Assembly (NCBI GenBank): GCA_024404115.1
Contig: JAKSQM010000002.1
Coordinates: forward strand, 186,001 to 250,000
Length of the DNA stretch: 64,000 bases
Direction: 5' to 3'
Source of the DNA: Clostridia bacterium
GTDB lineage: Bacteria > Bacillota > Clostridia > Oscillospirales > Acutalibacteraceae
The notes beneath the pieces are model-generated. The model was not told the origin of the DNA. It worked only from the letters and a program-made list of their open reading frames with translations, and ran no database searches. Position numbers and translations under genes: made by a program. Below are positions 1 to 64,000 of the stretch, in pieces. How positions within the stretch are numbered: position 1 is the stretch's first letter; each line of letters opens with the position of its first letter.

Positions 1-1538
1 CAGAATGTTGTTATGCGATATTTTGCAAACATGGGAAGAATGTCTGCGGCATCGAATCTGTCAAAATCATAAACGAATGTTGCAGCTTCGCAAAGCCACT
101 GACCGTAAAGCTTGCCCCACATTGCCTTTGCCCAGCCTGTATCTGAAATTGTGAAGTGAAGTCCGTCGGGCTCAACTGTGTGCCAGTATTTTGCTGTATG
201 GAAATGACCGAGGGCGTATTTGTAGTTATGAGCAGCGATTTTGGGATAACCAGATGTGCCTGATGTGAAGAACATAAGCATAAGGTCATCACCGCCAGGT
301 GAATTTTCATCTCTGTAATAATGTGCGCTGTAAAGAGGATATTCATCATCAAAGCTGCGCCATCCATCACGCTCGCCGTTTACAATGATTTTATTTATAA
401 GTGAGGGGCATTTTTCAGCGGCTTTATCTACCTCATTGGCTGTTTCGCCGTCTGCTGTGCAGATAATTGTGCTGATACCTGCTGAATTGAAGCGGTATTC
501 AAAATCGTGATCCTGAAGCTGATTAACAGCAGGGATTGCAATTGCGCCAAGCTTGTTAAGACCGAGCATTGCAAACCAGAACTGATAATGACGCTTGAGA
601 ACAAGCATAACCTTGTCGCCCTTTTTGATGCCAAGAGATTTAAAGTAGTTTGCGCACTGGTTTGATGCACGCTTCATATCACGGAAAGTGAATCTGCGCT
701 CTGTTTTATCCTTTGAAATGTGAAGCATCGCAAGCTTTTCGGGCTTTGTTGTGGCAAGTGCATCAACAACATCAAAAGCAAAGTTGAAGTTTTCTGTATT
801 TTTGAATTTGATTGATGTGGGAGTACCTTTTTCGTTTTCTTCAACATCAACAAAATTGTTATAAACACGTTCTGTTGTGTCTTTCTTGTATTCATCAGCA
901 GCTTCTTTGTAATCAATAGCTGTCTGAGGTGAAAGCTCTGGAATAGGCTCGCCTGTTGGGTTAAGAACGATAGCGTAGAAAAGGCAATCCTCGCCATCAA
1001 CAGCAATCATGCCGTGAGGTGATGAACTGTCGTAATAAATGCTGTCGCCAGGGCCTAAAACCTCTTTATGAGAACCAACCTGAACCTTTAAATGACCTGT
1101 GATAACAATATCACATTCCTGACCTGCGTGAGTTGTCAGTTCAATATCTCTGTGCTCTGCCTCTTCACTGTATGTGCAGTTAACATAAAGTGGTTCAGCA
1201 ATTCTTTTCTGAAAAGCAGACGCAAGGTTGTAATAAACCATTCCGTGAGCCTGCTCAATACGCTGACCTTTGCCAGCTCTTGTAAGTGTGTAGGACTTAA
1301 GGGTGGGGCTGACACCTTCGATAATATCTGTAACATCAACGCCAAAAGCCAGTGCGCAACGGTAAATAAACGCAAAGTTAAGGTCGCTTTCGCCGTTTTC
1401 GCATCTGAGATATTCCTCAGCGGTTACATCTGTTTTCTGTGCCATTTCTTCCGCAGTGAATCGTGTGATTTCACGAAGTTCACGGATACGGGCTGCCATT
1501 TCTTTGATTTTGAAATCGAGTCCTGTCATTTGTGCCAT
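1..1538 (-). CDS. Acyl-CoA ligase with XRE and cupin N-terminus, partial (Val T-box gene)
   Basis: The frame stays open for 512 codons from ATG 1538 and runs off the left edge, so the C-terminal part of the ligase is missing here. Order seen: XRE-type helix-turn-helix (about residues 8-70), cupin (about 105-190, with GQECD and SSSPHGM), then an AMP-forming adenylation domain with the P-loop FFTSGTSGYPK. It is collinear with the neighbour at 1916-4180 and clearly its paralogue. GGAGAG lies 6 bases before the ATG. Family knowledge: ACSM/medium-chain type ligases activate short or branched carboxylates with ATP and CoA. Inference: because its leader appears to read tRNA-Val, isobutyrate is the most likely substrate. 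The HTH-cupin part could sense a ligand or autoregulate. Substrate is unproven. Confidence 0.85.
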   Translation of the reverse strand, partial: MAQMTGLDFKIKEMAARIRELREITRFTAEEMAQKTDVTAEEYLRCENGESDLNFAFIYRCALAFGVDVTDIIEGVSPTLKSYTLTRAGKGQRIEQAHGMVYYNLASAFQKRIAEPLYVNCTYSEEAEHRDIELTTHAGQECDIVITGHLKVQVGSHKEVLGPGDSIYYDSSSPHGMIAVDGEDCLFYAIVLNPTGEPIPELSPQTAIDYKEAADEYKKDTTERVYNNFVDVEENEKGTPTSIKFKNTENFNFAFDVVDALATTKPEKLAMLHISKDKTERRFTFRDMKRASNQCANYFKSLGIKKGDKVMLVLKRHYQFWFAMLGLNKLGAIAIPAVNQLQDHDFEYRFNSAGISTIICTADGETANEVDKAAEKCPSLINKIIVNGERDGWRSFDDEYPLYSAHYYRDENSPGGDDLMLMFFTSGTSGYPKIAAHNYKYALGHFHTAKYWHTVEPDGLHFTISDTGWAKAMWGKLYGQWLCEAATFVYDFDRFDAADILPMFAKYRITTF

Positions 1539-1567
1539 GATAATCTCTCCGTTCCAGGGCGGCAAAT

Positions 1568-1605
1568 AAAAAACCCGCCCCAAAGTTTAATGACTTTGAG
1601 ACGAG
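1568..1605 (-). terminator. Leader terminator of the Val T-box
   Basis: A 13-bp stem (arms 1593-1605 and 1574-1586, with several G-U pairs) is followed on the minus strand by six U (1573-1568). Its 5' arm lies just downstream of the T-box core, as expected for competition with the antiterminator. Confidence 0.88.
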
Positions 1606-1826
1606 CATAATTTATACCCGCGGTACCACTCAAATTGCGCTATGCGCCACTCAGGCTCAACCAAGCCTTATGCTTTTACGCAGCAGTACGGGGAGGTTCT
1701 ACTTGTGAAAACTTTCTTCCTCCCAGCTCAGAAGCTACAAACACAAAGCACTTTTCAGCGGCTCGCACCAAACGCCGCCTCTCTGATGAAAAACATCTTT
1801 GTGAACTCTTCGTCAACGCCTTTAAT
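1568..1826 (-). promoter_or_regulatory. T-box riboswitch leader, predicted valine specifier (GUA)
   Basis: The T-box core (GAGTGGTACCGCGG on the minus strand) lies at 1618-1632. Stem I carries the AG-bulge AGAGAG and a terminal loop containing GGTG. The K-turn-side helix GAAG/CTTC encloses a 4/7-base internal loop, AGTT opposite TTTGTAG. Positions 4-6 of the 7-base side (1736-1738) read GUA, followed by G. The UGGU bulge matches a tRNA ending ACCA, so discriminator base A. The leader ends in a 13-bp terminator. The alternative reading UGU (Cys) is one base off the usual register. Confidence 0.88.
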
Positions 1827-1832
1827 ATCTAA

Positions 1833-1861
1833 AGTCTATCAAACTTATTATAAAAAGTCAA
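1833..1861 (-). promoter_or_regulatory. Promoter of the Val T-box leader
   Basis: Minus strand -35 TTGACT (1856-1861), 17-base spacer, -10 TAGACT (1833-1838). It lies between the stop of the upstream ligase gene (1916) and the leader. No clear terminator separates it from that gene, so read-through into this leader is possible. Confidence 0.7.
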
Positions 1862-1915
1862 CTATTTGAAAGAATAATGTTAAATTACATCAAGAAATAA
1901 TTTAAAAACTATCAA

Positions 1916-4180
1916 TTAAAGTTTATTTCTCTGAATCTTTCCGCTGATTGTCTTTGGAAGCTCGTCCTTAAACTCAACTATACGGGGATATTTGTAAGGA
2001 GCTGTGTTCTTCTTAACATAGTTCTGAATTTCTTTTTTCAGCTCTTCACTGGGTGTAACACCCTTAACAAGAACGATGCTTGCCTTAACTATCTGACCTC
2101 TTACCTCGTCGGGAACGGCAGAAACGCCACACTCAAGAACATAGGGAAGCTCCATAATAACACTTTCAATTTCAAATGGCCCGATTCTGTAGCCTGATGA
2201 CTTGATAACATCATCAACTCTGCCCACATACCAGAAGAATCCATCTTCATCACGCCATGCAGTGTCGCCAGTGTGGTAATAACCATCGTGCCAAACTTCG
2301 TCTGTCTTTTTCTGATCGTTGTAATAGCCTTTGAAAAGTCCGCAAGGAATTTTATCTGATGTTTTAACAACGATTTCGCCTGTTTCACCGTCGGGAACAG
2401 AGTTGCCGTCGGGGTCAACAATATCAATATCATAAAGCGGACTGGGTTTACCCATTGAACCAAGCTTGTGAGTATCGCCCATAAGGTTGGCAATTGCAAG
2501 GGTAAGCTCTGTCTGACCGAAGCCCTCCATAATGCGAAGTCCCGTCGCCTTTTTGAATTGGCGGTAAACCTCCGGGTTAAGTGCCTCGCCTGCTGTTGTC
2601 ATATGCTTGATTGATGAAAGATCATACTTTGATATGTCCTCTTTAATCATCATGCGAAGCATTGTGGGCGGTGCGCAGAATGTTGTTATCTGATACTTCT
2701 GGAACATTGGAAGAATGTCAGAAGCAGAGAATCTGTCAAAGTCATATGTGAATACTGCACCCTCGCAGAGCCACTGACCATAAAGCTTGCCCCAAAGAGC
2801 CTTGCCCCAGCCTGTGTCTGAAATTGTGAAGTGAAGTCCGTTTTCAGATACACCGTGCCAGTATTTAGCTGTGATGTAATGACCGAGAGGATATTTATAG
2901 CTGTGAGCAGCAATTTTGGGATAACCTGTTGTGCCTGATGTGAAGAACATAAGCATTGTGTCATCGCCGCAGGCTGTGTGCTCATTTCTGTAATAATGGG
3001 TGCTGAAAAGAGGATATTCTTCATCAAAGTTTCTCCAGCCATCTCTGTTTTCGCCAACAATAAGCTTGTGCTTGAGTGTTGGGCATTTATCCAAAACTGC
3101 GTCAACATGAGCAGGTGTGTTGTCCTCAGCAGTGCAGATAATTGCGCTGACACCAGCGGCATTGAAACGATATTCAAAATCGTGAGCCTGAAGCTGATGT
3201 GTTGCAGGGATAACAATTGCGCCAAGCTTATGGAGTGCAACAACAGCAAACCAGAACTGATAATGACGCTTGAGAACGAGCATTACTCTATCGCCCTTTT
3301 TGATGCCGATTGATTTAAAATAGTTTGCGCACTGGTTTGATGCACGCTTAATATCTCTGAAAGAAAATTTTCTTTCAACCTTGTCCTTGTCAATGTGAAT
3401 CATTGCAAGCTTTGAGGGGTATTTCTTTGCAATTGCATCAACAATGTCAAAGCCGAAATTGAATTTATCTGTATTTGAAAAGTCGATTGATTTAAGAAGT
3501 CCGTTTTCATCCTCTGTGCAGGTGATGAATTTATCGCTGACATAATTTTTCTGAGGCTGATTTGTTGTGATACTATCACGGATAACCTCTTCTGTTTCGT
3601 TTTCACCAGGAAGAACAACTGCGCAGAATACGCAATCCTCGCCGTCAACAGCAATCATACCGTGAGGTGTTGAAGAGTTGTAATAAATGCTGTCGCCCTC
3701 GTGAAGAACCTCTTTCTTTGAGCCAATCTGAACAAGAAGAGAACCTTGAAGAATAAGGTCAAATTCCTGACCGCTGTGCTTAGTCAGATGAATTGGCTGA
3801 TTCTGCTGTTCCTCTGAATATTCGTATCTAACCCAGTAAGGTTCAGCAATTTTGCTTTTGAACATAGGGGCAAGGTTCTGAATCATAATACCTGCTTCTT
3901 CAGCGGTTGTCTGACCTCTGCCTCGTCTTGTAACTGTATATGAAGAAAGCTTAGCTGTGCGACCCTCAAGAAGCTCTGTAAGCTCAATGCCAAAAGCAAT
4001 TGCACATTTATGAATAAAGCTGAAAGGCAGGTCTGTATGCCCTTTTTCGTATTCTTCGTATTCGGCGGCGGAAACTTCTGTTTTTTCAGCCATGGTGGGG
4101 ATGCTGTAGCCGAGAATCTGACGCATTTCTCTGATTCGGAAAGCTATCTCTGCAAGCTGTGTCATTGTTTGATTACCCAT
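1916..4180 (-). CDS. Acyl-CoA ligase fused to XRE and cupin domains (Ile T-box gene)
   Basis: 754 residues. HTH of the XRE type at about 8-70 and cupin at about 105-195 (GQEFD, then EGDSIYY and STPHGM). The adenylation domain spans about 240-750, with P-loop TSGTTGYPK at 414-422, GFGQTE, YHTGD, GRVDDVIKSSGYRIGPFEIE, and the C-terminal catalytic lysine K748 in SGKIQRNKL. The ligase part resembles the ACSM/medium-chain acyl-CoA synthetase group, at least one archaeal member of which is reported to prefer 2-methylbutyrate. AAGGAG lies 8 bases before ATG 4180. The leader appears to read tRNA-Ile, so 2-methylbutyrate is the inferred substrate. HTH plus cupin on an enzyme is unusual; it could bind DNA for autoregulation or act only as a ligand-sensing module. 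The family call is firm, the substrate is not. Confidence 0.92.
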   Translation of the reverse strand: MGNQTMTQLAEIAFRIREMRQILGYSIPTMAEKTEVSAAEYEEYEKGHTDLPFSFIHKCAIAFGIELTELLEGRTAKLSSYTVTRRGRGQTTAEEAGIMIQNLAPMFKSKIAEPYWVRYEYSEEQQNQPIHLTKHSGQEFDLILQGSLLVQIGSKKEVLHEGDSIYYNSSTPHGMIAVDGEDCVFCAVVLPGENETEEVIRDSITTNQPQKNYVSDKFITCTEDENGLLKSIDFSNTDKFNFGFDIVDAIAKKYPSKLAMIHIDKDKVERKFSFRDIKRASNQCANYFKSIGIKKGDRVMLVLKRHYQFWFAVVALHKLGAIVIPATHQLQAHDFEYRFNAAGVSAIICTAEDNTPAHVDAVLDKCPTLKHKLIVGENRDGWRNFDEEYPLFSTHYYRNEHTACGDDTMLMFFTSGTTGYPKIAAHSYKYPLGHYITAKYWHGVSENGLHFTISDTGWGKALWGKLYGQWLCEGAVFTYDFDRFSASDILPMFQKYQITTFCAPPTMLRMMIKEDISKYDLSSIKHMTTAGEALNPEVYRQFKKATGLRIMEGFGQTELTLAIANLMGDTHKLGSMGKPSPLYDIDIVDPDGNSVPDGETGEIVVKTSDKIPCGLFKGYYNDQKKTDEVWHDGYYHTGDTAWRDEDGFFWYVGRVDDVIKSSGYRIGPFEIESVIMELPYVLECGVSAVPDEVRGQIVKASIVLVKGVTPSEELKKEIQNYVKKNTAPYKYPRIVEFKDELPKTISGKIQRNKL

Positions 4181-4233
4181 GTTAATTCTCCTTTCGGTCA
4201 GAAAAATTTATTACGGAACGGATGAAAATAAAT

Positions 4234-4269
4234 AAAAAGACCCGTCCCAAGATTTCCTTGAGACGAGTC
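4234..4269 (-). terminator. Leader terminator of the Ile T-box
   Basis: 13-bp stem, arms 4257-4269 and 4239-4251, then five U (4238-4234) on the minus strand, directly downstream of the T-box core. Confidence 0.88.
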
Positions 4270-4496
4270 TGAATATTCATACCCGCGGTACCACTCAAAT
4301 TGTGCTTTCGCACCACTCAGGCTCCAACAAGCCTTATGCCTTTACGCAGCATTCACGAAAACGCTTACTATTGTTTCAGCATTTCAGCTCAGAAGTGATA
4401 GGAATTAAGATTTTTACTGCCGACATCGCACCACCGCCGACTCTCTGAAAGCTAACTGATCTTTTCCGTCTTCGTCATAGCTTTTATTTATTTTGT
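4234..4496 (-). promoter_or_regulatory. T-box riboswitch leader, predicted isoleucine specifier (AUC)
   Basis: The T-box core is at 4283-4297 and identical to that of the leader at 1568-1826. Stem I has the AGAGAG bulge, a GGTG loop and the GAAG/CTTC helix with a TGA K-turn. The 7 bases before CTTC read CCTATCA; positions 4-6 (4397-4399) give AUC followed by A. The UGGU bulge fits discriminator A. The leader fills almost the whole 4181-4502 gap. Confidence 0.9.
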
Positions 4497-4502
4497 GGTT
4501 CG

Positions 4503-4531
4503 ATTTTAACACTAAAAATGACAGTTGTCAA
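4503..4531 (-). promoter_or_regulatory. Promoter of the Ile T-box leader
   Basis: Minus strand consensus -35 TTGACA (4526-4531), 17-base spacer, -10 TAAAAT (4503-4508). This is one of the strongest sigma-A-like promoters in the window. Confidence 0.85.
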
Positions 4532-4628
4532 GCATTTTTTTGAAAAATTATATAAATAAAATATCTCTGATTTGTTAAAAATACCCTAAAAGAGTATTTT
4601 ATCGGCTTCAAGGCACATACTATGTATA

Positions 4629-4656
4629 TTGACAAAACCGCTTGTGCTGGTATAAT
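4629..4656 (+). promoter_or_regulatory. Promoter of trxA
   Basis: -35 TTGACA (4629-4634), 16-base spacer, -10 TATAAT (4651-4656), about 30 bases before the trxA start and divergent from the Ile T-box promoter. Confidence 0.85.
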
Positions 4657-4686
4657 TTAATCAGCAAAAAATGAAAGGATGATTTT

Positions 4687-4995
4687 ATGGCAATTATAAA
4701 TATTGATAAAAACAATTTTAAAGAAACAGTTCTTAAACAAAATGGAACAGTTGTTATTGATTTCTGGGCATCGTGGTGTATGCCCTGCAAGATGTTCGCC
4801 CCTGTTTATGATGTGCTTGCAGAGGAAAACGAAAATGTAACATTTTGTAAAATCAATGTTGATGACGAGCCAGAGCTTGCAGCGAAATTCGGTATTCAGA
4901 GTATTCCCACAGTTGTTGTTATCAAAGACGGCATAATCAAAGAAGTGCTGACAGGACTTAGAAATAAGGACGAAATTGAGGCATTGTTAGGGTAA
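4687..4995 (+). CDS. trxA: Thioredoxin
   Basis: 102 residues, the usual length for thioredoxin. A single thioredoxin fold with active site WCMPC at 30-34 (canonical WCGPC has Gly where this has Met) and the cis-proline P74 in IQSIPT. It is a cytosolic dithiol reductant for target proteins. It stands alone with its own consensus promoter and a hairpin terminator; no thioredoxin reductase is adjacent. GAAAGGAT precedes the ATG by about 7 bases. The WCMPC active site should shift redox potential slightly, but the protein is otherwise ordinary. Confidence 0.96.
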   Translation: MAIINIDKNNFKETVLKQNGTVVIDFWASWCMPCKMFAPVYDVLAEENENVTFCKINVDDEPELAAKFGIQSIPTVVVIKDGIIKEVLTGLRNKDEIEALLG

Positions 4996-5008
4996 GAAGC
5001 CAAAAGAA

Positions 5009-5045
5009 AACAGAGAGATTGCAATGCTTTCTCTCTGTTATTTTT
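5009..5045. terminator. Bidirectional terminator between trxA and rhaD
   Basis: 10-bp stem AACAGAGAGA (5009-5018) with TCTCTCTGTT (5030-5039). T-rich runs on both strands allow it to end trxA (plus) and the transport-rhaD operon (minus). Confidence 0.85.
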
Positions 5046-5056
5046 ATTATCAAGAA

Positions 5057-5875
5057 TTAAAGAAGGTTTTCTGCAAGCTTTCCGCCGTAAGCTTCTGCAA
5101 CGCTTGCAAGCTTATCTTCGGGGATTGTCTGAAGCATAGGAAGACCTGTGCTGAGCATTCTTACATAAATCTCTGCTGACTTCTCAACAGTGTGCATAAG
5201 ACCGAATGCTGAATCAAAATCGTTACCCATAACGAAAAGACCGTGATGTGCCCATACAACGATGTCATATTTCTTCATAAGCTCACTGGTTTTAAGTGCG
5301 ATTTCTGCACCGCCGGGGATCATCCACTCAACAACGCCAACACCCTTGGGGAATACAACGGGGCACTCTGTCATGCTCTGCCAGAGAACCTTTGAGAATG
5401 CTGAATCTGTAAGAGGAAGAACGAATGTAAGAGCAATGATGTTTGTGGGGTGTGCATGATAAATAACTCTTGCAGCACCGTCTGTTTCTTTAACCTTTAC
5501 GCTGTGGTTAAGGAAGTGGCTGGGGAATTCACTTGTGGGGCCGCCGCCGTTTTTAAGTCCCCAAACGATTCTGTAGCTGTCGCCTGCTTCATTGATTTCA
5601 ACAATGCAGATGTTTGCTTCGGGGTCAAGAATCATATTGCGGAAATATTTGCCAGTGCCAGTTGCCATAAAGAACTCGCCTGCAAGATTCTCTGCCTTAA
5701 CGCCCATATTTACCCAAGGCTTATCATAGTTGAAATAAGGCTTGCACTCTTCAACTTCTTCTTTTTTCATGCGGTATGTAAGGTTGCCGCCGTTTCTCTC
5801 GTGCCATCCCTGCTGCCAGCCGTCATCGCAAAGACGTACAAAGCCTTTGATAACACTACTTTCTAAAATACCCAT
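5057..5875 (-). CDS. rhaD: Rhamnulose-1-phosphate aldolase
   Basis: 272 residues, close to the E. coli enzyme (274) and collinear with it. Class II aldolase fold with HERNGGNLT near 25-33, catalytic E116 in PTSEFP, zinc histidines H140 and H142 in YHAHPTN, and a third in WAHHG (210-211). It splits L-rhamnulose-1-phosphate to dihydroxyacetone phosphate and L-lactaldehyde. It is the last gene of a run that starts with a sugar-binding lipoprotein at 10099 and lies 68 bases after the ATPase gene. No rhamnose isomerase or rhamnulokinase lies in the window. AGGAG lies about 9 bases before the ATG. Fuculose-phosphate aldolases are shorter, so RhaD is preferred. Confidence 0.93.
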   Translation of the reverse strand: MGILESSVIKGFVRLCDDGWQQGWHERNGGNLTYRMKKEEVEECKPYFNYDKPWVNMGVKAENLAGEFFMATGTGKYFRNMILDPEANICIVEINEAGDSYRIVWGLKNGGGPTSEFPSHFLNHSVKVKETDGAARVIYHAHPTNIIALTFVLPLTDSAFSKVLWQSMTECPVVFPKGVGVVEWMIPGGAEIALKTSELMKKYDIVVWAHHGLFVMGNDFDSAFGLMHTVEKSAEIYVRMLSTGLPMLQTIPEDKLASVAEAYGGKLAENLL

Positions 5876-5943
5876 TTTTTAACACTCCTGTAAAATAAAA
5901 AAGTAAGCACATTTCTAACGTACCTACTTATTTTATAACCTAT

Positions 5944-7050
5944 TCAGTTTAATGTCAAGATATTTTCGCCGCTGGAGGTGTCAAATATATGAAGCTTTTC
6001 TGTGTTTATTCCAAGCTTGACTATTTCACCCTGCGTGAATGTTACATCGGGCGATACACGGGCGATAATTCTTGTGCCGAAAAAATCAAGATAAAGGAAT
6101 GTTTCACTGCCCAGCGGCTCCACAACATCCACCTGCGCTTCAAAAACAGAGTCGGGATGTTTCTTGATATATTCGCTGTCAACAGTAATATCTTCGGGTC
6201 GAATGCCAAGGGTAAGGTTATCCCCTCCGTCTTTTATCAATGCTTCAAGCTGTTCTTTTTGTGTAATGGTGATTGTTGAGCCGTTGATTCTGACCTTGTT
6301 TTTGCTGTCAAATTCGCAAGGGATAAAGTTCATTCCAGGTGAGCCGATAAAGCCTGCCACAAAAAGATTGCACGGCGAATTGTAGAGATTTTTAGGCGTA
6401 TCCACCTGCTGAACAATGCCATCTTTCATTACAACAATTCTGTCGCCCATTGTCATCGCTTCTGTCTGGTCGTGGGTAACATAAACAAATGTTGTTTCAA
6501 GTCGCTTGTGAAGCTTGATAATCTCTGTTCGCATGGCGGTGCGAAGCTTTGCATCAAGATTTGAAAGCGGTTCATCAAGAAGAAAAACATCGGGTGAGCG
6601 CACCATGGCTCTGCCAAGGGCAACACGCTGCCTTTGACCGCCCGAAAGTGCTTTAGGCTTACGCTTGAGAAGATGCTCAATATCAAGAATTTTTGCCGCT
6701 TCCCTCACCCTTTTATCAATTTCATTTTTTGGGATTTTGCGAAGCTCAAGACCGAATGCCATATTTTTATAAACAGTCATATGCGGGTAAAGGGCATAGC
6801 TTTGAAAAACCATTGCAATGTTTCTGTCCTTTGGCTCAATTTCGTTGACTACCCTGTCCCCTATTTTCATTTCGCCCTTTGAAATCTGCTCAAGACCTGC
6901 AATCATTCGAAGTGTTGTTGACTTACCGCAGCCTGAGGGCCCTACAAGAATGATAAATTCTTTGTTTTCGATTTGGAGATTTACATCATTAACGGCAATG
7001 GTTCCGTCAGAATAGATTTTAGAAATATTTTTAAGTGTAATGCTTGACAT
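5944..7050 (-). CDS. Sugar ABC transporter ATP-binding protein (MsmX/UgpC type)
   Basis: 368 residues. Walker A GPSGCGKST at 37-45, signature LSGGQRQRVALGRA, Walker B VFLLDEP, switch histidine in VTHDQTEA, and a C-terminal OB/TOBE regulatory region typical of carbohydrate importers (MalK, UgpC, MsmX). It should energise the two permeases encoded just upstream. AAAGGAT overlaps the stop of the preceding permease gene, 4 bases separate them, and translation is likely coupled. Many Firmicutes share one MsmX among several transporters; here the ATPase sits inside the operon, which suggests a dedicated pump. Confidence 0.94.
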   Translation of the reverse strand: MSSITLKNISKIYSDGTIAVNDVNLQIENKEFIILVGPSGCGKSTTLRMIAGLEQISKGEMKIGDRVVNEIEPKDRNIAMVFQSYALYPHMTVYKNMAFGLELRKIPKNEIDKRVREAAKILDIEHLLKRKPKALSGGQRQRVALGRAMVRSPDVFLLDEPLSNLDAKLRTAMRTEIIKLHKRLETTFVYVTHDQTEAMTMGDRIVVMKDGIVQQVDTPKNLYNSPCNLFVAGFIGSPGMNFIPCEFDSKNKVRINGSTITITQKEQLEALIKDGGDNLTLGIRPEDITVDSEYIKKHPDSVFEAQVDVVEPLGSETFLYLDFFGTRIIARVSPDVTFTQGEIVKLGINTEKLHIFDTSSGENILTLN

Positions 7051-7054
7051 AATA

Positions 7055-7891
7055 TTATCCTTTCACAGCTCCTGCCGCCACGCCTTTTATAATATATTTC
7101 TGAGAAGTCAGATAGAAAATAACAATCGGCACAATTGCCAAAACAAGCATCGCCATCATTGCGCCCATATCAACCGAGCCGTAACCGCCTTTAAGATACT
7201 GCACGGCAATGGGGATTGTTTTGTATTCACTGCCGATAAGAAGATACGGCAAAAGGTAATCGTTCCACACCCACATTGCATTGAGAATTGCAACAGTTAT
7301 GGCGGTTGGTTTAAGGATTGGGAAAACGATTCTGAAATAAGTCTGAACAGGGTTGCATCCGTCAATCATGGCTGCCTCTTCAATTTCAATGGGGATGGAT
7401 TTCACAAAACCGCTGAACATAAACACCGAAAGACCTGCACCGAAGCCGAGGTAAATTATTATAAGACCTACAGGGTTATCGAGAGATAAAATGTTGGCAG
7501 TTTTGGTGAGCGTAAACATCACCATCTGAAACGGGACAATCATTGAAAAAACAAAAGCGTAATATAAAATTTGGGTGAATTTTGTTTTGCGCCTTGTAAT
7601 ATACCACGCTGTCATTGAGGTGAAAAAGACAATGGCAGCCACGGAAAAAACAGTTATAAACAGCGACCATCCAAAGGCTGAGAAAAAACCTGTTTTGGCA
7701 ACGCCCTGCGTGTAATTTCTGAATCCCTCAAAAGTTTTTTCATCGGGCAATGTAAACGGTGAATCGCTGATGTGGAACTTGCTTTTAAATGAGTTCATCA
7801 GAACAATAAATATTGGCGAAAGAAAAACAACAGCGGCAATAATCAGAAATAAATATGAAAAAAACTTTGAAATTATTCCTCGTTTACTCAT
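7055..7891 (-). CDS. Sugar ABC transporter permease (MalG family)
   Basis: 278 residues with six predicted membrane segments. It has the EAA cytoplasmic loop, seen as EIEEAAMIDGCNPVQTYFR, which docks on the ATPase. It matches the MalG/LacG half of carbohydrate uptake type 1 importers. Its start overlaps the stop of the other permease by one base (TAATG), indicating coupling. It works as a heterodimer with the protein from 7891-8727. Confidence 0.93.
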   Translation of the reverse strand: MSKRGIISKFFSYLFLIIAAVVFLSPIFIVLMNSFKSKFHISDSPFTLPDEKTFEGFRNYTQGVAKTGFFSAFGWSLFITVFSVAAIVFFTSMTAWYITRRKTKFTQILYYAFVFSMIVPFQMVMFTLTKTANILSLDNPVGLIIIYLGFGAGLSVFMFSGFVKSIPIEIEEAAMIDGCNPVQTYFRIVFPILKPTAITVAILNAMWVWNDYLLPYLLIGSEYKTIPIAVQYLKGGYGSVDMGAMMAMLVLAIVPIVIFYLTSQKYIIKGVAAGAVKG

Positions 7892-8727
7892 TATTGTTCC
7901 ACCTCTTTTTTTCTTGTGTAGCTCAACTGCATAAAGGCAATAACCGCAACGATTATGAAGAAAATAACCGCCTTTGCCTGACCGACACCCTCCCAGCCTG
8001 CTTTGCCATAGAATGTGTTGTAAATATCAAGTGCGAGCATTGCCGTCCTTTTTGACGGTGCGCCTGCGGTGAGTGCTAAATTCTGATCAAAGAGCTTGAA
8101 TGAATTTGTGATAGTCAGAAACATACAGATTGTGATGCTTGGCATAACAAGCGGAATTGTTACATTTTTAAGGGTCTGGAATTTGCCCGCACCGTCAACC
8201 TTTGAAGCGTCAAGCAAATCAGTGGGGATATTTTGCATACCTGCGATATAAATAACCATCATATAGCCGATTAGCTGCCAGTTCATTAGCACAACCAATC
8301 CCCAAAAGCCGTATTTTGGGTCATAAGTGATTGTTACGCCAAAATAATGAAGTATGCCGTTGAGAATTAACTGCCATATATAACCGAGAACGATACCACC
8401 AATAAGATTTGGCATAAAGAAAATTGTTCTGAATCCGTTTGTGCCTTTCAGCCCTTTAGTAAGAATTGACGCTAAAAGAAAGGCGATGATGTTGACTGTC
8501 AGAACAGACACAACAGTGAATTTAACAGTGAACCACAGGGCATTTTTGAAATCGTTATTTGAAAATGCCCTTGCGTAGTTTTGTATGCCGACCCATTGAG
8601 CGTCAAGCACGGTGGTGAATTCTGTAAAAGAAAGCACTAATCCCAAGAGAAATGGAACAACGAATGCAATTATAAAAGCTATGAGGGTTGGCATTACAAA
8701 AATCGGGAAATATTTTTTAAGTCGCAT
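7891..8727 (-). CDS. Sugar ABC transporter permease (MalF family)
   Basis: 278 residues, about six membrane segments and a conserved EAA-like loop (PTDLLDASKVDGAGKFQTL). It is the MalF/LacF-type partner of the next permease. It lies 22 bases after the lipoprotein gene; GGTGGTG precedes ATG 8727. The transported sugar is not readable from sequence; the operon's RhaD suggests rhamnose or a rhamnose-containing glycan fragment. Confidence 0.93.
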   Translation of the reverse strand: MRLKKYFPIFVMPTLIAFIIAFVVPFLLGLVLSFTEFTTVLDAQWVGIQNYARAFSNNDFKNALWFTVKFTVVSVLTVNIIAFLLASILTKGLKGTNGFRTIFFMPNLIGGIVLGYIWQLILNGILHYFGVTITYDPKYGFWGLVVLMNWQLIGYMMVIYIAGMQNIPTDLLDASKVDGAGKFQTLKNVTIPLVMPSITICMFLTITNSFKLFDQNLALTAGAPSKRTAMLALDIYNTFYGKAGWEGVGQAKAVIFFIIVAVIAFMQLSYTRKKEVEQ

Positions 8728-8749
8728 TTAATTCACCACCGTTAAAATT

Positions 8750-10099
8750 TTATGAACGCTGTTCTGCCCAGGAACGAACAACTGTGTCTTTCACATTATC
8801 CCAAGATTTGGTGCCTTGAAGATATTCAAGAAGCGAGTTGCCAAACTCTGTTTTAAATTCAAGATTCGGGAAAGAGTTGAAAGTCCAATCGATTGTTTCA
8901 ACATCTCTGCCCATCCAGTCGATTACCTGCCTTGCAAGCGGGTCAGAGGGTCGCTCGTTATCGTCAAATGTGTCAAATGGAGTTATAAATTCAAGCTTAT
9001 TTGTAACATATTCTTTGCCCGTTTCACTTGTGAAGAGCCACTGAAGAAAGTCGATTGAAGCTTTCTGCTTTTCCTCGGAAACTTTGCTGTTAATTGAAAA
9101 ATAATTCTCTGTGCCGATGCAGATACCCTGTTTTTCTTCGCCGTCAATGCCCATATAAAGGGGCATAAATCTGATTTCCTGTTCGTCAACAGTGTTGCCT
9201 TTTACATTTTTAATCTGCGACCAAGCCCAGTTGCCGTTCTGAACCATTGCGGCTCTGCCAAGGGCAAACTCTGCCATTGAATCGTCAACAGATTTACCAG
9301 AAAGAATATTCTTTTCGCTTACAGAATTTGAAGTGTAAAGGTCAATAAGATTTTTGAAATTTTCTGCATATTTGAATTCAACTTTCGTTGCTTCGTATGC
9401 CGTTGAAATTGTGCTTGCATCTCTGTTTTTATCTTTCATTTCGTAATAGAAAGGAACGCTTGCAAGGTGAGAATCCCAGCGCCATGTTTCGCCGCCGCTC
9501 ATTGAGGTGGAAGCAAAAACGCCATCAATGCCAAGTTCTTTTTTGTGCTTTGACATATCCTCAACAACAGCTTTGAGGGTTTTGAAATCGTTGATTTCGC
9601 TGGCGGAAGCAAGCTTCACTTTTTTATCAGAAAGATTGAAATATTTATCCATAATCTGATTATTGTAAATTATACCGTAACCCTCAACAACATAAGGGAT
9701 ACCGTAAACACCGTCGCCGTCTTTAACTGCAAGGTCTTTATCAAGCAAGTGGTTGTAAAGCTCGGTGCCTCTCAGGTCAAGGCAATAATCTTTCCATGAT
9801 TGATAGCCAACAGGACCGTTTATCTGAAAGATTGTGGGAGCATCTTTTTTTGCAATTTCTGATTTAAGGGTTGTTTCGTAAGTGTCGCTGGCGGCTGTTA
9901 CCACCTTGACAGAAACACCTTTTTCCTCTTTATATTTTGCCGCAATTTCTTTGTATATATCCGCAATTTCTGGCTTGAAATTCAAAAAATAAATTTCAAG
10001 TGATTCTTTTTTAGATGGTTTATTTGCTGGTTTAGATGTGCATGCCACTAAAGAGAACAAAAATATGACACACAAGATAATAGAAAGAAGTCTTTTCAT
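8750..10099 (-). CDS. Extracellular sugar-binding lipoprotein
   Basis: 449 residues. Lipoprotein signal with lipobox LVAC and lipidated Cys20, followed by a Lys/Ser-rich linker. The body is a family 1 solute-binding protein (ALGRAAMVQNGNWAW and the ENYFSINS region are typical of CUT1 binders). It is anchored on the outer face of the membrane and feeds the two permeases. CGGAGGAT sits 6 bases before ATG 10099. It is the first gene of the five-gene operon that ends with rhaD. I found no convincing promoter in the 106-base divergent gap on this strand. Confidence 0.92.
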   Translation of the reverse strand: MKRLLSIILCVIFLFSLVACTSKPANKPSKKESLEIYFLNFKPEIADIYKEIAAKYKEEKGVSVKVVTAASDTYETTLKSEIAKKDAPTIFQINGPVGYQSWKDYCLDLRGTELYNHLLDKDLAVKDGDGVYGIPYVVEGYGIIYNNQIMDKYFNLSDKKVKLASASEINDFKTLKAVVEDMSKHKKELGIDGVFASTSMSGGETWRWDSHLASVPFYYEMKDKNRDASTISTAYEATKVEFKYAENFKNLIDLYTSNSVSEKNILSGKSVDDSMAEFALGRAAMVQNGNWAWSQIKNVKGNTVDEQEIRFMPLYMGIDGEEKQGICIGTENYFSINSKVSEEKQKASIDFLQWLFTSETGKEYVTNKLEFITPFDTFDDNERPSDPLARQVIDWMGRDVETIDWTFNSFPNLEFKTEFGNSLLEYLQGTKSWDNVKDTVVRSWAEQRS

Positions 10100-10133
10100 A
10101 GTTATCCTCCGTTATAAATTCGATTTACTCAAC

Positions 10134-10162
10134 TTGTATTTGCATAATTATTCTGTTATAAT
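10134..10162 (+). promoter_or_regulatory. Promoter of the Dabb-trmO pair
   Basis: -35 TTGTAT (10134-10139), 17-base spacer, -10 TATAAT (10157-10162) with an extended TGT just before it. Confidence 0.75.
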
Positions 10163-10205
10163 AATCTTGAAATATTCAAAAATCTAAAAATTTGAGGTGT
10201 TTTTT

Positions 10206-10493
10206 ATGGTAAAGCATATTGTATTTTGGCGAGTTCGTGAGGATGAAAACAAACAGAAAAATATGGAAAAAATGAGAGAGCTTCTCACTTCACTTGTTGG
10301 TGTTGTGCCCGGTCTTTTAAGTGCGGAGGTTGGATTTAACTACAACCCCAAGGGATTTGACATTGCTCTTTATTCTGAATTTGATTCAAAAGAATCACTT
10401 GATGGATATCAGGTTCACCCTGCTCACCTTGAAGTTAAAAAGTTCGTTCACTCTGTTATTATCGACAGAGTTTGCGCTGATTATGAAATATGA
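10206..10493 (+). CDS. Dabb-domain (stress-responsive A/B barrel) protein
   Basis: 95 residues from ATG 10206. The start MVKHIVFWR and the pattern GFNYNPKGFDIALYSEFDS ... HPAHLEVKKFV are typical of small dimeric ferredoxin-like Dabb proteins. Their roles vary and are mostly unknown, so no reaction is assigned. An in-frame GTG at 10197 is possible, but TGAGGTG is spaced for the ATG, which I choose. The stop overlaps the trmO start (ATGA), so the two are co-translated. Confidence 0.88.
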   Translation: MVKHIVFWRVREDENKQKNMEKMRELLTSLVGVVPGLLSAEVGFNYNPKGFDIALYSEFDSKESLDGYQVHPAHLEVKKFVHSVIIDRVCADYEI

Positions 10494-11158
10494 AAACGAT
10501 TGCAAAAATAAAAAGTGGATTCCCGACAAAATTCGGGATTCCACGGCAGAGCAATTTAATAAGTGAGCTTCAATCTCAGATTATATTTGAGCCAGAGTTC
10601 AGAAGTGCAGACGCTATCAGAGGACTTGAAGGATTTTCGCATTTGTGGCTGATATGGGAGTTTGACCGCTCCAAAGAAAGCAGTTCGCTGACGGTCAGAC
10701 CTCCACGATTAGGCGGCAACAAGCGACTTGGCGTTTTTGCAACACGCTCCCCTTTCAGACCAAATCCAATCGGACTTTCCTGCGTGAAGATCGAGAAAAT
10801 AGAACAGGATGAAAAGCTTGGCAGTGTGATTTTTGTAAGTGGTGCTGACCTTGCAGATGGCACGCCCATACTTGACATCAAGCCGTATCTGCCAAATGTG
10901 GATTGCGTTCCAGATGCCGTTGGCGGCTTTGCAGATGAAGTGAAAGACTATCATTTGAATGTTGAAATCCCCAAAGAAATCAGAGAAAAACAAGATGAAA
11001 AGTTTCTGAATGTGCTTGTTCAGATTCTATCGCAAGACCCCCGCCCGTCATATCAAAATGATTCTGACAGAGTTTACGGCTTCCCCTATGACGGCAGAGA
11101 GATAAAGTTCAAAGTTAAAGACAACACTTTGTATGTAACAGAAATAACGAAGATATAA
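10490..11158 (+). CDS. trmO: tRNA N6-t6A37 methyltransferase TrmO (TsaA/YaeB family)
   Basis: 222 residues, near the E. coli protein (235). The N-terminal barrel carries GLEGFSHLWLIWEF, RPPRLGG and GVFATRSPFRPNPIGLS, the family signature; a YaeB-like C-terminal domain follows (SQDPRPSYQ, YGFPYDG). The family methylates t6A at position 37 of tRNAs decoding ACN codons, using SAM. It overlaps the Dabb gene by 4 bases and shares its promoter. Confidence 0.93.
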   Translation: MKTIAKIKSGFPTKFGIPRQSNLISELQSQIIFEPEFRSADAIRGLEGFSHLWLIWEFDRSKESSSLTVRPPRLGGNKRLGVFATRSPFRPNPIGLSCVKIEKIEQDEKLGSVIFVSGADLADGTPILDIKPYLPNVDCVPDAVGGFADEVKDYHLNVEIPKEIREKQDEKFLNVLVQILSQDPRPSYQNDSDRVYGFPYDGREIKFKVKDNTLYVTEITKI

Positions 11159-11159
11159 A

Positions 11160-11200
11160 AAACACCGTGAAATGCTAAGAGCAAATCACGGTGTTTAGTT
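11160..11200. terminator. Terminator between trmO and the ceramidase-like gene
   Basis: 11-bp stem AAACACCGTGA (11160-11170) with TCACGGTGTTT (11186-11196). A weak T-rich tail is present on the plus strand; the A-rich 5' side makes it usable on the minus strand as well. Confidence 0.8.
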
Positions 11201-11210
11201 TTAGTTAAAA

Positions 11211-13241
11211 TCAGAACTTAACATTAAGACCAAAAACGCTGAAGATGTTTTTGATAATATCAAGGATGAAGTTGATGAAGTGAGGAATTACTCTGCCGTA
11301 ATCGTGGTAAATTACGCCTTCGGGAGCTTCGCCGTTTGACTCTTTAACGAGGTCAAGGAAGTTACCAACGAGTGTTGAAGCTGTGTCTGATGAATATGAG
11401 AAGAGCCATGCATTGAAGTTTGCGTTGAAAGCATACTCGCCTTCGGGCTGACCATAATCATTGAAACGAAGAACAACAAGTGAATAGTCGTTATCGGGGT
11501 CAATGTAGCCTGCCATATCGTTCATAAGACCGAAGCACATAACTGTGTCATCTTCATCAAAATATGATGTAAGAGGCTCATACTGGAACTTATCCTTTGT
11601 GATTGAATATTCGCTTGTGAGCATATGGTCTGCTGAATGGATAACCTCAGGATTCATTTCACCGGGGCACATAAAGATTTTAATATCCTTGCCGATTTCC
11701 ATATAACCAACGCTTGAAACAGTGTAAACATTATTTGAAGCGTCTGTAAGGATAACGTTGTTTGTCATACGAACAAGTGCAAGAAGTCTGATAATGGGGT
11801 TATCGCACTTGATTGTGATGTCCTTAGTTTTAACATTAAGGATGGGGTCAACTTTTTCGCCCTGAGGAATTGCAGCGATGAAATCACCGATAACAACGCC
11901 GTATCTCATTGAGCGGTTTTCATATGTTGTGTCAAAAACAGGGTTCTTGCCGTCAGCATATGTTTCTCTGTAGCACTCATTTGCGCTGCCGAAGCTCATC
12001 TTAATGAATGAACCGATTGCAGAGTTGATGAAGATGAAGTTGCAATCATCCTCAGCTGCTTTGATCTGCTGTTCCATATAAGGAATGAAGTCAGCTGAAA
12101 TCATAGGAGTGATTTCTTCAGCACTGCTTACGCCAACCTTTTCGGGATGAGTAGCAAAGTTTGTGATAACTGTCTTTTTAGCAGAAGCGTTTTCGGGGAT
12201 GAATGTAAGCTTATAGATTTCTGAAATGAAATCAACAACATCATTGCTGCCCTGGAAGAAGTTGAACTCAACCTTTTCGCCGTTTGAGTTTGTGTATTCC
12301 TTAACAGAATCACTCTTTGCGAAGTAAAGGTCGCCCTTTTCCATATTGTTGTATGCGCTGATCATTGAATCAGCAACGGTTTTGTAAAGGAAAGTCATGA
12401 ACTTATCGTCGGGAACACTGTTCTTCTCACCCTTAACAGCTTTGTTAATAAGAGAACCGTCAATAAGCTGACCAACGCACTGCATGATACCGAGTGTGTC
12501 AATACCACTGTGTGTATGTGTTGCGCAAACGTTAACGCTTACGATGTCGCTGATGCCGTTTTCTTTGCAATAAGCGTCAACAAGCTTGAGAATTTCGTTT
12601 TTGCTTTCGTTTGTTAAACCAATGCAGTCAACAACAGCTGTAAGAACCTTGCCTCTTGAATCGTCAAGGCAGATTGTACGAACTGAAAGGATGTCTGCTG
12701 CATATCTCTCTTTAAGAGCGGCAGCCGCTGCATCTCTTTCTTCCTGTGAGCAGCCGTATTCCTCAGCGAACTTGTCTGCATAATAATCAGCAAGGTCAGC
12801 GGGAGTTTTGTTGATCTCTACACCGTAATCAAGAAGAGGACCAATGCCTGATGCACCGTATTTGTAATATGTGGCATCATAGAAATCCTCGGGCATTACT
12901 GAGCGTTTATCATAACCAAGGCTGAACTGTGCGCCGTCAGCAACTTCGTCAACAAACTTGTCATGACCAGAATATTTCTCAGCAAGCTCATTTTTGTAGG
13001 TTGAAACATCCTGAATGCCCTTTGCAGAAAGTGGAATTACATTAAGAACGCCACCGAGAAGAAGTGTAAGTCCTCTGTCAAGAGAAACACTAAGTGTTGC
13101 AAGAACATTGTCAAGAATGTTTGCTCCGATATCCTTTGCACCAGAAACGAATGCACTTTCAGCAGATGATGAGATACCAACTGAGCCGAAAAGAATCATT
13201 ACACAAAGAACAACGGATAAAAGTTTTTTCATCTTTTTCAT
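11211..13241 (-). CDS. Secreted neutral ceramidase-like metallohydrolase
   Basis: 676 residues. A Sec signal peptide covers about 1-27 and no anchor is evident. THTHSG at 241-246 provides two zinc histidines (H242, H244). Downstream are NFATHPE, NSAIGSF and GLMNDMAGYI, in the order seen in neutral/alkaline ceramidases (ATHTHSG, WFATH and a GxxND..GY segment). Known family members hydrolyse N-acyl-sphingosine outside the cell. The sequence is clearly diverged, so the true substrate may be another amidated lipid. AAGGAG lies 10 bases before ATG 13241. It stands alone with its own promoter. Confidence 0.72.
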   Translation of the reverse strand: MKKMKKLLSVVLCVMILFGSVGISSSAESAFVSGAKDIGANILDNVLATLSVSLDRGLTLLLGGVLNVIPLSAKGIQDVSTYKNELAEKYSGHDKFVDEVADGAQFSLGYDKRSVMPEDFYDATYYKYGASGIGPLLDYGVEINKTPADLADYYADKFAEEYGCSQEERDAAAAALKERYAADILSVRTICLDDSRGKVLTAVVDCIGLTNESKNEILKLVDAYCKENGISDIVSVNVCATHTHSGIDTLGIMQCVGQLIDGSLINKAVKGEKNSVPDDKFMTFLYKTVADSMISAYNNMEKGDLYFAKSDSVKEYTNSNGEKVEFNFFQGSNDVVDFISEIYKLTFIPENASAKKTVITNFATHPEKVGVSSAEEITPMISADFIPYMEQQIKAAEDDCNFIFINSAIGSFIKMSFGSANECYRETYADGKNPVFDTTYENRSMRYGVVIGDFIAAIPQGEKVDPILNVKTKDITIKCDNPIIRLLALVRMTNNVILTDASNNVYTVSSVGYMEIGKDIKIFMCPGEMNPEVIHSADHMLTSEYSITKDKFQYEPLTSYFDEDDTVMCFGLMNDMAGYIDPDNDYSLVVLRFNDYGQPEGEYAFNANFNAWLFSYSSDTASTLVGNFLDLVKESNGEAPEGVIYHDYGRVIPHFINFILDIIKNIFSVFGLNVKF

Positions 13242-13307
13242 TTTTGTGCAGCTCCTTATTAAGAATAAGTATTATTGCTAACATAATAACTCATAATACA
13301 TAAGCGT

Positions 13308-13336
13308 ATTGTAGCAATTTTTTGCCTGTTTGTCTA
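13308..13336 (-). promoter_or_regulatory. Promoter of the ceramidase-like gene
   Basis: Minus strand -35 TAGACA (13331-13336), 17-base spacer, -10 TACAAT (13308-13313), about 65 bases before the start. An imperfect inverted repeat (13334-13379) overlaps the -35. The rest of the AT-rich 13242-13438 gap shows nothing recognisable. Confidence 0.65.
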
Positions 13337-13438
13337 TATCTTTTAGTGAAATTTTTTATAATTTAATCACTAAATATAGTAACAAAAGCAAAAAACTGCT
13401 ACATATTACACAAATTGTATTAAATTGTAAATTAGTTA

Positions 13439-15898
13439 TTATTTTTTAAGACCTAAGATTTCGATTGATTCTTCACGCATTTTGTATTTAAGTATTTTAC
13501 CAGCGGCATTCATTGGGAATGTATCAACAAACATAAAGTAGCGTGGAACCTTGTGCCTTGCAATGTGAGAATTGCCAAATTCACGCATATAGCTTTCGTC
13601 TGCCTCCTCGCCTTTATGGAGGATAATCCATGCGCATGCCTCCTCGCCGTAGCGTTCATCTGGAACACCAACAACCTGCACATCACGAACCTTTGGATTG
13701 GTGAGATAAAACTCCTCAATCTCTCTTGGGTAAAGGTTTTCACCGCCACGAATAATCATATCTTTAAGTCTGCCTGTTACCTTGTAGTAACCCTCTTTGC
13801 TTCGGCAGCAGATGTCGCCAGAGTGAAGCCAGCCGTCTTTATCAATTGCTTTTGCAGTAGCTTCGGGCATTTTGTAGTAGCCTTTCATGATGTTGAAGCC
13901 ACGGGCAACAAACTCTCCGCTTTCACCGTCTGGCAATTCAAGACCTGTTTCGGGGTCGATTATCTTACATTCAACACCAGGGAACGCACTGCCAACAGTT
14001 TCAACACGCAGGTTAATTGGCTCATTCACCTCGCCCATTGTGCAGCCCGGGGAAGATTCTGTCTGACCGTAAACGCTGATGATTTCGGTCATATTCATTT
14101 CGTCAGCGGCTCTGCGCATAAGGTCGGGCGGACAGTTTGCACCTGCCATAATGCCTGTGCGCATATATGAGAAGTCGGTTTTCTTGAAATCCTCGTGGTT
14201 AAACATTGCAATAAACATTGTTGGAACACCGTTGAAGCAAGTGATTTTTTCGTTATTGATGCAGGAAAGTGAGGATTTCGGTGAGAAATACGGCAACGGG
14301 CTGATTGTTCCGCCGTGGGTGAGCATTGATGTCATTGAAAGCACCATGCCGAAGCAGTGGAACATTGGCACCTGTATCATCATTCGGTCAGCGGTGGAAA
14401 GATCCATTCTGTCGCCAATGATTTTGCCGTTATTGATAATGTTATTGTGTGTGAGCATAACGCCCTTGGGAAAGCCTGTTGTACCAGATGTATATTGCAT
14501 ATTGCAAACATCGTCGGGTTTAACAAGTGATGCTCTGCGTCTTACCTCTTCGTGGGGAATCATATCGGCTCTGTCGAGCATTTCTTCCCATGTAAGGCAT
14601 CCGTTCATTGAGAAATCAACTGTGATGATGTTGCGAAGGAACGGAAGATTTTTTGAAAAAAGAGGTTTGCCTGGGGTGAGTGTCTGAAGCTCAGGGCAAA
14701 GCTCCTGCATAATCTCTGAATAGTCAGTGTCTTTGCAGTCTTTAATCATAACAAGTGTATGCGTATCTGACTGACGGAGAAGATATTCAACCTCGTGGAT
14801 TTTATATGCAGTGTTTACTGTAACAAGAACTGCACCGATTTTGGTTGTTGCCCAGAATGTAAGATACCACGCAGGCACATTTGTTGCCCACACTGCCACA
14901 TGATGACCGGGCTTAACACCGAGAGAAATAAGCGAAGCCGCTACACGGTCAACATCATTTCTAAATTGTGCGTATGTTCTTGTGTAATCAAGTGTTGTGT
15001 ATTTGAATGCAAGCTGGTCGGGGTAACGCTCTGCCATGCAATCAAGCACCTGTGAGAATGTTTTTTCAATAACATCATACTTTTTCCAAGGGAAAGTGCC
15101 TGTTCTTGAGCGGTTATAATAAAGCTGACCGCTTTCATTTTTTTCTTTTTCAAAAACAGAAAGAAAGTTGAGAAAATGTGTGAGAACAATATCGGGGTCG
15201 CTGATTTCACTGTTCCAATCACAGCAGATAAATCCCTCATAGTTAAGTGAACGAAGTGCGTCGATAAAGTTTCTTACAGGGAGCTCGCCCTCGCCAATAA
15301 GTACATCGGTTTCGTCTTTTCTGTCGCCAAGGCGAACATAGCGGATGTATGCGCCAAGGTTTTTGATTGTTGTTTCAGAGGATTCACCGCCGCCGAAATA
15401 TGTTTCTCTTACATTCCACGCAGCACCGAGAACGCCTGTGCCGTAATACTGAATAAGGTCGATAACATTCTCAGTTTCTGCAAGGTAGCCAGATGTTTCA
15501 AAGAGGATTTCAACATCGGTGCCCTCTGCTCTGCTGATTGCAGGAATAAGCTTTTTTGATAATTCATCAATATCGGGCTTTTCGGGGAATGAAACGATAA
15601 TTGTTTCTATGCCTGCGCTTTTTGCCATTTCAACATACTGAACAAGTGCGTTGTCTGCAACATCTGCACTGTCGGGAGAAAAAGGAACTGTAAGAGCTGA
15701 AACAGCAAGATTTCTGTTATTCAGTTTTCTTTTAGCGTCAGAGAAATTTTCTGTTCTGAGAATTGAATCGCTGTGATTTTTTCTTTCACGGCGGGCATCA
15801 TAAATCTCAAAGCCTGCGTAGCCATAGTTATAGGCAAACTGGCACATATCAAGAAAAGAATCTCTCTTAACATATTTTGTAGAAAATGTCAGTTTCAT
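13439..15898 (-). CDS. TIM-barrel (xylose isomerase-like) / acyl-CoA ligase fusion
   Basis: 819 residues from ATG 15898; GAGGAG inside the end of the upstream gene fits this start better than an in-frame start at 15913. Residues 1-250 form a sugar-isomerase/endonuclease-IV-like barrel (FETSG with E134; GEGELPVRNF; NYEGFICCDWN). Usual metal-ligand positions look altered (WN at 161-162, R189), so it may not be a working isomerase. Residues about 276-819 are a complete AMP-forming ligase: YTSGTTGFPKG 469-479, YGQTE, WLHSGD, GRLKDMIIRGGENLYPREIE, catalytic K801. The gene follows the LeuA-like gene by one base under a leucine-type T-box. Inferred role: activation of isovalerate or a related C5 acid. 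I know of no characterised protein with this fusion. Confidence 0.88.
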   Translation of the reverse strand: MKLTFSTKYVKRDSFLDMCQFAYNYGYAGFEIYDARRERKNHSDSILRTENFSDAKRKLNNRNLAVSALTVPFSPDSADVADNALVQYVEMAKSAGIETIIVSFPEKPDIDELSKKLIPAISRAEGTDVEILFETSGYLAETENVIDLIQYYGTGVLGAAWNVRETYFGGGESSETTIKNLGAYIRYVRLGDRKDETDVLIGEGELPVRNFIDALRSLNYEGFICCDWNSEISDPDIVLTHFLNFLSVFEKEKNESGQLYYNRSRTGTFPWKKYDVIEKTFSQVLDCMAERYPDQLAFKYTTLDYTRTYAQFRNDVDRVAASLISLGVKPGHHVAVWATNVPAWYLTFWATTKIGAVLVTVNTAYKIHEVEYLLRQSDTHTLVMIKDCKDTDYSEIMQELCPELQTLTPGKPLFSKNLPFLRNIITVDFSMNGCLTWEEMLDRADMIPHEEVRRRASLVKPDDVCNMQYTSGTTGFPKGVMLTHNNIINNGKIIGDRMDLSTADRMMIQVPMFHCFGMVLSMTSMLTHGGTISPLPYFSPKSSLSCINNEKITCFNGVPTMFIAMFNHEDFKKTDFSYMRTGIMAGANCPPDLMRRAADEMNMTEIISVYGQTESSPGCTMGEVNEPINLRVETVGSAFPGVECKIIDPETGLELPDGESGEFVARGFNIMKGYYKMPEATAKAIDKDGWLHSGDICCRSKEGYYKVTGRLKDMIIRGGENLYPREIEEFYLTNPKVRDVQVVGVPDERYGEEACAWIILHKGEEADESYMREFGNSHIARHKVPRYFMFVDTFPMNAAGKILKYKMREESIEILGLKK

Positions 15899-15899
15899 C

Positions 15900-17294
15900 T
15901 TAGTTCTCCTCAAATACGATTTTGTTCAGTGCGTTAACATATGCACGGATGCTTGCGCCAACAATATCGGTTGAAATACCGTTGCCAGAATAAAGCTTGC
16001 CGTTACTGCGAAGTCTTACAAATGAAGAACCGATTGACTCTTTACCGCCTGTAACAGCCTGTACCTGAAAATCGTCAAGCTCATAGTGGAAGCCGATACT
16101 GCTTTCAATTGCACGGAAAGCGGCATCAATTGGACCGTCGCCAACGCTCACACCGCAAATTTCTTCGCCGTCTTTTGTGAGAATAATATTTGCCATAGCT
16201 GAAATAAGATTGCCGCTTGTGGTGGTGTAGCTTTTAACGTGATAGGTTGACGGAACCTGCATTGCAGATGATGCAACAAGTGCTTCAAGCTCTTTTGCGC
16301 CAACACCGCTCTTTTTATTGCATACTCTCAAAAGCTCTTTATAAACATTGCCTAAATCTTCATCAGAAAGGTCATAGCCCAGGTCTGAAACAGCTGAGCT
16401 AAGCTGAGTGAGAGTTGAAGATGAATCAAGGAATACATCCTTACTGTCAGAATCCTTTGAATCTGCTGACTCTGTGAGAGAATCACAGCTGACTGATTTG
16501 AGCATTGCATCAATATCTCTGTGAATTTCAGTTGTCTGCAATGATGTGCTGATGCCGAGGCTTTCACCTTTAACTGTGATTATATCTGCAAATTCATCTG
16601 TACGAAGCACATTTTTGCCTGTAACGGCTGTTTTAACACCGTCTGCACCAGACATAACTGCATATGTTGCAACGGCAACTGCCATATTGATAGCGTCTGA
16701 AACCTTAACGAAAACAGGAACATTACATTCTTTTTTGATTGCTTTAATAAGCTCTGAAAACTCAACGGGCATTGAAATGCCAGCATCATCGCAGATTGTA
16801 ACTGCTGTTGCGCCGTTTTCAACTGCGGTTTTGCAAACTTCTTTTACAAAATCTGCATCTGCTCTTGTGGCATCAAGGGCAACAAACTCAACATCGGCAC
16901 ACTTTTCTTTAGCAGCGGCGCAAAGCTCAGCGATTTTAACAATCATCTTTTTATCTTTAACATGGTATGAATATTCCATTTGAACAGTTGAAACAGGTAA
17001 AGCAATCTGAAGGCAGGGTTTAACTGCATCTTTAATGCAATTCCACGCATTTTCAATACCGTCAACGGTGAAGCCAACAGGAATAGCAACTGCACTGTTT
17101 TTAACTGCGAAAGCAATTGTTCTATAAACGATAGTGTCCTCTTTAACTTTTTTGATTTCAGCAAGCTCAATAGCGTCTGCACCAAAATTATCAATGCACT
17201 TTGCAATTGCGGTTTTCTCTCTGAAAAGGAGCGGAACCTTGCGTTCACTTACAAGCTCTTTCAGCGTAAAATCTGAAACATAAATTTTTCTCAT
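15900..17294 (-). CDS. LeuA-like protein without the catalytic residues (Leu T-box gene)
   Basis: 464 residues, collinear with 2-isopropylmalate synthase. The N-terminal barrel covers about 1-270 and the C-terminal regulatory (leucine-binding) domain about 345-462, the latter well kept (VGDGPIDAAFRAI, VTGGKESIG, GNGISTDIVGASIRAY). Active-site motifs are lost: LRDG reads LKEL (K12, E13), the metal motif HxHND reads VKVSD (196-200), and GERAGN is absent (TGKNVLRTDEF). It therefore should not act as a normal isopropylmalate synthase; it could be a leucine sensor, a partner of the next gene's product, or an enzyme of changed chemistry. AGAGAGG lies 8 bases before ATG 17294. Confidence 0.85.
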   Translation of the reverse strand: MRKIYVSDFTLKELVSERKVPLLFREKTAIAKCIDNFGADAIELAEIKKVKEDTIVYRTIAFAVKNSAVAIPVGFTVDGIENAWNCIKDAVKPCLQIALPVSTVQMEYSYHVKDKKMIVKIAELCAAAKEKCADVEFVALDATRADADFVKEVCKTAVENGATAVTICDDAGISMPVEFSELIKAIKKECNVPVFVKVSDAINMAVAVATYAVMSGADGVKTAVTGKNVLRTDEFADIITVKGESLGISTSLQTTEIHRDIDAMLKSVSCDSLTESADSKDSDSKDVFLDSSSTLTQLSSAVSDLGYDLSDEDLGNVYKELLRVCNKKSGVGAKELEALVASSAMQVPSTYHVKSYTTTSGNLISAMANIILTKDGEEICGVSVGDGPIDAAFRAIESSIGFHYELDDFQVQAVTGGKESIGSSFVRLRSNGKLYSGNGISTDIVGASIRAYVNALNKIVFEEN

Positions 17295-17314
17295 ATTAAA
17301 GACCTCTCTTCCAT

Positions 17315-17351
17315 AAAAAATCCCGCAGGAATCACACGATTACTGCGGGAT
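17315..17351 (-). terminator. Leader terminator of the Leu T-box
   Basis: 9-bp GC-rich stem ATCCCGCAG/CTGCGGGAT (17343-17351 and 17320-17328) with an extra inner AATC/GATT helix, then six U on the minus strand. Confidence 0.9.
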
Positions 17352-17578
17352 GATTAGTAATAACCACGGTACCACCCGTATTGTCGCCAAAGCGACCACT
17401 CAACGGCTCAGACAAGCCTGCGGTTTTTAACGAAACCACCCGAAGCCTCTTACTGGCAATTCAGAAGCCCTGCTCTGATACGAGACAGCTGAAAAGGATT
17501 TTTACCGTATCGCACCAAAAACGGCTCTCTGAAAAATTTGCCCTGTCAGCTTAATATCTTCACTGCATTTGATTATTT
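17315..17578 (-). promoter_or_regulatory. T-box riboswitch leader, predicted leucine specifier (CUC)
   Basis: The T-box core CGGGTGGTACCGTGG lies at 17364-17378 (complement). Stem I has the AGAGAG bulge with a GGTG loop. The helices AGCTGA/TCAGCT and GATA/TATC flank a TTAA/TGTCTCG-type internal loop. Positions 4-6 of the 7-base side (17482-17484) read CUC, followed by G. The K-turn purines AGA and GC follow. The UGGU bulge fits discriminator A. Specifier register is the same as in the two other leaders. Confidence 0.9.
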
Positions 17579-17584
17579 TTAGAT

Positions 17585-17613
17585 ATAATAATCTAAAAAA
17601 AGCCGTTTGTCAA
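17585..17613 (-). promoter_or_regulatory. Promoter of the Leu T-box leader
   Basis: Minus strand -35 TTGACA (17608-17613), 17-base spacer, -10 TATTAT (17585-17590). The -10 lies exactly in the centre of a perfect 9-bp inverted repeat (17576-17599), a possible operator. Confidence 0.8.
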
Positions 17614-17649
17614 TGATTAAATTATGTAAAAACTTGATTTATTTTAACA

Positions 17650-18732
17650 TCAGTCAAATATAACGGGCATTCCTGTTTTGCCAGATTCATAGATAGCTTC
17701 AAGAATCTGAGTAACAACATATGCCTGCTCAGGCTTTGTAACAACTTCCTTGTCATAAAGGATTGAGTCAATCCAGCATCTTGCTTCAATAGCTGCGGGG
17801 TCTGCTGATTTGCCGTCAAAGAATGCTACACCGCCAACCTCAAGGTTTGGCTTCTCAACAACCTGAAGATTGTTCTTGACATAGTTAAGACGAAGTCCGT
17901 CTTTCATATCTGCGCCAGCTTTTGTGCCGCAAAGTGATGTTGCAGCTTCGCCAACATCGAGAGTGTTAAGTGCCCAGCTTGATTCAAGAACGATTGTTGC
18001 GCCGTTTTTCATTGTGATAAAGCCAAATGCTGAATCTTCAACGGTATATTTCTCAACATCCCAGTCGCCCCATGCGTTTGCTGTGCCTTTCTGATTGCCA
18101 AGCTTTTTATATACACTGCCCATTACCATCTTAGGCTCATAGTTATCCATCATCCAAAGTGTAAGGTCAAGTGCGTGTGTGCCTATATCAATAAGAGGAC
18201 CGCCGCCCTGCTCATACTCGTTAAGGAAAACGCCCCATGTGGGAACAGCTCTTCTTCTTAATGCGTGAGCTTTTGCATAGTAGATTTCACCAAGCTCATC
18301 ATTCATGCAGCAGGTTTTAAGATACTGAGAGTCTTTTCTGAATCTGCCCTGATAGCCGATTGTGAGCTTTTTGCCTGTTTCTTTTGCGGCGTCAAGCATT
18401 GCCTTTGCTTCTTTTGAATTGATAGCCATTGGCTTTTCGCACATAACATGCTTGCCAGCGTGAAGTGCATCAACTGAAATAAAGCTGTGTGAGCGGTTGG
18501 GTGTGCAAACATGAACAACGTCGATTGTTTCATCTTTAAGAAGCTCTTTATAGTCTGTGTAAGTCTTAGCTCCCTCAATGCCCCATTCTTTTGCTGTTTC
18601 AATTGCTCTTTCTTCAATAATATCGCAGAAAGCAACAATTTCAACTTCCTCAATCTTTTTGAGTGCGGGCAAGTGCTTATGGTTTGCAATTGCGCCACAG
18701 CCAACAAAGCCGATTCTTAACTTCTTATCCAT
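17650..18732 (-). CDS. Gfo/Idh/MocA family NAD(P)-dependent oxidoreductase
   Basis: 360 residues from ATG 18732; AGAGAGG stands before it, and longer in-frame starts would run into the upstream gene. Rossmann motif GFVGCGAIA near the N-terminus, then CEKPMA (the family EKP motif) and GGGPLIDIGTHALDL, which carries the catalytic-region His. Such enzymes oxidise or reduce sugars or cyclitols in the cytosol with NAD(P). The exact substrate cannot be read. It is the last gene after queA, HipA-like, tgt and GDPD, 13 bases behind the GDPD stop. Confidence 0.93.
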   Translation of the reverse strand: MDKKLRIGFVGCGAIANHKHLPALKKIEEVEIVAFCDIIEERAIETAKEWGIEGAKTYTDYKELLKDETIDVVHVCTPNRSHSFISVDALHAGKHVMCEKPMAINSKEAKAMLDAAKETGKKLTIGYQGRFRKDSQYLKTCCMNDELGEIYYAKAHALRRRAVPTWGVFLNEYEQGGGPLIDIGTHALDLTLWMMDNYEPKMVMGSVYKKLGNQKGTANAWGDWDVEKYTVEDSAFGFITMKNGATIVLESSWALNTLDVGEAATSLCGTKAGADMKDGLRLNYVKNNLQVVEKPNLEVGGVAFFDGKSADPAAIEARCWIDSILYDKEVVTKPEQAYVVTQILEAIYESGKTGMPVIFD

Positions 18733-18745
18733 AGTAATACCTCTC

Positions 18746-19588
18746 TTAGTTACAAAGAATATCTGTTTCAATATATCTGATTCCCATATCATAAAGCATC
18801 TGGGCATCTTCCAAAGTGTTTACAGTCCAGAATGAAACGCCAATGTTGTTGTCGATTGCAAGCTGGATTGAATCTGTATCGTTCTGCTCAAAGTTAGCAG
18901 AGAGCCAAACATTATCACCGATTGCCTTTGCTTCGGCAATGTTTTCTTCTGTGATTTCATCTACAAGATACCATAATTCGATATTTTTATCAAGCTCATT
19001 TATAACTCTCAACTGCTCAAGGTCAAAAGAAATAACAATTGCGCTGTTTTCAAGTCCTTTTGCCTTAACGCTGTCAACAACAGTATAAAGTAAATCGTAG
19101 TTGTCGCCCTTGATTTCTATCTGAGGTCTTGTTTCACTGCCTACAAAAACATCAAGGAATTCATCAAGTGTGGGGATTTTAAGATCTTTGAAGCCCCAGA
19201 AGTTTGTGCCGTTTTTGTATTTGTATGTAAGAAGCTCGTCATATGTGAAATCGCCAACTTCGCCGAACTGCCAGAAGCGTTTGTTAAGGTCAGCACCGTG
19301 GCTGAGAACCCAAACATTGTCTTTAGTGAGGCGGATGTCGCACTCAGCTGTGTAGTAGCCTAATTCAACTGCCTTTTCATAAGCAGGAATTGTGTTTTCG
19401 GGTGCATATGATGTTACACCTCTGTGAGCGGTGAGATAAACAGGGTCATTCTCTTCAACAAATGATGAAATTGAAATAACCTCTTCGGGTTTGTAAATGA
19501 GCTTTTTAATAAGCATTACAGGTGAAAAGCTGAGTGTAAGAATGGGTACGAGCACAACTGCAAGCACCTTATTGATAAATGAAAGCAT
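18746..19588 (-). CDS. Membrane-anchored glycerophosphodiester phosphodiesterase
   Basis: 280 residues. One hydrophobic N-terminal segment (about 5-28) is probably an uncleaved anchor or signal. GDPD domain: TAHRGVTSYAPENT, ECDIRLTKDN, and SHGADLNKRF where most family members have a His-Asp pair, so this Asp position is altered; IEIK and SANFEQ follow. Known members release glycerol-3-phosphate and an alcohol from phospholipid head groups. The gene is 14 bases after tgt. The His of SHG is kept and activity is likely, but unproven. Confidence 0.88.
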   Translation of the reverse strand: MLSFINKVLAVVLVPILTLSFSPVMLIKKLIYKPEEVISISSFVEENDPVYLTAHRGVTSYAPENTIPAYEKAVELGYYTAECDIRLTKDNVWVLSHGADLNKRFWQFGEVGDFTYDELLTYKYKNGTNFWGFKDLKIPTLDEFLDVFVGSETRPQIEIKGDNYDLLYTVVDSVKAKGLENSAIVISFDLEQLRVINELDKNIELWYLVDEITEENIAEAKAIGDNVWLSANFEQNDTDSIQLAIDNNIGVSFWTVNTLEDAQMLYDMGIRYIETDILCN

Positions 19589-19602
19589 AAATAATTCTCC
19601 TT

Positions 19603-20733
19603 TTAAATTCGTGTGTCAAGCACATCAACATATTTGTTTTTAAATTCTGTGAAAGTTCCGTTATCAAGATTGTAACGGATTTTTTCCATCAGCGTATTAT
19701 AGAAATAGAGATTGTGAGTAACGCAAAGGCGCATTGCGAGCATTTCTTTTGCCTTGAAAAGATGTCTGATAAATGCCTTTGAATGACGCTGACAGGTGGG
19801 GCAGTTACAGCCAACCTCAATTGGTGTGTCGTCCTTTTCATACTTGGCATTGTTGATATTGATAATGCCGTTCATTGTGAAAAGATGACCGTGGCGGGCA
19901 TTTCGTGAGGGCATAACGCAGTCAAAAAGGTCAACTCCCCTGCTGACACCCTCAAGAATATTGCCTGGTGTGCCTACACCCATAAGGTAACGGATTTTAT
20001 CCTGTGGCATATAAGGCTCAACAGCCGAAATAATGCGGTACATATCCTCTTTAGGCTCGCCAACAGCAAGTCCGCCGATTGCATAACCGTCAAGGTTAAG
20101 CTCTGCAATTCTCTGCATATTCTCAACTCTTAAATCGTCATATGTACAGCCTTGGTTGATACCGAAAAGAAGCTGTTCTTTATTAAGTGTGTCGGGAAGT
20201 GCTTTAAGGCGCTCCATTTCATCTTTACAGCGAATAAGCCAGCGTACAGTTCTTTCGCATGAAGCTTTGGCATATCTGTATTCGGCAGGGTTCTCTACAC
20301 ATTCGTCAAATGCCATTGCAATTGTTGAAGCAAGGTTTGACTGAATCTGCATACTCTCTTCGGGACCCATGAAAATCTTTCTGCCGTCAACATGGGAAGC
20401 GAAAGTAACGCCCTCTTCCTTGATTTTGCGAAGCTTTGCAAGTGAGAAAACCTGAAATCCGCCACTGTCTGTAAGTACAGGGCCTTTCCAGCCTGTAAAC
20501 TCTCTGATACCGCCAAGCTCCTTAACCAGCTTATCGCCTGGTCTTACATGGAGGTGGTATGTGTTGCAAAGCTGAACCTGACAGCCGATATTTTTTAAAT
20601 CGTAGGCATCAAGTCCGCCCTTGATTGCGCCGCAGGTTGCAACATTCTGAAATGCAGGTGTCTGCACTGTTCCGTGAGGTGTAACGAATTCACCTCGGCG
20701 GGCAAAGCCCTCTTTTTTCAAAATTTTAAGCAT
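19603..20733 (-). CDS. tgt: Queuine tRNA-ribosyltransferase
   Basis: 376 residues, the bacterial Tgt length. LTDSGGFQVFSL with D89, AFDEC with D143, GGLAVGE, nucleophile D271 in FDCVMPSRNARHG, and zinc ligands C309, C311 and C314 with a later His. It exchanges G34 for preQ1 in tRNAs with GUN anticodons. AAAGAGG lies before ATG 20733. It belongs with queA upstream; a HipA-like gene lies between them. Confidence 0.97.
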   Translation of the reverse strand: MLKILKKEGFARRGEFVTPHGTVQTPAFQNVATCGAIKGGLDAYDLKNIGCQVQLCNTYHLHVRPGDKLVKELGGIREFTGWKGPVLTDSGGFQVFSLAKLRKIKEEGVTFASHVDGRKIFMGPEESMQIQSNLASTIAMAFDECVENPAEYRYAKASCERTVRWLIRCKDEMERLKALPDTLNKEQLLFGINQGCTYDDLRVENMQRIAELNLDGYAIGGLAVGEPKEDMYRIISAVEPYMPQDKIRYLMGVGTPGNILEGVSRGVDLFDCVMPSRNARHGHLFTMNGIININNAKYEKDDTPIEVGCNCPTCQRHSKAFIRHLFKAKEMLAMRLCVTHNLYFYNTLMEKIRYNLDNGTFTEFKNKYVDVLDTRI

Positions 20734-20744
20734 AAAAAACCTCT

Positions 20745-21881
20745 TTATTTTTTAATTTCTTCGTTTTTTAAAATATTAAGTCTTTTAAAGAACATCTCTC
20801 TTGTTTTGCTGTCATTAAACCAGTTCGGATCAATATCTTTTATCTGATTAAGACCAATTTTTTTAACTGCTTCAATTGCCGCATCACGCTGAGAAATTCT
20901 TTTTTCTGTAGTCTGGCAGATTGTGCCGTCAACAGTTTCATAAGACAAAAATGATTTATTAAAATCCATCAAGGGATAAAGCTTAGTCAGTTTGTTTTTA
21001 CTGTCTGCATAAAATCCCCAGTTCGCCCAGTGTCTGTCAGTATTGCCAACAAGGTAATCCACAATATTCATCATGTAGTAAGAGTAGCTGTCTTTTTTCT
21101 TGATAAAATCAAAAAGATTTATTTCCTTGTTTCTGCAATAAATTTCAACATATTCGATAGGCACAAGGCACATATCTTCTGATGAAATAATTTTGCTTTT
21201 GCTGACTTTAACATTAGAAAATGTAGATTCTTCATAAGGCACATAATCAATCTTAAAGCATCCGATAATTTTTGAAGCCAGCAATTCTGCTTCAACATCA
21301 CGGGAATCACCGTCTTTTAAAAGATAAAAGACACCGTTTTCTCTTATCCATGCTTTTGGTGCAACACCTGCTGTTCCAACATCACCTGCGGCTTCTTTGC
21401 CGTCAATCAGCTCTGAATTTTGAACAGTGAACTGTCTTCCACAAAGGCTCACATCAGCGAATGAGTTTGAAAGTGAATGTTTGAATAAATTTATGTCTGA
21501 AAAAGTTACTTTTTCGTTGTTGCATTTAACCCAGTAACAGTCTGTAAGGCTGACGCTGTGATATGTGATTGAAATAAACGCTCTTTCTTTATCTGTTGAA
21601 GCCTGCAAAGCACCAATACTGTTTAATATTTCTTTTGCAAACTTTCTGTCAAGGGTCAGCACTCTTGAAGAGCACCAGTAATAAAAATTATTGATGTTAT
21701 CAACCTTTACGGTTATGTCATCATCTTCGATATCGTCAAGATAAAGATTATAAGGCATAAGGCTTTTTTTATAAATTGTGCAGGTGCCGTCCTCACGGAT
21801 TGTGGCAACCATTGTATCCTTACGCATTATAAAAAACTTTTTCCAGTTCTTTTCAGGTTTTCTGATAGTAAAATTATTCAT
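20745..21881 (-). CDS. HipA-like kinase-fold protein of unknown role
   Basis: 378 residues. The C-terminal half carries GNTDRHWANWG (279-289) and LMDFNKSF (D306). These match the HipA-type catalytic loop (Asp-x4-Asn, here D282 and N287) and the metal-binding DFD-like Asp. The N-terminal half (1-200) is not recognised. A Gly-rich stretch GDVGTAGVAPKAW (about 166-178) may correspond to the HipA ATP-site loop. No HipB-like DNA-binding partner is encoded next to it. It lies tightly between queA (27 bases) and tgt (11 bases), with its own GAGGTG site. Kinase fold fairly sure; target unknown. Confidence 0.7.
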   Translation of the reverse strand: MNNFTIRKPEKNWKKFFIMRKDTMVATIREDGTCTIYKKSLMPYNLYLDDIEDDDITVKVDNINNFYYWCSSRVLTLDRKFAKEILNSIGALQASTDKERAFISITYHSVSLTDCYWVKCNNEKVTFSDINLFKHSLSNSFADVSLCGRQFTVQNSELIDGKEAAGDVGTAGVAPKAWIRENGVFYLLKDGDSRDVEAELLASKIIGCFKIDYVPYEESTFSNVKVSKSKIISSEDMCLVPIEYVEIYCRNKEINLFDFIKKKDSYSYYMMNIVDYLVGNTDRHWANWGFYADSKNKLTKLYPLMDFNKSFLSYETVDGTICQTTEKRISQRDAAIEAVKKIGLNQIKDIDPNWFNDSKTREMFFKRLNILKNEEIKK

Positions 21882-21908
21882 TTTTTCACCTCAAGAAACG
21901 AGAATGTA

Positions 21909-22943
21909 TTATTTATGTGAAATGAGCATAGCGTCGCCAAAACTGAAAAATCTATATCTTTCTTCAACAGCAACCTTGTATGCGTTCATTGTGTTGTCAT
22001 ATCCGCAGAATGCGCTGACGAGCATAATCAGTGTGCTTTCGGGAAGATGGAAGTTTGTGAGAAGTCCGTCAATGCACTTGAATTCATAGCCCGGGTAAAT
22101 GAAAATGCTTGTCCAGTCATCATAAGCGCAGACGCAACCCTTTGCCTGACAAACAGATTCAAGAGTACGGCAGCATGTTGTGCCAACGGCAATAACTCTT
22201 TTTCCGTTTTTCTTTGTGTTATTTATAAGCTCGGCTGTTTCTTCGGGGATGCTGTAATGCTCTGAGTGCATTTTGTGGTCTTCGATTTTATCTGCCTTAA
22301 CAGGTCTGAATGTGCCAAGACCAACATGAAGTGTAACAAAGCCGATTTTAACACCCTTTGCTTTCAGCTTCTCTAAAAGTTCGGGGGTGAAGTGCAGACC
22401 TGCGGTGGGTGCGGCGGCAGAGCCAAGCTCCCTTGAATAAACTGTCTGGTATCTTTCTTTGTTTTCAAGTCTTTCTGTAATATAGTGAGGAAGCGGCATT
22501 TCACCAACTCTGTCAAGTACATCATAGAAGTTGTTGCCGTCATAGGTGAATTTTGCAATTCTGTTGCCGTTATCAAGAACTTCAAGAATCTCGGCTTTCA
22601 TTATGCCATCACCAAAGGTGAAAACTGTGCCCTCTTTTGCTCGTTTGCCGGGGCCTGCCAAAACCTCCCAGACATCCTTTTCTTTGCAGGTGAGAAGCAA
22701 AAACTCAACGTGAGCACCTGTGCCCTCTTTAACACCGTAAATTCTTGCTGGAAGCACACGGGTATCATTAAGAATAAGGCAATCGCCCTCTTCAAAATAA
22801 TCGCAGATGTCATAGAAATGCTTGTGCTGGATGTCGCCAGTGATTTTATCAAGCACCATAAGTCGTGATGAATCACGGGGTTCAACAGGGTGCTGAGCTA
22901 TAAGTTCCTCTGGTAAATCATAAAAAAAGTCGCTTGTTTTCAT
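21909..22943 (-). CDS. queA: S-adenosylmethionine:tRNA ribosyltransferase-isomerase
   Basis: 344 residues from ATG 22943; the in-frame TTG just before it is less likely given AGAGG spacing. Typical QueA segments: [60 protein letters not shown]. It converts preQ1-tRNA to epoxyqueuosine-tRNA using SAM. It heads the queA, HipA-like, tgt operon. No preQ1 riboswitch is evident in the 22944-23111 gap. Confidence 0.97.
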
Positions 22944-23002
22944 CAAAATAACCTCTTGTCAAAAAAATATTCTGAATTTTTTAAATTTGTAAAACAAAAA
23001 CA

Positions 23003-23031
23003 TTGACGGATTAAAACGAAAATGTTATTAT
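23003..23031 (+). promoter_or_regulatory. Promoter of asd
   Basis: -35 TTGACG (23003-23008), 17-base spacer, -10 TATTAT (23026-23031), about 75 bases before the asd start. Confidence 0.78.
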
Positions 23032-23111
23032 ATATCGAATTCTTAACCTGTATATTATATTGCAATACGGTTAAAAAAACAATAGTTTTTTTCAAGTAAG
23101 AGGTAATTGTT

Positions 23112-24200
23112 ATGAAAAAATTTAAAGTCGGCATCATCGGTGCAACTGGCATGGTAGGTCAGAGATTTGCATCACTCCTTGAAAACCACCCTTGGTTTGA
23201 GCCTGTGCTTGTTGCTGCAAGCCCCCGTTCAGCAGGCAAAACCTATGAAGAAGCAGTTGGCGCACGCTGGTGCATGCCCACCCCAATGCCCGAAAAGATG
23301 AAAGATTTCATCGTTATGGATGCAACTGCTGATGTTGAGAAAATCGCATCACTTGTTGATTTTGTTTTCTGCGCTGTTGATATGAAGAAAGACGAAATCA
23401 AAGCTCTTGAAGAGAAATATGCAAAGGCTGAATGCCCCGTTGTTTCAAACAACAGTGCGCACAGATTCACTGCTGATGTTCCTATGGTTGTTCCTGAGCT
23501 TAACGCAGCTCACACAGATGTTATTGAAGCACAGAGAAAGCGTCTTGGCACAAAGCGTGGATTTATCGCTGTTAAGTCAAACTGCTCACTTCAAAGCTAT
23601 GTTCCTGCTATTTATCCTCTTGATAAAGCAGGCTACAAAGTTAAGGATGTTCTTGTTTGCACATATCAGGCAATTTCTGGCGCAGGCAAAACATTTGAAA
23701 CATGGCCCGATATGGTTGATAATGTTATCCCCTACATCGGCGGCGAAGAAGAAAAGAGCGAGCAGGAGCCTCTCAAAATTTGGGGTAAGGTTGAAGACGG
23801 CGTTATTAAGACAGCCAGCGAGCCTAACTTCACAGCTCAGTGCATAAGAGTTCCTGTTTCAAACGGTCATATGGGTGCTGTTTTTGTAAGATTTGAAGAT
23901 AAAGTTCCTTCAAAAGAAGAAATTCTTAAAATCTGGAACGAGTTTTCAGCAGAGCCTCAGGAAATGGAGCTTCCTTCTGCTCCCAAGCAGTTCCTCCACT
24001 ATTTCACAGAGGACAATATGCCACAGACAAAGCTTCACAGAGATCTTGAGGGCGGTATGGCTGTTAGCATCGGCAGACTCAGAGAAGACACACAGTATGA
24101 TTACAAGTTCGTTTGCCTTTCACACAACACACTTCGTGGTGCAGCAGGCGGCGCAGTTCTTCTTGCTGAGCTTCTTTGCAAGCAGGGTTACATGGACTAA
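23112..24200 (+). CDS. asd: Aspartate-semialdehyde dehydrogenase
   Basis: 362 residues. NADP-binding GIIGATGMVGQRF at 7-20, catalytic C158 in KSNCSLQSY, and RVPVSNGHMG with the active-site His. The sequence type (ISGAGKTFETWPDMVDNV) is that of the archaeal/fungal-like Asd branch rather than the E. coli branch. It reduces aspartyl phosphate to aspartate semialdehyde for lysine/diaminopimelate, threonine and methionine synthesis. dapA follows after a hairpin. AAGAGG lies 8 bases before the ATG. Confidence 0.95.
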   Translation: MKKFKVGIIGATGMVGQRFASLLENHPWFEPVLVAASPRSAGKTYEEAVGARWCMPTPMPEKMKDFIVMDATADVEKIASLVDFVFCAVDMKKDEIKALEEKYAKAECPVVSNNSAHRFTADVPMVVPELNAAHTDVIEAQRKRLGTKRGFIAVKSNCSLQSYVPAIYPLDKAGYKVKDVLVCTYQAISGAGKTFETWPDMVDNVIPYIGGEEEKSEQEPLKIWGKVEDGVIKTASEPNFTAQCIRVPVSNGHMGAVFVRFEDKVPSKEEILKIWNEFSAEPQEMELPSAPKQFLHYFTEDNMPQTKLHRDLEGGMAVSIGRLREDTQYDYKFVCLSHNTLRGAAGGAVLLAELLCKQGYMD

Positions 24201-24226
24201 TCCATTTTAGGTGTATTTGCATTTTG

Positions 24227-24267
24227 CAGGTATCGGATGTAAAAATCTGATACCTGTTATTTTTTTA
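24227..24267 (+). terminator. Hairpin with U-run between asd and dapA
   Basis: CAGGTATC (24227-24234) pairs with GATACCTG (24249-24256), with an inner GGAT/ATCT extension, followed by a T-rich run to 24267. It lies only 25 bases before dapA, which shows no promoter of its own, so partial read-through is likely. Confidence 0.8.
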
Positions 24268-24292
24268 TTATTACATTTAAGGAGGACTTTTT

Positions 24293-25180
24293 TTGAGAGA
24301 TTCCATTTTCACAGGTGCAGGTGTTGCCCTTGTAACACCATTCCACGAAAACGGAAAAGTAAACTATGAAAAGTTAAAAGAGCTGATTGAGTTTCAGATT
24401 AAAAACAAGACGGATGCACTGATTATGTGCGGAACAACTGGCGAAAGTGCAACGCTCACAGACAAAGAACATATTGAAATTATAAAATTTGCGGTCAAGT
24501 GTGCAGAGAAAAGAGTGCCGATTATTGCCGGCACAGGAAGCAACGACACTGCGCACGCTGTTTCAATGTCTGAGGAAGCGGAAAAAGCAGGTGTTGACGG
24601 ACTTTTAATGGTAACACCCTATTACAACAAAACCTCGCAGGAGGGACTTATTAAGCACTATGAGTTTATCTCAAAGCGTGTCAGCACACCGATTATCGTT
24701 TACAATGTGCCGTCAAGAACGGGTGTGAACATTCAGCCCGAAACATACAGAGAAATTGTGAAGCTCAACAATATTACAGGCATAAAAGAAGCCAACGGCG
24801 ATATTTCATCTGTTGCAAAAACAATGAGCCTTTGCAATGATGAAGTGAATATTTACTCGGGTAATGACGATCAGATTGCGCCAATCTGCGCCCTTGGCGG
24901 TAAGGGTGTTATATCTGTGCTTTCAAATATTCTGCCCCTTGAAACGCACAAAATGGCAATAAGCGGTGTCCGTGGCAGAATGAAAGAATGTTCACGGCTT
25001 CAGAAGCAACATCTTGCCCTTTGCAATGTGCTTTTCAGTGATGTGAACCCTATACCTGTTAAAGAAGCCATGAACCTTATGGGAATGAATGTGGGCAGGT
25101 GCCGACTTCCCCTTTGTGAAATGAGTAAGGTGAAAAAGGAAATCCTCAAAAAAACGCTTATAGAATACGGTCTTATATAA
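24293..25180 (+). CDS. dapA: 4-hydroxy-tetrahydrodipicolinate synthase
   Basis: 295 residues. GTTGESATL (47-55), Schiff-base Lys165 in TGIKEANGD, Y137 in VYNVPSRTG. It condenses pyruvate with aspartate semialdehyde, the first step toward diaminopimelate, directly using the product of asd upstream. The start codon is TTG at 24293, supported by AAGGAGG 7 bases before it and by matching the family N-terminus (FTGAGVALVTPF). No internal promoter is visible. Confidence 0.96.
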   Translation: MRDSIFTGAGVALVTPFHENGKVNYEKLKELIEFQIKNKTDALIMCGTTGESATLTDKEHIEIIKFAVKCAEKRVPIIAGTGSNDTAHAVSMSEEAEKAGVDGLLMVTPYYNKTSQEGLIKHYEFISKRVSTPIIVYNVPSRTGVNIQPETYREIVKLNNITGIKEANGDISSVAKTMSLCNDEVNIYSGNDDQIAPICALGGKGVISVLSNILPLETHKMAISGVRGRMKECSRLQKQHLALCNVLFSDVNPIPVKEAMNLMGMNVGRCRLPLCEMSKVKKEILKKTLIEYGLI

Positions 25181-25186
25181 CGCAAA

Positions 25187-25218
25187 AAGAGCTGCCAAAT
25201 TTGACAGCTCCTTTATTT
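25187..25218. terminator. Bidirectional terminator after dapA
   Basis: GAGCTG (25189-25194) with CAGCTC (25205-25210), extended by CAA/TTG. T-rich tails follow on both strands, ending dapA (plus) and the metallophosphoesterase operon (minus). Confidence 0.85.
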
Positions 25219-25219
25219 T

Positions 25220-26527
25220 TTAATAATCAATTGTTTTCTTCATAGCCTTGCTTAATTTGCCGTATGGGCTGCGGGCAACAACCTTAACTTTATATTTGCC
25301 GTTTTTGATGTTGCCGAGGTTGAGGTTAATCATAAACCAGTCGGCTCTTGTGTATTCAGAAAGTACAGTTTTGTCAAGGATTGTTTTGCCGTCGGTGTCT
25401 TTAACCTTAACGGTGTAACCCTCGGGTTTAAAGTATCCCTCAGCACCGCCGAAGCCGACACTTACAGTGCCATCCTCATTCTCATAAAAGCCGATGTCAT
25501 TTGACTCAAATTTTGGCTTTGTATCAAGCTTTTTCATTGTTTTCCAGTAATATACAAAGCTGTTTTTCTTTGTTACATTTGGAAGGTAGCGGTCGCCCTG
25601 CTCATAGAACATATGAGCCAGAACATCATAGCATCTTACCCTAACATTGCCGTCTTTATCTGCTTCAACAACAAGTCCTGCGGCAGAGTCAAACAGTGAA
25701 TGTTCGTCTGTCATTACATAGCCGGGGTTGCCGAGAAGTCCCTCAAGTGAGCCTGTGCCGAATGCGGTGAACTTGCCCTGATATGCTGATCTCGGGTCAG
25801 AGGGTACATAGTGTGAATGACCCGAAAAGTCAATAACACTCTTGTGCTTTTTAAGCACCTTTTTCACAAGGTTATCTGCCCAGTTAATGCTGCCGTAAAT
25901 TGTGGCTACAGGTGCAGGATGCTGGAAAACGAAAATCGGCTTTGTGGGGTCTGCTTTTTCAGCTTTTGTGATTTCGCTGTCAAGCCATTCTGCTTTGCCG
26001 TTGAATGTTTTAGCATCTGCTGAATATGAAAGACCGATAAAGTGATAGCCGTTCACAACCTCATGTGTATCAAGAATTTCTGATATGTATTTCTGATATT
26101 TCTCATGACCGATAACAGGCTTGTAATCACGATATTCAATAAATTCGTGGTTACCAATGCAGATGAGAAGCTTGGTTTTCTCTTTTTTATGCTCGTTGAG
26201 AACAGAAACAAACTTTTCATACTGCTTGTCAAGTCCCCTGTTTGTCATATCGCCTGCAACCATAATTGCATCAATGCCGTCATAGCCTTTGGATTTCAGC
26301 TCGTTCATATCATCAAGGAAAGCACCGAAATTCTCTGCGCCCTTGTCGATTTCTTCACCGCTTACATGAACATCACTGCAAACTGCAAAGCGAAGCACAG
26401 GCTTAAAATCCTTTGGTGTTTTTGGAAGCTCTTTAACGCTCTTTTTAAAAGCGGAATCTTTGAGGAACATTACTGAAAATGCACCGTCAATCACTTTAAA
26501 TAATAAATTATTATAACAAGATTTCAT
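25220..26527 (-). CDS. Calcineurin-like metallophosphoesterase
   Basis: 435 residues from ATG 26527 (AAAAGGAG before it; a longer in-frame start lacks a site). Metallophosphatase motifs in order: CSDVHVSG, VAGDMTNRG, IGNHEFIEY, QHPAP, SGHSH. The C-terminal 110 residues form a likely beta-sandwich (VKVKDTDGKTIL, NIKNGKYKVKV). The first 35 residues are weakly hydrophobic and no clear signal peptide is seen. Similar clostridial proteins are often surface phosphoesterases. Substrate unknown. It follows the nuclease gene by 22 bases. Confidence 0.88.
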   Translation of the reverse strand: MKSCYNNLLFKVIDGAFSVMFLKDSAFKKSVKELPKTPKDFKPVLRFAVCSDVHVSGEEIDKGAENFGAFLDDMNELKSKGYDGIDAIMVAGDMTNRGLDKQYEKFVSVLNEHKKEKTKLLICIGNHEFIEYRDYKPVIGHEKYQKYISEILDTHEVVNGYHFIGLSYSADAKTFNGKAEWLDSEITKAEKADPTKPIFVFQHPAPVATIYGSINWADNLVKKVLKKHKSVIDFSGHSHYVPSDPRSAYQGKFTAFGTGSLEGLLGNPGYVMTDEHSLFDSAAGLVVEADKDGNVRVRCYDVLAHMFYEQGDRYLPNVTKKNSFVYYWKTMKKLDTKPKFESNDIGFYENEDGTVSVGFGGAEGYFKPEGYTVKVKDTDGKTILDKTVLSEYTRADWFMINLNLGNIKNGKYKVKVVARSPYGKLSKAMKKTIDY

Positions 26528-26549
26528 AATTACTCCTTTTCTTTTGCAG

Positions 26550-27368
26550 TTATTGCGCAAGCTGTGCCTTGCCTGTTTTGTAGTCTATCTTAACGCCCGG
26601 CTGAACATTATAACAGAAAACATTGAAGCTGACACTTTCGCCTTTATCATCAAGGGAATATGCCTGAATCTGCACTCCCCTTGCAACAAGCTCGTCGCCT
26701 TTAAAAATTGGCTTAACCCAATATAAAATATGGTGGTTTGTTTCTTTTGCGTAGTCATAAACCATATTTTCAAATGGCAGCATACCCGATGTGTTCATAT
26801 ATCTTGTGCCAGTGATAAGATTTTTTTCGTTGGCATTCTCTGCCGTGAGCATAAACCCGATAAGATGACAGCGGTTATAAAGGCTTTTGCCGTCAATGAA
26901 ATCATATTCATAATGCTTCCACCCTGAGGGTCTGACGGTGTTTATAGGCTCACGCTTGTCTTTTGGCATTGTTTCACGGCACACGCAGGCAAAAGCAGTG
27001 CCGCATCTGCCGAGGCTGTCTAACTTTGAATAAGACTCAAACGCTTTCGGCTCTTTCTTTTTGTCAAATGTAGGCTTGTTATTATTCACAACAACAAACG
27101 GCTTGCCCTTATATGCCGGGATTGTTTCGCCGTTAATTGTCTGCACACTGCCTGCACTGTCAAAAATAGCCGTTGTTTTTTTAGTTGTTTTGGTTGTGGT
27201 TGAGATTGATGTGGTGGTTGTGGGGTCAACCTGCGGAACGGGCAAATTATGCTTAACGCTGAAAAGATAAAGTGCAACAAAAATTATAACGCAGACAACG
27301 ATAATCCACCTGTTCTTTTTATTGCGCATAAGCTTTCGCAGGTATTTGCCTAACATCTGTTCAAGCAT
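26550..27368 (-). CDS. Membrane-anchored DNA/RNA non-specific endonuclease
   Basis: 272 residues. A Lys/Arg-rich N-terminus and one membrane helix at about 21-37 are followed by a Thr-rich linker, which puts the nuclease outside the cell. The beta-beta-alpha-metal core reads YNRCHLIGFML (DRGH in EndA/NucA is NRCH here), then KNLITGTRYMN and MLPFENMV. The catalytic His is kept. Related enzymes degrade extracellular DNA or nick incoming DNA in competence. The start overlaps the upstream gene by 8 bases; GGGAGG lies about 9 bases before it. Placement behind addBA may be chance or reflect DNA metabolism. Confidence 0.88.
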   Translation of the reverse strand: MLEQMLGKYLRKLMRNKKNRWIIVVCVIIFVALYLFSVKHNLPVPQVDPTTTTSISTTTKTTKKTTAIFDSAGSVQTINGETIPAYKGKPFVVVNNNKPTFDKKKEPKAFESYSKLDSLGRCGTAFACVCRETMPKDKREPINTVRPSGWKHYEYDFIDGKSLYNRCHLIGFMLTAENANEKNLITGTRYMNTSGMLPFENMVYDYAKETNHHILYWVKPIFKGDELVARGVQIQAYSLDDKGESVSFNVFCYNVQPGVKIDYKTGKAQLAQ

Positions 27369-27771
27369 TTTTCTTTGCCTCCCTCACAAAAATCTGCTTT
27401 GTGATTTTATCGTGGGAATTGCCTTTGAAATCAGAACTGCTTTCAAGAACGAAGCCGTCTGGCATTGTGAAATATTCGCTTGCAGGGTAATCTCTGTTCC
27501 AGCAATAAACAATTATCTTTTCAATCTTTTTGGCATACGGGGTAATGTCTGCATCTTCAACGAAGCAATACTCCCCTTTTCTTGCGCTTTTCATAAAATC
27601 ATCGTCTATGCGAACATTTACGCCCTCAAAAAGTGTTTCAGAAAATCTTGAAATTACAGCTTTACCTTTGCTGTTCGCCATAAAATCTTTGATAACCTCT
27701 TTATCTCTGCTTTGACGCTTGCCAAAGAAAGTTAAACCGTTCTGATTATCAACACAAACTGCTACTATCAT
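27361..27771 (-). CDS. Small conserved-looking protein of unknown function
   Basis: 136 residues beginning MIVAVCVDNQNGLTFFGKRQS. No catalytic motif, membrane helix or signal is visible. The mixed alpha/beta pattern and the start are loosely like dihydrofolate reductase (strand, DxxxG), but the protein is too short and lacks that family's residues. It sits 16 bases after addA and overlaps the nuclease gene by 8 bases, so it is translated in the same run. GGCGGTG lies 5 bases before the ATG. I do not recognise a function. Confidence 0.75.
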   Translation of the reverse strand: MIVAVCVDNQNGLTFFGKRQSRDKEVIKDFMANSKGKAVISRFSETLFEGVNVRIDDDFMKSARKGEYCFVEDADITPYAKKIEKIIVYCWNRDYPASEYFTMPDGFVLESSSDFKGNSHDKITKQIFVREAKKNA

Positions 27772-27787
27772 CTAATCACCGCCATTC

Positions 27788-30700
27788 TTAATCAAGATAA
27801 ACAATTTCGTTTTTATAAAGCGAATAAATAACCGTTTCTTTAACAGGGATGCCAGTACATTCAGCTAAGGCACGCTCATACATTTTAAGCTGACCTCTGT
27901 ATCGCTCCTTGAGGATGTTTACATCCTTAACACGGTCTGTTTTATAGTCTACAACAACCCACTGACCGTCCTCAATAAACGCACAGTCAATGTATCCCTG
28001 CACGATTATTTTTTCATCGTGCGAGTATTCGCTGCCGTAGATTTCGTCTGCACCAATAGAGAAAGTGATTTTCTTTTCTCTTTCAAGTTTTTCGGCAGAT
28101 GAAATGCGTTTCGCTGTTTCGCTTGTGAAAAATGCACTCAGCTTATCATATTCAAGAAGCTTCTCTTCCGCAGGTGAAATTTTGTTTTGAGAAAGCATAA
28201 TTTCTGCCTGCTTGCGCACATCATTGTCGCCCAGTGAATAGTCATAAAACTCCATAAATTTGTGAACAGCTGTGCCCTTTGATGCACTTTGGCTTTCGCT
28301 GTTCTGAATAAATTTCGGCTTAGCCTTTGCAAAAAATGCGGTTGTGCTCTCTGCATTTTCAAGCTGAGAGGGCGAAACCTTAGCCACAAGAGTTGAAAGA
28401 TTTGAGTAAGGATAGCGGTAATCCACCCTTTCTGAAATCATATTGAGAAGCTCATCTGAGGCTTCTTTATTTTCGTATACAAATTCAATTTCTGCATCGT
28501 CATTTTCGTAATCAGCAATCAACTTAAACACAAACTGCGATTCACAGGGAAGCGTATCGACACATCTGTTAGCTGAAACGGCAGGGATTGCATTTGAATC
28601 AAAATGTTTAAGTGAAGCCAGTAAAATCATATCGCTGAAGCTTTGGCAGTTAAGAACATTCAGCGGTGCGATTTTTTTATTTTCATCCAGCTTCATCATT
28701 GTTTCAATGATTTTTTTCTCAGGATTTGTATATCTGAGAATACAAATCATTTTTTCTTTGGCACGGGTCAGCGCAACATATAAATCACGCAATTCCTCAG
28801 AGCGATTTGAGCGTGTGTGTGCCGCAACAACGGCGGTGTATGGCAGTGTCGGGAACCGTTTATCACCATCAACACGCTTAAAGCCAATGCCGTTTTCAGA
28901 GGTAAAATCCACGGCACCTTTGGCATATTGATCGTTGAATTTGCCAGAGCAATCGGCAAGGATGCACACAGGAAATTCAAGACCTTTACTTTTATGAACA
29001 GTCATAAGGCGAACAACATTTGCGTTCTCTGAAATTTCGTTGGCAACCTCAAAATCGGATTTTTCTTTTTGAACTCGGTCAATAAATCGAATAAAACCCG
29101 AAAGACCGATATGACCTGCACTTTCGTATTTCTCTGCGTATTCCAAAAGAAGTGAAAGGTTTGCCGCCCTCTGTGAGCCGTTTTGCATAGCTCTGACAGT
29201 TGAAAGGTAGCCAGTTGAATCGAGGATTTCACGGATGAACTCCCCTGCACCGAGGGTTACACTCAGTGAACGAAGTCTTTTGATTTCTTCAAGAAAAGCT
29301 TTGCATTTTGTTTTGCCGTTTTCTGCACCGCATTTTACGCAAATCCAGAAAGGTACATTTTTCTTTTCGGTGCGAAGCGAAGCCAGTTCGTCGGGTGTGA
29401 AGCCAAAAACGGGCGAAATCATTGCACTTAAAAGTGGAACATCCTGCAAAGGATTATCTACAACACGCATAATTGAAAGCACTGTGCGTATTTCTGTCGC
29501 CTCAAAAAATCCCTCTGAATTTGAAGCGTAGCAGGGAATCCCACGCTTTTTAAGTGCGTTTACATAATGCTCCACCCTGCCCTTTACAGCTTTTAAAAGA
29601 ATGCAGAAGTCTTTGTATTCTGCAGGGCGAACGCCGTCGCCGTCTTTGACGGTTAAGCCATTTTTTATTGCATTTTCTATGTATTGGGCAATATAATCGC
29701 CCTCGTCAATATACTTCTGTGCGCTTTTGCCTGTTTCAGGCAGAATATGCACCTCAGCGTCGGGCGTGGGACTTTCTGCATAAGTTGCCCTCGGCTTCAA
29801 TGCTTCATCATTGTTGTAGTCAATTTCGCCAACATCCTCGCTCATAAGCTGATTGAAAAGGAAGTTTACAAAATCGGTAACGCCTTTTCGGCTTCTGAAA
29901 TTGAAATCAAGGTTGATTTTTGCAGGATAATTATCCTTAGCACTGTCATAATCGGGGAAAGATTTTTTAATGTTTATAAAAATCTGAGGCATTGCAAGTC
30001 TGAATTTATAAATGCTCTGCTTAACATCGCCAACCATAAACAGGTTGCCGTTATCTTTTGAAAGTGCCTTAAAAAGAATATTCTGCTGTTCGTTAATATC
30101 TTGAAATTCGTCAACGAGAATTTCTGTAAATTTTTCTGAAATTGACTTTGCAAGGTCGGTTTTAACGGGGTTGCCCTCTTCGTCAATATCCTTTACAAGA
30201 AGCTTGATTGCATATGCGCAGATGTCTGAAAATTCGGCTGAATCTGCATTCATTTTGATTTCAGAATAAACATCGCTGAACTCTTTAACGAGCCTTACAA
30301 GCTCTTTCACCGCAGGCAAAAGAATGGCAATATCCTCTTTGTATTCATCCTCGGTGCAATAAAGGTAGCCTTCTTTCTGCTTTTTTATTGCGTCTTTGGC
30401 AGCGTTTCTTGTAGCTTTGGCTAATTCATAGCCGTCATATGTTTTAATATTACACAAATTTTTGGGTGGTTTGTATTCAGAAAAAACCTTTAATAATTCA
30501 TCCCATGTGCCGTTTTCAATTGTGAAAATTGCTTTTTCGAAGAATGAAATATCATAGTTAAAAACAGCACTGTTTTTGTATGACATATCATCATTAAAGA
30601 GCTTAATCTGTGAAGTGAGCTTGTTACAATGATACTGGCAAACTTCTTTTATGTAAGAAAGAAGGTATTTGCCCCATTTTGTTTCTTTAAAATTCTCTGC

Positions 30701-31300
30701 ATTTTCATAGTCAGATACAAGAGAATCAAGCCATTTATCGGGGTAAGCATATGCCCTTGATGTGTTGTAAAGACTGATAATAAGACTTGCCAGATTATCG
30801 TCTTTATCGGCAGAGATAAGTGAATCAAGAAGCGTTGAAAAGCCGTTATTTTTAGTTTTGTAAGCATTTTCAAGTACAGCTTCAACGGCATCCTGCCTCA
30901 TAAGGCGAAGCTCCGCTTCTTCTGCAATTTTATAATCGGGAGAAATACCAAGCTCGTGGAAATTCTCTTTAACAATATCTCCGCAAAAGCCGTCAATCGT
31001 GCTGATTGTGGCAAAGGGCAGGAGCATTCTCTGCTTTATAAGGTATTCGTCATCAGGGTTTTCTTCAATTCTTTTATCAAGTGCGGCGGCAATTTTTTCT
31101 TTCATCTGAGCAGTTGCATTTTTTGTGAATGTAACTATCAGAAGTCCGTCCGCAGGGCAAGGATTTACTTTATCTTCAAGGCGTTGAATTACTCTTTCAA
31201 CAAGAACGGCAGTTTTGCCCGAACCTGCGGCAGCCGATACAAGCACAGTGCCGTTTCGTGATTCAATTGCCATTTTTTGCGCATGGGTCCACTCAGGCAT
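27788..31300 (-). CDS. addA: AddAB helicase-nuclease, subunit A
   Basis: 1170 residues from ATG 31300; AGGCGG is spaced for it, and an upstream in-frame GTG at 31309 is less likely. UvrD-type helicase with Walker A AAAGSGKT (23-30), VDEFQDIN, GDVKQSIYKFR, LTRAKEKM, and a C-terminal RecB-type nuclease with GYIDCAF and VDYKTDR. With AddB it resects double-strand breaks for RecA loading. It overlaps addB by 8 bases. This intact pair replaces RecBCD, as in most Firmicutes. Confidence 0.96.
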   Translation of the reverse strand: MPEWTHAQKMAIESRNGTVLVSAAAGSGKTAVLVERVIQRLEDKVNPCPADGLLIVTFTKNATAQMKEKIAAALDKRIEENPDDEYLIKQRMLLPFATISTIDGFCGDIVKENFHELGISPDYKIAEEAELRLMRQDAVEAVLENAYKTKNNGFSTLLDSLISADKDDNLASLIISLYNTSRAYAYPDKWLDSLVSDYENAENFKETKWGKYLLSYIKEVCQYHCNKLTSQIKLFNDDMSYKNSAVFNYDISFFEKAIFTIENGTWDELLKVFSEYKPPKNLCNIKTYDGYELAKATRNAAKDAIKKQKEGYLYCTEDEYKEDIAILLPAVKELVRLVKEFSDVYSEIKMNADSAEFSDICAYAIKLLVKDIDEEGNPVKTDLAKSISEKFTEILVDEFQDINEQQNILFKALSKDNGNLFMVGDVKQSIYKFRLAMPQIFINIKKSFPDYDSAKDNYPAKINLDFNFRSRKGVTDFVNFLFNQLMSEDVGEIDYNNDEALKPRATYAESPTPDAEVHILPETGKSAQKYIDEGDYIAQYIENAIKNGLTVKDGDGVRPAEYKDFCILLKAVKGRVEHYVNALKKRGIPCYASNSEGFFEATEIRTVLSIMRVVDNPLQDVPLLSAMISPVFGFTPDELASLRTEKKNVPFWICVKCGAENGKTKCKAFLEEIKRLRSLSVTLGAGEFIREILDSTGYLSTVRAMQNGSQRAANLSLLLEYAEKYESAGHIGLSGFIRFIDRVQKEKSDFEVANEISENANVVRLMTVHKSKGLEFPVCILADCSGKFNDQYAKGAVDFTSENGIGFKRVDGDKRFPTLPYTAVVAAHTRSNRSEELRDLYVALTRAKEKMICILRYTNPEKKIIETMMKLDENKKIAPLNVLNCQSFSDMILLASLKHFDSNAIPAVSANRCVDTLPCESQFVFKLIADYENDDAEIEFVYENKEASDELLNMISERVDYRYPYSNLSTLVAKVSPSQLENAESTTAFFAKAKPKFIQNSESQSASKGTAVHKFMEFYDYSLGDNDVRKQAEIMLSQNKISPAEEKLLEYDKLSAFFTSETAKRISSAEKLEREKKITFSIGADEIYGSEYSHDEKIIVQGYIDCAFIEDGQWVVVDYKTDRVKDVNILKERYRGQLKMYERALAECTGIPVKETVIYSLYKNEIVYLD

Positions 31301-34300
31301 TGTCTTCACCGCCTTTCAGAATGTCAATACATTCTTCATCTTTTAATTTATCAATTTCTCGGATTTCATCGCCGTTTTCAAAGCCGCAAATGCTTCGGTA
31401 ATCGCAATTATCACAAGCTTTGTCTATAGGTACAGCCTGAATCTTGCCATCGTGGAGGCTGTTGCCCATATTTTTTAGGTTGTCTTCCACCTTTTCATAA
31501 AGATTTTGAAGCAGGCCGAAATCAATAAGTTTACCTTTGAAGGTGTTATCTTTAGTATAGCTGACAGGGATAATCGCACCGCTGAGAGTGTTATCCATAC
31601 CCTCGATAACACGGGAATCGTTAAGGATAATACCGTTCATTTTATTTTCTTTGAGGTGATGGTTCAATACATCCTCTTCAGTTGCGTTTCTGTTTAAAGA
31701 TGCAACTGAGTTTGCAACAGGCATATAAAGCACGCCTGCGGGTGTGGAGTTTTCGTATTGCTCAGTGCCATTTTTCCAGATTGAGAAAAGATAAATGAGC
31801 ATCTGCATATTAAGCCCTGCAAAAACATTTGCAAGAGAAAACTCCTTAACAGACGATTTGTAGTCAATGATTCTGACAAAGTTTTTGTCGTCTGTTTTGA
31901 GCATATCAACACGGTCAACCTTGCCTGTGAGCTTGATTGTGCCGTTTTTCAGTTGGATTTCAATTGGCTGAACGATGCTGTCATTATCAATAGTCAATTC
32001 AAAATCAACAGGCACAAAGTCGCACACCTTGAACTCTTCAATAAGTCTTTTAACTGCAAGGAAAATCTTTTTGCGGATGTTGTTGAAAGAAAATCTTGTT
32101 CTTTCGCTGGTTTCACCCTGCGGAGCGATTTTTTCATTGAAATATTGCTCCAAAAGCTCTTCCACAAGCCTTTTAACTTCGTTTTCGTCCATTTCAGAAA
32201 GTGCTTTGCTTCCGTTATTTTTTATAAGATTTTCAAGAACATAATGGACTATGTTACCCTTTGCCATTGGGTCAAGCTCTGCAACGGTCAGCGGGTCAGC
32301 CTTTAAGCCGTGCTTGCAATAATATTTAAAAGGACAGCTGTAAAATACATCCGCTCTTGAGGGTGAAATATACATATTTTCTTTAAAAAGCTTTCGTGCA
32401 ACAGATTCATCTTCAATCTTAAACGGCTCTTTTTTAGTAGCTCGTTTCAGTGCTGAAACTTTGCCTTTATAATCATTATTTTTATTGAAATATTCTTTTA
32501 AAGCGATTGAAATATCGCTGTCTGAATCGTAGGTTTCGGCATATTTCTGAAAAGCGGAATCACCGCTTCTAATGTATTCCTGCACAGGGATTTCAACTGT
32601 ATCAAGCGTTTTGACTTTTGGGAAAATGCGTTTTATCTGCTCCACAAGCTCAGATGATGTGCAATCACCACCCGAAACGCTCTTGCGTGGATATGAAACA
32701 TAGAGCCTTTCTGCCGCACAGCAAAAAGCATTGTATGAAATAAATCGCTCTTCCATAACCTCCTCTTCGGCTGTCTGTGATAAATCAATGCCGAATGAGC
32801 GGAGCTTTTCACGCTCTGAACGGGAGAGGATTTTTTGATTTTTTTGGATAAACGGGAATGTGCCCTCGCTGACACCAACAACAAAAACCGCCTTTGGTGA
32901 AGTTACACGAACTCTGTCCGCCGAGCCGACAGTAACCTCATCAAGTCCTTTTGGCAGTGAGCCCATGGTGTAGCCTGAAACCATAACTCTGAAAAGCTCG
33001 TTGAAACGCTTTGGAGTTACCTTTCGTTTGTCAACAGCGGCGGCAATGCCGTCAAGAATCTGCATAAGAATTTCCCATACACGGTTCTGATCCTCTGCAA
33101 GGTCAATTTCGTTATTGGCTATAAGAAGTTTTGCAAATTCACGCAGATTTATATCAACGTGGAAAACCATTAAAAGATTGTAAACCGCAAGAGCCGCACC
33201 CTTGCCGTCAGTTTCTTTCATAGCTTTTCTGAATTTTGCAACGGGCATTGCAACAGATTTTCTTATTTCGTTGATTTTAGAAAGTTTTTCTGCGTCTTTT
33301 TCGCTTAATTCTTTGCCAAAGCCTGCGGGGTTGCCTGTGAAATCGTTGCACCAACTATTCCCCCTCACCTGCCACACGCTTGTGTAGTTTTCTAAAACAG
33401 CAATATTCTCTTCAGATATGCCAGTAAGACCTGTTTTGAGGATTCTGAAAACACTTTCGTTTTCAAAGCCGAACTCAGCAATTTTGAGAGCGGCAAAAAC
33501 AAGGCTCATAACAGGCTGATTCATAACGGGCTGACGCTTATCAATATAAACAGGCACACCGTATTTTTTGAGGGCGGCTTTAATCTGCCTTTCGTATGCA
33601 GTGGAATCACGGCTGATAACCGCAATATCACGGCATCTGTAGCCGTTTTCACTTATAAGCTTCTTTATATTGAATGCAACATAATCACACTCCGCATAGA
33701 ATGTTTCAGCGGAGCAGATTGTGATATTTTCGGGTTCAACCTCGCTTTTTTCGGGAGTGAACGAATAAAAATTATTTTCAAGGCGGCGAAGTTCATCATT
33801 TTTATAGTAGCTGTCATACTCGGTTTTAATAACATCAACGGGTGTTTTCAGCACCTTATCATTGATTTTAAAAAGCTTTGAGGCAGTCTTTTTTGTGTGA
33901 TAAAATGCGCCAGATTTGTTGCGAAGTCCTGCAATTTTATCGGTGCAAACGGTGATATAAACATCCTTGGCACTGCGAAGAATATCTTCAATTACAACAA
34001 GCTCCTGCGCAGTGAAGCCACGGAAGCCGTCAATAAACACACTTTTGCCCTTGAAATAGTCAATTTCAGAGAAATTATCGTGGAGAATGTCAAGGGAAGT
34101 TTCGTTATCAAGATAGCTTTGCTCAATTATGGCGGTGTATGCCTTTGAAATGAGAGCAAGCTCTTTAACTTTATTTTTAAGCACAATATCCTGTTCGCTG
34201 AAATTATATTCCGCAAGCATTTCGGGAGTAACTTCGCACTGGCGGAACTCCTTTATCATACCTAAAAGCTCATTAACAAAGCCTGCGGAATAGCCAGTTT

Positions 34301-34622
34301 TTGCATAAAATTCAAGTTTGTCGCCGACCTCTTCAAGAGCCAAAGACATCACCATTGCCCTTGTGGAATCGTCAATTTCGGGTTTATATGAAATGCCAGC
34401 TTTTTTAAGAAGAAATTCTGCAAGGAAAGTGAAGCTGTAAACTGGTGCTTTGTTGGCTTCAATTGCACCTAATTTTAAGAGAAGATTTTTTTCTGTTTCA
34501 AAAGAATACTGCTCAGGCACAACAACCAAAGCCTCACCACCGCCTGCAATTGCAGAGTGAAGAAGCTCATATGTTTTTTCTGTTTTGCCCGAACCGATTC
34601 TGCCGATTATAAGATGAAGCAT
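31293..34622 (-). CDS. addB: AddAB helicase-nuclease, subunit B
   Basis: 1109 residues. N-terminal Walker A GRIGSGKT (7-14). The C-terminal nuclease has VDRVDML and RIIDYKSS. Four iron-sulphur cysteines are visible as one in FYSCPFKYYC and three in CDNCDYRSIC near the end, the pattern of AddB's 4Fe-4S clasp. The GAGGTG ribosome site overlaps the folC stop, 4 bases upstream, so translation is coupled. It looks complete. Confidence 0.95.
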   Translation of the reverse strand: MLHLIIGRIGSGKTEKTYELLHSAIAGGGEALVVVPEQYSFETEKNLLLKLGAIEANKAPVYSFTFLAEFLLKKAGISYKPEIDDSTRAMVMSLALEEVGDKLEFYAKTGYSAGFVNELLGMIKEFRQCEVTPEMLAEYNFSEQDIVLKNKVKELALISKAYTAIIEQSYLDNETSLDILHDNFSEIDYFKGKSVFIDGFRGFTAQELVVIEDILRSAKDVYITVCTDKIAGLRNKSGAFYHTKKTASKLFKINDKVLKTPVDVIKTEYDSYYKNDELRRLENNFYSFTPEKSEVEPENITICSAETFYAECDYVAFNIKKLISENGYRCRDIAVISRDSTAYERQIKAALKKYGVPVYIDKRQPVMNQPVMSLVFAALKIAEFGFENESVFRILKTGLTGISEENIAVLENYTSVWQVRGNSWCNDFTGNPAGFGKELSEKDAEKLSKINEIRKSVAMPVAKFRKAMKETDGKGAALAVYNLLMVFHVDINLREFAKLLIANNEIDLAEDQNRVWEILMQILDGIAAAVDKRKVTPKRFNELFRVMVSGYTMGSLPKGLDEVTVGSADRVRVTSPKAVFVVGVSEGTFPFIQKNQKILSRSEREKLRSFGIDLSQTAEEEVMEERFISYNAFCCAAERLYVSYPRKSVSGGDCTSSELVEQIKRIFPKVKTLDTVEIPVQEYIRSGDSAFQKYAETYDSDSDISIALKEYFNKNNDYKGKVSALKRATKKEPFKIEDESVARKLFKENMYISPSRADVFYSCPFKYYCKHGLKADPLTVAELDPMAKGNIVHYVLENLIKNNGSKALSEMDENEVKRLVEELLEQYFNEKIAPQGETSERTRFSFNNIRKKIFLAVKRLIEEFKVCDFVPVDFELTIDNDSIVQPIEIQLKNGTIKLTGKVDRVDMLKTDDKNFVRIIDYKSSVKEFSLANVFAGLNMQMLIYLFSIWKNGTEQYENSTPAGVLYMPVANSVASLNRNATEEDVLNHHLKENKMNGIILNDSRVIEGMDNTLSGAIIPVSYTKDNTFKGKLIDFGLLQNLYEKVEDNLKNMGNSLHDGKIQAVPIDKACDNCDYRSICGFENGDEIREIDKLKDEECIDILKGGEDNA

Positions 34623-34626
34623 AGTT

Positions 34627-35895
34627 TCACCTCTCGCTTAATATTTCAGATGCAAGGTATAACGAACCGCTGACAAGGAGCATTTCGCCCTGCCCGATTT
34701 TTGATTTTTCGTTTAAATAAGCCTCACGGGGATTTTCGCAGGCTACAACATTTTTGCAGTATTTCTCTGCCTTTTCTTTAAGCTCCGAAGCAGAAATACT
34801 TCTTGGGTTGTCAACTGTAACGGTGATAATTTTGTGGTAAAGCGGAGCTGTCATAGCCACAGCGGAGTCAACATCCTTGTCTTTCATCATACCCATAATG
34901 GCGGTGATTTTATAATCACTAAATGATGATTTGAGGATTTTGCAAAGAGCTTCAACGCCGTCTGCATTATGACCGCCGTCAATCATAATCATGGGGTCTT
35001 TGCTGATTATCTGCACCCTCGCAGGGACAGTTGCGTTATAAATGCCGTTGATTATGTTGGTTTCGGTGATATTGAAGCCACTTTCAATTAAAGCGGTGCA
35101 GGCTTCAAAAACGGTGGAGGCATTGTAAACCTGATGCTCACCGATAAGCTGAGTTTTAAGTTTTTTGCCTTTATATATAAATTCCGTACCGAGGGAATCA
35201 TTTTTCAAAATTTCAATTTTGCTTTTGTCTGCTTTATACAATTTGCAGTTTTTGGCTTTCGCTGTTTCGGTGATAACATTATCTGCATCACTGAAAAGCT
35301 GAGGATAAACCGCAACTGCACTGTTTTCTTTAATTATGCCAGCTTTGTTAGTGGCAATTTCTTTAATTGTGTTGCCGAGAATTGCAACATGGTCAAATGA
35401 AATTGAAGCGATAACGCACACATCGGTGTTTTCTATAATGTTTGTTGAATCGTAAAGTCCGCCTAATCCTACTTCGAGGACAACGGCATCACACTTTTTC
35501 TCATAAAAATAAAGGAATGCGGCGGCAGTGAGAATTTCAAACTCGGTGGGGTTCATGCCCTTGCTGTCAAGAATATCTGCCTGCTCTTTTACCCTTGCGG
35601 TGATTTCGCCCAGCTCGTCCATTGGAATCAACTGACCGTTTAACTGGATACGCTCTCTGAAATCCACAACAAAAGGAGAAGTGAAAAGACCCGTCTGACA
35701 GCCTGCGTCAATAAGTGTTTCTGAAATCATTGTGCTGATTGAGCCTTTGCCGTTTGTGCCTGCCACATGGATAAAACGGAGCTTTTCCTGCGGATTGCCA
35801 AGCATCCTGCAAAGCTCTTTTATTCTGTCAAGACCAAGAACTGAACCGAAAGTCAGCCTTGAATGTATGTATTCGATTGCTTCACTGCCTGTCAT
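34627..35895 (-). CDS. folC: Folylpolyglutamate / dihydrofolate synthase
   Basis: 422 residues. Mur-ligase fold with P-loop HVAGTNGKGS (about 43-52), FTSPFVVDFRERI, EVGLGG, and DGGHN in the C-terminal part. It adds glutamate to folates, and possibly to dihydropteroate. It lies downstream of valS across a terminator hairpin, and its AAGAGGCG site starts just after the U-run. It overlaps the addB ribosome site. No other folate gene is in the window. Confidence 0.94.
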   Translation of the reverse strand: MTGSEAIEYIHSRLTFGSVLGLDRIKELCRMLGNPQEKLRFIHVAGTNGKGSISTMISETLIDAGCQTGLFTSPFVVDFRERIQLNGQLIPMDELGEITARVKEQADILDSKGMNPTEFEILTAAAFLYFYEKKCDAVVLEVGLGGLYDSTNIIENTDVCVIASISFDHVAILGNTIKEIATNKAGIIKENSAVAVYPQLFSDADNVITETAKAKNCKLYKADKSKIEILKNDSLGTEFIYKGKKLKTQLIGEHQVYNASTVFEACTALIESGFNITETNIINGIYNATVPARVQIISKDPMIMIDGGHNADGVEALCKILKSSFSDYKITAIMGMMKDKDVDSAVAMTAPLYHKIITVTVDNPRSISASELKEKAEKYCKNVVACENPREAYLNEKSKIGQGEMLLVSGSLYLASEILSER

Positions 35896-35915
35896 ATTTT
35901 TCGCCTCTTATATTT

Positions 35916-35946
35916 TAAAAAGGGCCGCCGCCAATGCGACAGCCCT
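35916..35946 (-). terminator. Hairpin with U-run between valS and folC
   Basis: On the minus strand AGGGCTGTCGC (35946-35936) pairs over 11 bp (with G-U pairs) with GCGGCGGCCCT (35931-35921), loop ATTG, followed by five U. folC starts about 20 bases later and shows no promoter, so partial termination is likely. Confidence 0.82.
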
Positions 35947-35953
35947 ATATGAA

Positions 35954-38647
35954 TTATGAAAGTTTTGCTATGCTTTCGTCAAGCATTGCGATTTTATCCT
36001 GTAATTTTGCAGCAGCTTCACGCTGACCGTTTACAACAGCCTCGGGAGCTTTTGCAACGAAACCGGGATTGTTGAGCTTCTTATTGATGAACTCAAGATC
36101 TTTAAGAGCCTTATCTTTCTCTTTATTAAGTCTTGCTTTTTCAGCTTCAAAATCAATAAGCTCGCCCATTGGAATATAAATTTTTGCAAAGTTTGTAACA
36201 ATTGCAACTGAACCCTCAATTGAGAAGCTGTCGCTTACCTCAACCTCAGAAGCACTTGCGAGACGCTGCATAAATACGCCAGCGGACTGGAATGTTTCTT
36301 TTGATGCGGTTGCGATGTAATACTTAGCTTTTCTTGATGGAGGAACGTTCATCTCTGCTCTGCGGTTACGGATTGCACGAACTGCATCCATAATCTTTTC
36401 CATCTCAGCCTCTTCAACTGCGAAGTTAAGGCACTCGCAATATTCAGGCCACTTTGAAATCATAATTGACTCGCCCTCGTGAGGAAGTGTCTGCCAGATT
36501 TCTTCTGTGATGAAAGGCATGAAAGGATGAAGGAGCTTCAATGTATTTGAAAGAACGAAAATAAGAACAGCCTTTGCAGTGCCAGCCTCTTCGCCGCCTT
36601 TCTGAAGGCGAATCTTTGAAATTTCAATGTACCAGTCGCAGAAAACATCCCAGATGAAGTCATAGAGCTTTGAAACAGCAATGCCAAGCTCAAACTTTTC
36701 AAGGTTGTCTGTAACATCCTTAACAAGTGAGTTGAATTTTGAGAGAATCCACTTATCCTCAAGAGCAAGATTTTCGGGAACATATGGAGCTTTTTCGCTG
36801 CCGTCAAGGTTCATGAGAACATAGCGTGCTGCGTTCCAGAGCTTGTTGGCAAAGTTACGGCTTGCGCTAACCTTTTCGTCAGAGAAACGCATATCGTTTC
36901 CTGGGCTATTGCCTGTTGCAAGAGTGAATCTCAAAGCGTCAGCACCGTAAGTGTCGATAATCTCAAGTGGGTCAATGCCGTTGCCAAGAGATTTAGACAT
37001 CTTTCTGCCCTGTGCATCACGAACAAGACCGTGAATAAGAACAGTGCTGAAAGGAGCTTTGTTTGTATATTCAAGAGCTGAGAAAATCATACGGCTTACC
37101 CAGAAACCGATGATGTCATAGCCAGTGATAAGTGTATTTGTGGGATAGAAATGCTGGAGGTCATCAGTGTTGTCAGGCCAACCTAATGTTGAGAAAGGCC
37201 AGAGAGCTGATGAGAACCATGTATCAAGTGTGTCGGGATCCTGCTGGAGGTTTTTGCCGCCGCACTTGGGGCAGGTGCATACATCATCTTTAGAAACTGT
37301 CATTTCACCGCAATCGTCGCAATACCATGCAGGGATTCTATGACCCCACCAGAGCTGACGGGAAATGCACCAGTCTCTTGTGCCACGCATCCAGTTCATG
37401 TAGTTCTTTGTGAATCTTTCGGGAACGAATTTGGTTTCGCCCTTTTCAACGCACTCAATTGCAGGTTTTGCAAGTGGGTCCATCTTAACGAACCACTGCT
37501 TTGAAACCATTGGCTCAATGTTAGTGTGGCAACGGTAGCAAGTGCCAACATCATGCTTGATTGGCTCGATATATTTGATATATCCGCCCTCTTCAAGGTC
37601 TTTAAGGATAGCTTTGCGAGCTTCCATAGTAGTCATACCAGCATATTTGCCGCAATCAAGAACTGTAGGCTCGTCAACTGCGCCCTTGCCGCTTGCAATA
37701 AGCTCGTCAACCTCTGCTTTTTCTTTAGCACCTGTGAGATGTCCGTCATAAGTGAATGTACGAACCATGGGAAGATTATGTCTTCTGCCAACCTCAAAGT
37801 CATTGGGGTCATGAGCAGGTGTGATTTTAACAACGCCTGTTCCTTTAGTCATATCAGCATGCTCATCACATACGATAGGAAGCTCTTTGTTAAGAAGAGG
37901 AAGAATTACATGGCAGCCGTGAAGATGCTTATATCTTTCATCATCAACATTGATTGCAACAGCGGTATCACCGAGCATTGTTTCGGGTCTTGTTGTTGCA
38001 AGTTCAAGCTGTTCGCCTGTTTCTTTAACGGTATAAAGAAGATGCCAGAAATTACTGGGAGCTTCTTCGTATTCAACCTCTGCGTCAGAAATTGATGTTT
38101 TACATTTGGGGCACCAGTTTACCATTCTGTTGCCACGGTAAATAAGCTCTTTTTCATAAAGAGTAACAAAAACTTCTTTAACGGCTCTTGAGCAACCCTC
38201 GTCCATTGTGAAACGAAGCCTGTCCCAATCGCAGGAAGAACCCATTTTCTTAAGCTGCTGAACGATTCTTCCGCCGTACTGATTTTTCCATTCCCATGCA
38301 CGCTCAAGGAATTTCTCTCTGCCTAAGTCCTCTTTCTTGATGCCCTCTTTTGCCATAGCTTCAACAATCTTTGCCTCTGTAGCAATTGAAGCGTGGTCTG
38401 TGCCAGGGAGCCAGAGTGCGTCATAGCCCTGCATTCTGCGCCAACGGATAATAGCATCCTGCAAAGTGTTATCAAGAGCATGACCCATATGGAGCTGACC
38501 TGTAATGTTGGGTGGGGGCATAACGATAGTGTAAGGCTTTAAGTCCTTATCGCATTTTGCTGAGAAATATTTATTGTCTATCCAGAATTTATAAAGTCGG
38601 TCTTCAACCTCTTTCGGGTCGTAAACCTTAGCTAATTCTTTAGCCAT
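35954..38647 (-). CDS. valS: Valyl-tRNA synthetase
   Basis: 897 residues, the normal ValS size. HMGH in [27 protein letters not shown], a CP1 editing domain, KMSKS at 549-553, and a C-terminal coiled-coil arm (about 830-897). It charges tRNA-Val. It lies 19 bases behind prs, so it has no T-box leader of its own, although many Firmicutes valS genes do. In this window the Val-type T-box sits on an acyl-CoA ligase instead. Confidence 0.97.
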
Positions 38648-38666
38648 TTGTATCTTCTCCTACCGA

Positions 38667-39851
38667 TTATTTGTTTTTATAAGCTGTAAGAAGCTGATGA
38701 ATTTTTTCAGCAGGCTCCATAAGCTTACTTACTGACATATCGTGATTAAGAATATCAGTGATATAAGAAATGTATTTGAAGCAGTCAACTTCACAATACC
38801 ACTCTCTATTTTTAAGTTCGTTTGTTCTGTAAATAAGGTTTGTTGTGAATACCTTATCAAACATACCGTCTGCATAAGCCTGATCGAAAACTTCAAGACC
38901 GTTGCAGAAAAGACCGAATGTTGCGTTGATGAAAATACGCTTTGCGCCAAGGTCTTTAAGCTTGCCTGCAACCTCAATCATTGATTCACCAGATGAAATC
39001 ATATCGTCAACAATGATAACATCCATGCCCTTAACGCTGTCGCCAAGGAATTCGTGAGCGATGATTGGGTTTCTGCCGTCAACGATTCTTGAGAAATCAC
39101 GGCGCTTATAGAACATACCAAGCTCAACCTCAAGAATAGTTGAATAATAGATACATCTACTCATACCGCCCTCATCGGGAGATATAATCATAAGGTGGTC
39201 TTTATCAATCTGAAGGTCAGGAAATGTTCTTGTCATAGCCTTAATCATCTGATAAGAGGGCTGAATTGACTCGAAGCCTTTAAGAGGAATTGCGTTCTGA
39301 ACTCTAGGGTCATGAGCGTCAAATGTAAGAATATTGTCAACGCCCATATATTCGCAAAGCTCCTGAAGTGCGTTTGCGCAGTCAAGAGATTCACGGCTTG
39401 AACGCTTGTGCTGACGACCCTCATAAAGCATTGGCATAATAACAGTGATTCTGCGTGCCTTACCCTCAACAGCACTGATAGCTCTCTTGAGGTTTGCATA
39501 ATGCTCGTCAGGACTCATTGGAACCTGATTGCCGTACATTTTGTATGTAACACCGTAATTGAAACAATCGCAGAGGATGAAAATATCGTAACCTCTGACA
39601 GTATGATTAAGTGATGCCTTGCCCTCGCCTGTGCCGAATCTTGGGAAAGTCATGTCAATAAGATAAGAATCTTTTTCATAGTTAGCGAAAGCAAGAGGAT
39701 CTCTCTCCATCAGTCCTCTCTCTTTGCGCCAGTTGACTAAATAATAGTCAATTCTCTGTGCCATTTCTTCGCATCCCGGAAGAGCAATGATACCCAACTG
39801 ACCAACGGGAACGCTGAAATTTCCGTCAACTACTTCGCCGTTAAAACTCAT
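38667..39851 (-). CDS. prs: Ribose-phosphate pyrophosphokinase family protein (long form)
   Basis: 394 residues from ATG 39851 (AAAGGTGG before it), longer than the usual 315. The phosphoribosyl-binding motif VDDMISSGES and DAHDPRVQNA are visible, and GRQHKRSSRES matches the Prs catalytic flexible-loop region. It makes PRPP from ribose-5-phosphate and ATP. The longer form with extra N-terminal and central segments is met in clostridia. It heads the prs-valS-folC-addBA run. A second, short-form Prs elsewhere is possible. Confidence 0.88.
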   Translation of the reverse strand: MSFNGEVVDGNFSVPVGQLGIIALPGCEEMAQRIDYYLVNWRKERGLMERDPLAFANYEKDSYLIDMTFPRFGTGEGKASLNHTVRGYDIFILCDCFNYGVTYKMYGNQVPMSPDEHYANLKRAISAVEGKARRITVIMPMLYEGRQHKRSSRESLDCANALQELCEYMGVDNILTFDAHDPRVQNAIPLKGFESIQPSYQMIKAMTRTFPDLQIDKDHLMIISPDEGGMSRCIYYSTILEVELGMFYKRRDFSRIVDGRNPIIAHEFLGDSVKGMDVIIVDDMISSGESMIEVAGKLKDLGAKRIFINATFGLFCNGLEVFDQAYADGMFDKVFTTNLIYRTNELKNREWYCEVDCFKYISYITDILNHDMSVSKLMEPAEKIHQLLTAYKNK

Positions 39852-39918
39852 AAAATTAAACCACCTTTTGCTATTTATGATATACAAACAGGCAACAAAA
39901 ACCCATTTATATTATGAT

Positions 39919-39947
39919 ACTATAATTTATTCGATTTGAAAAGACAA
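39919..39947 (-). promoter_or_regulatory. Probable promoter of the prs-valS operon
   Basis: Minus strand -35 TTGTCT (39942-39947), 17-base spacer, -10 TATAGT (39919-39924), about 70 bases before the prs start. Confidence 0.55.
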
Positions 39948-40003
39948 AACTCAACTTTATTGCCCCAAAATAAATAAAAAATTATGGAAAGAATTTGTTA
40001 AGA

Positions 40004-41170
40004 TTAAACAAAGTTATGCTCCACAGTGATTACTGAGAAGAATGTGGGGTCATATTCGTTGATTTTTTTGGAAATTTCTGCCCCGATCTGATCTCTTGAC
40101 TTCTTATGTGCGTGAGGAATGACAAGGTCAAAAATAAGATTTGTATGTGTGGGGCCTTTCACAACTCTGAAATCGTGGAAAGTGTAAGTTTCGTCTGTAT
40201 TTTTAATAATGTCTGCCACAACAGCTTTAAGCTCGTTTACTGATTCATCATCTGTAACAATGGGGTCAAGGTGAACAACAAGAGTTGTGCCCATTGCCTC
40301 CCCTACTTCTTTTTCAATTATATCTGCCACATCGTGAGAGATTGTGATGTCAACATTTGCTGGCACTTCAATGTGAACGCTTGAGAAAAGTCTGCCTGGG
40401 CCGTAATCGTGAACCATAAGGTCATGAATACCAACAACGCCGTCATATGAAAGAACTCTCTGTTCAAGCTCCTCAACAAACTCCTTTTCGGGCGGTCTGC
40501 CAAGAAGTGTGCCGACAGTTTCTTTAAGGATACCGATACCAGCATAAAGAACGAAAAGAGAAACGAGGATACCGAGGTAGCCGTCAATGGGAAGTGAAGT
40601 GAATTTTGAAAGAATAAGTGCAACAAGTGTGATTGTTGTGGCGGCAATATCACCGATACTGTCTTTAACAACGGCGGTCATGGCGGCTGAATTTATCTTT
40701 TTGCCAAGCTTATTATTAAAGAAAGCAAGCCACACCTTGCCGAGAATTGAAACGGCAATAATTACAGCTGAAACAATGCTGAATTTAACAGGTTCGGGAT
40801 TAAAGATTTTTTCGATTGATGACCTGCCAAGCTCATAGCTCATAAAGAGAATGAAGAAAGAAACGATAAGTGCGGCAATGTACTCGATTCTGCCATGACC
40901 GAAAGGATGGTCTTCGTCTGACGGCTTATTGGAAAGCTTGAAGCCAAAAACAGTAACAACGCTTGAGCCAGCATCTGAAAGGTTGTTGGCGGCATCTGCG
41001 GTGATGGCGATACTGCCTGTCAGCGAGCCGACAACAAACTTTGCGGCACAGAGAATAAGGTTAAGAAGAATGCCAACAACACCGCTGAGAATGCCGTAAG
41101 AGGTGCGCACACGGGTGTCTGTTACATTATCCTTATCCTTAATAAAAAGTTTAACTAAAAGTGATGACAT
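40004..41170 (-). CDS. Cation diffusion facilitator family transporter
   Basis: 388 residues. Six membrane segments in the first 220, with the metal-site helix DAANNLSDAGSS and the DEDHPFGHGRIEY loop; then a cytosolic CDF domain with His-rich ends (VHDYGPGRLFSSVH, FHDFRVVKG). The family exports divalent metals such as Zn, Mn or Fe by proton antiport. The metal cannot be told from sequence. It starts 6 bases after the mscS-type gene, whose last codons form the AGGAG site. Confidence 0.93.
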   Translation of the reverse strand: MSSLLVKLFIKDKDNVTDTRVRTSYGILSGVVGILLNLILCAAKFVVGSLTGSIAITADAANNLSDAGSSVVTVFGFKLSNKPSDEDHPFGHGRIEYIAALIVSFFILFMSYELGRSSIEKIFNPEPVKFSIVSAVIIAVSILGKVWLAFFNNKLGKKINSAAMTAVVKDSIGDIAATTITLVALILSKFTSLPIDGYLGILVSLFVLYAGIGILKETVGTLLGRPPEKEFVEELEQRVLSYDGVVGIHDLMVHDYGPGRLFSSVHIEVPANVDITISHDVADIIEKEVGEAMGTTLVVHLDPIVTDDESVNELKAVVADIIKNTDETYTFHDFRVVKGPTHTNLIFDLVIPHAHKKSRDQIGAEISKKINEYDPTFFSVITVEHNFV

Positions 41171-41176
41171 TTTACA

Positions 41177-42031
41177 TTACTCCTTTTCGTTTTTAATATG
41201 TACATCAAGCTGTTCAAATGGAATTTCAATATTGTTAGCATCAAAAGCAAGCTTGACTTCTTCCTGCATAGTGTAGAATGTTGGATAATAATTATCGCTC
41301 TTGCACCATACCTGACAAACAAGGTTAATGCTTGAACCTGCGTGCTCTTTAACAGCAACATAAACAGGTGGATTATCAAGAACATTTACATTCTTTTTTG
41401 CTACATCGTAAAGGATAGCCTTTGCCTTTGCAATATCTTCGCTGTAGCTGATTGAATAAATAAGGTCAGCTCTTCTGAAATCGCCTGCGGTGTAGTTGAT
41501 GATGTTGTTTGATGTGATGTGGTCATTAGGCACAGTAACCTGACGGTTGTCTTCCATAATAAGTGTGGTATACATAAGATGAATATCCTGCACCTTGCCT
41601 TTTACGCTTTCAAGCTCAACAAAATCTCCGCTTTTAAAGGGCTGATTAAGAAGAATCTGAATACCGCTGGCAAACTGAGAAATGCAGTCTTTAAGACCGA
41701 TACCTGCTGTTACACCTGCTGCACCGATTGCCGCAACAAATGAATTGATGTTAAAGCCAAGCTTTGAAAGAGCGGTGATAACAAAAATGATTTTGATGAT
41801 TGTTGAAAGAGTTTTGCTTAAAAAGAAATGAACTGAGCGGTCAACATTTCTTTTTTCAAGAATTTTAACAAGCAATTTGCCTGCAAGATTGCCGAGCCAG
41901 AAGCCGACAATAAGAGTCAGCACTGCGGAAACAACGGCAAAGAGAATTGCTGGCAGTTTCTCTGCTGCATTTTCAGCATTGATGCCCGTGATGTGTGTTA
42001 AAAATGACTGGATGAATGATAGACTTTGCAT
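41177..42031 (-). CDS. MscS-family small-conductance mechanosensitive channel
   Basis: 284 residues from ATG 42031 (AGAGG before it). Three membrane helices, then the pore helix FVAAIGAAGVTAGIGLKDCISQFASG and the beta domain (GDFVELESVKGKVQDI, VPNDHITSNNIINY), as in E. coli MscS. It opens under membrane tension to release solutes. Paired with the CDF gene downstream. Confidence 0.95.
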   Translation of the reverse strand: MQSLSFIQSFLTHITGINAENAAEKLPAILFAVVSAVLTLIVGFWLGNLAGKLLVKILEKRNVDRSVHFFLSKTLSTIIKIIFVITALSKLGFNINSFVAAIGAAGVTAGIGLKDCISQFASGIQILLNQPFKSGDFVELESVKGKVQDIHLMYTTLIMEDNRQVTVPNDHITSNNIINYTAGDFRRADLIYSISYSEDIAKAKAILYDVAKKNVNVLDNPPVYVAVKEHAGSSINLVCQVWCKSDNYYPTFYTMQEEVKLAFDANNIEIPFEQLDVHIKNEKE

Positions 42032-42062
42032 AATAAGACCTCTGTAAAAAAATTCTGCCAAC

Positions 42063-42091
42063 ATTTTAACACAAAGAATTATAAAATACAA
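42063..42091 (-). promoter_or_regulatory. Promoter of the mscS-CDF pair
   Basis: Minus strand -35 TTGTAT (42086-42091), 17-base spacer, -10 TAAAAT (42063-42068). The AT-rich stretch from here to 42261 shows no other feature. Confidence 0.7.
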
Positions 42092-42261
42092 TAGATAGAA
42101 TAAAACTACGGAAATATATCTATATATATTGCTTTTTCTCTTAGAATTAGTTAAGACTTACAAAGTGTTTATTTTTAAACAAAAAGTCATATTTTTTTAT
42201 ACAATTATTATTATAAAAACTGTATAAATTCACGATATTTATTTTCAATAATAAAAAATCA

Positions 42262-42290
42262 TTGAAAAGTAATTAAATACGCTATAAAAT
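42262..42290 (+). promoter_or_regulatory. Promoter of the PHP-dockerin gene
   Basis: -35 TTGAAA (42262-42267), 17-base spacer, -10 TAAAAT (42285-42290); AAGGAG follows at about 42308-42313. Confidence 0.68.
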
Positions 42291-42321
42291 AGTTGTATCT
42301 GTCTAAAAAAGGAGTGTTTAA

Positions 42322-45300
42322 ATGAAAAAAATCAAAAAGCTTTTAGCTGCCTCACTGGCTTTTGTGCTTATTGCAACAATGTGTGCAATTGGTATGACAG
42401 CATACGCTGCATCTGACGATGTTGTTGGTAATTATAATTTTGACATCACCAGCACATACGCAAATGTAGATTGGGACAACTGGAAGCCCTACAAGGCGGA
42501 AACTCATGTTCACACCGTTCGAAGCGATGCTGACACCGAGATTGACGACATGATCGAATACTATTATGGATTCGATTTTGACGCTATGGCACTTACTGAC
42601 CACGGTACTGTAAACTATGGTTGGACAAAAGACCAGACCCGTATCGCAATTTTCGATTATCAGTTCTTTGTTCACGGTGCAATGGATGAGCTTTCAGAGG
42701 CTCGTTACAAAGAAATCACAACAGGTACAGGCGCAATCAGTGGTGGCTCTGCACCCCGTGGATTCGGTATGAGAGAAATACCTCTTGGTATCGAGCTTAA
42801 CGGTATGTCAACTAAAAAGTGCCATATCAACGGCTTTTATGTTGACTACGGTCATGGCGACTTAGGTCTTACAGTTACATGGCCCCGTGATGCTGTTGCA
42901 GGCAACTACAAAGCAGGCGGACTTACACACATCAACCACGTTGGTGAGTGGTCAGATGCAAAATCTGACAGAAGCATTTATGACGCAAAATTCATCTCTG
43001 ATTTTGCATCAATCTATGAAGATTACGGTATTATGAAAAAGAACCGTGATGAGTCAAATCTTCGTGGTTGTCTTGGTATGGAGCTTGTTAACACAGCAGA
43101 CAGCCGTACAAGAAATGACCGTTATCTTTATGACGAAATTATGAAAATTCTTGCTCCTCAGGGAATCAATGTTCTTGCATTCTGTGAGGATGATGCCCAT
43201 GAGCTTTCAGACTGCGACAGAAACGCACAGTATTTCCTTATGCCTGAAAACGATATGGCAACAAACAACATCAAGCACAGCATGGAATACGGTGAGTTCT
43301 ACACAGTTTCAAAGAACTCAAAAAATCCCTATGAGCTTGGCGACGGCTTCAATGCACAGGGCGAATATCCCAGCGTTTCATATGTTGGCGTTGACGATGC
43401 AAAAAATCAGATTATTGTTTCCTCAAAGAATGCTAACAAAATCAGAATGGTTGCAGACGGCGAAATCATTGAAACAATCGACCTTAAAACAAGCGGTGCA
43501 ACTACTGCCTTTGACCTTAACAAGTATGAGGACAAAATCAACAGCTATGTAAGAGTTTATCTCACAGGCCCCGGCGGTATTCTTTATCTCCAGCCATTCC
43601 TTGTTGAGAAAGCAGAAGCTCCCGTTTCATCTGTTACATTTGTTAAGCCTTCAACAGACACAGATGTTAAGGTTTATGATGCAAACGGCACACTTATTGA
43701 TGCTGTAAACACAAATGCAGAGTATGTTCTTGACGCTGGCAATTATACATATGTTGCATCAAGACCTGGCTATGTTACAACAGAGCCTATCCCCTTCACT
43801 GTTTCACAGAGCGATATTGACAATGCAGTTAAACGCAAGATAGATATTGAACTTGATAAGGACGAAAATATTGTTTACACAACATTCTATGTTCCCGAAA
43901 CAATTTATCTTGACGGCGCTGATTCAATGTCATTCAAGAGCTATGTTGACAGAGAAAACAGCGTAAACGGCGCACTTAACAGCAATGTTAAGTCAACAGG
44001 TAACATTTACTTCAACCGTGAGGGCGTAACACATGTTGACCTTTCATATGAAATTGTTGAGGGCACAATGCTCAACTCAATGACAATCGGTCAGATTCGT
44101 GCTAACGGCTCAACACTTGCAACAACAATCACAGCAGGTAAAATGAGCTCTGCCGTTCCCTCAGGCGGACATTCACTTATTAAGTGGACAGCCACATACA
44201 CATCAAACGGCAAAGAAATGAAGTCCTATGCTTATTCTTATATTTACGGTCCTCTCTCTGGCGGTAACTCAACTGTAGCCGCAGGCGGTCAGGCAACAAC
44301 AAAGAAGAATATCACAAGCTGGGCACACACAACAATGCACATCACTGCAACAGTATGGATGGCAGGTGTTCACTCAGTTAAGGGTGGCAGTGCAGGATAT
44401 AAATTCACACCTTACGGCGGTGCAGCTCTCACAAACGCATCCGGCACAGGTAATATCACTGTAAGCGGTGTTGGTATGGGCGTTGCATCTGATGATTCAA
44501 GCGGCGGTTCAAAGACCGTTACTGTTGGCGGCGGTACAGGTACACTTACAATTGATGTAAGCCGTTACAACAACCTTAATCAGATTCCTAACTTCAAGAT
44601 TGGTCTTGATGTAAATAACTGCACAGAGGGCGAAGAAGTAACAACAAACTATGTAAACTTCGGTACACAGACTCTCTATGCTTCAGAGCAGGTTATTGAG
44701 GATTCAACAAGCGGTAAGCGTCTTTATGAATCAGATAACTCTAACCCCTCAACAGGCGTAAACTGGCCAATCGACCAGAGCGTTAACTCAATTGCAGTTA
44801 ACGGTTACGCTGCATGTAACAAATCAAGAAGAACAGACGCAATCAACGGCGTTGTAACACTTGAGCTTAAATATGTTGACAAGTCAGCATTGAGAGATCA
44901 GTACAACAACGCAATCAGCTTTGCATATCAGCCCGACTGGTTTGAGAATGTAAACGATTACAACGATTATGTTCAGTCTGTTAAGGACGCTGCAATTCTT
45001 CTTGGCAACCCTGCCGCCGCATTGAGCGACATTGAAGAAACTGCAAGCGACCTTGCAAACGAGCTTAAAGATGTTACTCTCAGAAAAGGTAACCTTACAA
45101 TCAATTATGTAAACAAGCTCACAGACGAAGTAATTGAAACAGAAGAAAAAGAATTCACGATCTGCGACACACTTGTTGGCTCAGCAGAGGCGGTTACAGG
45201 CTTCACATACGCTGACAGCTGGGTAATCACAGCATCTGACACACAGGTTGCAACAGGCACAAACAACTTTGCAAACATCATGGCAACAGATGATGATTAC

Positions 45301-47601
45301 ACAATGAATTTCTACTATAATCCTAAGGAATACACAGTAGATTACGCTATTTCAGACCTGTCATTTACAGCACCCACATACAAGGCTGTTTACGGCAAAA
45401 ATTACACTGTTGCATCTGACACACCTAAGCAGGCTGGCTACAGATTTGACGGTTGGATGCTTGAAGCAGACGGCAAGGTTTATGCTCCCGACAGCGTAAT
45501 TAAATGGGAATTTGACGAGGATTCAACATTCTCACCTGTATGGGTTGCAGAGAAATATCAGGCAACATACGTCCTTAATGGCGGCACAGGTCTTGATAAG
45601 ACAGTTGAAGCTGTTTCATTTATGGATAGTTTCCAGATTTCAACAGTTATCCCCACAAAGAGCGGATATACATTCGCTGGCTGGAAAGCAGTAACATCTA
45701 AGGGCGAAAACCTTGGTATTTACACCGCAGGCAGCACACTTTCATGGGATGTTACAGACAACATCACCCTTACAGCACAGTGGAGCGTTGTTACAGTTGA
45801 GGTTACACTTGACGCAAATGGCGGCACACTTTCAAATGATAAGGTAAGCGTTAACTACGGCGCAAAATACGGCAAGCTCCCAACACCCGAAAAGGCTGGC
45901 TACAACTTTGACGGCTGGTTCTTTGACGAAGAGCTTACACAGCCTGTTTCATCAACTGCAAAGGTTGAAAATCCCGAAAACCACACACTTTTCGCAAAGT
46001 GGTCAAAGGGTCAGTACAAGATTTCTTATTATCTTGACGGCAAGCTTTACACTGAAACAACTCTCAGCTATGGCGATACAATTATCCCAGAGCCTGCACC
46101 CTCAGCAGAGGGCAGCACATTCTCAGGCTGGTCAGATATTCCTGCAACAATGCCCGCAGAGGATGTTGTAATCAACGGCTCACTTAAAGTAAACACATAC
46201 AAGCTTACATTCTACATTGACGGCAAGGTTTACAAACAGGAAGATGTTGAATTCGGCAAGGCAATCACTGCTCCTGTTCCCGAAAGCAAGGAAGGTTCAA
46301 TCTTCTCTGGTTGGTCAGAATTCCCTGCAACAATGCCTGCAAACGATGTAAATGTTTATGGCTCATATGACGCACAGTCATACAATATTTATTATTATAT
46401 TGACGGCTCACTTTTCAAAACAGAAAACTATGAATTTGGTGCAGCTGTTAAGGCCGCTGAAGCACCTGCAAAGTCTGGCTACAAATTCTCAGGCTGGTCA
46501 GAAATTCCTGCAACTATGCCTGCAAAGGATGTATTTGTTTACGGCTCATACGCTGTTGCAAAATATAAGCTCACATATTATGTTGACGGCGAGTTCTATT
46601 ATGAATGTGAATACGCTTATAAAGACAGCATCACACCTTATACTGAGCCTACAAAGGACGGCAGCACATTCTCTGGCTGGAGCTACATTCCTGCAACAAT
46701 GCCTGCAAGAGATTACACTGTAAACGGCAGCTTCACAGAAAACACATACTCATACTTCTTTATGCTTAACGGCGAGGTTCGCAACGACCTTACAATCACT
46801 GCAAAGTGTGGTGAAAAAATCACTGCTCCTGTTATCACACCCGAAAAGAATTATGTATTCTCTGGCTGGACACCTGCTGTTCCCGACACAATGGGCAAGG
46901 AGTCAATGTATTTCTACGGCACAACAGACAAGGCATATTCAGAGATTAAATTCTCACTTAATGGCGGCGAGGGCACAGCTCCCGAAGCTGTTACAGAGGC
47001 TGTTGGCAAGGAAATGACACTTCCCACAGAGGGCTTCACAAAGGACGGCGGAGTTTACTTCGCAGGCTGGAGCACAGACGAAAACGCTAAGAGCGGCTCA
47101 AAGACATACACAGTAACAGCAGATGATGTTACACTTTACGCTGTATGGAAGAACCTTTCAGAGGTTGACCTTGTTGCTGCTGACGGCTCAACAACAGTTA
47201 TTGATGATATTCACCATGTTATCTACGGTCTTAAAGACAGAATCACAGAAAGTGAATTCTTCAAATCTTTCGTTGATGTAATCGGCGAGGACGCAAATGT
47301 TACTGTTGAAAACGGTCTCGGCTTCGGCACAGGAACAAAGGTTACTCTTTATGCCGGCACAACATTTGTTAAGGAATACACCATCATTATTTATGGCGAC
47401 CTTGACGGCGACGGAGTATCAGACGGTATGGATGTTCAGCTTGCAAGAATGCTTGAAATGGGCTTCCTTTCAAAGGCACAGGTTGGCTACGCTGTTGCAG
47501 AAGCAGCTGACTGCGACCATGACGGAAGAATCACAGAAAACGACATTCAGCTTATTGCAAACGCTGGTATCAAACCCTCAGTAATTGAGCAGACAAAGTA
47601 A
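42322..47601 (+). CDS. Secreted PHP-domain protein with InlB-type repeats and dockerin-like C-terminus
   Basis: 1759 residues. Sec signal peptide 1-30 (cleavage near AYA-A). A PHP-type metallo-phosphoesterase domain at about 55-330 has HVH (62-64), TDHG with D93 and H94, E158, H168, H203/H206 and CEDDAH near 288-293, all candidate metal ligands. Middle region 330-1000 contains immunoglobulin-like segments and a helical FIVAR-like stretch. From about 1010 to 1640 lie Listeria-Bacteroides (InlB B) repeats with the GYxFxGW core. The end (1690-1755) has two calcium-loop repeats, GDLDGDGVSDGMD and ADCDHDGRITENDI, as in dockerins. Extracellular PHP proteins are known but uncharacterised; the substrate may be a phosphorylated or sulphated glycan, which is a guess. 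It could bind a cohesin on a surface scaffold. Confidence 0.88.
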   Translation: MKKIKKLLAASLAFVLIATMCAIGMTAYAASDDVVGNYNFDITSTYANVDWDNWKPYKAETHVHTVRSDADTEIDDMIEYYYGFDFDAMALTDHGTVNYGWTKDQTRIAIFDYQFFVHGAMDELSEARYKEITTGTGAISGGSAPRGFGMREIPLGIELNGMSTKKCHINGFYVDYGHGDLGLTVTWPRDAVAGNYKAGGLTHINHVGEWSDAKSDRSIYDAKFISDFASIYEDYGIMKKNRDESNLRGCLGMELVNTADSRTRNDRYLYDEIMKILAPQGINVLAFCEDDAHELSDCDRNAQYFLMPENDMATNNIKHSMEYGEFYTVSKNSKNPYELGDGFNAQGEYPSVSYVGVDDAKNQIIVSSKNANKIRMVADGEIIETIDLKTSGATTAFDLNKYEDKINSYVRVYLTGPGGILYLQPFLVEKAEAPVSSVTFVKPSTDTDVKVYDANGTLIDAVNTNAEYVLDAGNYTYVASRPGYVTTEPIPFTVSQSDIDNAVKRKIDIELDKDENIVYTTFYVPETIYLDGADSMSFKSYVDRENSVNGALNSNVKSTGNIYFNREGVTHVDLSYEIVEGTMLNSMTIGQIRANGSTLATTITAGKMSSAVPSGGHSLIKWTATYTSNGKEMKSYAYSYIYGPLSGGNSTVAAGGQATTKKNITSWAHTTMHITATVWMAGVHSVKGGSAGYKFTPYGGAALTNASGTGNITVSGVGMGVASDDSSGGSKTVTVGGGTGTLTIDVSRYNNLNQIPNFKIGLDVNNCTEGEEVTTNYVNFGTQTLYASEQVIEDSTSGKRLYESDNSNPSTGVNWPIDQSVNSIAVNGYAACNKSRRTDAINGVVTLELKYVDKSALRDQYNNAISFAYQPDWFENVNDYNDYVQSVKDAAILLGNPAAALSDIEETASDLANELKDVTLRKGNLTINYVNKLTDEVIETEEKEFTICDTLVGSAEAVTGFTYADSWVITASDTQVATGTNNFANIMATDDDYTMNFYYNPKEYTVDYAISDLSFTAPTYKAVYGKNYTVASDTPKQAGYRFDGWMLEADGKVYAPDSVIKWEFDEDSTFSPVWVAEKYQATYVLNGGTGLDKTVEAVSFMDSFQISTVIPTKSGYTFAGWKAVTSKGENLGIYTAGSTLSWDVTDNITLTAQWSVVTVEVTLDANGGTLSNDKVSVNYGAKYGKLPTPEKAGYNFDGWFFDEELTQPVSSTAKVENPENHTLFAKWSKGQYKISYYLDGKLYTETTLSYGDTIIPEPAPSAEGSTFSGWSDIPATMPAEDVVINGSLKVNTYKLTFYIDGKVYKQEDVEFGKAITAPVPESKEGSIFSGWSEFPATMPANDVNVYGSYDAQSYNIYYYIDGSLFKTENYEFGAAVKAAEAPAKSGYKFSGWSEIPATMPAKDVFVYGSYAVAKYKLTYYVDGEFYYECEYAYKDSITPYTEPTKDGSTFSGWSYIPATMPARDYTVNGSFTENTYSYFFMLNGEVRNDLTITAKCGEKITAPVITPEKNYVFSGWTPAVPDTMGKESMYFYGTTDKAYSEIKFSLNGGEGTAPEAVTEAVGKEMTLPTEGFTKDGGVYFAGWSTDENAKSGSKTYTVTADDVTLYAVWKNLSEVDLVAADGSTTVIDDIHHVIYGLKDRITESEFFKSFVDVIGEDANVTVENGLGFGTGTKVTLYAGTTFVKEYTIIIYGDLDGDGVSDGMDVQLARMLEMGFLSKAQVGYAVAEAADCDHDGRITENDIQLIANAGIKPSVIEQTK
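46018..46932 (+). repeat. Tandem 61-residue InlB-type protein repeats
   Basis: Units start at 46018, 46201, 46384 and 46567 with an exact 183-bp period; each has YY(I/L/V)DG near the start and FSGWS.IPATMPA near the end. A fifth, diverged unit starts at 46750 in the same register. They lie inside the PHP-dockerin gene and should form rod-like beta-grasp domains that hold the enzyme away from the anchor. Confidence 0.88.
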
Positions 47602-47621
47602 GTTCTTTTACAATTAAATCG

Positions 47622-47664
47622 GATGGCTATGAAAGTTTAAACGGCTTTTATAGCCATCTTTTTT
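47622..47664 (+). terminator. Terminator of the PHP-dockerin gene
   Basis: GATGGCTAT (47622-47630) pairs with ATAGCCATC (47650-47658), with an inner AAAG/CTTT helix, then six T. Confidence 0.9.
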
Positions 47665-47728
47665 GCAAAAAAATTTGTAAAATTTTTTATTTTTTTTAGA
47701 AAAACTATAGATTTATTTGTTTTGATGT

Positions 47729-47737
47729 GATATAATA
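47729..47737 (+). promoter_or_regulatory. Extended -10 of the acidic-protein gene
   Basis: TGA-TATAAT at 47729-47737 with no good -35; it lies about 32 bases before the 47770 start. Confidence 0.5.
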
Positions 47738-47769
47738 TTTCAGAATTAAAGCAATTTGGAGGAATCCGC

Positions 47770-48309
47770 ATGGGAAAGACTGTTAAAAGCCGTACTTTAA
47801 TGTCCATTGCATCTTTCTTGTTTGTTGTTGCATTTTGCGTTGTTGCCAACGGCAGCATCCCCAAGATTTATGAAAGCTACAAGCAGAAAGCTGTTGCTCA
47901 GCAAGCGGCGGCTACCAAAACCACTCAGGTAATCAAAAAAGAAACACCAGCAACTGACACACAGGTGGAAGAACCCGTAGATGACGAAGAGCCCGTTGCA
48001 GACGATGACTTCGGTTCAGATGACGCTAATGTTTATGACATTGACGATTCAACCACATCAGATGTTCCCGCTGAGGAGCCTGCTGAAGAACCCGCTGAAG
48101 AAGAAGAGGAAGAAGATGTTGACTTCGACTTTGACTTTGACGATGACAGTAATAAAGGCACTGACGACAACAAAAAGAGCGGCGGAATTCTTGATGCAAT
48201 CATCTCTTTCATCACAGGACTTATTGAGAAAATCAGCAAGCTTGATATTCTCGCAAAGTTCAAAGAGTTCCTTTCAAAGATTCTTGCAATCTTCGGTATT
48301 ACTCTCTGA
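47770..48309 (+). CDS. Small membrane-anchored or secreted acidic protein
   Basis: 179 residues. N-terminal hydrophobic helix at about 9-27, then an Ala/Thr-rich linker. A strongly acidic stretch (about 66-128) contains EEPAEEPAEEEEEEDVDFD and DFDFDFDDD. The C-terminal helix region (about 137-179) is amphipathic and hydrophobic (ILDAIISFITGLIEKI). GGAGGA lies 7 bases before the ATG. No family recognised. It resembles clostridial surface proteins with calcium- or cation-rich linkers. The C-terminal helices could insert into or lie on a membrane. Confidence 0.82.
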   Translation: MGKTVKSRTLMSIASFLFVVAFCVVANGSIPKIYESYKQKAVAQQAAATKTTQVIKKETPATDTQVEEPVDDEEPVADDDFGSDDANVYDIDDSTTSDVPAEEPAEEPAEEEEEEDVDFDFDFDDDSNKGTDDNKKSGGILDAIISFITGLIEKISKLDILAKFKEFLSKILAIFGITL

Positions 48310-48320
48310 TAAAAAATTAA

Positions 48321-48349
48321 ACCTGCCAGCAACGGCAGGTTATTTTTTT
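48321..48349 (+). terminator. Terminator of the acidic-protein gene
   Basis: ACCTGCC (48321-48327) with GGCAGGT (48334-48340), then a run of seven T. Confidence 0.88.
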
Positions 48350-48370
48350 GCTCTTTTATATAATAAAATG

Positions 48371-48403
48371 ACCCTGCCAAAAGGTAAATCCTCGTGGCAG
48401 GGT
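48371..48403 (-). terminator. Probable terminator of the lacZ-isochorismatase run
   Basis: 9-bp stem ACCCTGCCA (48371-48379) with TGGCAGGGT (48395-48403). On the minus strand a T-rich tail (CATTTTATTATAT) follows; the run is interrupted, so strength is uncertain. Confidence 0.65.
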
Positions 48404-48409
48404 TTAATT

Positions 48410-48895
48410 TTATGCTAAATCTGCGGAAGTTTTTAAAATGCAACCTTTGCTTTCATAATATGAAAACATTTCGGGAAGCTTCTTTTTATCATAGCTTGTA
48501 ACGCAATCTGTGAGAACGGTTACGCTATAATCCTTTTTGCGCATATTATAGCAAGTGGATTTGACACAGGCAATGGCATCTGCACCGCAAACAATAAACT
48601 CTGAAATGTTATTCTCTGCAATGAAATCAGAAAACTCGATGCTTGTGAGGGCGTTTGTTTTTGACTTCACAAAGATGTTGTCAGATACTACATTCATTTC
48701 CGGCACAAGCTCAAAACCTCTTGTACCACGCTTAAATGTGCGTGTGGCGGCGGTGAGGTTTTCATTCTGTATGTAAACAATATGAATCCCCTCTTTTTCC
48801 GCCCACTGAATTGCAACATTCACAGAGTTTATAATATCCCTGTAATTCTTTGTGATGTCGTTTTGAAGGTCGATAACAACAAGTGCTTTGATCAT
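48410..48895 (-). CDS. Isochorismatase-family cysteine hydrolase
   Basis: 161 residues. Catalytic triad positions of the family: D9 in VIDLQND, a Lys in FVKSKTNA (77 or 79), and C110 in GADAIACVKST. Known members are nicotinamidase, isochorismatase and related amidases; the substrate cannot be fixed from sequence. It lies 15 bases behind lacZ and is the last gene of the run. AGGGAGAG lies 5 bases before ATG 48895. Confidence 0.92.
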   Translation of the reverse strand: MIKALVVIDLQNDITKNYRDIINSVNVAIQWAEKEGIHIVYIQNENLTAATRTFKRGTRGFELVPEMNVVSDNIFVKSKTNALTSIEFSDFIAENNISEFIVCGADAIACVKSTCYNMRKKDYSVTVLTDCVTSYDKKKLPEMFSYYESKGCILKTSADLA

Positions 48896-48910
48896 TTGAT
48901 CTCTCCCTTA

Positions 48911-51979
<3,069 letters not shown>

Positions 51980-52843
51980 TTATTCAATGCCTTTCAAAGC
52001 GTCAAGTTCATCTTTTTCTACCATTATTTTTTTATCTTTAATCAGCTTAACTTCGTCCCTGTTGTAGGTAACAGGTGCGGCATCAAGTCGCCTGTCAAGC
52101 TGAATTTTAAGAACACCTTTAAGCAGGTTAACATCAACAACCTTGCCTCTGCCCTCGGGAGTATCAACAATCGCACCGCATTTTGGAGTGATTCTTAAAA
52201 GATGCTCATAAGAATTTTGCTCATATTTAAGGCAGCACATAAGTCTGCCGCAGGTGCCGCTGATTTTTGCAGGGTTAAGTGAAAGTCCCTGCTCCTTTGC
52301 CATTTTAACGGTAACGGGCTGGAAATCCCCAAGGAAAGTGCCGCAGCAGAAAGGTCTGCCGCAAACGCCAAGACCGCCGAGCATTTTGGATTCATCTCTC
52401 ACACCAATCTGACGAAGCTCAATTCTTGTGTGGAAAACGCTTGCAAGGTCTTTTACAAGCTCTCTGAAATCCACTCTGCCGTCTGCGGTGAAATAAAAGA
52501 GAATCTTACTGTTGTCAAAGGTATATTCAATATCAACAAGCTTCATATCAAGACCGTGCTTGATGATTTTTTTCTCGCATATTTCAAAAGCTTTTTTCTC
52601 TTTTTCTTTGTTTTCGGCAACCTTTTCAAGGTCTTCTTCCGTAGCAATTCTGAGAAGCTTTTTAAGAGGTTTGATGATTTCTTCCTCAGGTACATCGTGG
52701 TTAGCTGTTGCAACCATACCACATTCAACACCACGGGCGGTTTCAACAATAACCTTATCGTTAATATTAAGCTGATGTCCGTCGGGGTCAAAGTAATAAA
52801 CCTTGCCCACTTCTTTAAAACGGACTCCGATAACTTCTGCCAT
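51980..52843 (-). CDS. ricT: PSP1-domain protein RicT (YaaT)
   Basis: 287 residues. PSP1 C-terminal domain with the Cys-rich signatures LGGLGVCGRPFCC and GTCGRLMCCLKYE (likely iron-sulphur ligands), preceded by FTADGRVDFRELVKDLA. In Bacillus YaaT/RicT partners with RicA and RicF in a complex that affects RNase Y-dependent mRNA maturation. It follows holB by 12 bases, in the conserved DarA-HolB-RicT order. Confidence 0.94.
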   Translation of the reverse strand: MAEVIGVRFKEVGKVYYFDPDGHQLNINDKVIVETARGVECGMVATANHDVPEEEIIKPLKKLLRIATEEDLEKVAENKEKEKKAFEICEKKIIKHGLDMKLVDIEYTFDNSKILFYFTADGRVDFRELVKDLASVFHTRIELRQIGVRDESKMLGGLGVCGRPFCCGTFLGDFQPVTVKMAKEQGLSLNPAKISGTCGRLMCCLKYEQNSYEHLLRITPKCGAIVDTPEGRGKVVDVNLLKGVLKIQLDRRLDAAPVTYNRDEVKLIKDKKIMVEKDELDALKGIE

Positions 52844-52855
52844 ATTGTTTACTCC

Positions 52856-53734
52856 TTATCCCCTCGCCGCCTGCCTTAAACAGCTGCAAAGCCTTGTTAA
52901 AAGCAGGTTGAGGTTAGCGTTTTTATTTGCAAAATCGTTTAATTCGTTTATTTTATCAATAAGCTTCATAAGATTATCAAGGGCAAAAAATGATGCGCAT
53001 TTCTGCGATACTTCATCAAATTCTGCCGAGGAAACACCGCTTTTAATAAGCACAGCGTTTCTGAAAATCTTTTGAAGAAATGAAAGGGTGTTTGTTATAA
53101 GCTGTCTGTCTTTTTCAAATACACCCGTTTTAGCCATAAATTCATACTCTGTTGGGAGCATAAGGCTCTCTGCCAGTTCACCTGCAAGGCGGGTTGCCTT
53201 TAAAATGTCTTCATCAGATGTGTTGCCGCTCTCGCCCATTGAATAGACCGTTGCCCTTGAACGGATTGTTTCGAGCATTGAGCCAGCGTTATCACAGCAA
53301 AGGATAAACTTAACATTTGCAGGCGGTTCCTCAAGAACCTTTAAAAAAGCGTTCTGTGCGCTGTCATTCATTGTTTCTGCGTCTTTAATAATGCAGACCT
53401 TGCCCATTGCCTCGCCCGGCTTTATATAAACAGAGGGCTTGATTTTTTCTCTTACGATGCTGACAGAGAACTCTTTTTTATTTTTTTCTCTTTTGTATTC
53501 TGAAATATCGGGGTGGTATCTGCCAAGAGCCTTTTTGCAATCACGGCAGATTCCGCAGGGAATTTCGCTATCACTGCTACAAAGAGCGGCGGCAGAAAGA
53601 AAATACGCAAAATCCACCCTTGAATTGTAATCGCCCTTATCAAGAATAATTGCATGGGGCAGCTTTTTGGAGCTGATAACCTTGCTCAGCTCGTTTTTTA
53701 ATTTATCGGTTAAATTAAAATCGTTGATGTTCAT
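52856..53734 (-). CDS. holB: DNA polymerase III delta-prime subunit
   Basis: 292 residues from ATG 53734, one base after the darA stop. Zinc-finger cysteines in PCGICRDCKKAL, then DAETMNDSAQNAFLKVLEEPP and RSRATVYSM, typical of clamp-loader AAA+ delta-prime subunits. It helps load the beta sliding clamp. No clear Shine-Dalgarno is present, so translation probably depends on coupling to darA. Confidence 0.92.
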   Translation of the reverse strand: MNINDFNLTDKLKNELSKVISSKKLPHAIILDKGDYNSRVDFAYFLSAAALCSSDSEIPCGICRDCKKALGRYHPDISEYKREKNKKEFSVSIVREKIKPSVYIKPGEAMGKVCIIKDAETMNDSAQNAFLKVLEEPPANVKFILCCDNAGSMLETIRSRATVYSMGESGNTSDEDILKATRLAGELAESLMLPTEYEFMAKTGVFEKDRQLITNTLSFLQKIFRNAVLIKSGVSSAEFDEVSQKCASFFALDNLMKLIDKINELNDFANKNANLNLLLTRLCSCLRQAARG

Positions 53735-53735
53735 A

Positions 53736-54059
53736 TTACATTTTGTAGAACTGCTCAACATCAAGAACAAAAACTGTTGCACCGCCAACAGTAAGCTTCA
53801 TTTTGGGTGCAGACATAAAATCAGCGGCAAATGAGGGCATTGAAGCGATTTCCTCTTCACGCTTTCTGCAATTTGTTCTTAAAATGTCAAGTGCATCTTC
53901 AAGTCTTTCATCTTCAACACCCATAATGAGTGTGAAGTTGCCTGTTTTAAGGAATCCGCCAGTGGTGGAGAGCTTTGTGGCATAAAGACCTGCACGGCTG
54001 ATTTCGCTGAGAACTTTGTGAGAATCATCATTATTGATAATTGCTATAAGAAGTTTCAT
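53736..54059 (-). CDS. darA: PII-like cyclic-di-AMP receptor DarA (PstA/YaaQ)
   Basis: 107 residues, the family length. MKLLIAIINNDDS at the start, TKLSTTGGFLKTGNFTLIMGVED (with the c-di-AMP-binding T-loop region), and a C-terminal GGATVFVLDVEQFYKM. It binds c-di-AMP in a PII-like trimer; downstream targets are poorly known. It precedes holB directly, as in Bacillus, except that yaaR is missing. Confidence 0.95.
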   Translation of the reverse strand: MKLLIAIINNDDSHKVLSEISRAGLYATKLSTTGGFLKTGNFTLIMGVEDERLEDALDILRTNCRKREEEIASMPSFAADFMSAPKMKLTVGGATVFVLDVEQFYKM

Positions 54060-54079
54060 TTAATTCATCCTTTCTATAT

Positions 54080-55030
54080 TTATACACTGATAGTTTCTAC
54101 TAAAGCGATAATAAGGGGCATTGTGATGATAGACATAAAGCTTGCCACTGAAACAAGCTGGCTTGCAAGCCCCGTATCTTTATTATATTTTGCGCTGAAA
54201 AGCACTGTGTTGCTGGCTGAGGGTGCGCTTGAAGAAATCATCATTGCGATTAAAAGCGTTCCAGTTAAGCCGAACAATCTGTAAAACAGATACATCACAA
54301 CAGGCAGTAAAATCAGCTTGATTGAAGCAGTGAGAAAAATCTTTTTGTTTTTGAAAACAGAAAGCAGGTCGGTATTGGCAAGGTATGTGCCGAAAATAAT
54401 CATTGCCAAGGGTGTCTGCATTCCGTCAACAAAGCTGACGGGAGCAGTGATAATCTCTGGCAAATTGATATTTAAAAGATAAAACGGCAAACCAACCATA
54501 ACACCCAGCATACCTGGGTTTATAATAAGCTTTTTGAAATCAAACTTTTTGCTTTCGGTATCCATTATAAGGATGCCGTGGGTGAATGCCATAACATTAA
54601 ATGCCATAACAACACCTGAGCAATAGAAAACGCCCTCACTGCCGAGAATTGCATTTGTTAAAGGAAGCACCATATAACCCACATTGCCGTAAACAGCACC
54701 GAAGCGATAAATTGCGTTTTTGTCTTTATCTCCTTTTAAGAAAAAGGGAGTGCTGATAATAATGCCGACAATATGTATTAAAAATCCGCAGCCAACTGCA
54801 ATTAAAAGATTTCTTGCAGATTCCTTTGTAAATTCCTGTTCAAAGAAAGAGTTTACAATAACAGACGGGGTTACGATATAAAACAGCAAATCAGTGCAAG
54901 CCTTTGCCGTTTTTTCTGTATAGAGCTTTGTTTTATCGGTTATAAAGCCGATTAAAACAAGAATGTAAAGAATGCCAACCTGCTTTGCGGCAATCTGAAC
55001 ATTTGATAAAAAGAGTTGACCGTCAAACAT
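54080..55030 (-). CDS. AEC-family transporter (auxin efflux carrier type)
   Basis: 316 residues, about ten membrane segments in two inverted halves (first near 15-35, last near 290-310). GNVGYMVLPL and SSSAPSASNTVLF match the crossover motifs of the AEC/BART group, which in bacteria moves organic acids such as malate. The substrate is not readable. Downstream of citrate synthase and a membrane protein, which is compatible with carboxylate transport. Confidence 0.88.
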   Translation of the reverse strand: MFDGQLFLSNVQIAAKQVGILYILVLIGFITDKTKLYTEKTAKACTDLLFYIVTPSVIVNSFFEQEFTKESARNLLIAVGCGFLIHIVGIIISTPFFLKGDKDKNAIYRFGAVYGNVGYMVLPLTNAILGSEGVFYCSGVVMAFNVMAFTHGILIMDTESKKFDFKKLIINPGMLGVMVGLPFYLLNINLPEIITAPVSFVDGMQTPLAMIIFGTYLANTDLLSVFKNKKIFLTASIKLILLPVVMYLFYRLFGLTGTLLIAMMISSSAPSASNTVLFSAKYNKDTGLASQLVSVASFMSIITMPLIIALVETISV

Positions 55031-55044
55031 TCTAACACCTTAAA

Positions 55045-55929
55045 TTATGCCTTATTTTCTTTTGAACGGTCATATGACCTGCCAACAAGAGTTGCGATAA
55101 TCATAACAGGAATAAGAACATCACAAAGCTCAACACCGTAGCCTGTGCAGAGGAGGTCGCTTCTGCCAACAACAAGAAGAACTACCCTTGGAATGAAGCA
55201 TGCAAGAGAGAAAACAACGGCAGGAATACCGTATGCAAACATCTTGAAGTAGCTTTCACCGTCGTCAACCTCAGATGCTGTCTGAGCGAAATAGAGAAGA
55301 TAAAGCATTGTGAAGCCGATAGCAAAAAGGCTTATGAAAAGGTCTGAAACATTGATGAAGCTGATTGTTGTTTTAAACTTCATAAGGATTCTTGCAACTG
55401 TCCACAAAGGAAGTGCGAGGGCAAATGTTCTTAATTTGTAGCCAACATTTTTCTTTGAGAAATAGCCGATTGCCATAACAACAAAATAGATTGTTGCAAG
55501 AAGAGCGAACAAACCCTCAAAAAGAACGATTAAACCGCCCTGCTGTGAAATGTACTGAAGCTTTGTCTGGTCGAATTTATAAGTATAATCCTGACCAAGT
55601 GAAAGGAAAGATGTGAAACACTTAACAGCATCTGTTACAAAGCCGAATGCGGCAAGAAGAAATGCAAATCCGCCAGCAACAGGTGAAAGTGAAATCTTTC
55701 TGATTTCAAGATTCTTTTTGTTTGCGAATGCAACAGCAACGCTGAAAACTGCAACAAAAAGCATAATTGCATACATTGCATAAACTGAGAAATCTATCTT
55801 TGAATAGAAGCCAGTCTGTGGCTCAAGGATTTTGAAATACTGGTAAATTCTCAATGGGCAAAGAAGCAAAATGCCAACAGCCATTGCAATGAAAGATGCG
55901 GTGAATGGATAACTTTTTGAATTTTTCAT
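55045..55929 (-). CDS. Integral membrane protein of unknown function
   Basis: 294 residues with about seven to eight hydrophobic segments (near 10-28, 48-68, 82-102, 130-152, 165-182, 195-215, 230-250, 265-282), short loops and a basic C-terminus. No enzymatic or transporter motif is recognised. It lies 16 bases behind citrate synthase and 14 before the AEC gene. Similar uncharacterised membrane proteins occur in clostridia; no function is proposed. Confidence 0.82.
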   Translation of the reverse strand: MKNSKSYPFTASFIAMAVGILLLCPLRIYQYFKILEPQTGFYSKIDFSVYAMYAIMLFVAVFSVAVAFANKKNLEIRKISLSPVAGGFAFLLAAFGFVTDAVKCFTSFLSLGQDYTYKFDQTKLQYISQQGGLIVLFEGLFALLATIYFVVMAIGYFSKKNVGYKLRTFALALPLWTVARILMKFKTTISFINVSDLFISLFAIGFTMLYLLYFAQTASEVDDGESYFKMFAYGIPAVVFSLACFIPRVVLLVVGRSDLLCTGYGVELCDVLIPVMIIATLVGRSYDRSKENKA

Positions 55930-55945
55930 AAATTACACCCGATTC

Positions 55946-57367
55946 TTATTTTTCAATACGTTCCGACGCAGGAATGTATTCTGAGTTGATTTTATAATCG
56001 TTAGCTCTGTCGTCAAGCTTAATATAATCACGCTTTGATACAACACTTTTGTATGCAGGTCTGATAATCTTTTTGCCTGTGGTAATCTCTTCGATTCTGT
56101 GGGCAAGCCAGCCTGAAAGCCTTGCTGTTGCAAAAAGCGGAGTAAACAAATCCTGTGGAATGCCAAGCATTTTGTAAATGAAGCCAGAATAAAGGTCAAC
56201 ATTAGCGCAGATATTTTTGTTGATACCCTTGCTTTTACGATAAATTTCGGGGGTCAGCCTTTCAACTGCCTCAATAACATTGTATTCCTCCATCATACCC
56301 GTTTTTTCTGCAAAGTTTCTTGCTTCTTTTTTGAGTATTTTTGCTCGTGGGTCAGAGAGAGTATAAACAGCGTGTCCCATACCGTAAATAAGACCAGAAT
56401 GGTCAAAAGCCTCTTTATTGATGATTTTATAAAGATAATCTTCAATTCTGCTATCATCTGTATAGTCGCCGGCATTTTCCATAATATCTTCAACCATACC
56501 TGCAACCTTGAGGTTTGCACCGCCGTGGCGTGGACCTTTAAGTGCACCGATACCTGCGGCAATTGCTGAGTATGTATCTGTTCCGCTGGAGGTTACAACT
56601 CTTGTTGCGAAGCTGGAGTTATTACCGCCGCCGTGCTCTGCATGAAGCATAAGGCAGGTATCAAGTAAAAGAGCCTCATCCTCGGTGAACTGTTTATTCG
56701 ATCTGATTGAGTTTAAGATACATTCAGCTGTGGTCTGCGTTGGCTTAATAGGATGAATATACATACTCTTGCCATAGAAGTTTCTGCGCTTAACCTGATA
56801 TGAATAAGCCATAAGAGCAGGCATTCTTGCAATAAGCTGAATTGACTGCCTGATAACATTCTCAACAGAAGTGTCATCTGGGTTATCGTCATAAGAATAA
56901 AGAGCAAGCACAAGGCGGGCAAGCATATTCATAATATCCTTGGAGGGATTTTTCATAATCATATCTTCGCTGAAGCCCTTAGGAAGATCACGGCATTTGC
57001 CGAGAATTTCTCTGAAAGTTTCAAGCTGAGTTCTGTCTGGTAAAAATCCAAAAATCAGAAGCCATGCAACCTCTTCAAAGCCAAAACGCTTATCCTCCTG
57101 TGCGGAGCGTACAATTCTTGAAACATTAAATCCACGGTAATAAAGGCGACCCTCATGAGGAACCTTTTCACCGTCGTTAAGATAGTAGCCGTTAACAGAG
57201 CATACACGGGTAAGTCCAGCCATAACGCCAGTGCCGTCCGCATTACGAAGTCCTCTTTTAACGCCGTACTTTTCAAAGTTTTTTTCGTCGATCGCATTCA
57301 CTTTTTTAATGTTACTAACCAAAAATTCGATATTTTCCTGTGAAAGCGGTTCGTTGTTACTACTCAT
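55946..57367 (-). CDS. gltA: Citrate synthase
   Basis: 473 residues. Active-site motifs of the family: ACLMLHAEHGGGNNSSFATRV-like segment (LMLHAEHGGGNN), GALKGPRHGGAN with the substrate His, MGHAVYTLSDPRA, NVDLYSGFIYKMLGIP. It condenses acetyl-CoA and oxaloacetate. The long N-terminal part (1-60) is typical of the clostridial type. No aconitase or isocitrate dehydrogenase lies nearby, so it may serve glutamate synthesis. TAGGTGGTG precedes the ATG; its promoter is close. Confidence 0.95.
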   Translation of the reverse strand: MSSNNEPLSQENIEFLVSNIKKVNAIDEKNFEKYGVKRGLRNADGTGVMAGLTRVCSVNGYYLNDGEKVPHEGRLYYRGFNVSRIVRSAQEDKRFGFEEVAWLLIFGFLPDRTQLETFREILGKCRDLPKGFSEDMIMKNPSKDIMNMLARLVLALYSYDDNPDDTSVENVIRQSIQLIARMPALMAYSYQVKRRNFYGKSMYIHPIKPTQTTAECILNSIRSNKQFTEDEALLLDTCLMLHAEHGGGNNSSFATRVVTSSGTDTYSAIAAGIGALKGPRHGGANLKVAGMVEDIMENAGDYTDDSRIEDYLYKIINKEAFDHSGLIYGMGHAVYTLSDPRAKILKKEARNFAEKTGMMEEYNVIEAVERLTPEIYRKSKGINKNICANVDLYSGFIYKMLGIPQDLFTPLFATARLSGWLAHRIEEITTGKKIIRPAYKSVVSKRDYIKLDDRANDYKINSEYIPASERIEK

Positions 57368-57393
57368 AATTTCACCACCTAATAATTCTCTTT

Positions 57394-57423
57394 ATTATAC
57401 ATCAAAATGTTAGGTCAAGTCAA
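57394..57423 (-). promoter_or_regulatory. Promoter of the gltA run
   Basis: Minus strand -35 TTGACT (57418-57423), 18-base spacer, -10 TATAAT (57394-57399), 27 bases before the gltA start. Confidence 0.8.
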
Positions 57424-57467
57424 GGAATAAATACAAACTGCATATCAGAATTTTTGTTAAAATTATG

Positions 57468-57496
57468 TTGCCCTATTTTAAAAGATATGTTAATAT
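57468..57496 (+). promoter_or_regulatory. Probable promoter of the kinase-manA pair
   Basis: -35 TTGCCC (57468-57473), 17-base spacer, -10 TAATAT (57491-57496), about 32 bases before ATG 57528. Confidence 0.55.
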
Positions 57497-57527
57497 ATGG
57501 ACAGTATCTTTTGATATGGAGGAAAGT

Positions 57528-58823
57528 ATGAAAAGTATCGGAATTGACATTGGAACAACAGGAATCTGCGGTGTTTCTGTTGACACAAATAGCGGTGAAA
57601 TATTAAAAACTGTCAGCCGTGCCAATGATTGTTTTATAAAATCTGACCTTGATTTTGAAAAAATTCAGGACGGCGAAAAAATCCTTGGCAAGGTTAAAGA
57701 GATTATCGGTGAGCTTTTTGATGAGGAAACTGCATCAATCGGTTTTTCAAATCAGATGCACGGAATTATCTATGTGGATAAATCGGGCAAAGCACTCTCC
57801 CCTCTTTACATCTGGCAGGACGGACGAGGAAATCAGCCTTACAAAGACGGCAAAACTTACGCTGAGTATATGAATTCATTTGCAGGCTACGGACTTGTTA
57901 CCGACCTTTACAACCGTGAAAACGGACTTGTGCCTGAGGACACAGCCTTTGCTATCACAATTGGCGATTACTGCATTATGAACATCTGTGAGGCAGAGAA
58001 GCCGCTTATGCACATCACAAATGCCGCAAGCTTTGGCGGATTTGATTGTGAAAACTACTGCTTCACACTTGATTTGCCCTATCTCCCAGAGGTTACAAAA
58101 GAGCTCAGCGTGGCAGGATATTACAAAAATGTGCCTGTTTGCGTTTCTGTTGGTGATAATCAGGCAAGCTTTATTGGCTCTGTGAGAGATAATGATTTCG
58201 CTCTTATAAATGTTGGCACAGGCTCACAGATTTCTGTAATTCAAAAGAGCAGCACGCTACCTGTGGGCATTGAGGCAAGACCCTTTGACGGCAACGGATA
58301 TCTTGCGGCAGGCTGTGCGCTTTGTGGCGGTCGAGCATTTAAGATGGTTGAGAGATTTATTGCTCAGTGTGCTGAATTGGCAACTGGCGAGCTTCCCGAA
58401 AATCTTTATAAAAAAATCGACAAGCTTCTTGAAGAGAAAACTGAAACAACCATGAAAGCAGACAGCAGATTCTGCGGAACGAGAGTTGACCCCTCTGTTA
58501 AGGGCTGCTACACAAATGTTGACGAGCTGAATTTTACCCCTGCGGATATGATTCTTGCAACGCTCAAGGGTATGAGTCAGGAGCTTTATGATATGTATGC
58601 TCTTATGAATGCGGAAAGCAAGGGTCTTGTATGCTCTGGCAACGGCATCAGAAAGAACCCTGCGTTACAGAAAATTATAAAAGAAAACTTCAATATGGAT
58701 TTGTATTTTCCACTTTATGAGGAAGAAGCGGCATACGGTGCGGCACTTTCTTCAATGGCATGCAGTGGAATTTGCAAAGACCTTAACGAAGCGAGAAAAC
58801 TTATAAAATACAAAGGAGAATAA
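57528..58823 (+). CDS. FGGY-family carbohydrate kinase (sedoheptulokinase-like)
   Basis: 431 residues from ATG 57528 (TATGGAGG before it). The FGGY fold opens with GIDIGTTGICGVSVD, then SIGFSNQMHGI, IWQDGRG, VSVGDNQASFIGS, and NVGTGSQISV in the second ATPase half. The QMHGI and DNQASF segments resemble sedoheptulokinase/SHPK-like members more than xylulokinase, but the substrate is not proven. It lies two bases before manA, so both act on one sugar-phosphate route. Confidence 0.88.
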   Translation: MKSIGIDIGTTGICGVSVDTNSGEILKTVSRANDCFIKSDLDFEKIQDGEKILGKVKEIIGELFDEETASIGFSNQMHGIIYVDKSGKALSPLYIWQDGRGNQPYKDGKTYAEYMNSFAGYGLVTDLYNRENGLVPEDTAFAITIGDYCIMNICEAEKPLMHITNAASFGGFDCENYCFTLDLPYLPEVTKELSVAGYYKNVPVCVSVGDNQASFIGSVRDNDFALINVGTGSQISVIQKSSTLPVGIEARPFDGNGYLAAGCALCGGRAFKMVERFIAQCAELATGELPENLYKKIDKLLEEKTETTMKADSRFCGTRVDPSVKGCYTNVDELNFTPADMILATLKGMSQELYDMYALMNAESKGLVCSGNGIRKNPALQKIIKENFNMDLYFPLYEEEAAYGAALSSMACSGICKDLNEARKLIKYKGE

Positions 58824-58825
58824 AA

Positions 58826-59842
58826 ATGTTTTACGATTATCCGATTTTCTTTGAAAAGAACAGAGTATTCAGAGTTTACAAGGGCGGCAAGCTTTTTGCT
58901 GACTTCTTCTCTGACGATTCACAGGACGGCAACTACCCCGAAGAGTGGGTTGTTTCATCTGTTCACGCTCTTAATGACGGCAGCACAGATGAATATGAGG
59001 GAATTTCAAAGATTAAAGATTCAGACCTTTACCTCAGCGACGCTATGAAAGAATACAAAAAAGAAATGCTTGGCGACAATGAGGATATTGGTGTTCTTAC
59101 AAAGATTCTTGACAGTGCAATTCGTCTGCCCGTTCAGGCTCACCCCGACAAGCCTTTTTCAAGAAAGTATTTTAATTCAAGCTACGGCAAAGAAGAAAGC
59201 TGGGTTATCCTTGCAACACGCCCAGGTGGAAAGGTATTCTACGGCTTCAAGGATGGCGTAACACTTGAACAGTTTGAAAAGGCAATTGAAGAAAGTGAAA
59301 CCAGCAAAACAGCAATGGAAGACCTCCTTGAATCATTCGAGGTTAAGCCCGGTGATGTAATTTACATCCCTGCAAAAATGGTTCACGCAATCGGTGCAGG
59401 CTGTCTGCTTCTTGAGGTTCAGGAGCCGTCAGATTTCACCGTTCAGCCTGAGCGTTGGTGCGGTGATTACAAGCTCTCTGACCACGAAATGTATTTAGGT
59501 CTTGACAAGAAAACAGCACTTGAATGCTTTGATGTAAACAAAAAGTTCCCCGCTCCCCTCACCCCAAATGTAATTGAAGAGAAAGACGGCGTGAAGTACG
59601 AATCACTCATTGACGAGCGTATGACAAAGACTTTCAATGTAAGAAGAGTTACACTTGACGGCGGCGAATTCAAAATGAACGGCGGAGTTAAGATTTATGT
59701 TGTTACAGACGGCAACGGCAAAATCACAGGCGACGGCTACGAAAAAGAAATAACCAAAGGCGATTATTTCTTCATCTCAGAATCTGCAAAAGATAAATTT
59801 GCTCTCAGCGGAAATATGACACTTATTGAGTGCTATAGATAA
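58826..59842 (+). CDS. manA: Mannose-6-phosphate isomerase, type I
   Basis: 338 residues. Cupin metalloenzyme with QAHPDK, KEESWVIL, IYIPAKMVHAIGAG and EVQEPSDFTVQPERW, covering the zinc ligands (Gln, His, Glu, His) of the family. It interconverts mannose-6-phosphate and fructose-6-phosphate. AAAGGAG lies 7 bases before the ATG. It is translated with the kinase upstream and ends at a strong terminator. Confidence 0.92.
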   Translation: MFYDYPIFFEKNRVFRVYKGGKLFADFFSDDSQDGNYPEEWVVSSVHALNDGSTDEYEGISKIKDSDLYLSDAMKEYKKEMLGDNEDIGVLTKILDSAIRLPVQAHPDKPFSRKYFNSSYGKEESWVILATRPGGKVFYGFKDGVTLEQFEKAIEESETSKTAMEDLLESFEVKPGDVIYIPAKMVHAIGAGCLLLEVQEPSDFTVQPERWCGDYKLSDHEMYLGLDKKTALECFDVNKKFPAPLTPNVIEEKDGVKYESLIDERMTKTFNVRRVTLDGGEFKMNGGVKIYVVTDGNGKITGDGYEKEITKGDYFFISESAKDKFALSGNMTLIECYR

Positions 59843-59870
59843 TCAAAATTTCAATTTAATAACAAAAGCA

Positions 59871-59908
59871 AAGCACGGATTAGCTCAGTTGAACTAATCC
59901 GTGCTTTT
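59871..59908. terminator. Terminator between manA and the BMP-type permease
   Basis: 13-bp perfect stem AAGCACGGATTAG (59871-59883) with CTAATCCGTGCTT (59894-59906), followed by T on the plus strand. Also A-flanked, so usable for the minus-strand operon. Confidence 0.9.
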
Positions 59909-59936
59909 ATGAAAGGAAGATAAAAAAGAGAATTGG

Positions 59937-60914
59937 TTATCTTTCTTCTCGGAAATATGAAAGTCCGAGACTTGCAGGTGGCTGGAATTCACGCTTCTGA
60001 AGCATGCTGATAATAACAAGAACGATGATTGTTACAGCATAAGGTGCCATTTTGAAAAGCTCCTGTGTGCCCATGCCAAGACCTGGGATGTAGTTATGGA
60101 TGATGAAAAGTCCACCGAAAAGGATTGAGCCGAAGATGCTGATGTTCGGTCTCCAGATTGCGAAAATTACAAGTGCAATTGCGAGCCATCCTCTGTCGCC
60201 AAATCCGTCGTTTGACCATACACCGCAAGCGTAGTCCATAACATAGTAAAGACCGCCAAATCCTGCAATTATGCTGCCGAGGATAATTGAAACATATTTG
60301 TAACGCTCAACATTAACGCCTGCAGCATCTGCTGTTGCAGGGTTTTCACCAACTGCACGAAGCTTTAAGCCAGAGCGGGTTTTGTTGAAATAAAGTGAAA
60401 CAACAACTGCGATAATAATTGCAACATATGCAAGGAAGCTGTAAGAGAAAAGAATGTCGCCTACAACACCTAACTTATCAGCAAAAGGAAGTGATGTTTT
60501 GAAGCAAAGGCTTGTTTTTGAAAGTGTGATTGAGGGAACATCAAGACCTGAAAGCTTGATAAGTGAGCCACCAAAGAAGTTACCGAAGCCAACACCGAAT
60601 GTTGTAAGTGCAAGACCTGTAACATTCTGATTTGCTTTAAGTGTAACTGTAAGAAGTGCGTAGATATAGCCCATAATTGCTGAGCCGATAATTGAGCAAA
60701 GAAGAGGAATAAGAACTGCAAGGAATGAATTCATATGTGCCGCATTCTGCTCATAGAAGAATCCGCCGATAACACCGCAGATACCGCCAACATACATAAC
60801 GCCTGCTGTGCCGAGGTTAAGGTTACCGCTTTTTTCGGTGAGGATTTCACCAGTTGAACCGAACAGAAGCGGAATACCCTGAACAACTGCTCGCTGAATA
60901 AATGCTACTACCAT
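59937..60914 (-). CDS. Nucleoside-type ABC transporter permease (second)
   Basis: 325 residues, about eight to nine membrane segments. GEILTEKSGNLNLGTAGVMYVGG near the N-terminus and the ERYKYVSIILGSIIAGFGG loop are typical of BMP-coupled (YufQ-like) permeases. With the other permease, ATPase and lipoprotein it should import nucleosides. It begins at TGATG overlapping the previous stop by one base, with GGAGG upstream, and is the last gene of the operon. Confidence 0.93.
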   Translation of the reverse strand: MVVAFIQRAVVQGIPLLFGSTGEILTEKSGNLNLGTAGVMYVGGICGVIGGFFYEQNAAHMNSFLAVLIPLLCSIIGSAIMGYIYALLTVTLKANQNVTGLALTTFGVGFGNFFGGSLIKLSGLDVPSITLSKTSLCFKTSLPFADKLGVVGDILFSYSFLAYVAIIIAVVVSLYFNKTRSGLKLRAVGENPATADAAGVNVERYKYVSIILGSIIAGFGGLYYVMDYACGVWSNDGFGDRGWLAIALVIFAIWRPNISIFGSILFGGLFIIHNYIPGLGMGTQELFKMAPYAVTIIVLVIISMLQKREFQPPASLGLSYFREER

Positions 60915-62023
60915 CAGTCTTTAACCTCCTTTGTCTTTTCACGGAACTTAAGCTTGTAATTGATGAAGAATTCACTGCCGATAATGAAGAAAATAATGAT
61001 ACCAGTGAGAATATCTGCGAAAGATTCGTTAAGACCGAAAATCATTGAGATTTCGCCTGCACCCTTCTGAAGGAATACAATAAGAAGAGCTGTGAGAATC
61101 ATGTAAATGGGGTTAAACTTTGCAAGCCATGAAACCATGATAGCTGTGAAGCCTCGACCGCCTGCTGTATCTCTTGTTACAGTGTGGTCTGTGCCTGCTA
61201 CCATAAGAAGTCCTGCAATACCGCATAAAGCACCTGAAAGAATCATTGTTCTGATAACAACTTTCTTAACATTGATGCCGATATATTTTGCTGTGTTTTC
61301 GCTGCCGCCAACAACAGAAAGCTCATAGCCGTGCTTACTGTATTTAAGGTAGATATACATAATAACTGTGAGAACAATTACGATTGCAACGTTGCAGAAA
61401 TATTTCTGACCGAAAATTGTGGGGAACCAACCAGCGTTTGATGTGGGGTTGATGATACCGATATGACCCGAACCAGCAGGAACTGACCACTCGAAAACGA
61501 AATATGAAACAATCTGAATTGCGATGTAGTTCATCATAAGGGTAAAGAGTGTTTCGTTTGTGTTCCAGTTAGCTTTGAAGAAAGCAGGGATAAAGCCCCA
61601 GATTGCGCCTGCAATAATACTTGCAACAACCATTACAAGGATAAGTGCCCAGTTGGGAATTTTATCGCCAAGGAAAATCATACATGTTGCAGAAGCAAGT
61701 GCGCCCATAAGTACCTGACCCTCTGCACCGATGTTCCAGAATTTCATTTTGAATGCGGGAGTAACTGCAAGGGAGATGCAAAGAAGAATTGCTGTGTTCT
61801 GAGCGGTTGACCAGATTTTTCTCTCTGTTCCAACTGCGCCAGAAATCATTGTGCCGTAAACCTCAAAAGGATTCTCGCCTGTAACAAGAACGGTAACAAT
61901 TCCGCAGACAATAAGTGCCGCAACAATTGAAACGATTCTGATTAACCACGATTTTGTGGTGGGTAAGTTGCCCCTCTTTACAATATGAAAAAGAGGTTCG
62001 CTGACTTTTTCTTTATTTTTCAT
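60914..62023 (-). CDS. Nucleoside-type ABC transporter permease (first)
   Basis: 369 residues from ATG 62023 (11 bases past AAGGAG); an in-frame GTG at 62035 is also possible. About nine to ten membrane segments; VTPAFKMKFWNIGAEGQVLMGA and GGRGFTAIMVSWLAKFNP are signatures of YufP-type permeases. It overlaps the ATPase gene end by about 11 bases, so translation is coupled. Confidence 0.92.
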   Translation of the reverse strand: MKNKEKVSEPLFHIVKRGNLPTTKSWLIRIVSIVAALIVCGIVTVLVTGENPFEVYGTMISGAVGTERKIWSTAQNTAILLCISLAVTPAFKMKFWNIGAEGQVLMGALASATCMIFLGDKIPNWALILVMVVASIIAGAIWGFIPAFFKANWNTNETLFTLMMNYIAIQIVSYFVFEWSVPAGSGHIGIINPTSNAGWFPTIFGQKYFCNVAIVIVLTVIMYIYLKYSKHGYELSVVGGSENTAKYIGINVKKVVIRTMILSGALCGIAGLLMVAGTDHTVTRDTAGGRGFTAIMVSWLAKFNPIYMILTALLIVFLQKGAGEISMIFGLNESFADILTGIIIFFIIGSEFFINYKLKFREKTKEVKD

Positions 62024-63554
62024 TTGAATCAGCACTCCTTCCTTTTGTCATAAGTACACCGATTTCTTCTTTTGTTGTGTTTCGTGCGTCAACAATACCA
62101 GAAATCTCGCCAGAGCTGATAACAACAATTCTGTCGCAAAGCTCAATAAGAACATCAAGGTCCTCACCAACGAAGATAACGGATGTTCCCTTTTCTTTCT
62201 GCTCGTTAAGCAGGCTATAAATCATATAAGATGAGTTGATGTCAAGACCACGAACAGGATATGCAACCATCAAAACCTTGGGATTGGCTTTAATCTCACG
62301 ACCAACAAGAACTTTCTGAACGTTACCGCCTGAAAGACGGCGAACAGGAGTTTTGGCTGAGGGAGTAACAACCTCAAGCTCTTCAATGATTTCATTTGCA
62401 AGGTCTGTGGGAGCCTTTTTCTCAACAAAAACAGATTTGCCTTTTTTGTAGCTACGGAGAGTCATATTATCAATAATATCCATGTTAGCAACAAGACCCA
62501 TGCCAAGTCTGTCTTCGGGAACGAAAGAAAGTCGGATACCCATTTCACGAATCTGAAGTGGAGTTTTATCACGAAGATTTTCTTTCTCGCCTGTTTCAGC
62601 GTTATTATAAAGAATTGAACCGCTGCTCAGATGACGGAGGCCTGCGATTGATTCAAGAAGCTCACGCTGACCGCTGCCTGCGATACCAGCAATACCGAGA
62701 ATTTCGCCTGACTTTGCAGTGAAATTAACATGGTTAAGGATGTTGACACCCTCACGGTTATTGTAGCTGATGTTTTCGATAATAAGGCGATCCTCTTTAT
62801 TTTCAATATCTGCTCTTTCAATGTTAAGGTCAACCTTTTTGCCAACCATCATTTCAGTAAGGATTGATTCGTCAGCGTCGGCGGTGTTGATTGTGCCGAT
62901 ATAAACGCCTTTTCTGAGAACAGAAACTTTATCTGAAATTTCAAGAACTTCGTTAAGCTTATGAGTAATGATGATGATTGACTTGCCGTCTTTTTTCATA
63001 TTACGCATAACGTTGAAGAGCTTGCTTGTTTCGTGAGGTGTAAGAACGGCTGTTGGCTCGTCCAGAATAAGGATGTCTGCACCTCTGTAAAGAACTTTGA
63101 TTATTTCAACAGTCTGCTTTTCTGAAACAGACATTTCGTAAATCTTTTTATTAAGGTCAATCTCAAAGCCGTAAGCATCGCAGATTTTTTTAATCGCTTT
63201 TGCTGATTCCTTGAGGTTGTATCTGCCCTTTTCTTCAATGCCAAGAACGATATTCTCAACCGCTGAGAAAACATCAACAAGCTTGAAATGCTGATGAATC
63301 ATACCGATTCCGTGAGCAAAAGAATCTTTTGGGGATTTGATTACAACTTCTTCGCCATTGATAAAGATTTCACCGTGATCCGGGAAATAAATACCCGCAA
63401 GCATATTCATGAGGGTAGTTTTTCCGCTTCCGTTTTCGCCGAGGATTGAGAGAATCTCGCCACGGTCAACAGTAAGTGAAACATCTTTGTTGGCAACAAT
63501 ACTACCGAATGTTTTGGTAATATTTCTTAATTCGATTGCCGGTTTTAAAGCCAC
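62013..63554 (-). CDS. Nucleoside-type ABC transporter ATP-binding protein
   Basis: 513 residues with two ABC domains. The first has Walker A GENGSGKT and MSVSEKQTVEIIKVLYRGADILILDEPTA-like signature and Walker B (ILILDEPTA). The second has GIAGSGQREL in place of a full Walker A and RRLSGGNVQK with a signature LSGG. Double-domain ATPases of this form serve BMP-type (YufO) nucleoside and sugar permeases. The start is GTG 63554, supported by AAGGAGG 8 bases before it. Downstream of the lipoprotein gene across a hairpin. Confidence 0.94.
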   Translation of the reverse strand: MALKPAIELRNITKTFGSIVANKDVSLTVDRGEILSILGENGSGKTTLMNMLAGIYFPDHGEIFINGEEVVIKSPKDSFAHGIGMIHQHFKLVDVFSAVENIVLGIEEKGRYNLKESAKAIKKICDAYGFEIDLNKKIYEMSVSEKQTVEIIKVLYRGADILILDEPTAVLTPHETSKLFNVMRNMKKDGKSIIIITHKLNEVLEISDKVSVLRKGVYIGTINTADADESILTEMMVGKKVDLNIERADIENKEDRLIIENISYNNREGVNILNHVNFTAKSGEILGIAGIAGSGQRELLESIAGLRHLSSGSILYNNAETGEKENLRDKTPLQIREMGIRLSFVPEDRLGMGLVANMDIIDNMTLRSYKKGKSVFVEKKAPTDLANEIIEELEVVTPSAKTPVRRLSGGNVQKVLVGREIKANPKVLMVAYPVRGLDINSSYMIYSLLNEQKEKGTSVIFVGEDLDVLIELCDRIVVISSGEISGIVDARNTTKEEIGVLMTKGRSADSNEK

Positions 63555-63638
63555 TTTATTTCCTCCTTTAAACGCATCGCTTTATTTTTCAAGGAAAGAT
63601 TGAAAAATTCAAGCCTTCTTTCAAAAATAAAAACCATA

Positions 63639-63663
63639 TAGGCGGAGTTTTTAGCTCCGCCTA
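63639..63663 (-). terminator. Hairpin between the BMP lipoprotein gene and its ATPase gene
   Basis: Perfect 9-bp stem TAGGCGGAG/CTCCGCCTA (63639-63647 and 63655-63663). On the minus strand the U-rich run starts only after TATATGG, so it may act as a partial terminator or a 3'-end stabiliser of the lipoprotein message. Confidence 0.65.
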
Positions 63664-63679
63664 TGTTTTTAAAATGTGA

Positions 63680-64000
63680 TCAGAACTTTGTATTCAGAAG
63701 TGAGATACCATCAATCTTGAGGTCAAAGTAAGGTGCTGAACGGAATGAAGATTCCATAAACTGACCGTCTTTGATAACTTCTGTATCGGGTGTGTAGTCT
63801 GCATCTGAATCAACGTCTGCCTTGTAGGACTCAACTTTCTTGCCATCAACTGTGATGTAGTTATCCTTAGCTGTGTCAAATACTTTAACTGTGCCAGCTT
63901 CGATTTCTTTCTTAACTTCATCAATCTTAGCCTGTGTGTCTTTAGCAGCAGCCTGCTCGTTTACTTCTGTAAGAAGAACAGACTCTGTTGCAAGTGTGCC
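63680..64000 (-). CDS. BMP-family substrate-binding lipoprotein, C-terminal part
   Basis: The last 106 codons of a gene running off the right edge. The visible end shows TVKVFDTAKDNYITVDGKK-like sequence (FDTAKDNYITVDGK), YKADVDSDADYTPDTEV, SSFRSAPYFDLKIDGI and stop at 63680. This is the usual C-terminus of BMP/PnrA-type nucleoside-binding lipoproteins. It feeds the ATPase and two permeases encoded downstream. The N-terminus, lipobox and promoter lie outside the window. Confidence 0.88.
   Translation of the reverse strand, partial: GTLATESVLLTEVNEQAAAKDTQAKIDEVKKEIEAGTVKVFDTAKDNYITVDGKKVESYKADVDSDADYTPDTEVIKDGQFMESSFRSAPYFDLKIDGISLLNTKF

Follow-up and report, generated by a model that had tools for sequence, protein, structure and literature searches.

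Three T-box leaders that read valine, isoleucine, and leucine were confirmed on the minus strand of a 64,000-nucleotide stretch of Clostridia DNA (the window, meaning the whole stretch that was analysed), and each of them precedes a unit encoding an AMP-forming acyl-CoA ligase. The leaders very probably control a salvage route that turns isobutyrate, 2-methylbutyrate, and isovalerate from the environment into valine, isoleucine, and leucine. That rumen bacteria require branched-chain volatile fatty acids has been known since the 1960s and is the basis of isoacid feed supplements.

Table 1. T-box leaders and associated genes in the window
Feature	Position	Strand	Description
Val T-box leader	1825-1594	-	RF00230, 101.9 bits; specifier GUA; hairpin -18.7 kcal/mol; terminator about 1566-1606
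Val-branch ligase	1538 to beyond window start (1..1538)	-	XRE-HTH, cupin, and AMP-forming acyl-CoA ligase
Ile T-box leader	4487-4256	-	RF00230, 92.7 bits, E 2.3e-19; specifier AUC; hairpin -20.9 kcal/mol; terminator about 4235-4269
Ile-branch ligase	4180-1916	-	754 aa; XRE-HTH, cupin, and AMP-forming ligase
Leu T-box leader	17572-17343	-	RF00230, 100.6 bits; specifier CUC; hairpin -19.3 kcal/mol; terminator about 17315-17353
Pseudo-LeuA	17294-15900	-	464 aa; LeuA TIM barrel without TLRDG, HxHND, and GERAGN; LeuA_dimer domain intact
Leu-branch ligase	15913-13439	-	824 aa; sugar-isomerase-like TIM barrel fused to FadD-like AMP-forming ligase

Detection of the leaders and their specifiers

The leaders were scored with cmscan against the Rfam covariance model RF00230, which has a gathering score of 93 bits. 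The valine and leucine leaders score above this threshold, and the isoleucine leader lies 0.3 bits below it (92.7 versus 93). Each of the three is closed by a strong hairpin followed by a T run, and none of 200 shuffled sequences was as good. These scores bear out the three leaders proposed in the initial annotation, which had been made from the sequence of the window without database searches. The covariance alignment, a check which that annotation had itself suggested, returned the same three specifiers, GUA, AUC, and CUC. The ligase unit claimed behind each leader is also present; the strand, left unstated at the time, is minus throughout, and the ligase of the leucine unit turned out to belong to a different ligase family.

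Eight T-boxes were detected in the whole source genome, five of them in addition to the trio in the window. When the same 12-nt register was applied to these five, it read UUC before pheS, AAC before asnS, UGC before cysE-cysS, ACC before thrS, and GCC before alaS, the genes having been named by NCBIfam cut-offs. All five control T-boxes were thus read correctly, and the specifier register is therefore right wherever the answer is known.

Conservation of the specifiers in relatives

The fused ligase has at least 585 relatives in the bacterial genomes scanned, from which 80 loci were kept. These 80 are titled as MAG or uncultured, many of them from ruminant or other herbivore gut according to the title, and no named isolate or cultured strain with the system was found among them. 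The gene set was limited to matches that start no more than 25 residues from the query start and exceed 150 bits, with at least 36% identity for pseudo-LeuA. A T-box motif was found upstream of 185 of the 213 distinct genes examined, the remaining 28 having none or too short an upstream region, and the register could be placed automatically in 181 of the 185. At the expected register the specifier agreed with the gene type for 88 of 89 isoleucine-type ligases, 47 of 50 valine-type ligases, and all 42 pseudo-LeuA genes (leucine). Shifting the register by 1 to 4 bases left 0 to 3 matches, except at -4 (Val in 28 of 50, Leu in 9 of 42) and at +3 (Val in 6 of 50). The four mismatches are L065 (CTA), L147 (TTG), and L063 and L069 (both ATC); L147 has a GTA candidate nearby. 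Among 14 valine-type ligases without a T-box, 12 lie behind an isoleucine-type ligase, within about 270 nt. A chance match of T-box motifs was rejected on the covariance scores, the hairpins compared with shuffles, and the specifiers in relatives, and a wrong specifier register was rejected on the shift test together with the five control T-boxes.

The isoleucine and valine labels were placed on a tree built with FastTree from 157 ligases, all of at least 640 aa and at least 54% identity, and only one change between the two labels was found. Because nine labels had been read by eye and nine more picked between candidates, the test was repeated with automatic labels alone (88 Ile and 45 Val), again giving one change.

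The valine and isoleucine ligases carry an XRE-cupin domain

Both the valine and the isoleucine ligase are fused to an XRE-cupin domain that resembles a regulator and had been overlooked in the initial annotation. The nearest solved structure to the isoleucine ligase is 3etc, which we take to be the Methanosarcina AMP-binding enzyme MacsMa, with 629 bits over residues 235-752 and 369 bits for the runner-up. Its best NCBIfam model is MbcS (NF047394), at 441.5 bits against an equivalog cut-off of 850; the ligase is related to MbcS and is not filed as a member. Purified Staphylococcus aureus MbcS is reported to favour 2-methylbutyrate and isobutyrate, with isovalerate as a poor substrate (PMC10026030), which fits a separate ligase family for the leucine branch.

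Eleven relatives were examined. Eight of them encode the XRE-cupin part and the ligase in separate adjoining genes, and an XRE-cupin match was not found in the other three. A readable T-box precedes three of these eight two-gene relatives, with the specifier AUC in each. The domain is thus a partner of the ligase, either fused or free, and it may act as a sensor or autoregulator. Of the 28 columns that best discriminate isoleucine-type from valine-type proteins, 24 belong to the XRE-cupin part, and the catalytic part holds the other four, namely 459 (Gly/Ala), 462 (Leu/Met or Ala), 561, and 745.

The valine operon contains predicted genes for reductive carboxylation

The valine operon continues past the window edge (L009; positions 176001-191000 of contig C12 in the source genome, G000) with genes for a C-N-hydrolase-like protein, IlvE, a P-loop ATPase, a ferredoxin, and the alpha, beta, and gamma subunits of VOR. 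IlvE scores 446.9 bits with NF009897 (equivalog cut-off 307) and 359 bits with TIGR01123 (cut-off 250). The alpha-type subunit of VOR reaches 568 bits with the VorB model NF005507 (cut-off 399) and is the only VorB match above cut-off in the genome, and the best models for the beta and gamma subunits are those of 2-oxoacid oxidoreductase, with scores below the curated cut-offs. The ferredoxin, a two-cluster protein of 68 aa, occupies the gap beside the VOR genes. Nitrilase-type models match the C-N-hydrolase-like protein below their cut-offs. VOR is predicted to be a ketoisovalerate:ferredoxin oxidoreductase, and ligase, VOR, and IlvE would between them convert a branched acid to the amino acid in three steps. 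An acid ligase, VOR, and an aminotransferase, the gene set for reductive carboxylation, are thus found together in one operon of an 84%-complete genome in which ilvC, ilvD, and leuB were not found. A search for a 2-oxoacid:ferredoxin oxidoreductase with a matching leader, as the initial annotation had recommended, led to VOR inside the operon of the valine T-box, together with the branched-chain aminotransferase.

Gene order was counted in 44 named loci with at least 6 kb downstream, the 36 of 80 loci with less than 6 kb being set aside. VorABC lies downstream of the ligase in 40 of the 44 and IlvE in 29, and pseudo-LeuA is found within the locus in 26. Where named loci have a gap ahead of VorA, it holds a two-cluster ferredoxin frame in 50 of 51. 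The P-loop ATPase is CbiA-like (L009:6673-7323, minus strand) and likewise has the VOR genes nearby in 40 of the 44 named loci; it perhaps has a role in iron-sulfur loading.

The leucine unit encodes a degenerate LeuA and a TIM-barrel ligase

The initial annotation had called the first protein of the leucine unit LeuA-like. This name conceals the loss of the catalytic metal site, which makes the protein a pseudoenzyme and had been overlooked. Each of the catalytic motifs TLRDG, HxHND, and GERAGN is absent from all 49 pseudo-LeuA homologues, and the HxH metal site is kept in none of them; the true LeuA proteins of relatives have the three motifs in 6 of 7 (one sequence being cut at this motif), 7 of 7, and 7 of 7, respectively. 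A true LeuA in the leucine operon was rejected on this ground. The best 2-isopropylmalate synthase model gives 238 bits against a cut-off of 532, whereas the leucine-binding LeuA_dimer domain (PF08502) scores 102 bits against 24.9. At each position of the GDGP and GxSTD motifs, the residue is kept in 41 to 49 of the 49 homologues. In a structure model (pTM 0.59), the C-terminal half is less certain than the barrel, with pLDDT blocks of 50-84 from residue 290. Judged by its sequence, pseudo-LeuA is a conserved, catalytically degenerate pseudoenzyme, and it is most likely a leucine sensor that would restrain the leucine branch.

A second supposed true LeuA, on contig C27 of the source genome, was also rejected, as it is an HMGL/LeuA_dimer/AraC fusion. 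This 640-aa protein (L150:5384-7306, corresponding to G000:C27:11384-13306) consists of an HMGL-like barrel, IPMS_D2, LeuA_dimer, and an AraC HTH. Its catalytic motifs are degenerate by eye as well, which makes it a second LeuA-derived candidate sensor, in this case joined to a DNA-binding domain.

The leucine-branch ligase starts either at TTG 15913, with a 14-nt overlap with pseudo-LeuA, or at ATG 15898, abutting it, and reaches the cut-off of none of the NCBIfam models listed. One count of 52 of 52 loci is biased, because these had been fetched via the ligase or pseudo-LeuA; TIM-barrel ligases without pseudo-LeuA served as the unbiased check. Nine such ligases were found, of which three have no T-box and six have a leader that reads Leu in every case. 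The six (L170-L175, in G039, G051, G057, G024, G018, and G046) are TIM-barrel-ligase fusions with a leucine T-box from which pseudo-LeuA is absent. As leuB is present in G018, G024, and G057, the TIM-barrel ligase also occurs alongside the usual way of making leucine.

Further observations were made near these units. Between the leucine unit and a TrmO-family gene, a 676-aa protein with a signal-peptide-like start is encoded at 11211-13241 (minus strand). It has no Pfam or NCBIfam match and holds the motifs HTHSG and NFATHPE, which presumably recall neutral ceramidases. A weak mir-5 match at 11204-11151 was rejected (25 bits versus 75). A 378-aa protein encoded between queA and tgt at 20745-21881 (minus strand) gave a weak HipA_C match of 22 bits, below the cut-off.

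Markers of de novo synthesis

No match to KARI/ilvC (PF01450) or ilvD (TIGR00110) was found in the source genome, which is 83.8% complete, and the one match to leuB (TIGR00169) reached 143 bits against a cut-off of 353. The source bacterium, a member of a gut-dwelling group, appears to have lost the standard pathway for valine, isoleucine, and leucine, the absence of ilvC, ilvD, and leuB being less than certain at about 84% completeness.

A set of 60 genomes was divided by the fused ligase, counted as present when a full-length or N-terminal match had at least 56% identity. All three markers lack a match above cut-off in 18 of the 28 genomes that have the fused ligase versus 6 of the 32 others; the Fisher p of 0.0005 is a guide only because the genomes are related. 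Adding six weaker or two-gene ligase matches, most of which have a stop inside, changed the counts to 21 of 34 versus 3 of 26. Matches resembling ilvD in G021 and G027 were below cut-off and left uncounted. Among the 38 genomes that are at least 90% complete, the three markers are all lacking in 11 of 14 with the fused ligase versus 5 of 24 without, and leuB occurs in 0 of 9 with pseudo-LeuA versus 20 of 29 others. Two counts speak against strict replacement: all three markers are present in 5 of the 28 fused-ligase genomes, and of the 21 pseudo-LeuA genomes four keep KARI and five keep leuB.

Proposed mechanism and alternative explanations

From their membership of the T-box family, their specifiers, and their terminators, the leaders are expected to switch in response to tRNA. 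Uncharged tRNA for valine, isoleucine, or leucine would pair with the specifier and stabilise the antiterminator, so that termination is averted and the corresponding acyl-CoA ligase is produced. The ligase would convert its acid, presumably isobutyrate, 2-methylbutyrate, or isovalerate, to the branched acyl-CoA, a single ferredoxin-dependent VOR working in the carboxylating direction would produce the 2-oxoacid, and IlvE would aminate this to the branched-chain amino acid. Leucine sensed by pseudo-LeuA may in addition restrain the leucine branch. The salvage reading of the initial annotation is hence supported by the specifier alignment, by VOR and IlvE in the operon, and by the failure to find ilvC, ilvD, and leuB, the substrates still being assigned by inference. 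On a wider version of the scheme our judgement is evenly divided. It would make the dead LeuA a leucine-sensing subunit that feedback-controls the isovalerate ligase and the XRE-cupin domains product-tuned sensors, so that every branch has two controls, tRNA charging at the RNA and a metabolite sensor within the enzyme or next to it, and de novo synthesis has given way to acid salvage in this lineage. VOR and IlvE sit under the valine leader, and starvation for leucine or isoleucine alone would consequently not obviously induce either of them.

VOR and the AMP-forming ligases could also serve other fluxes, such as the supply of primers for membrane fatty acids as with MbcS. That the ligases provide branched acyl-CoA to prime the branched-chain fatty acids of the membrane, as in Staphylococcus aureus, with the T-box as a proxy for branched-chain amino-acid supply, would agree with MbcS as the best NCBIfam model and with the report that MbcS feeds FabH (PMC10026030). 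Yet no fatty-acid gene is among the named genes of the valine operon, VorABC and IlvE stand behind the ligase in most named loci (40 and 29 of 44), the tRNA-specific leaders match each amino acid, and the de novo markers were not found in the source genome, all of which renders this explanation unlikely. It is very unlikely that the specifiers are right and the ligases act on other acids, such as aromatic acids, propionate, or longer chains. The substrate of an AMP-forming ligase is unreadable from homology, and the leucine-branch ligase fits none of the listed NCBIfam models at cut-off, but protein clade and specifier agree, with the one change on the tree of 157 ligases, and the TIM-barrel ligases without pseudo-LeuA read Leu wherever they have a leader (6 of 6).

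The direction of the pathway has to be considered as well, since VOR is reversible and branched acids are end products of amino-acid fermentation. In a catabolic direction, VOR would oxidise branched 2-oxoacids to acyl-CoA and the ligase would release the acid with a gain of ATP. T-boxes, however, turn their genes on during shortage of the amino acid, AMP-forming ligases are suited to activating acids, and the genome seems to have no other means of making these amino acids, so that a catabolic role is extremely unlikely. Under the preferred reading, salvage of branched acids, the T-box specifier serves as a natural substrate label that names the likely ligase substrates and the candidate genes of the pathway. 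By this label, isobutyrate would fall to one ligase family, 2-methylbutyrate to the paralogue of that family, and isovalerate to the TIM-barrel-ligase fusion. This predicted assignment spans many uncultured Clostridia, largely from herbivore guts, and dependence on branched acids could be predicted from genomes. If pseudo-LeuA is a sensor, the allosteric domain of a lost pathway would have been reused to control the pathway that replaced it.

Comparison with known systems

The leaders share the architecture of known branched-chain T-boxes (RF00230), with AGAGAG, the GGUG loop, the specifier, the UGGU bulge, and the alternation of terminator and antiterminator. T-boxes also control ilv/leu operons. 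The survey by Wels et al. 2008 describes T-boxes before ileS, valS, leuS, and BrnQ-type transporters, and reports that the specifier agreed with gene function wherever the function was known (PMC2494555). Unlike these known branched-chain T-boxes, the leaders described here control carboxylic-acid ligases of a presumed salvage route, and the main text of PMC2494555 contains none of the words 'acyl-CoA', 'AMP-dependent', or 'oxidoreductase'. No report of T-boxes with acid ligases or with reductive carboxylation was found in the open-access literature searched. The chemistry of the pathway and T-boxes themselves are known; T-box-controlled acid ligases accompanied by a LeuA-derived candidate sensor are apparently unreported in the open-access literature searched.

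The catalytic domain of the valine and isoleucine ligases is related to those of MbcS and 3etc. The two ligases differ from these in the fused XRE-cupin domain, in T-box control, in their partners VOR and IlvE, and in scoring below the MbcS cut-off. Pseudo-LeuA differs from 2-isopropylmalate synthase LeuA in the loss of the catalytic motifs. Work by Allison, to which PMC7356843 points, concerned the formation of leucine from isovalerate and of valine from isobutyrate. Studies of the type of Allison and Peel 1971 deal with the same chemistry as is predicted here, isovalerate to leucine and isobutyrate to valine; by their titles they are studies of physiology and labelling, whereas the present analysis offers candidate genes, tRNA-specific control, and a LeuA pseudoenzyme.
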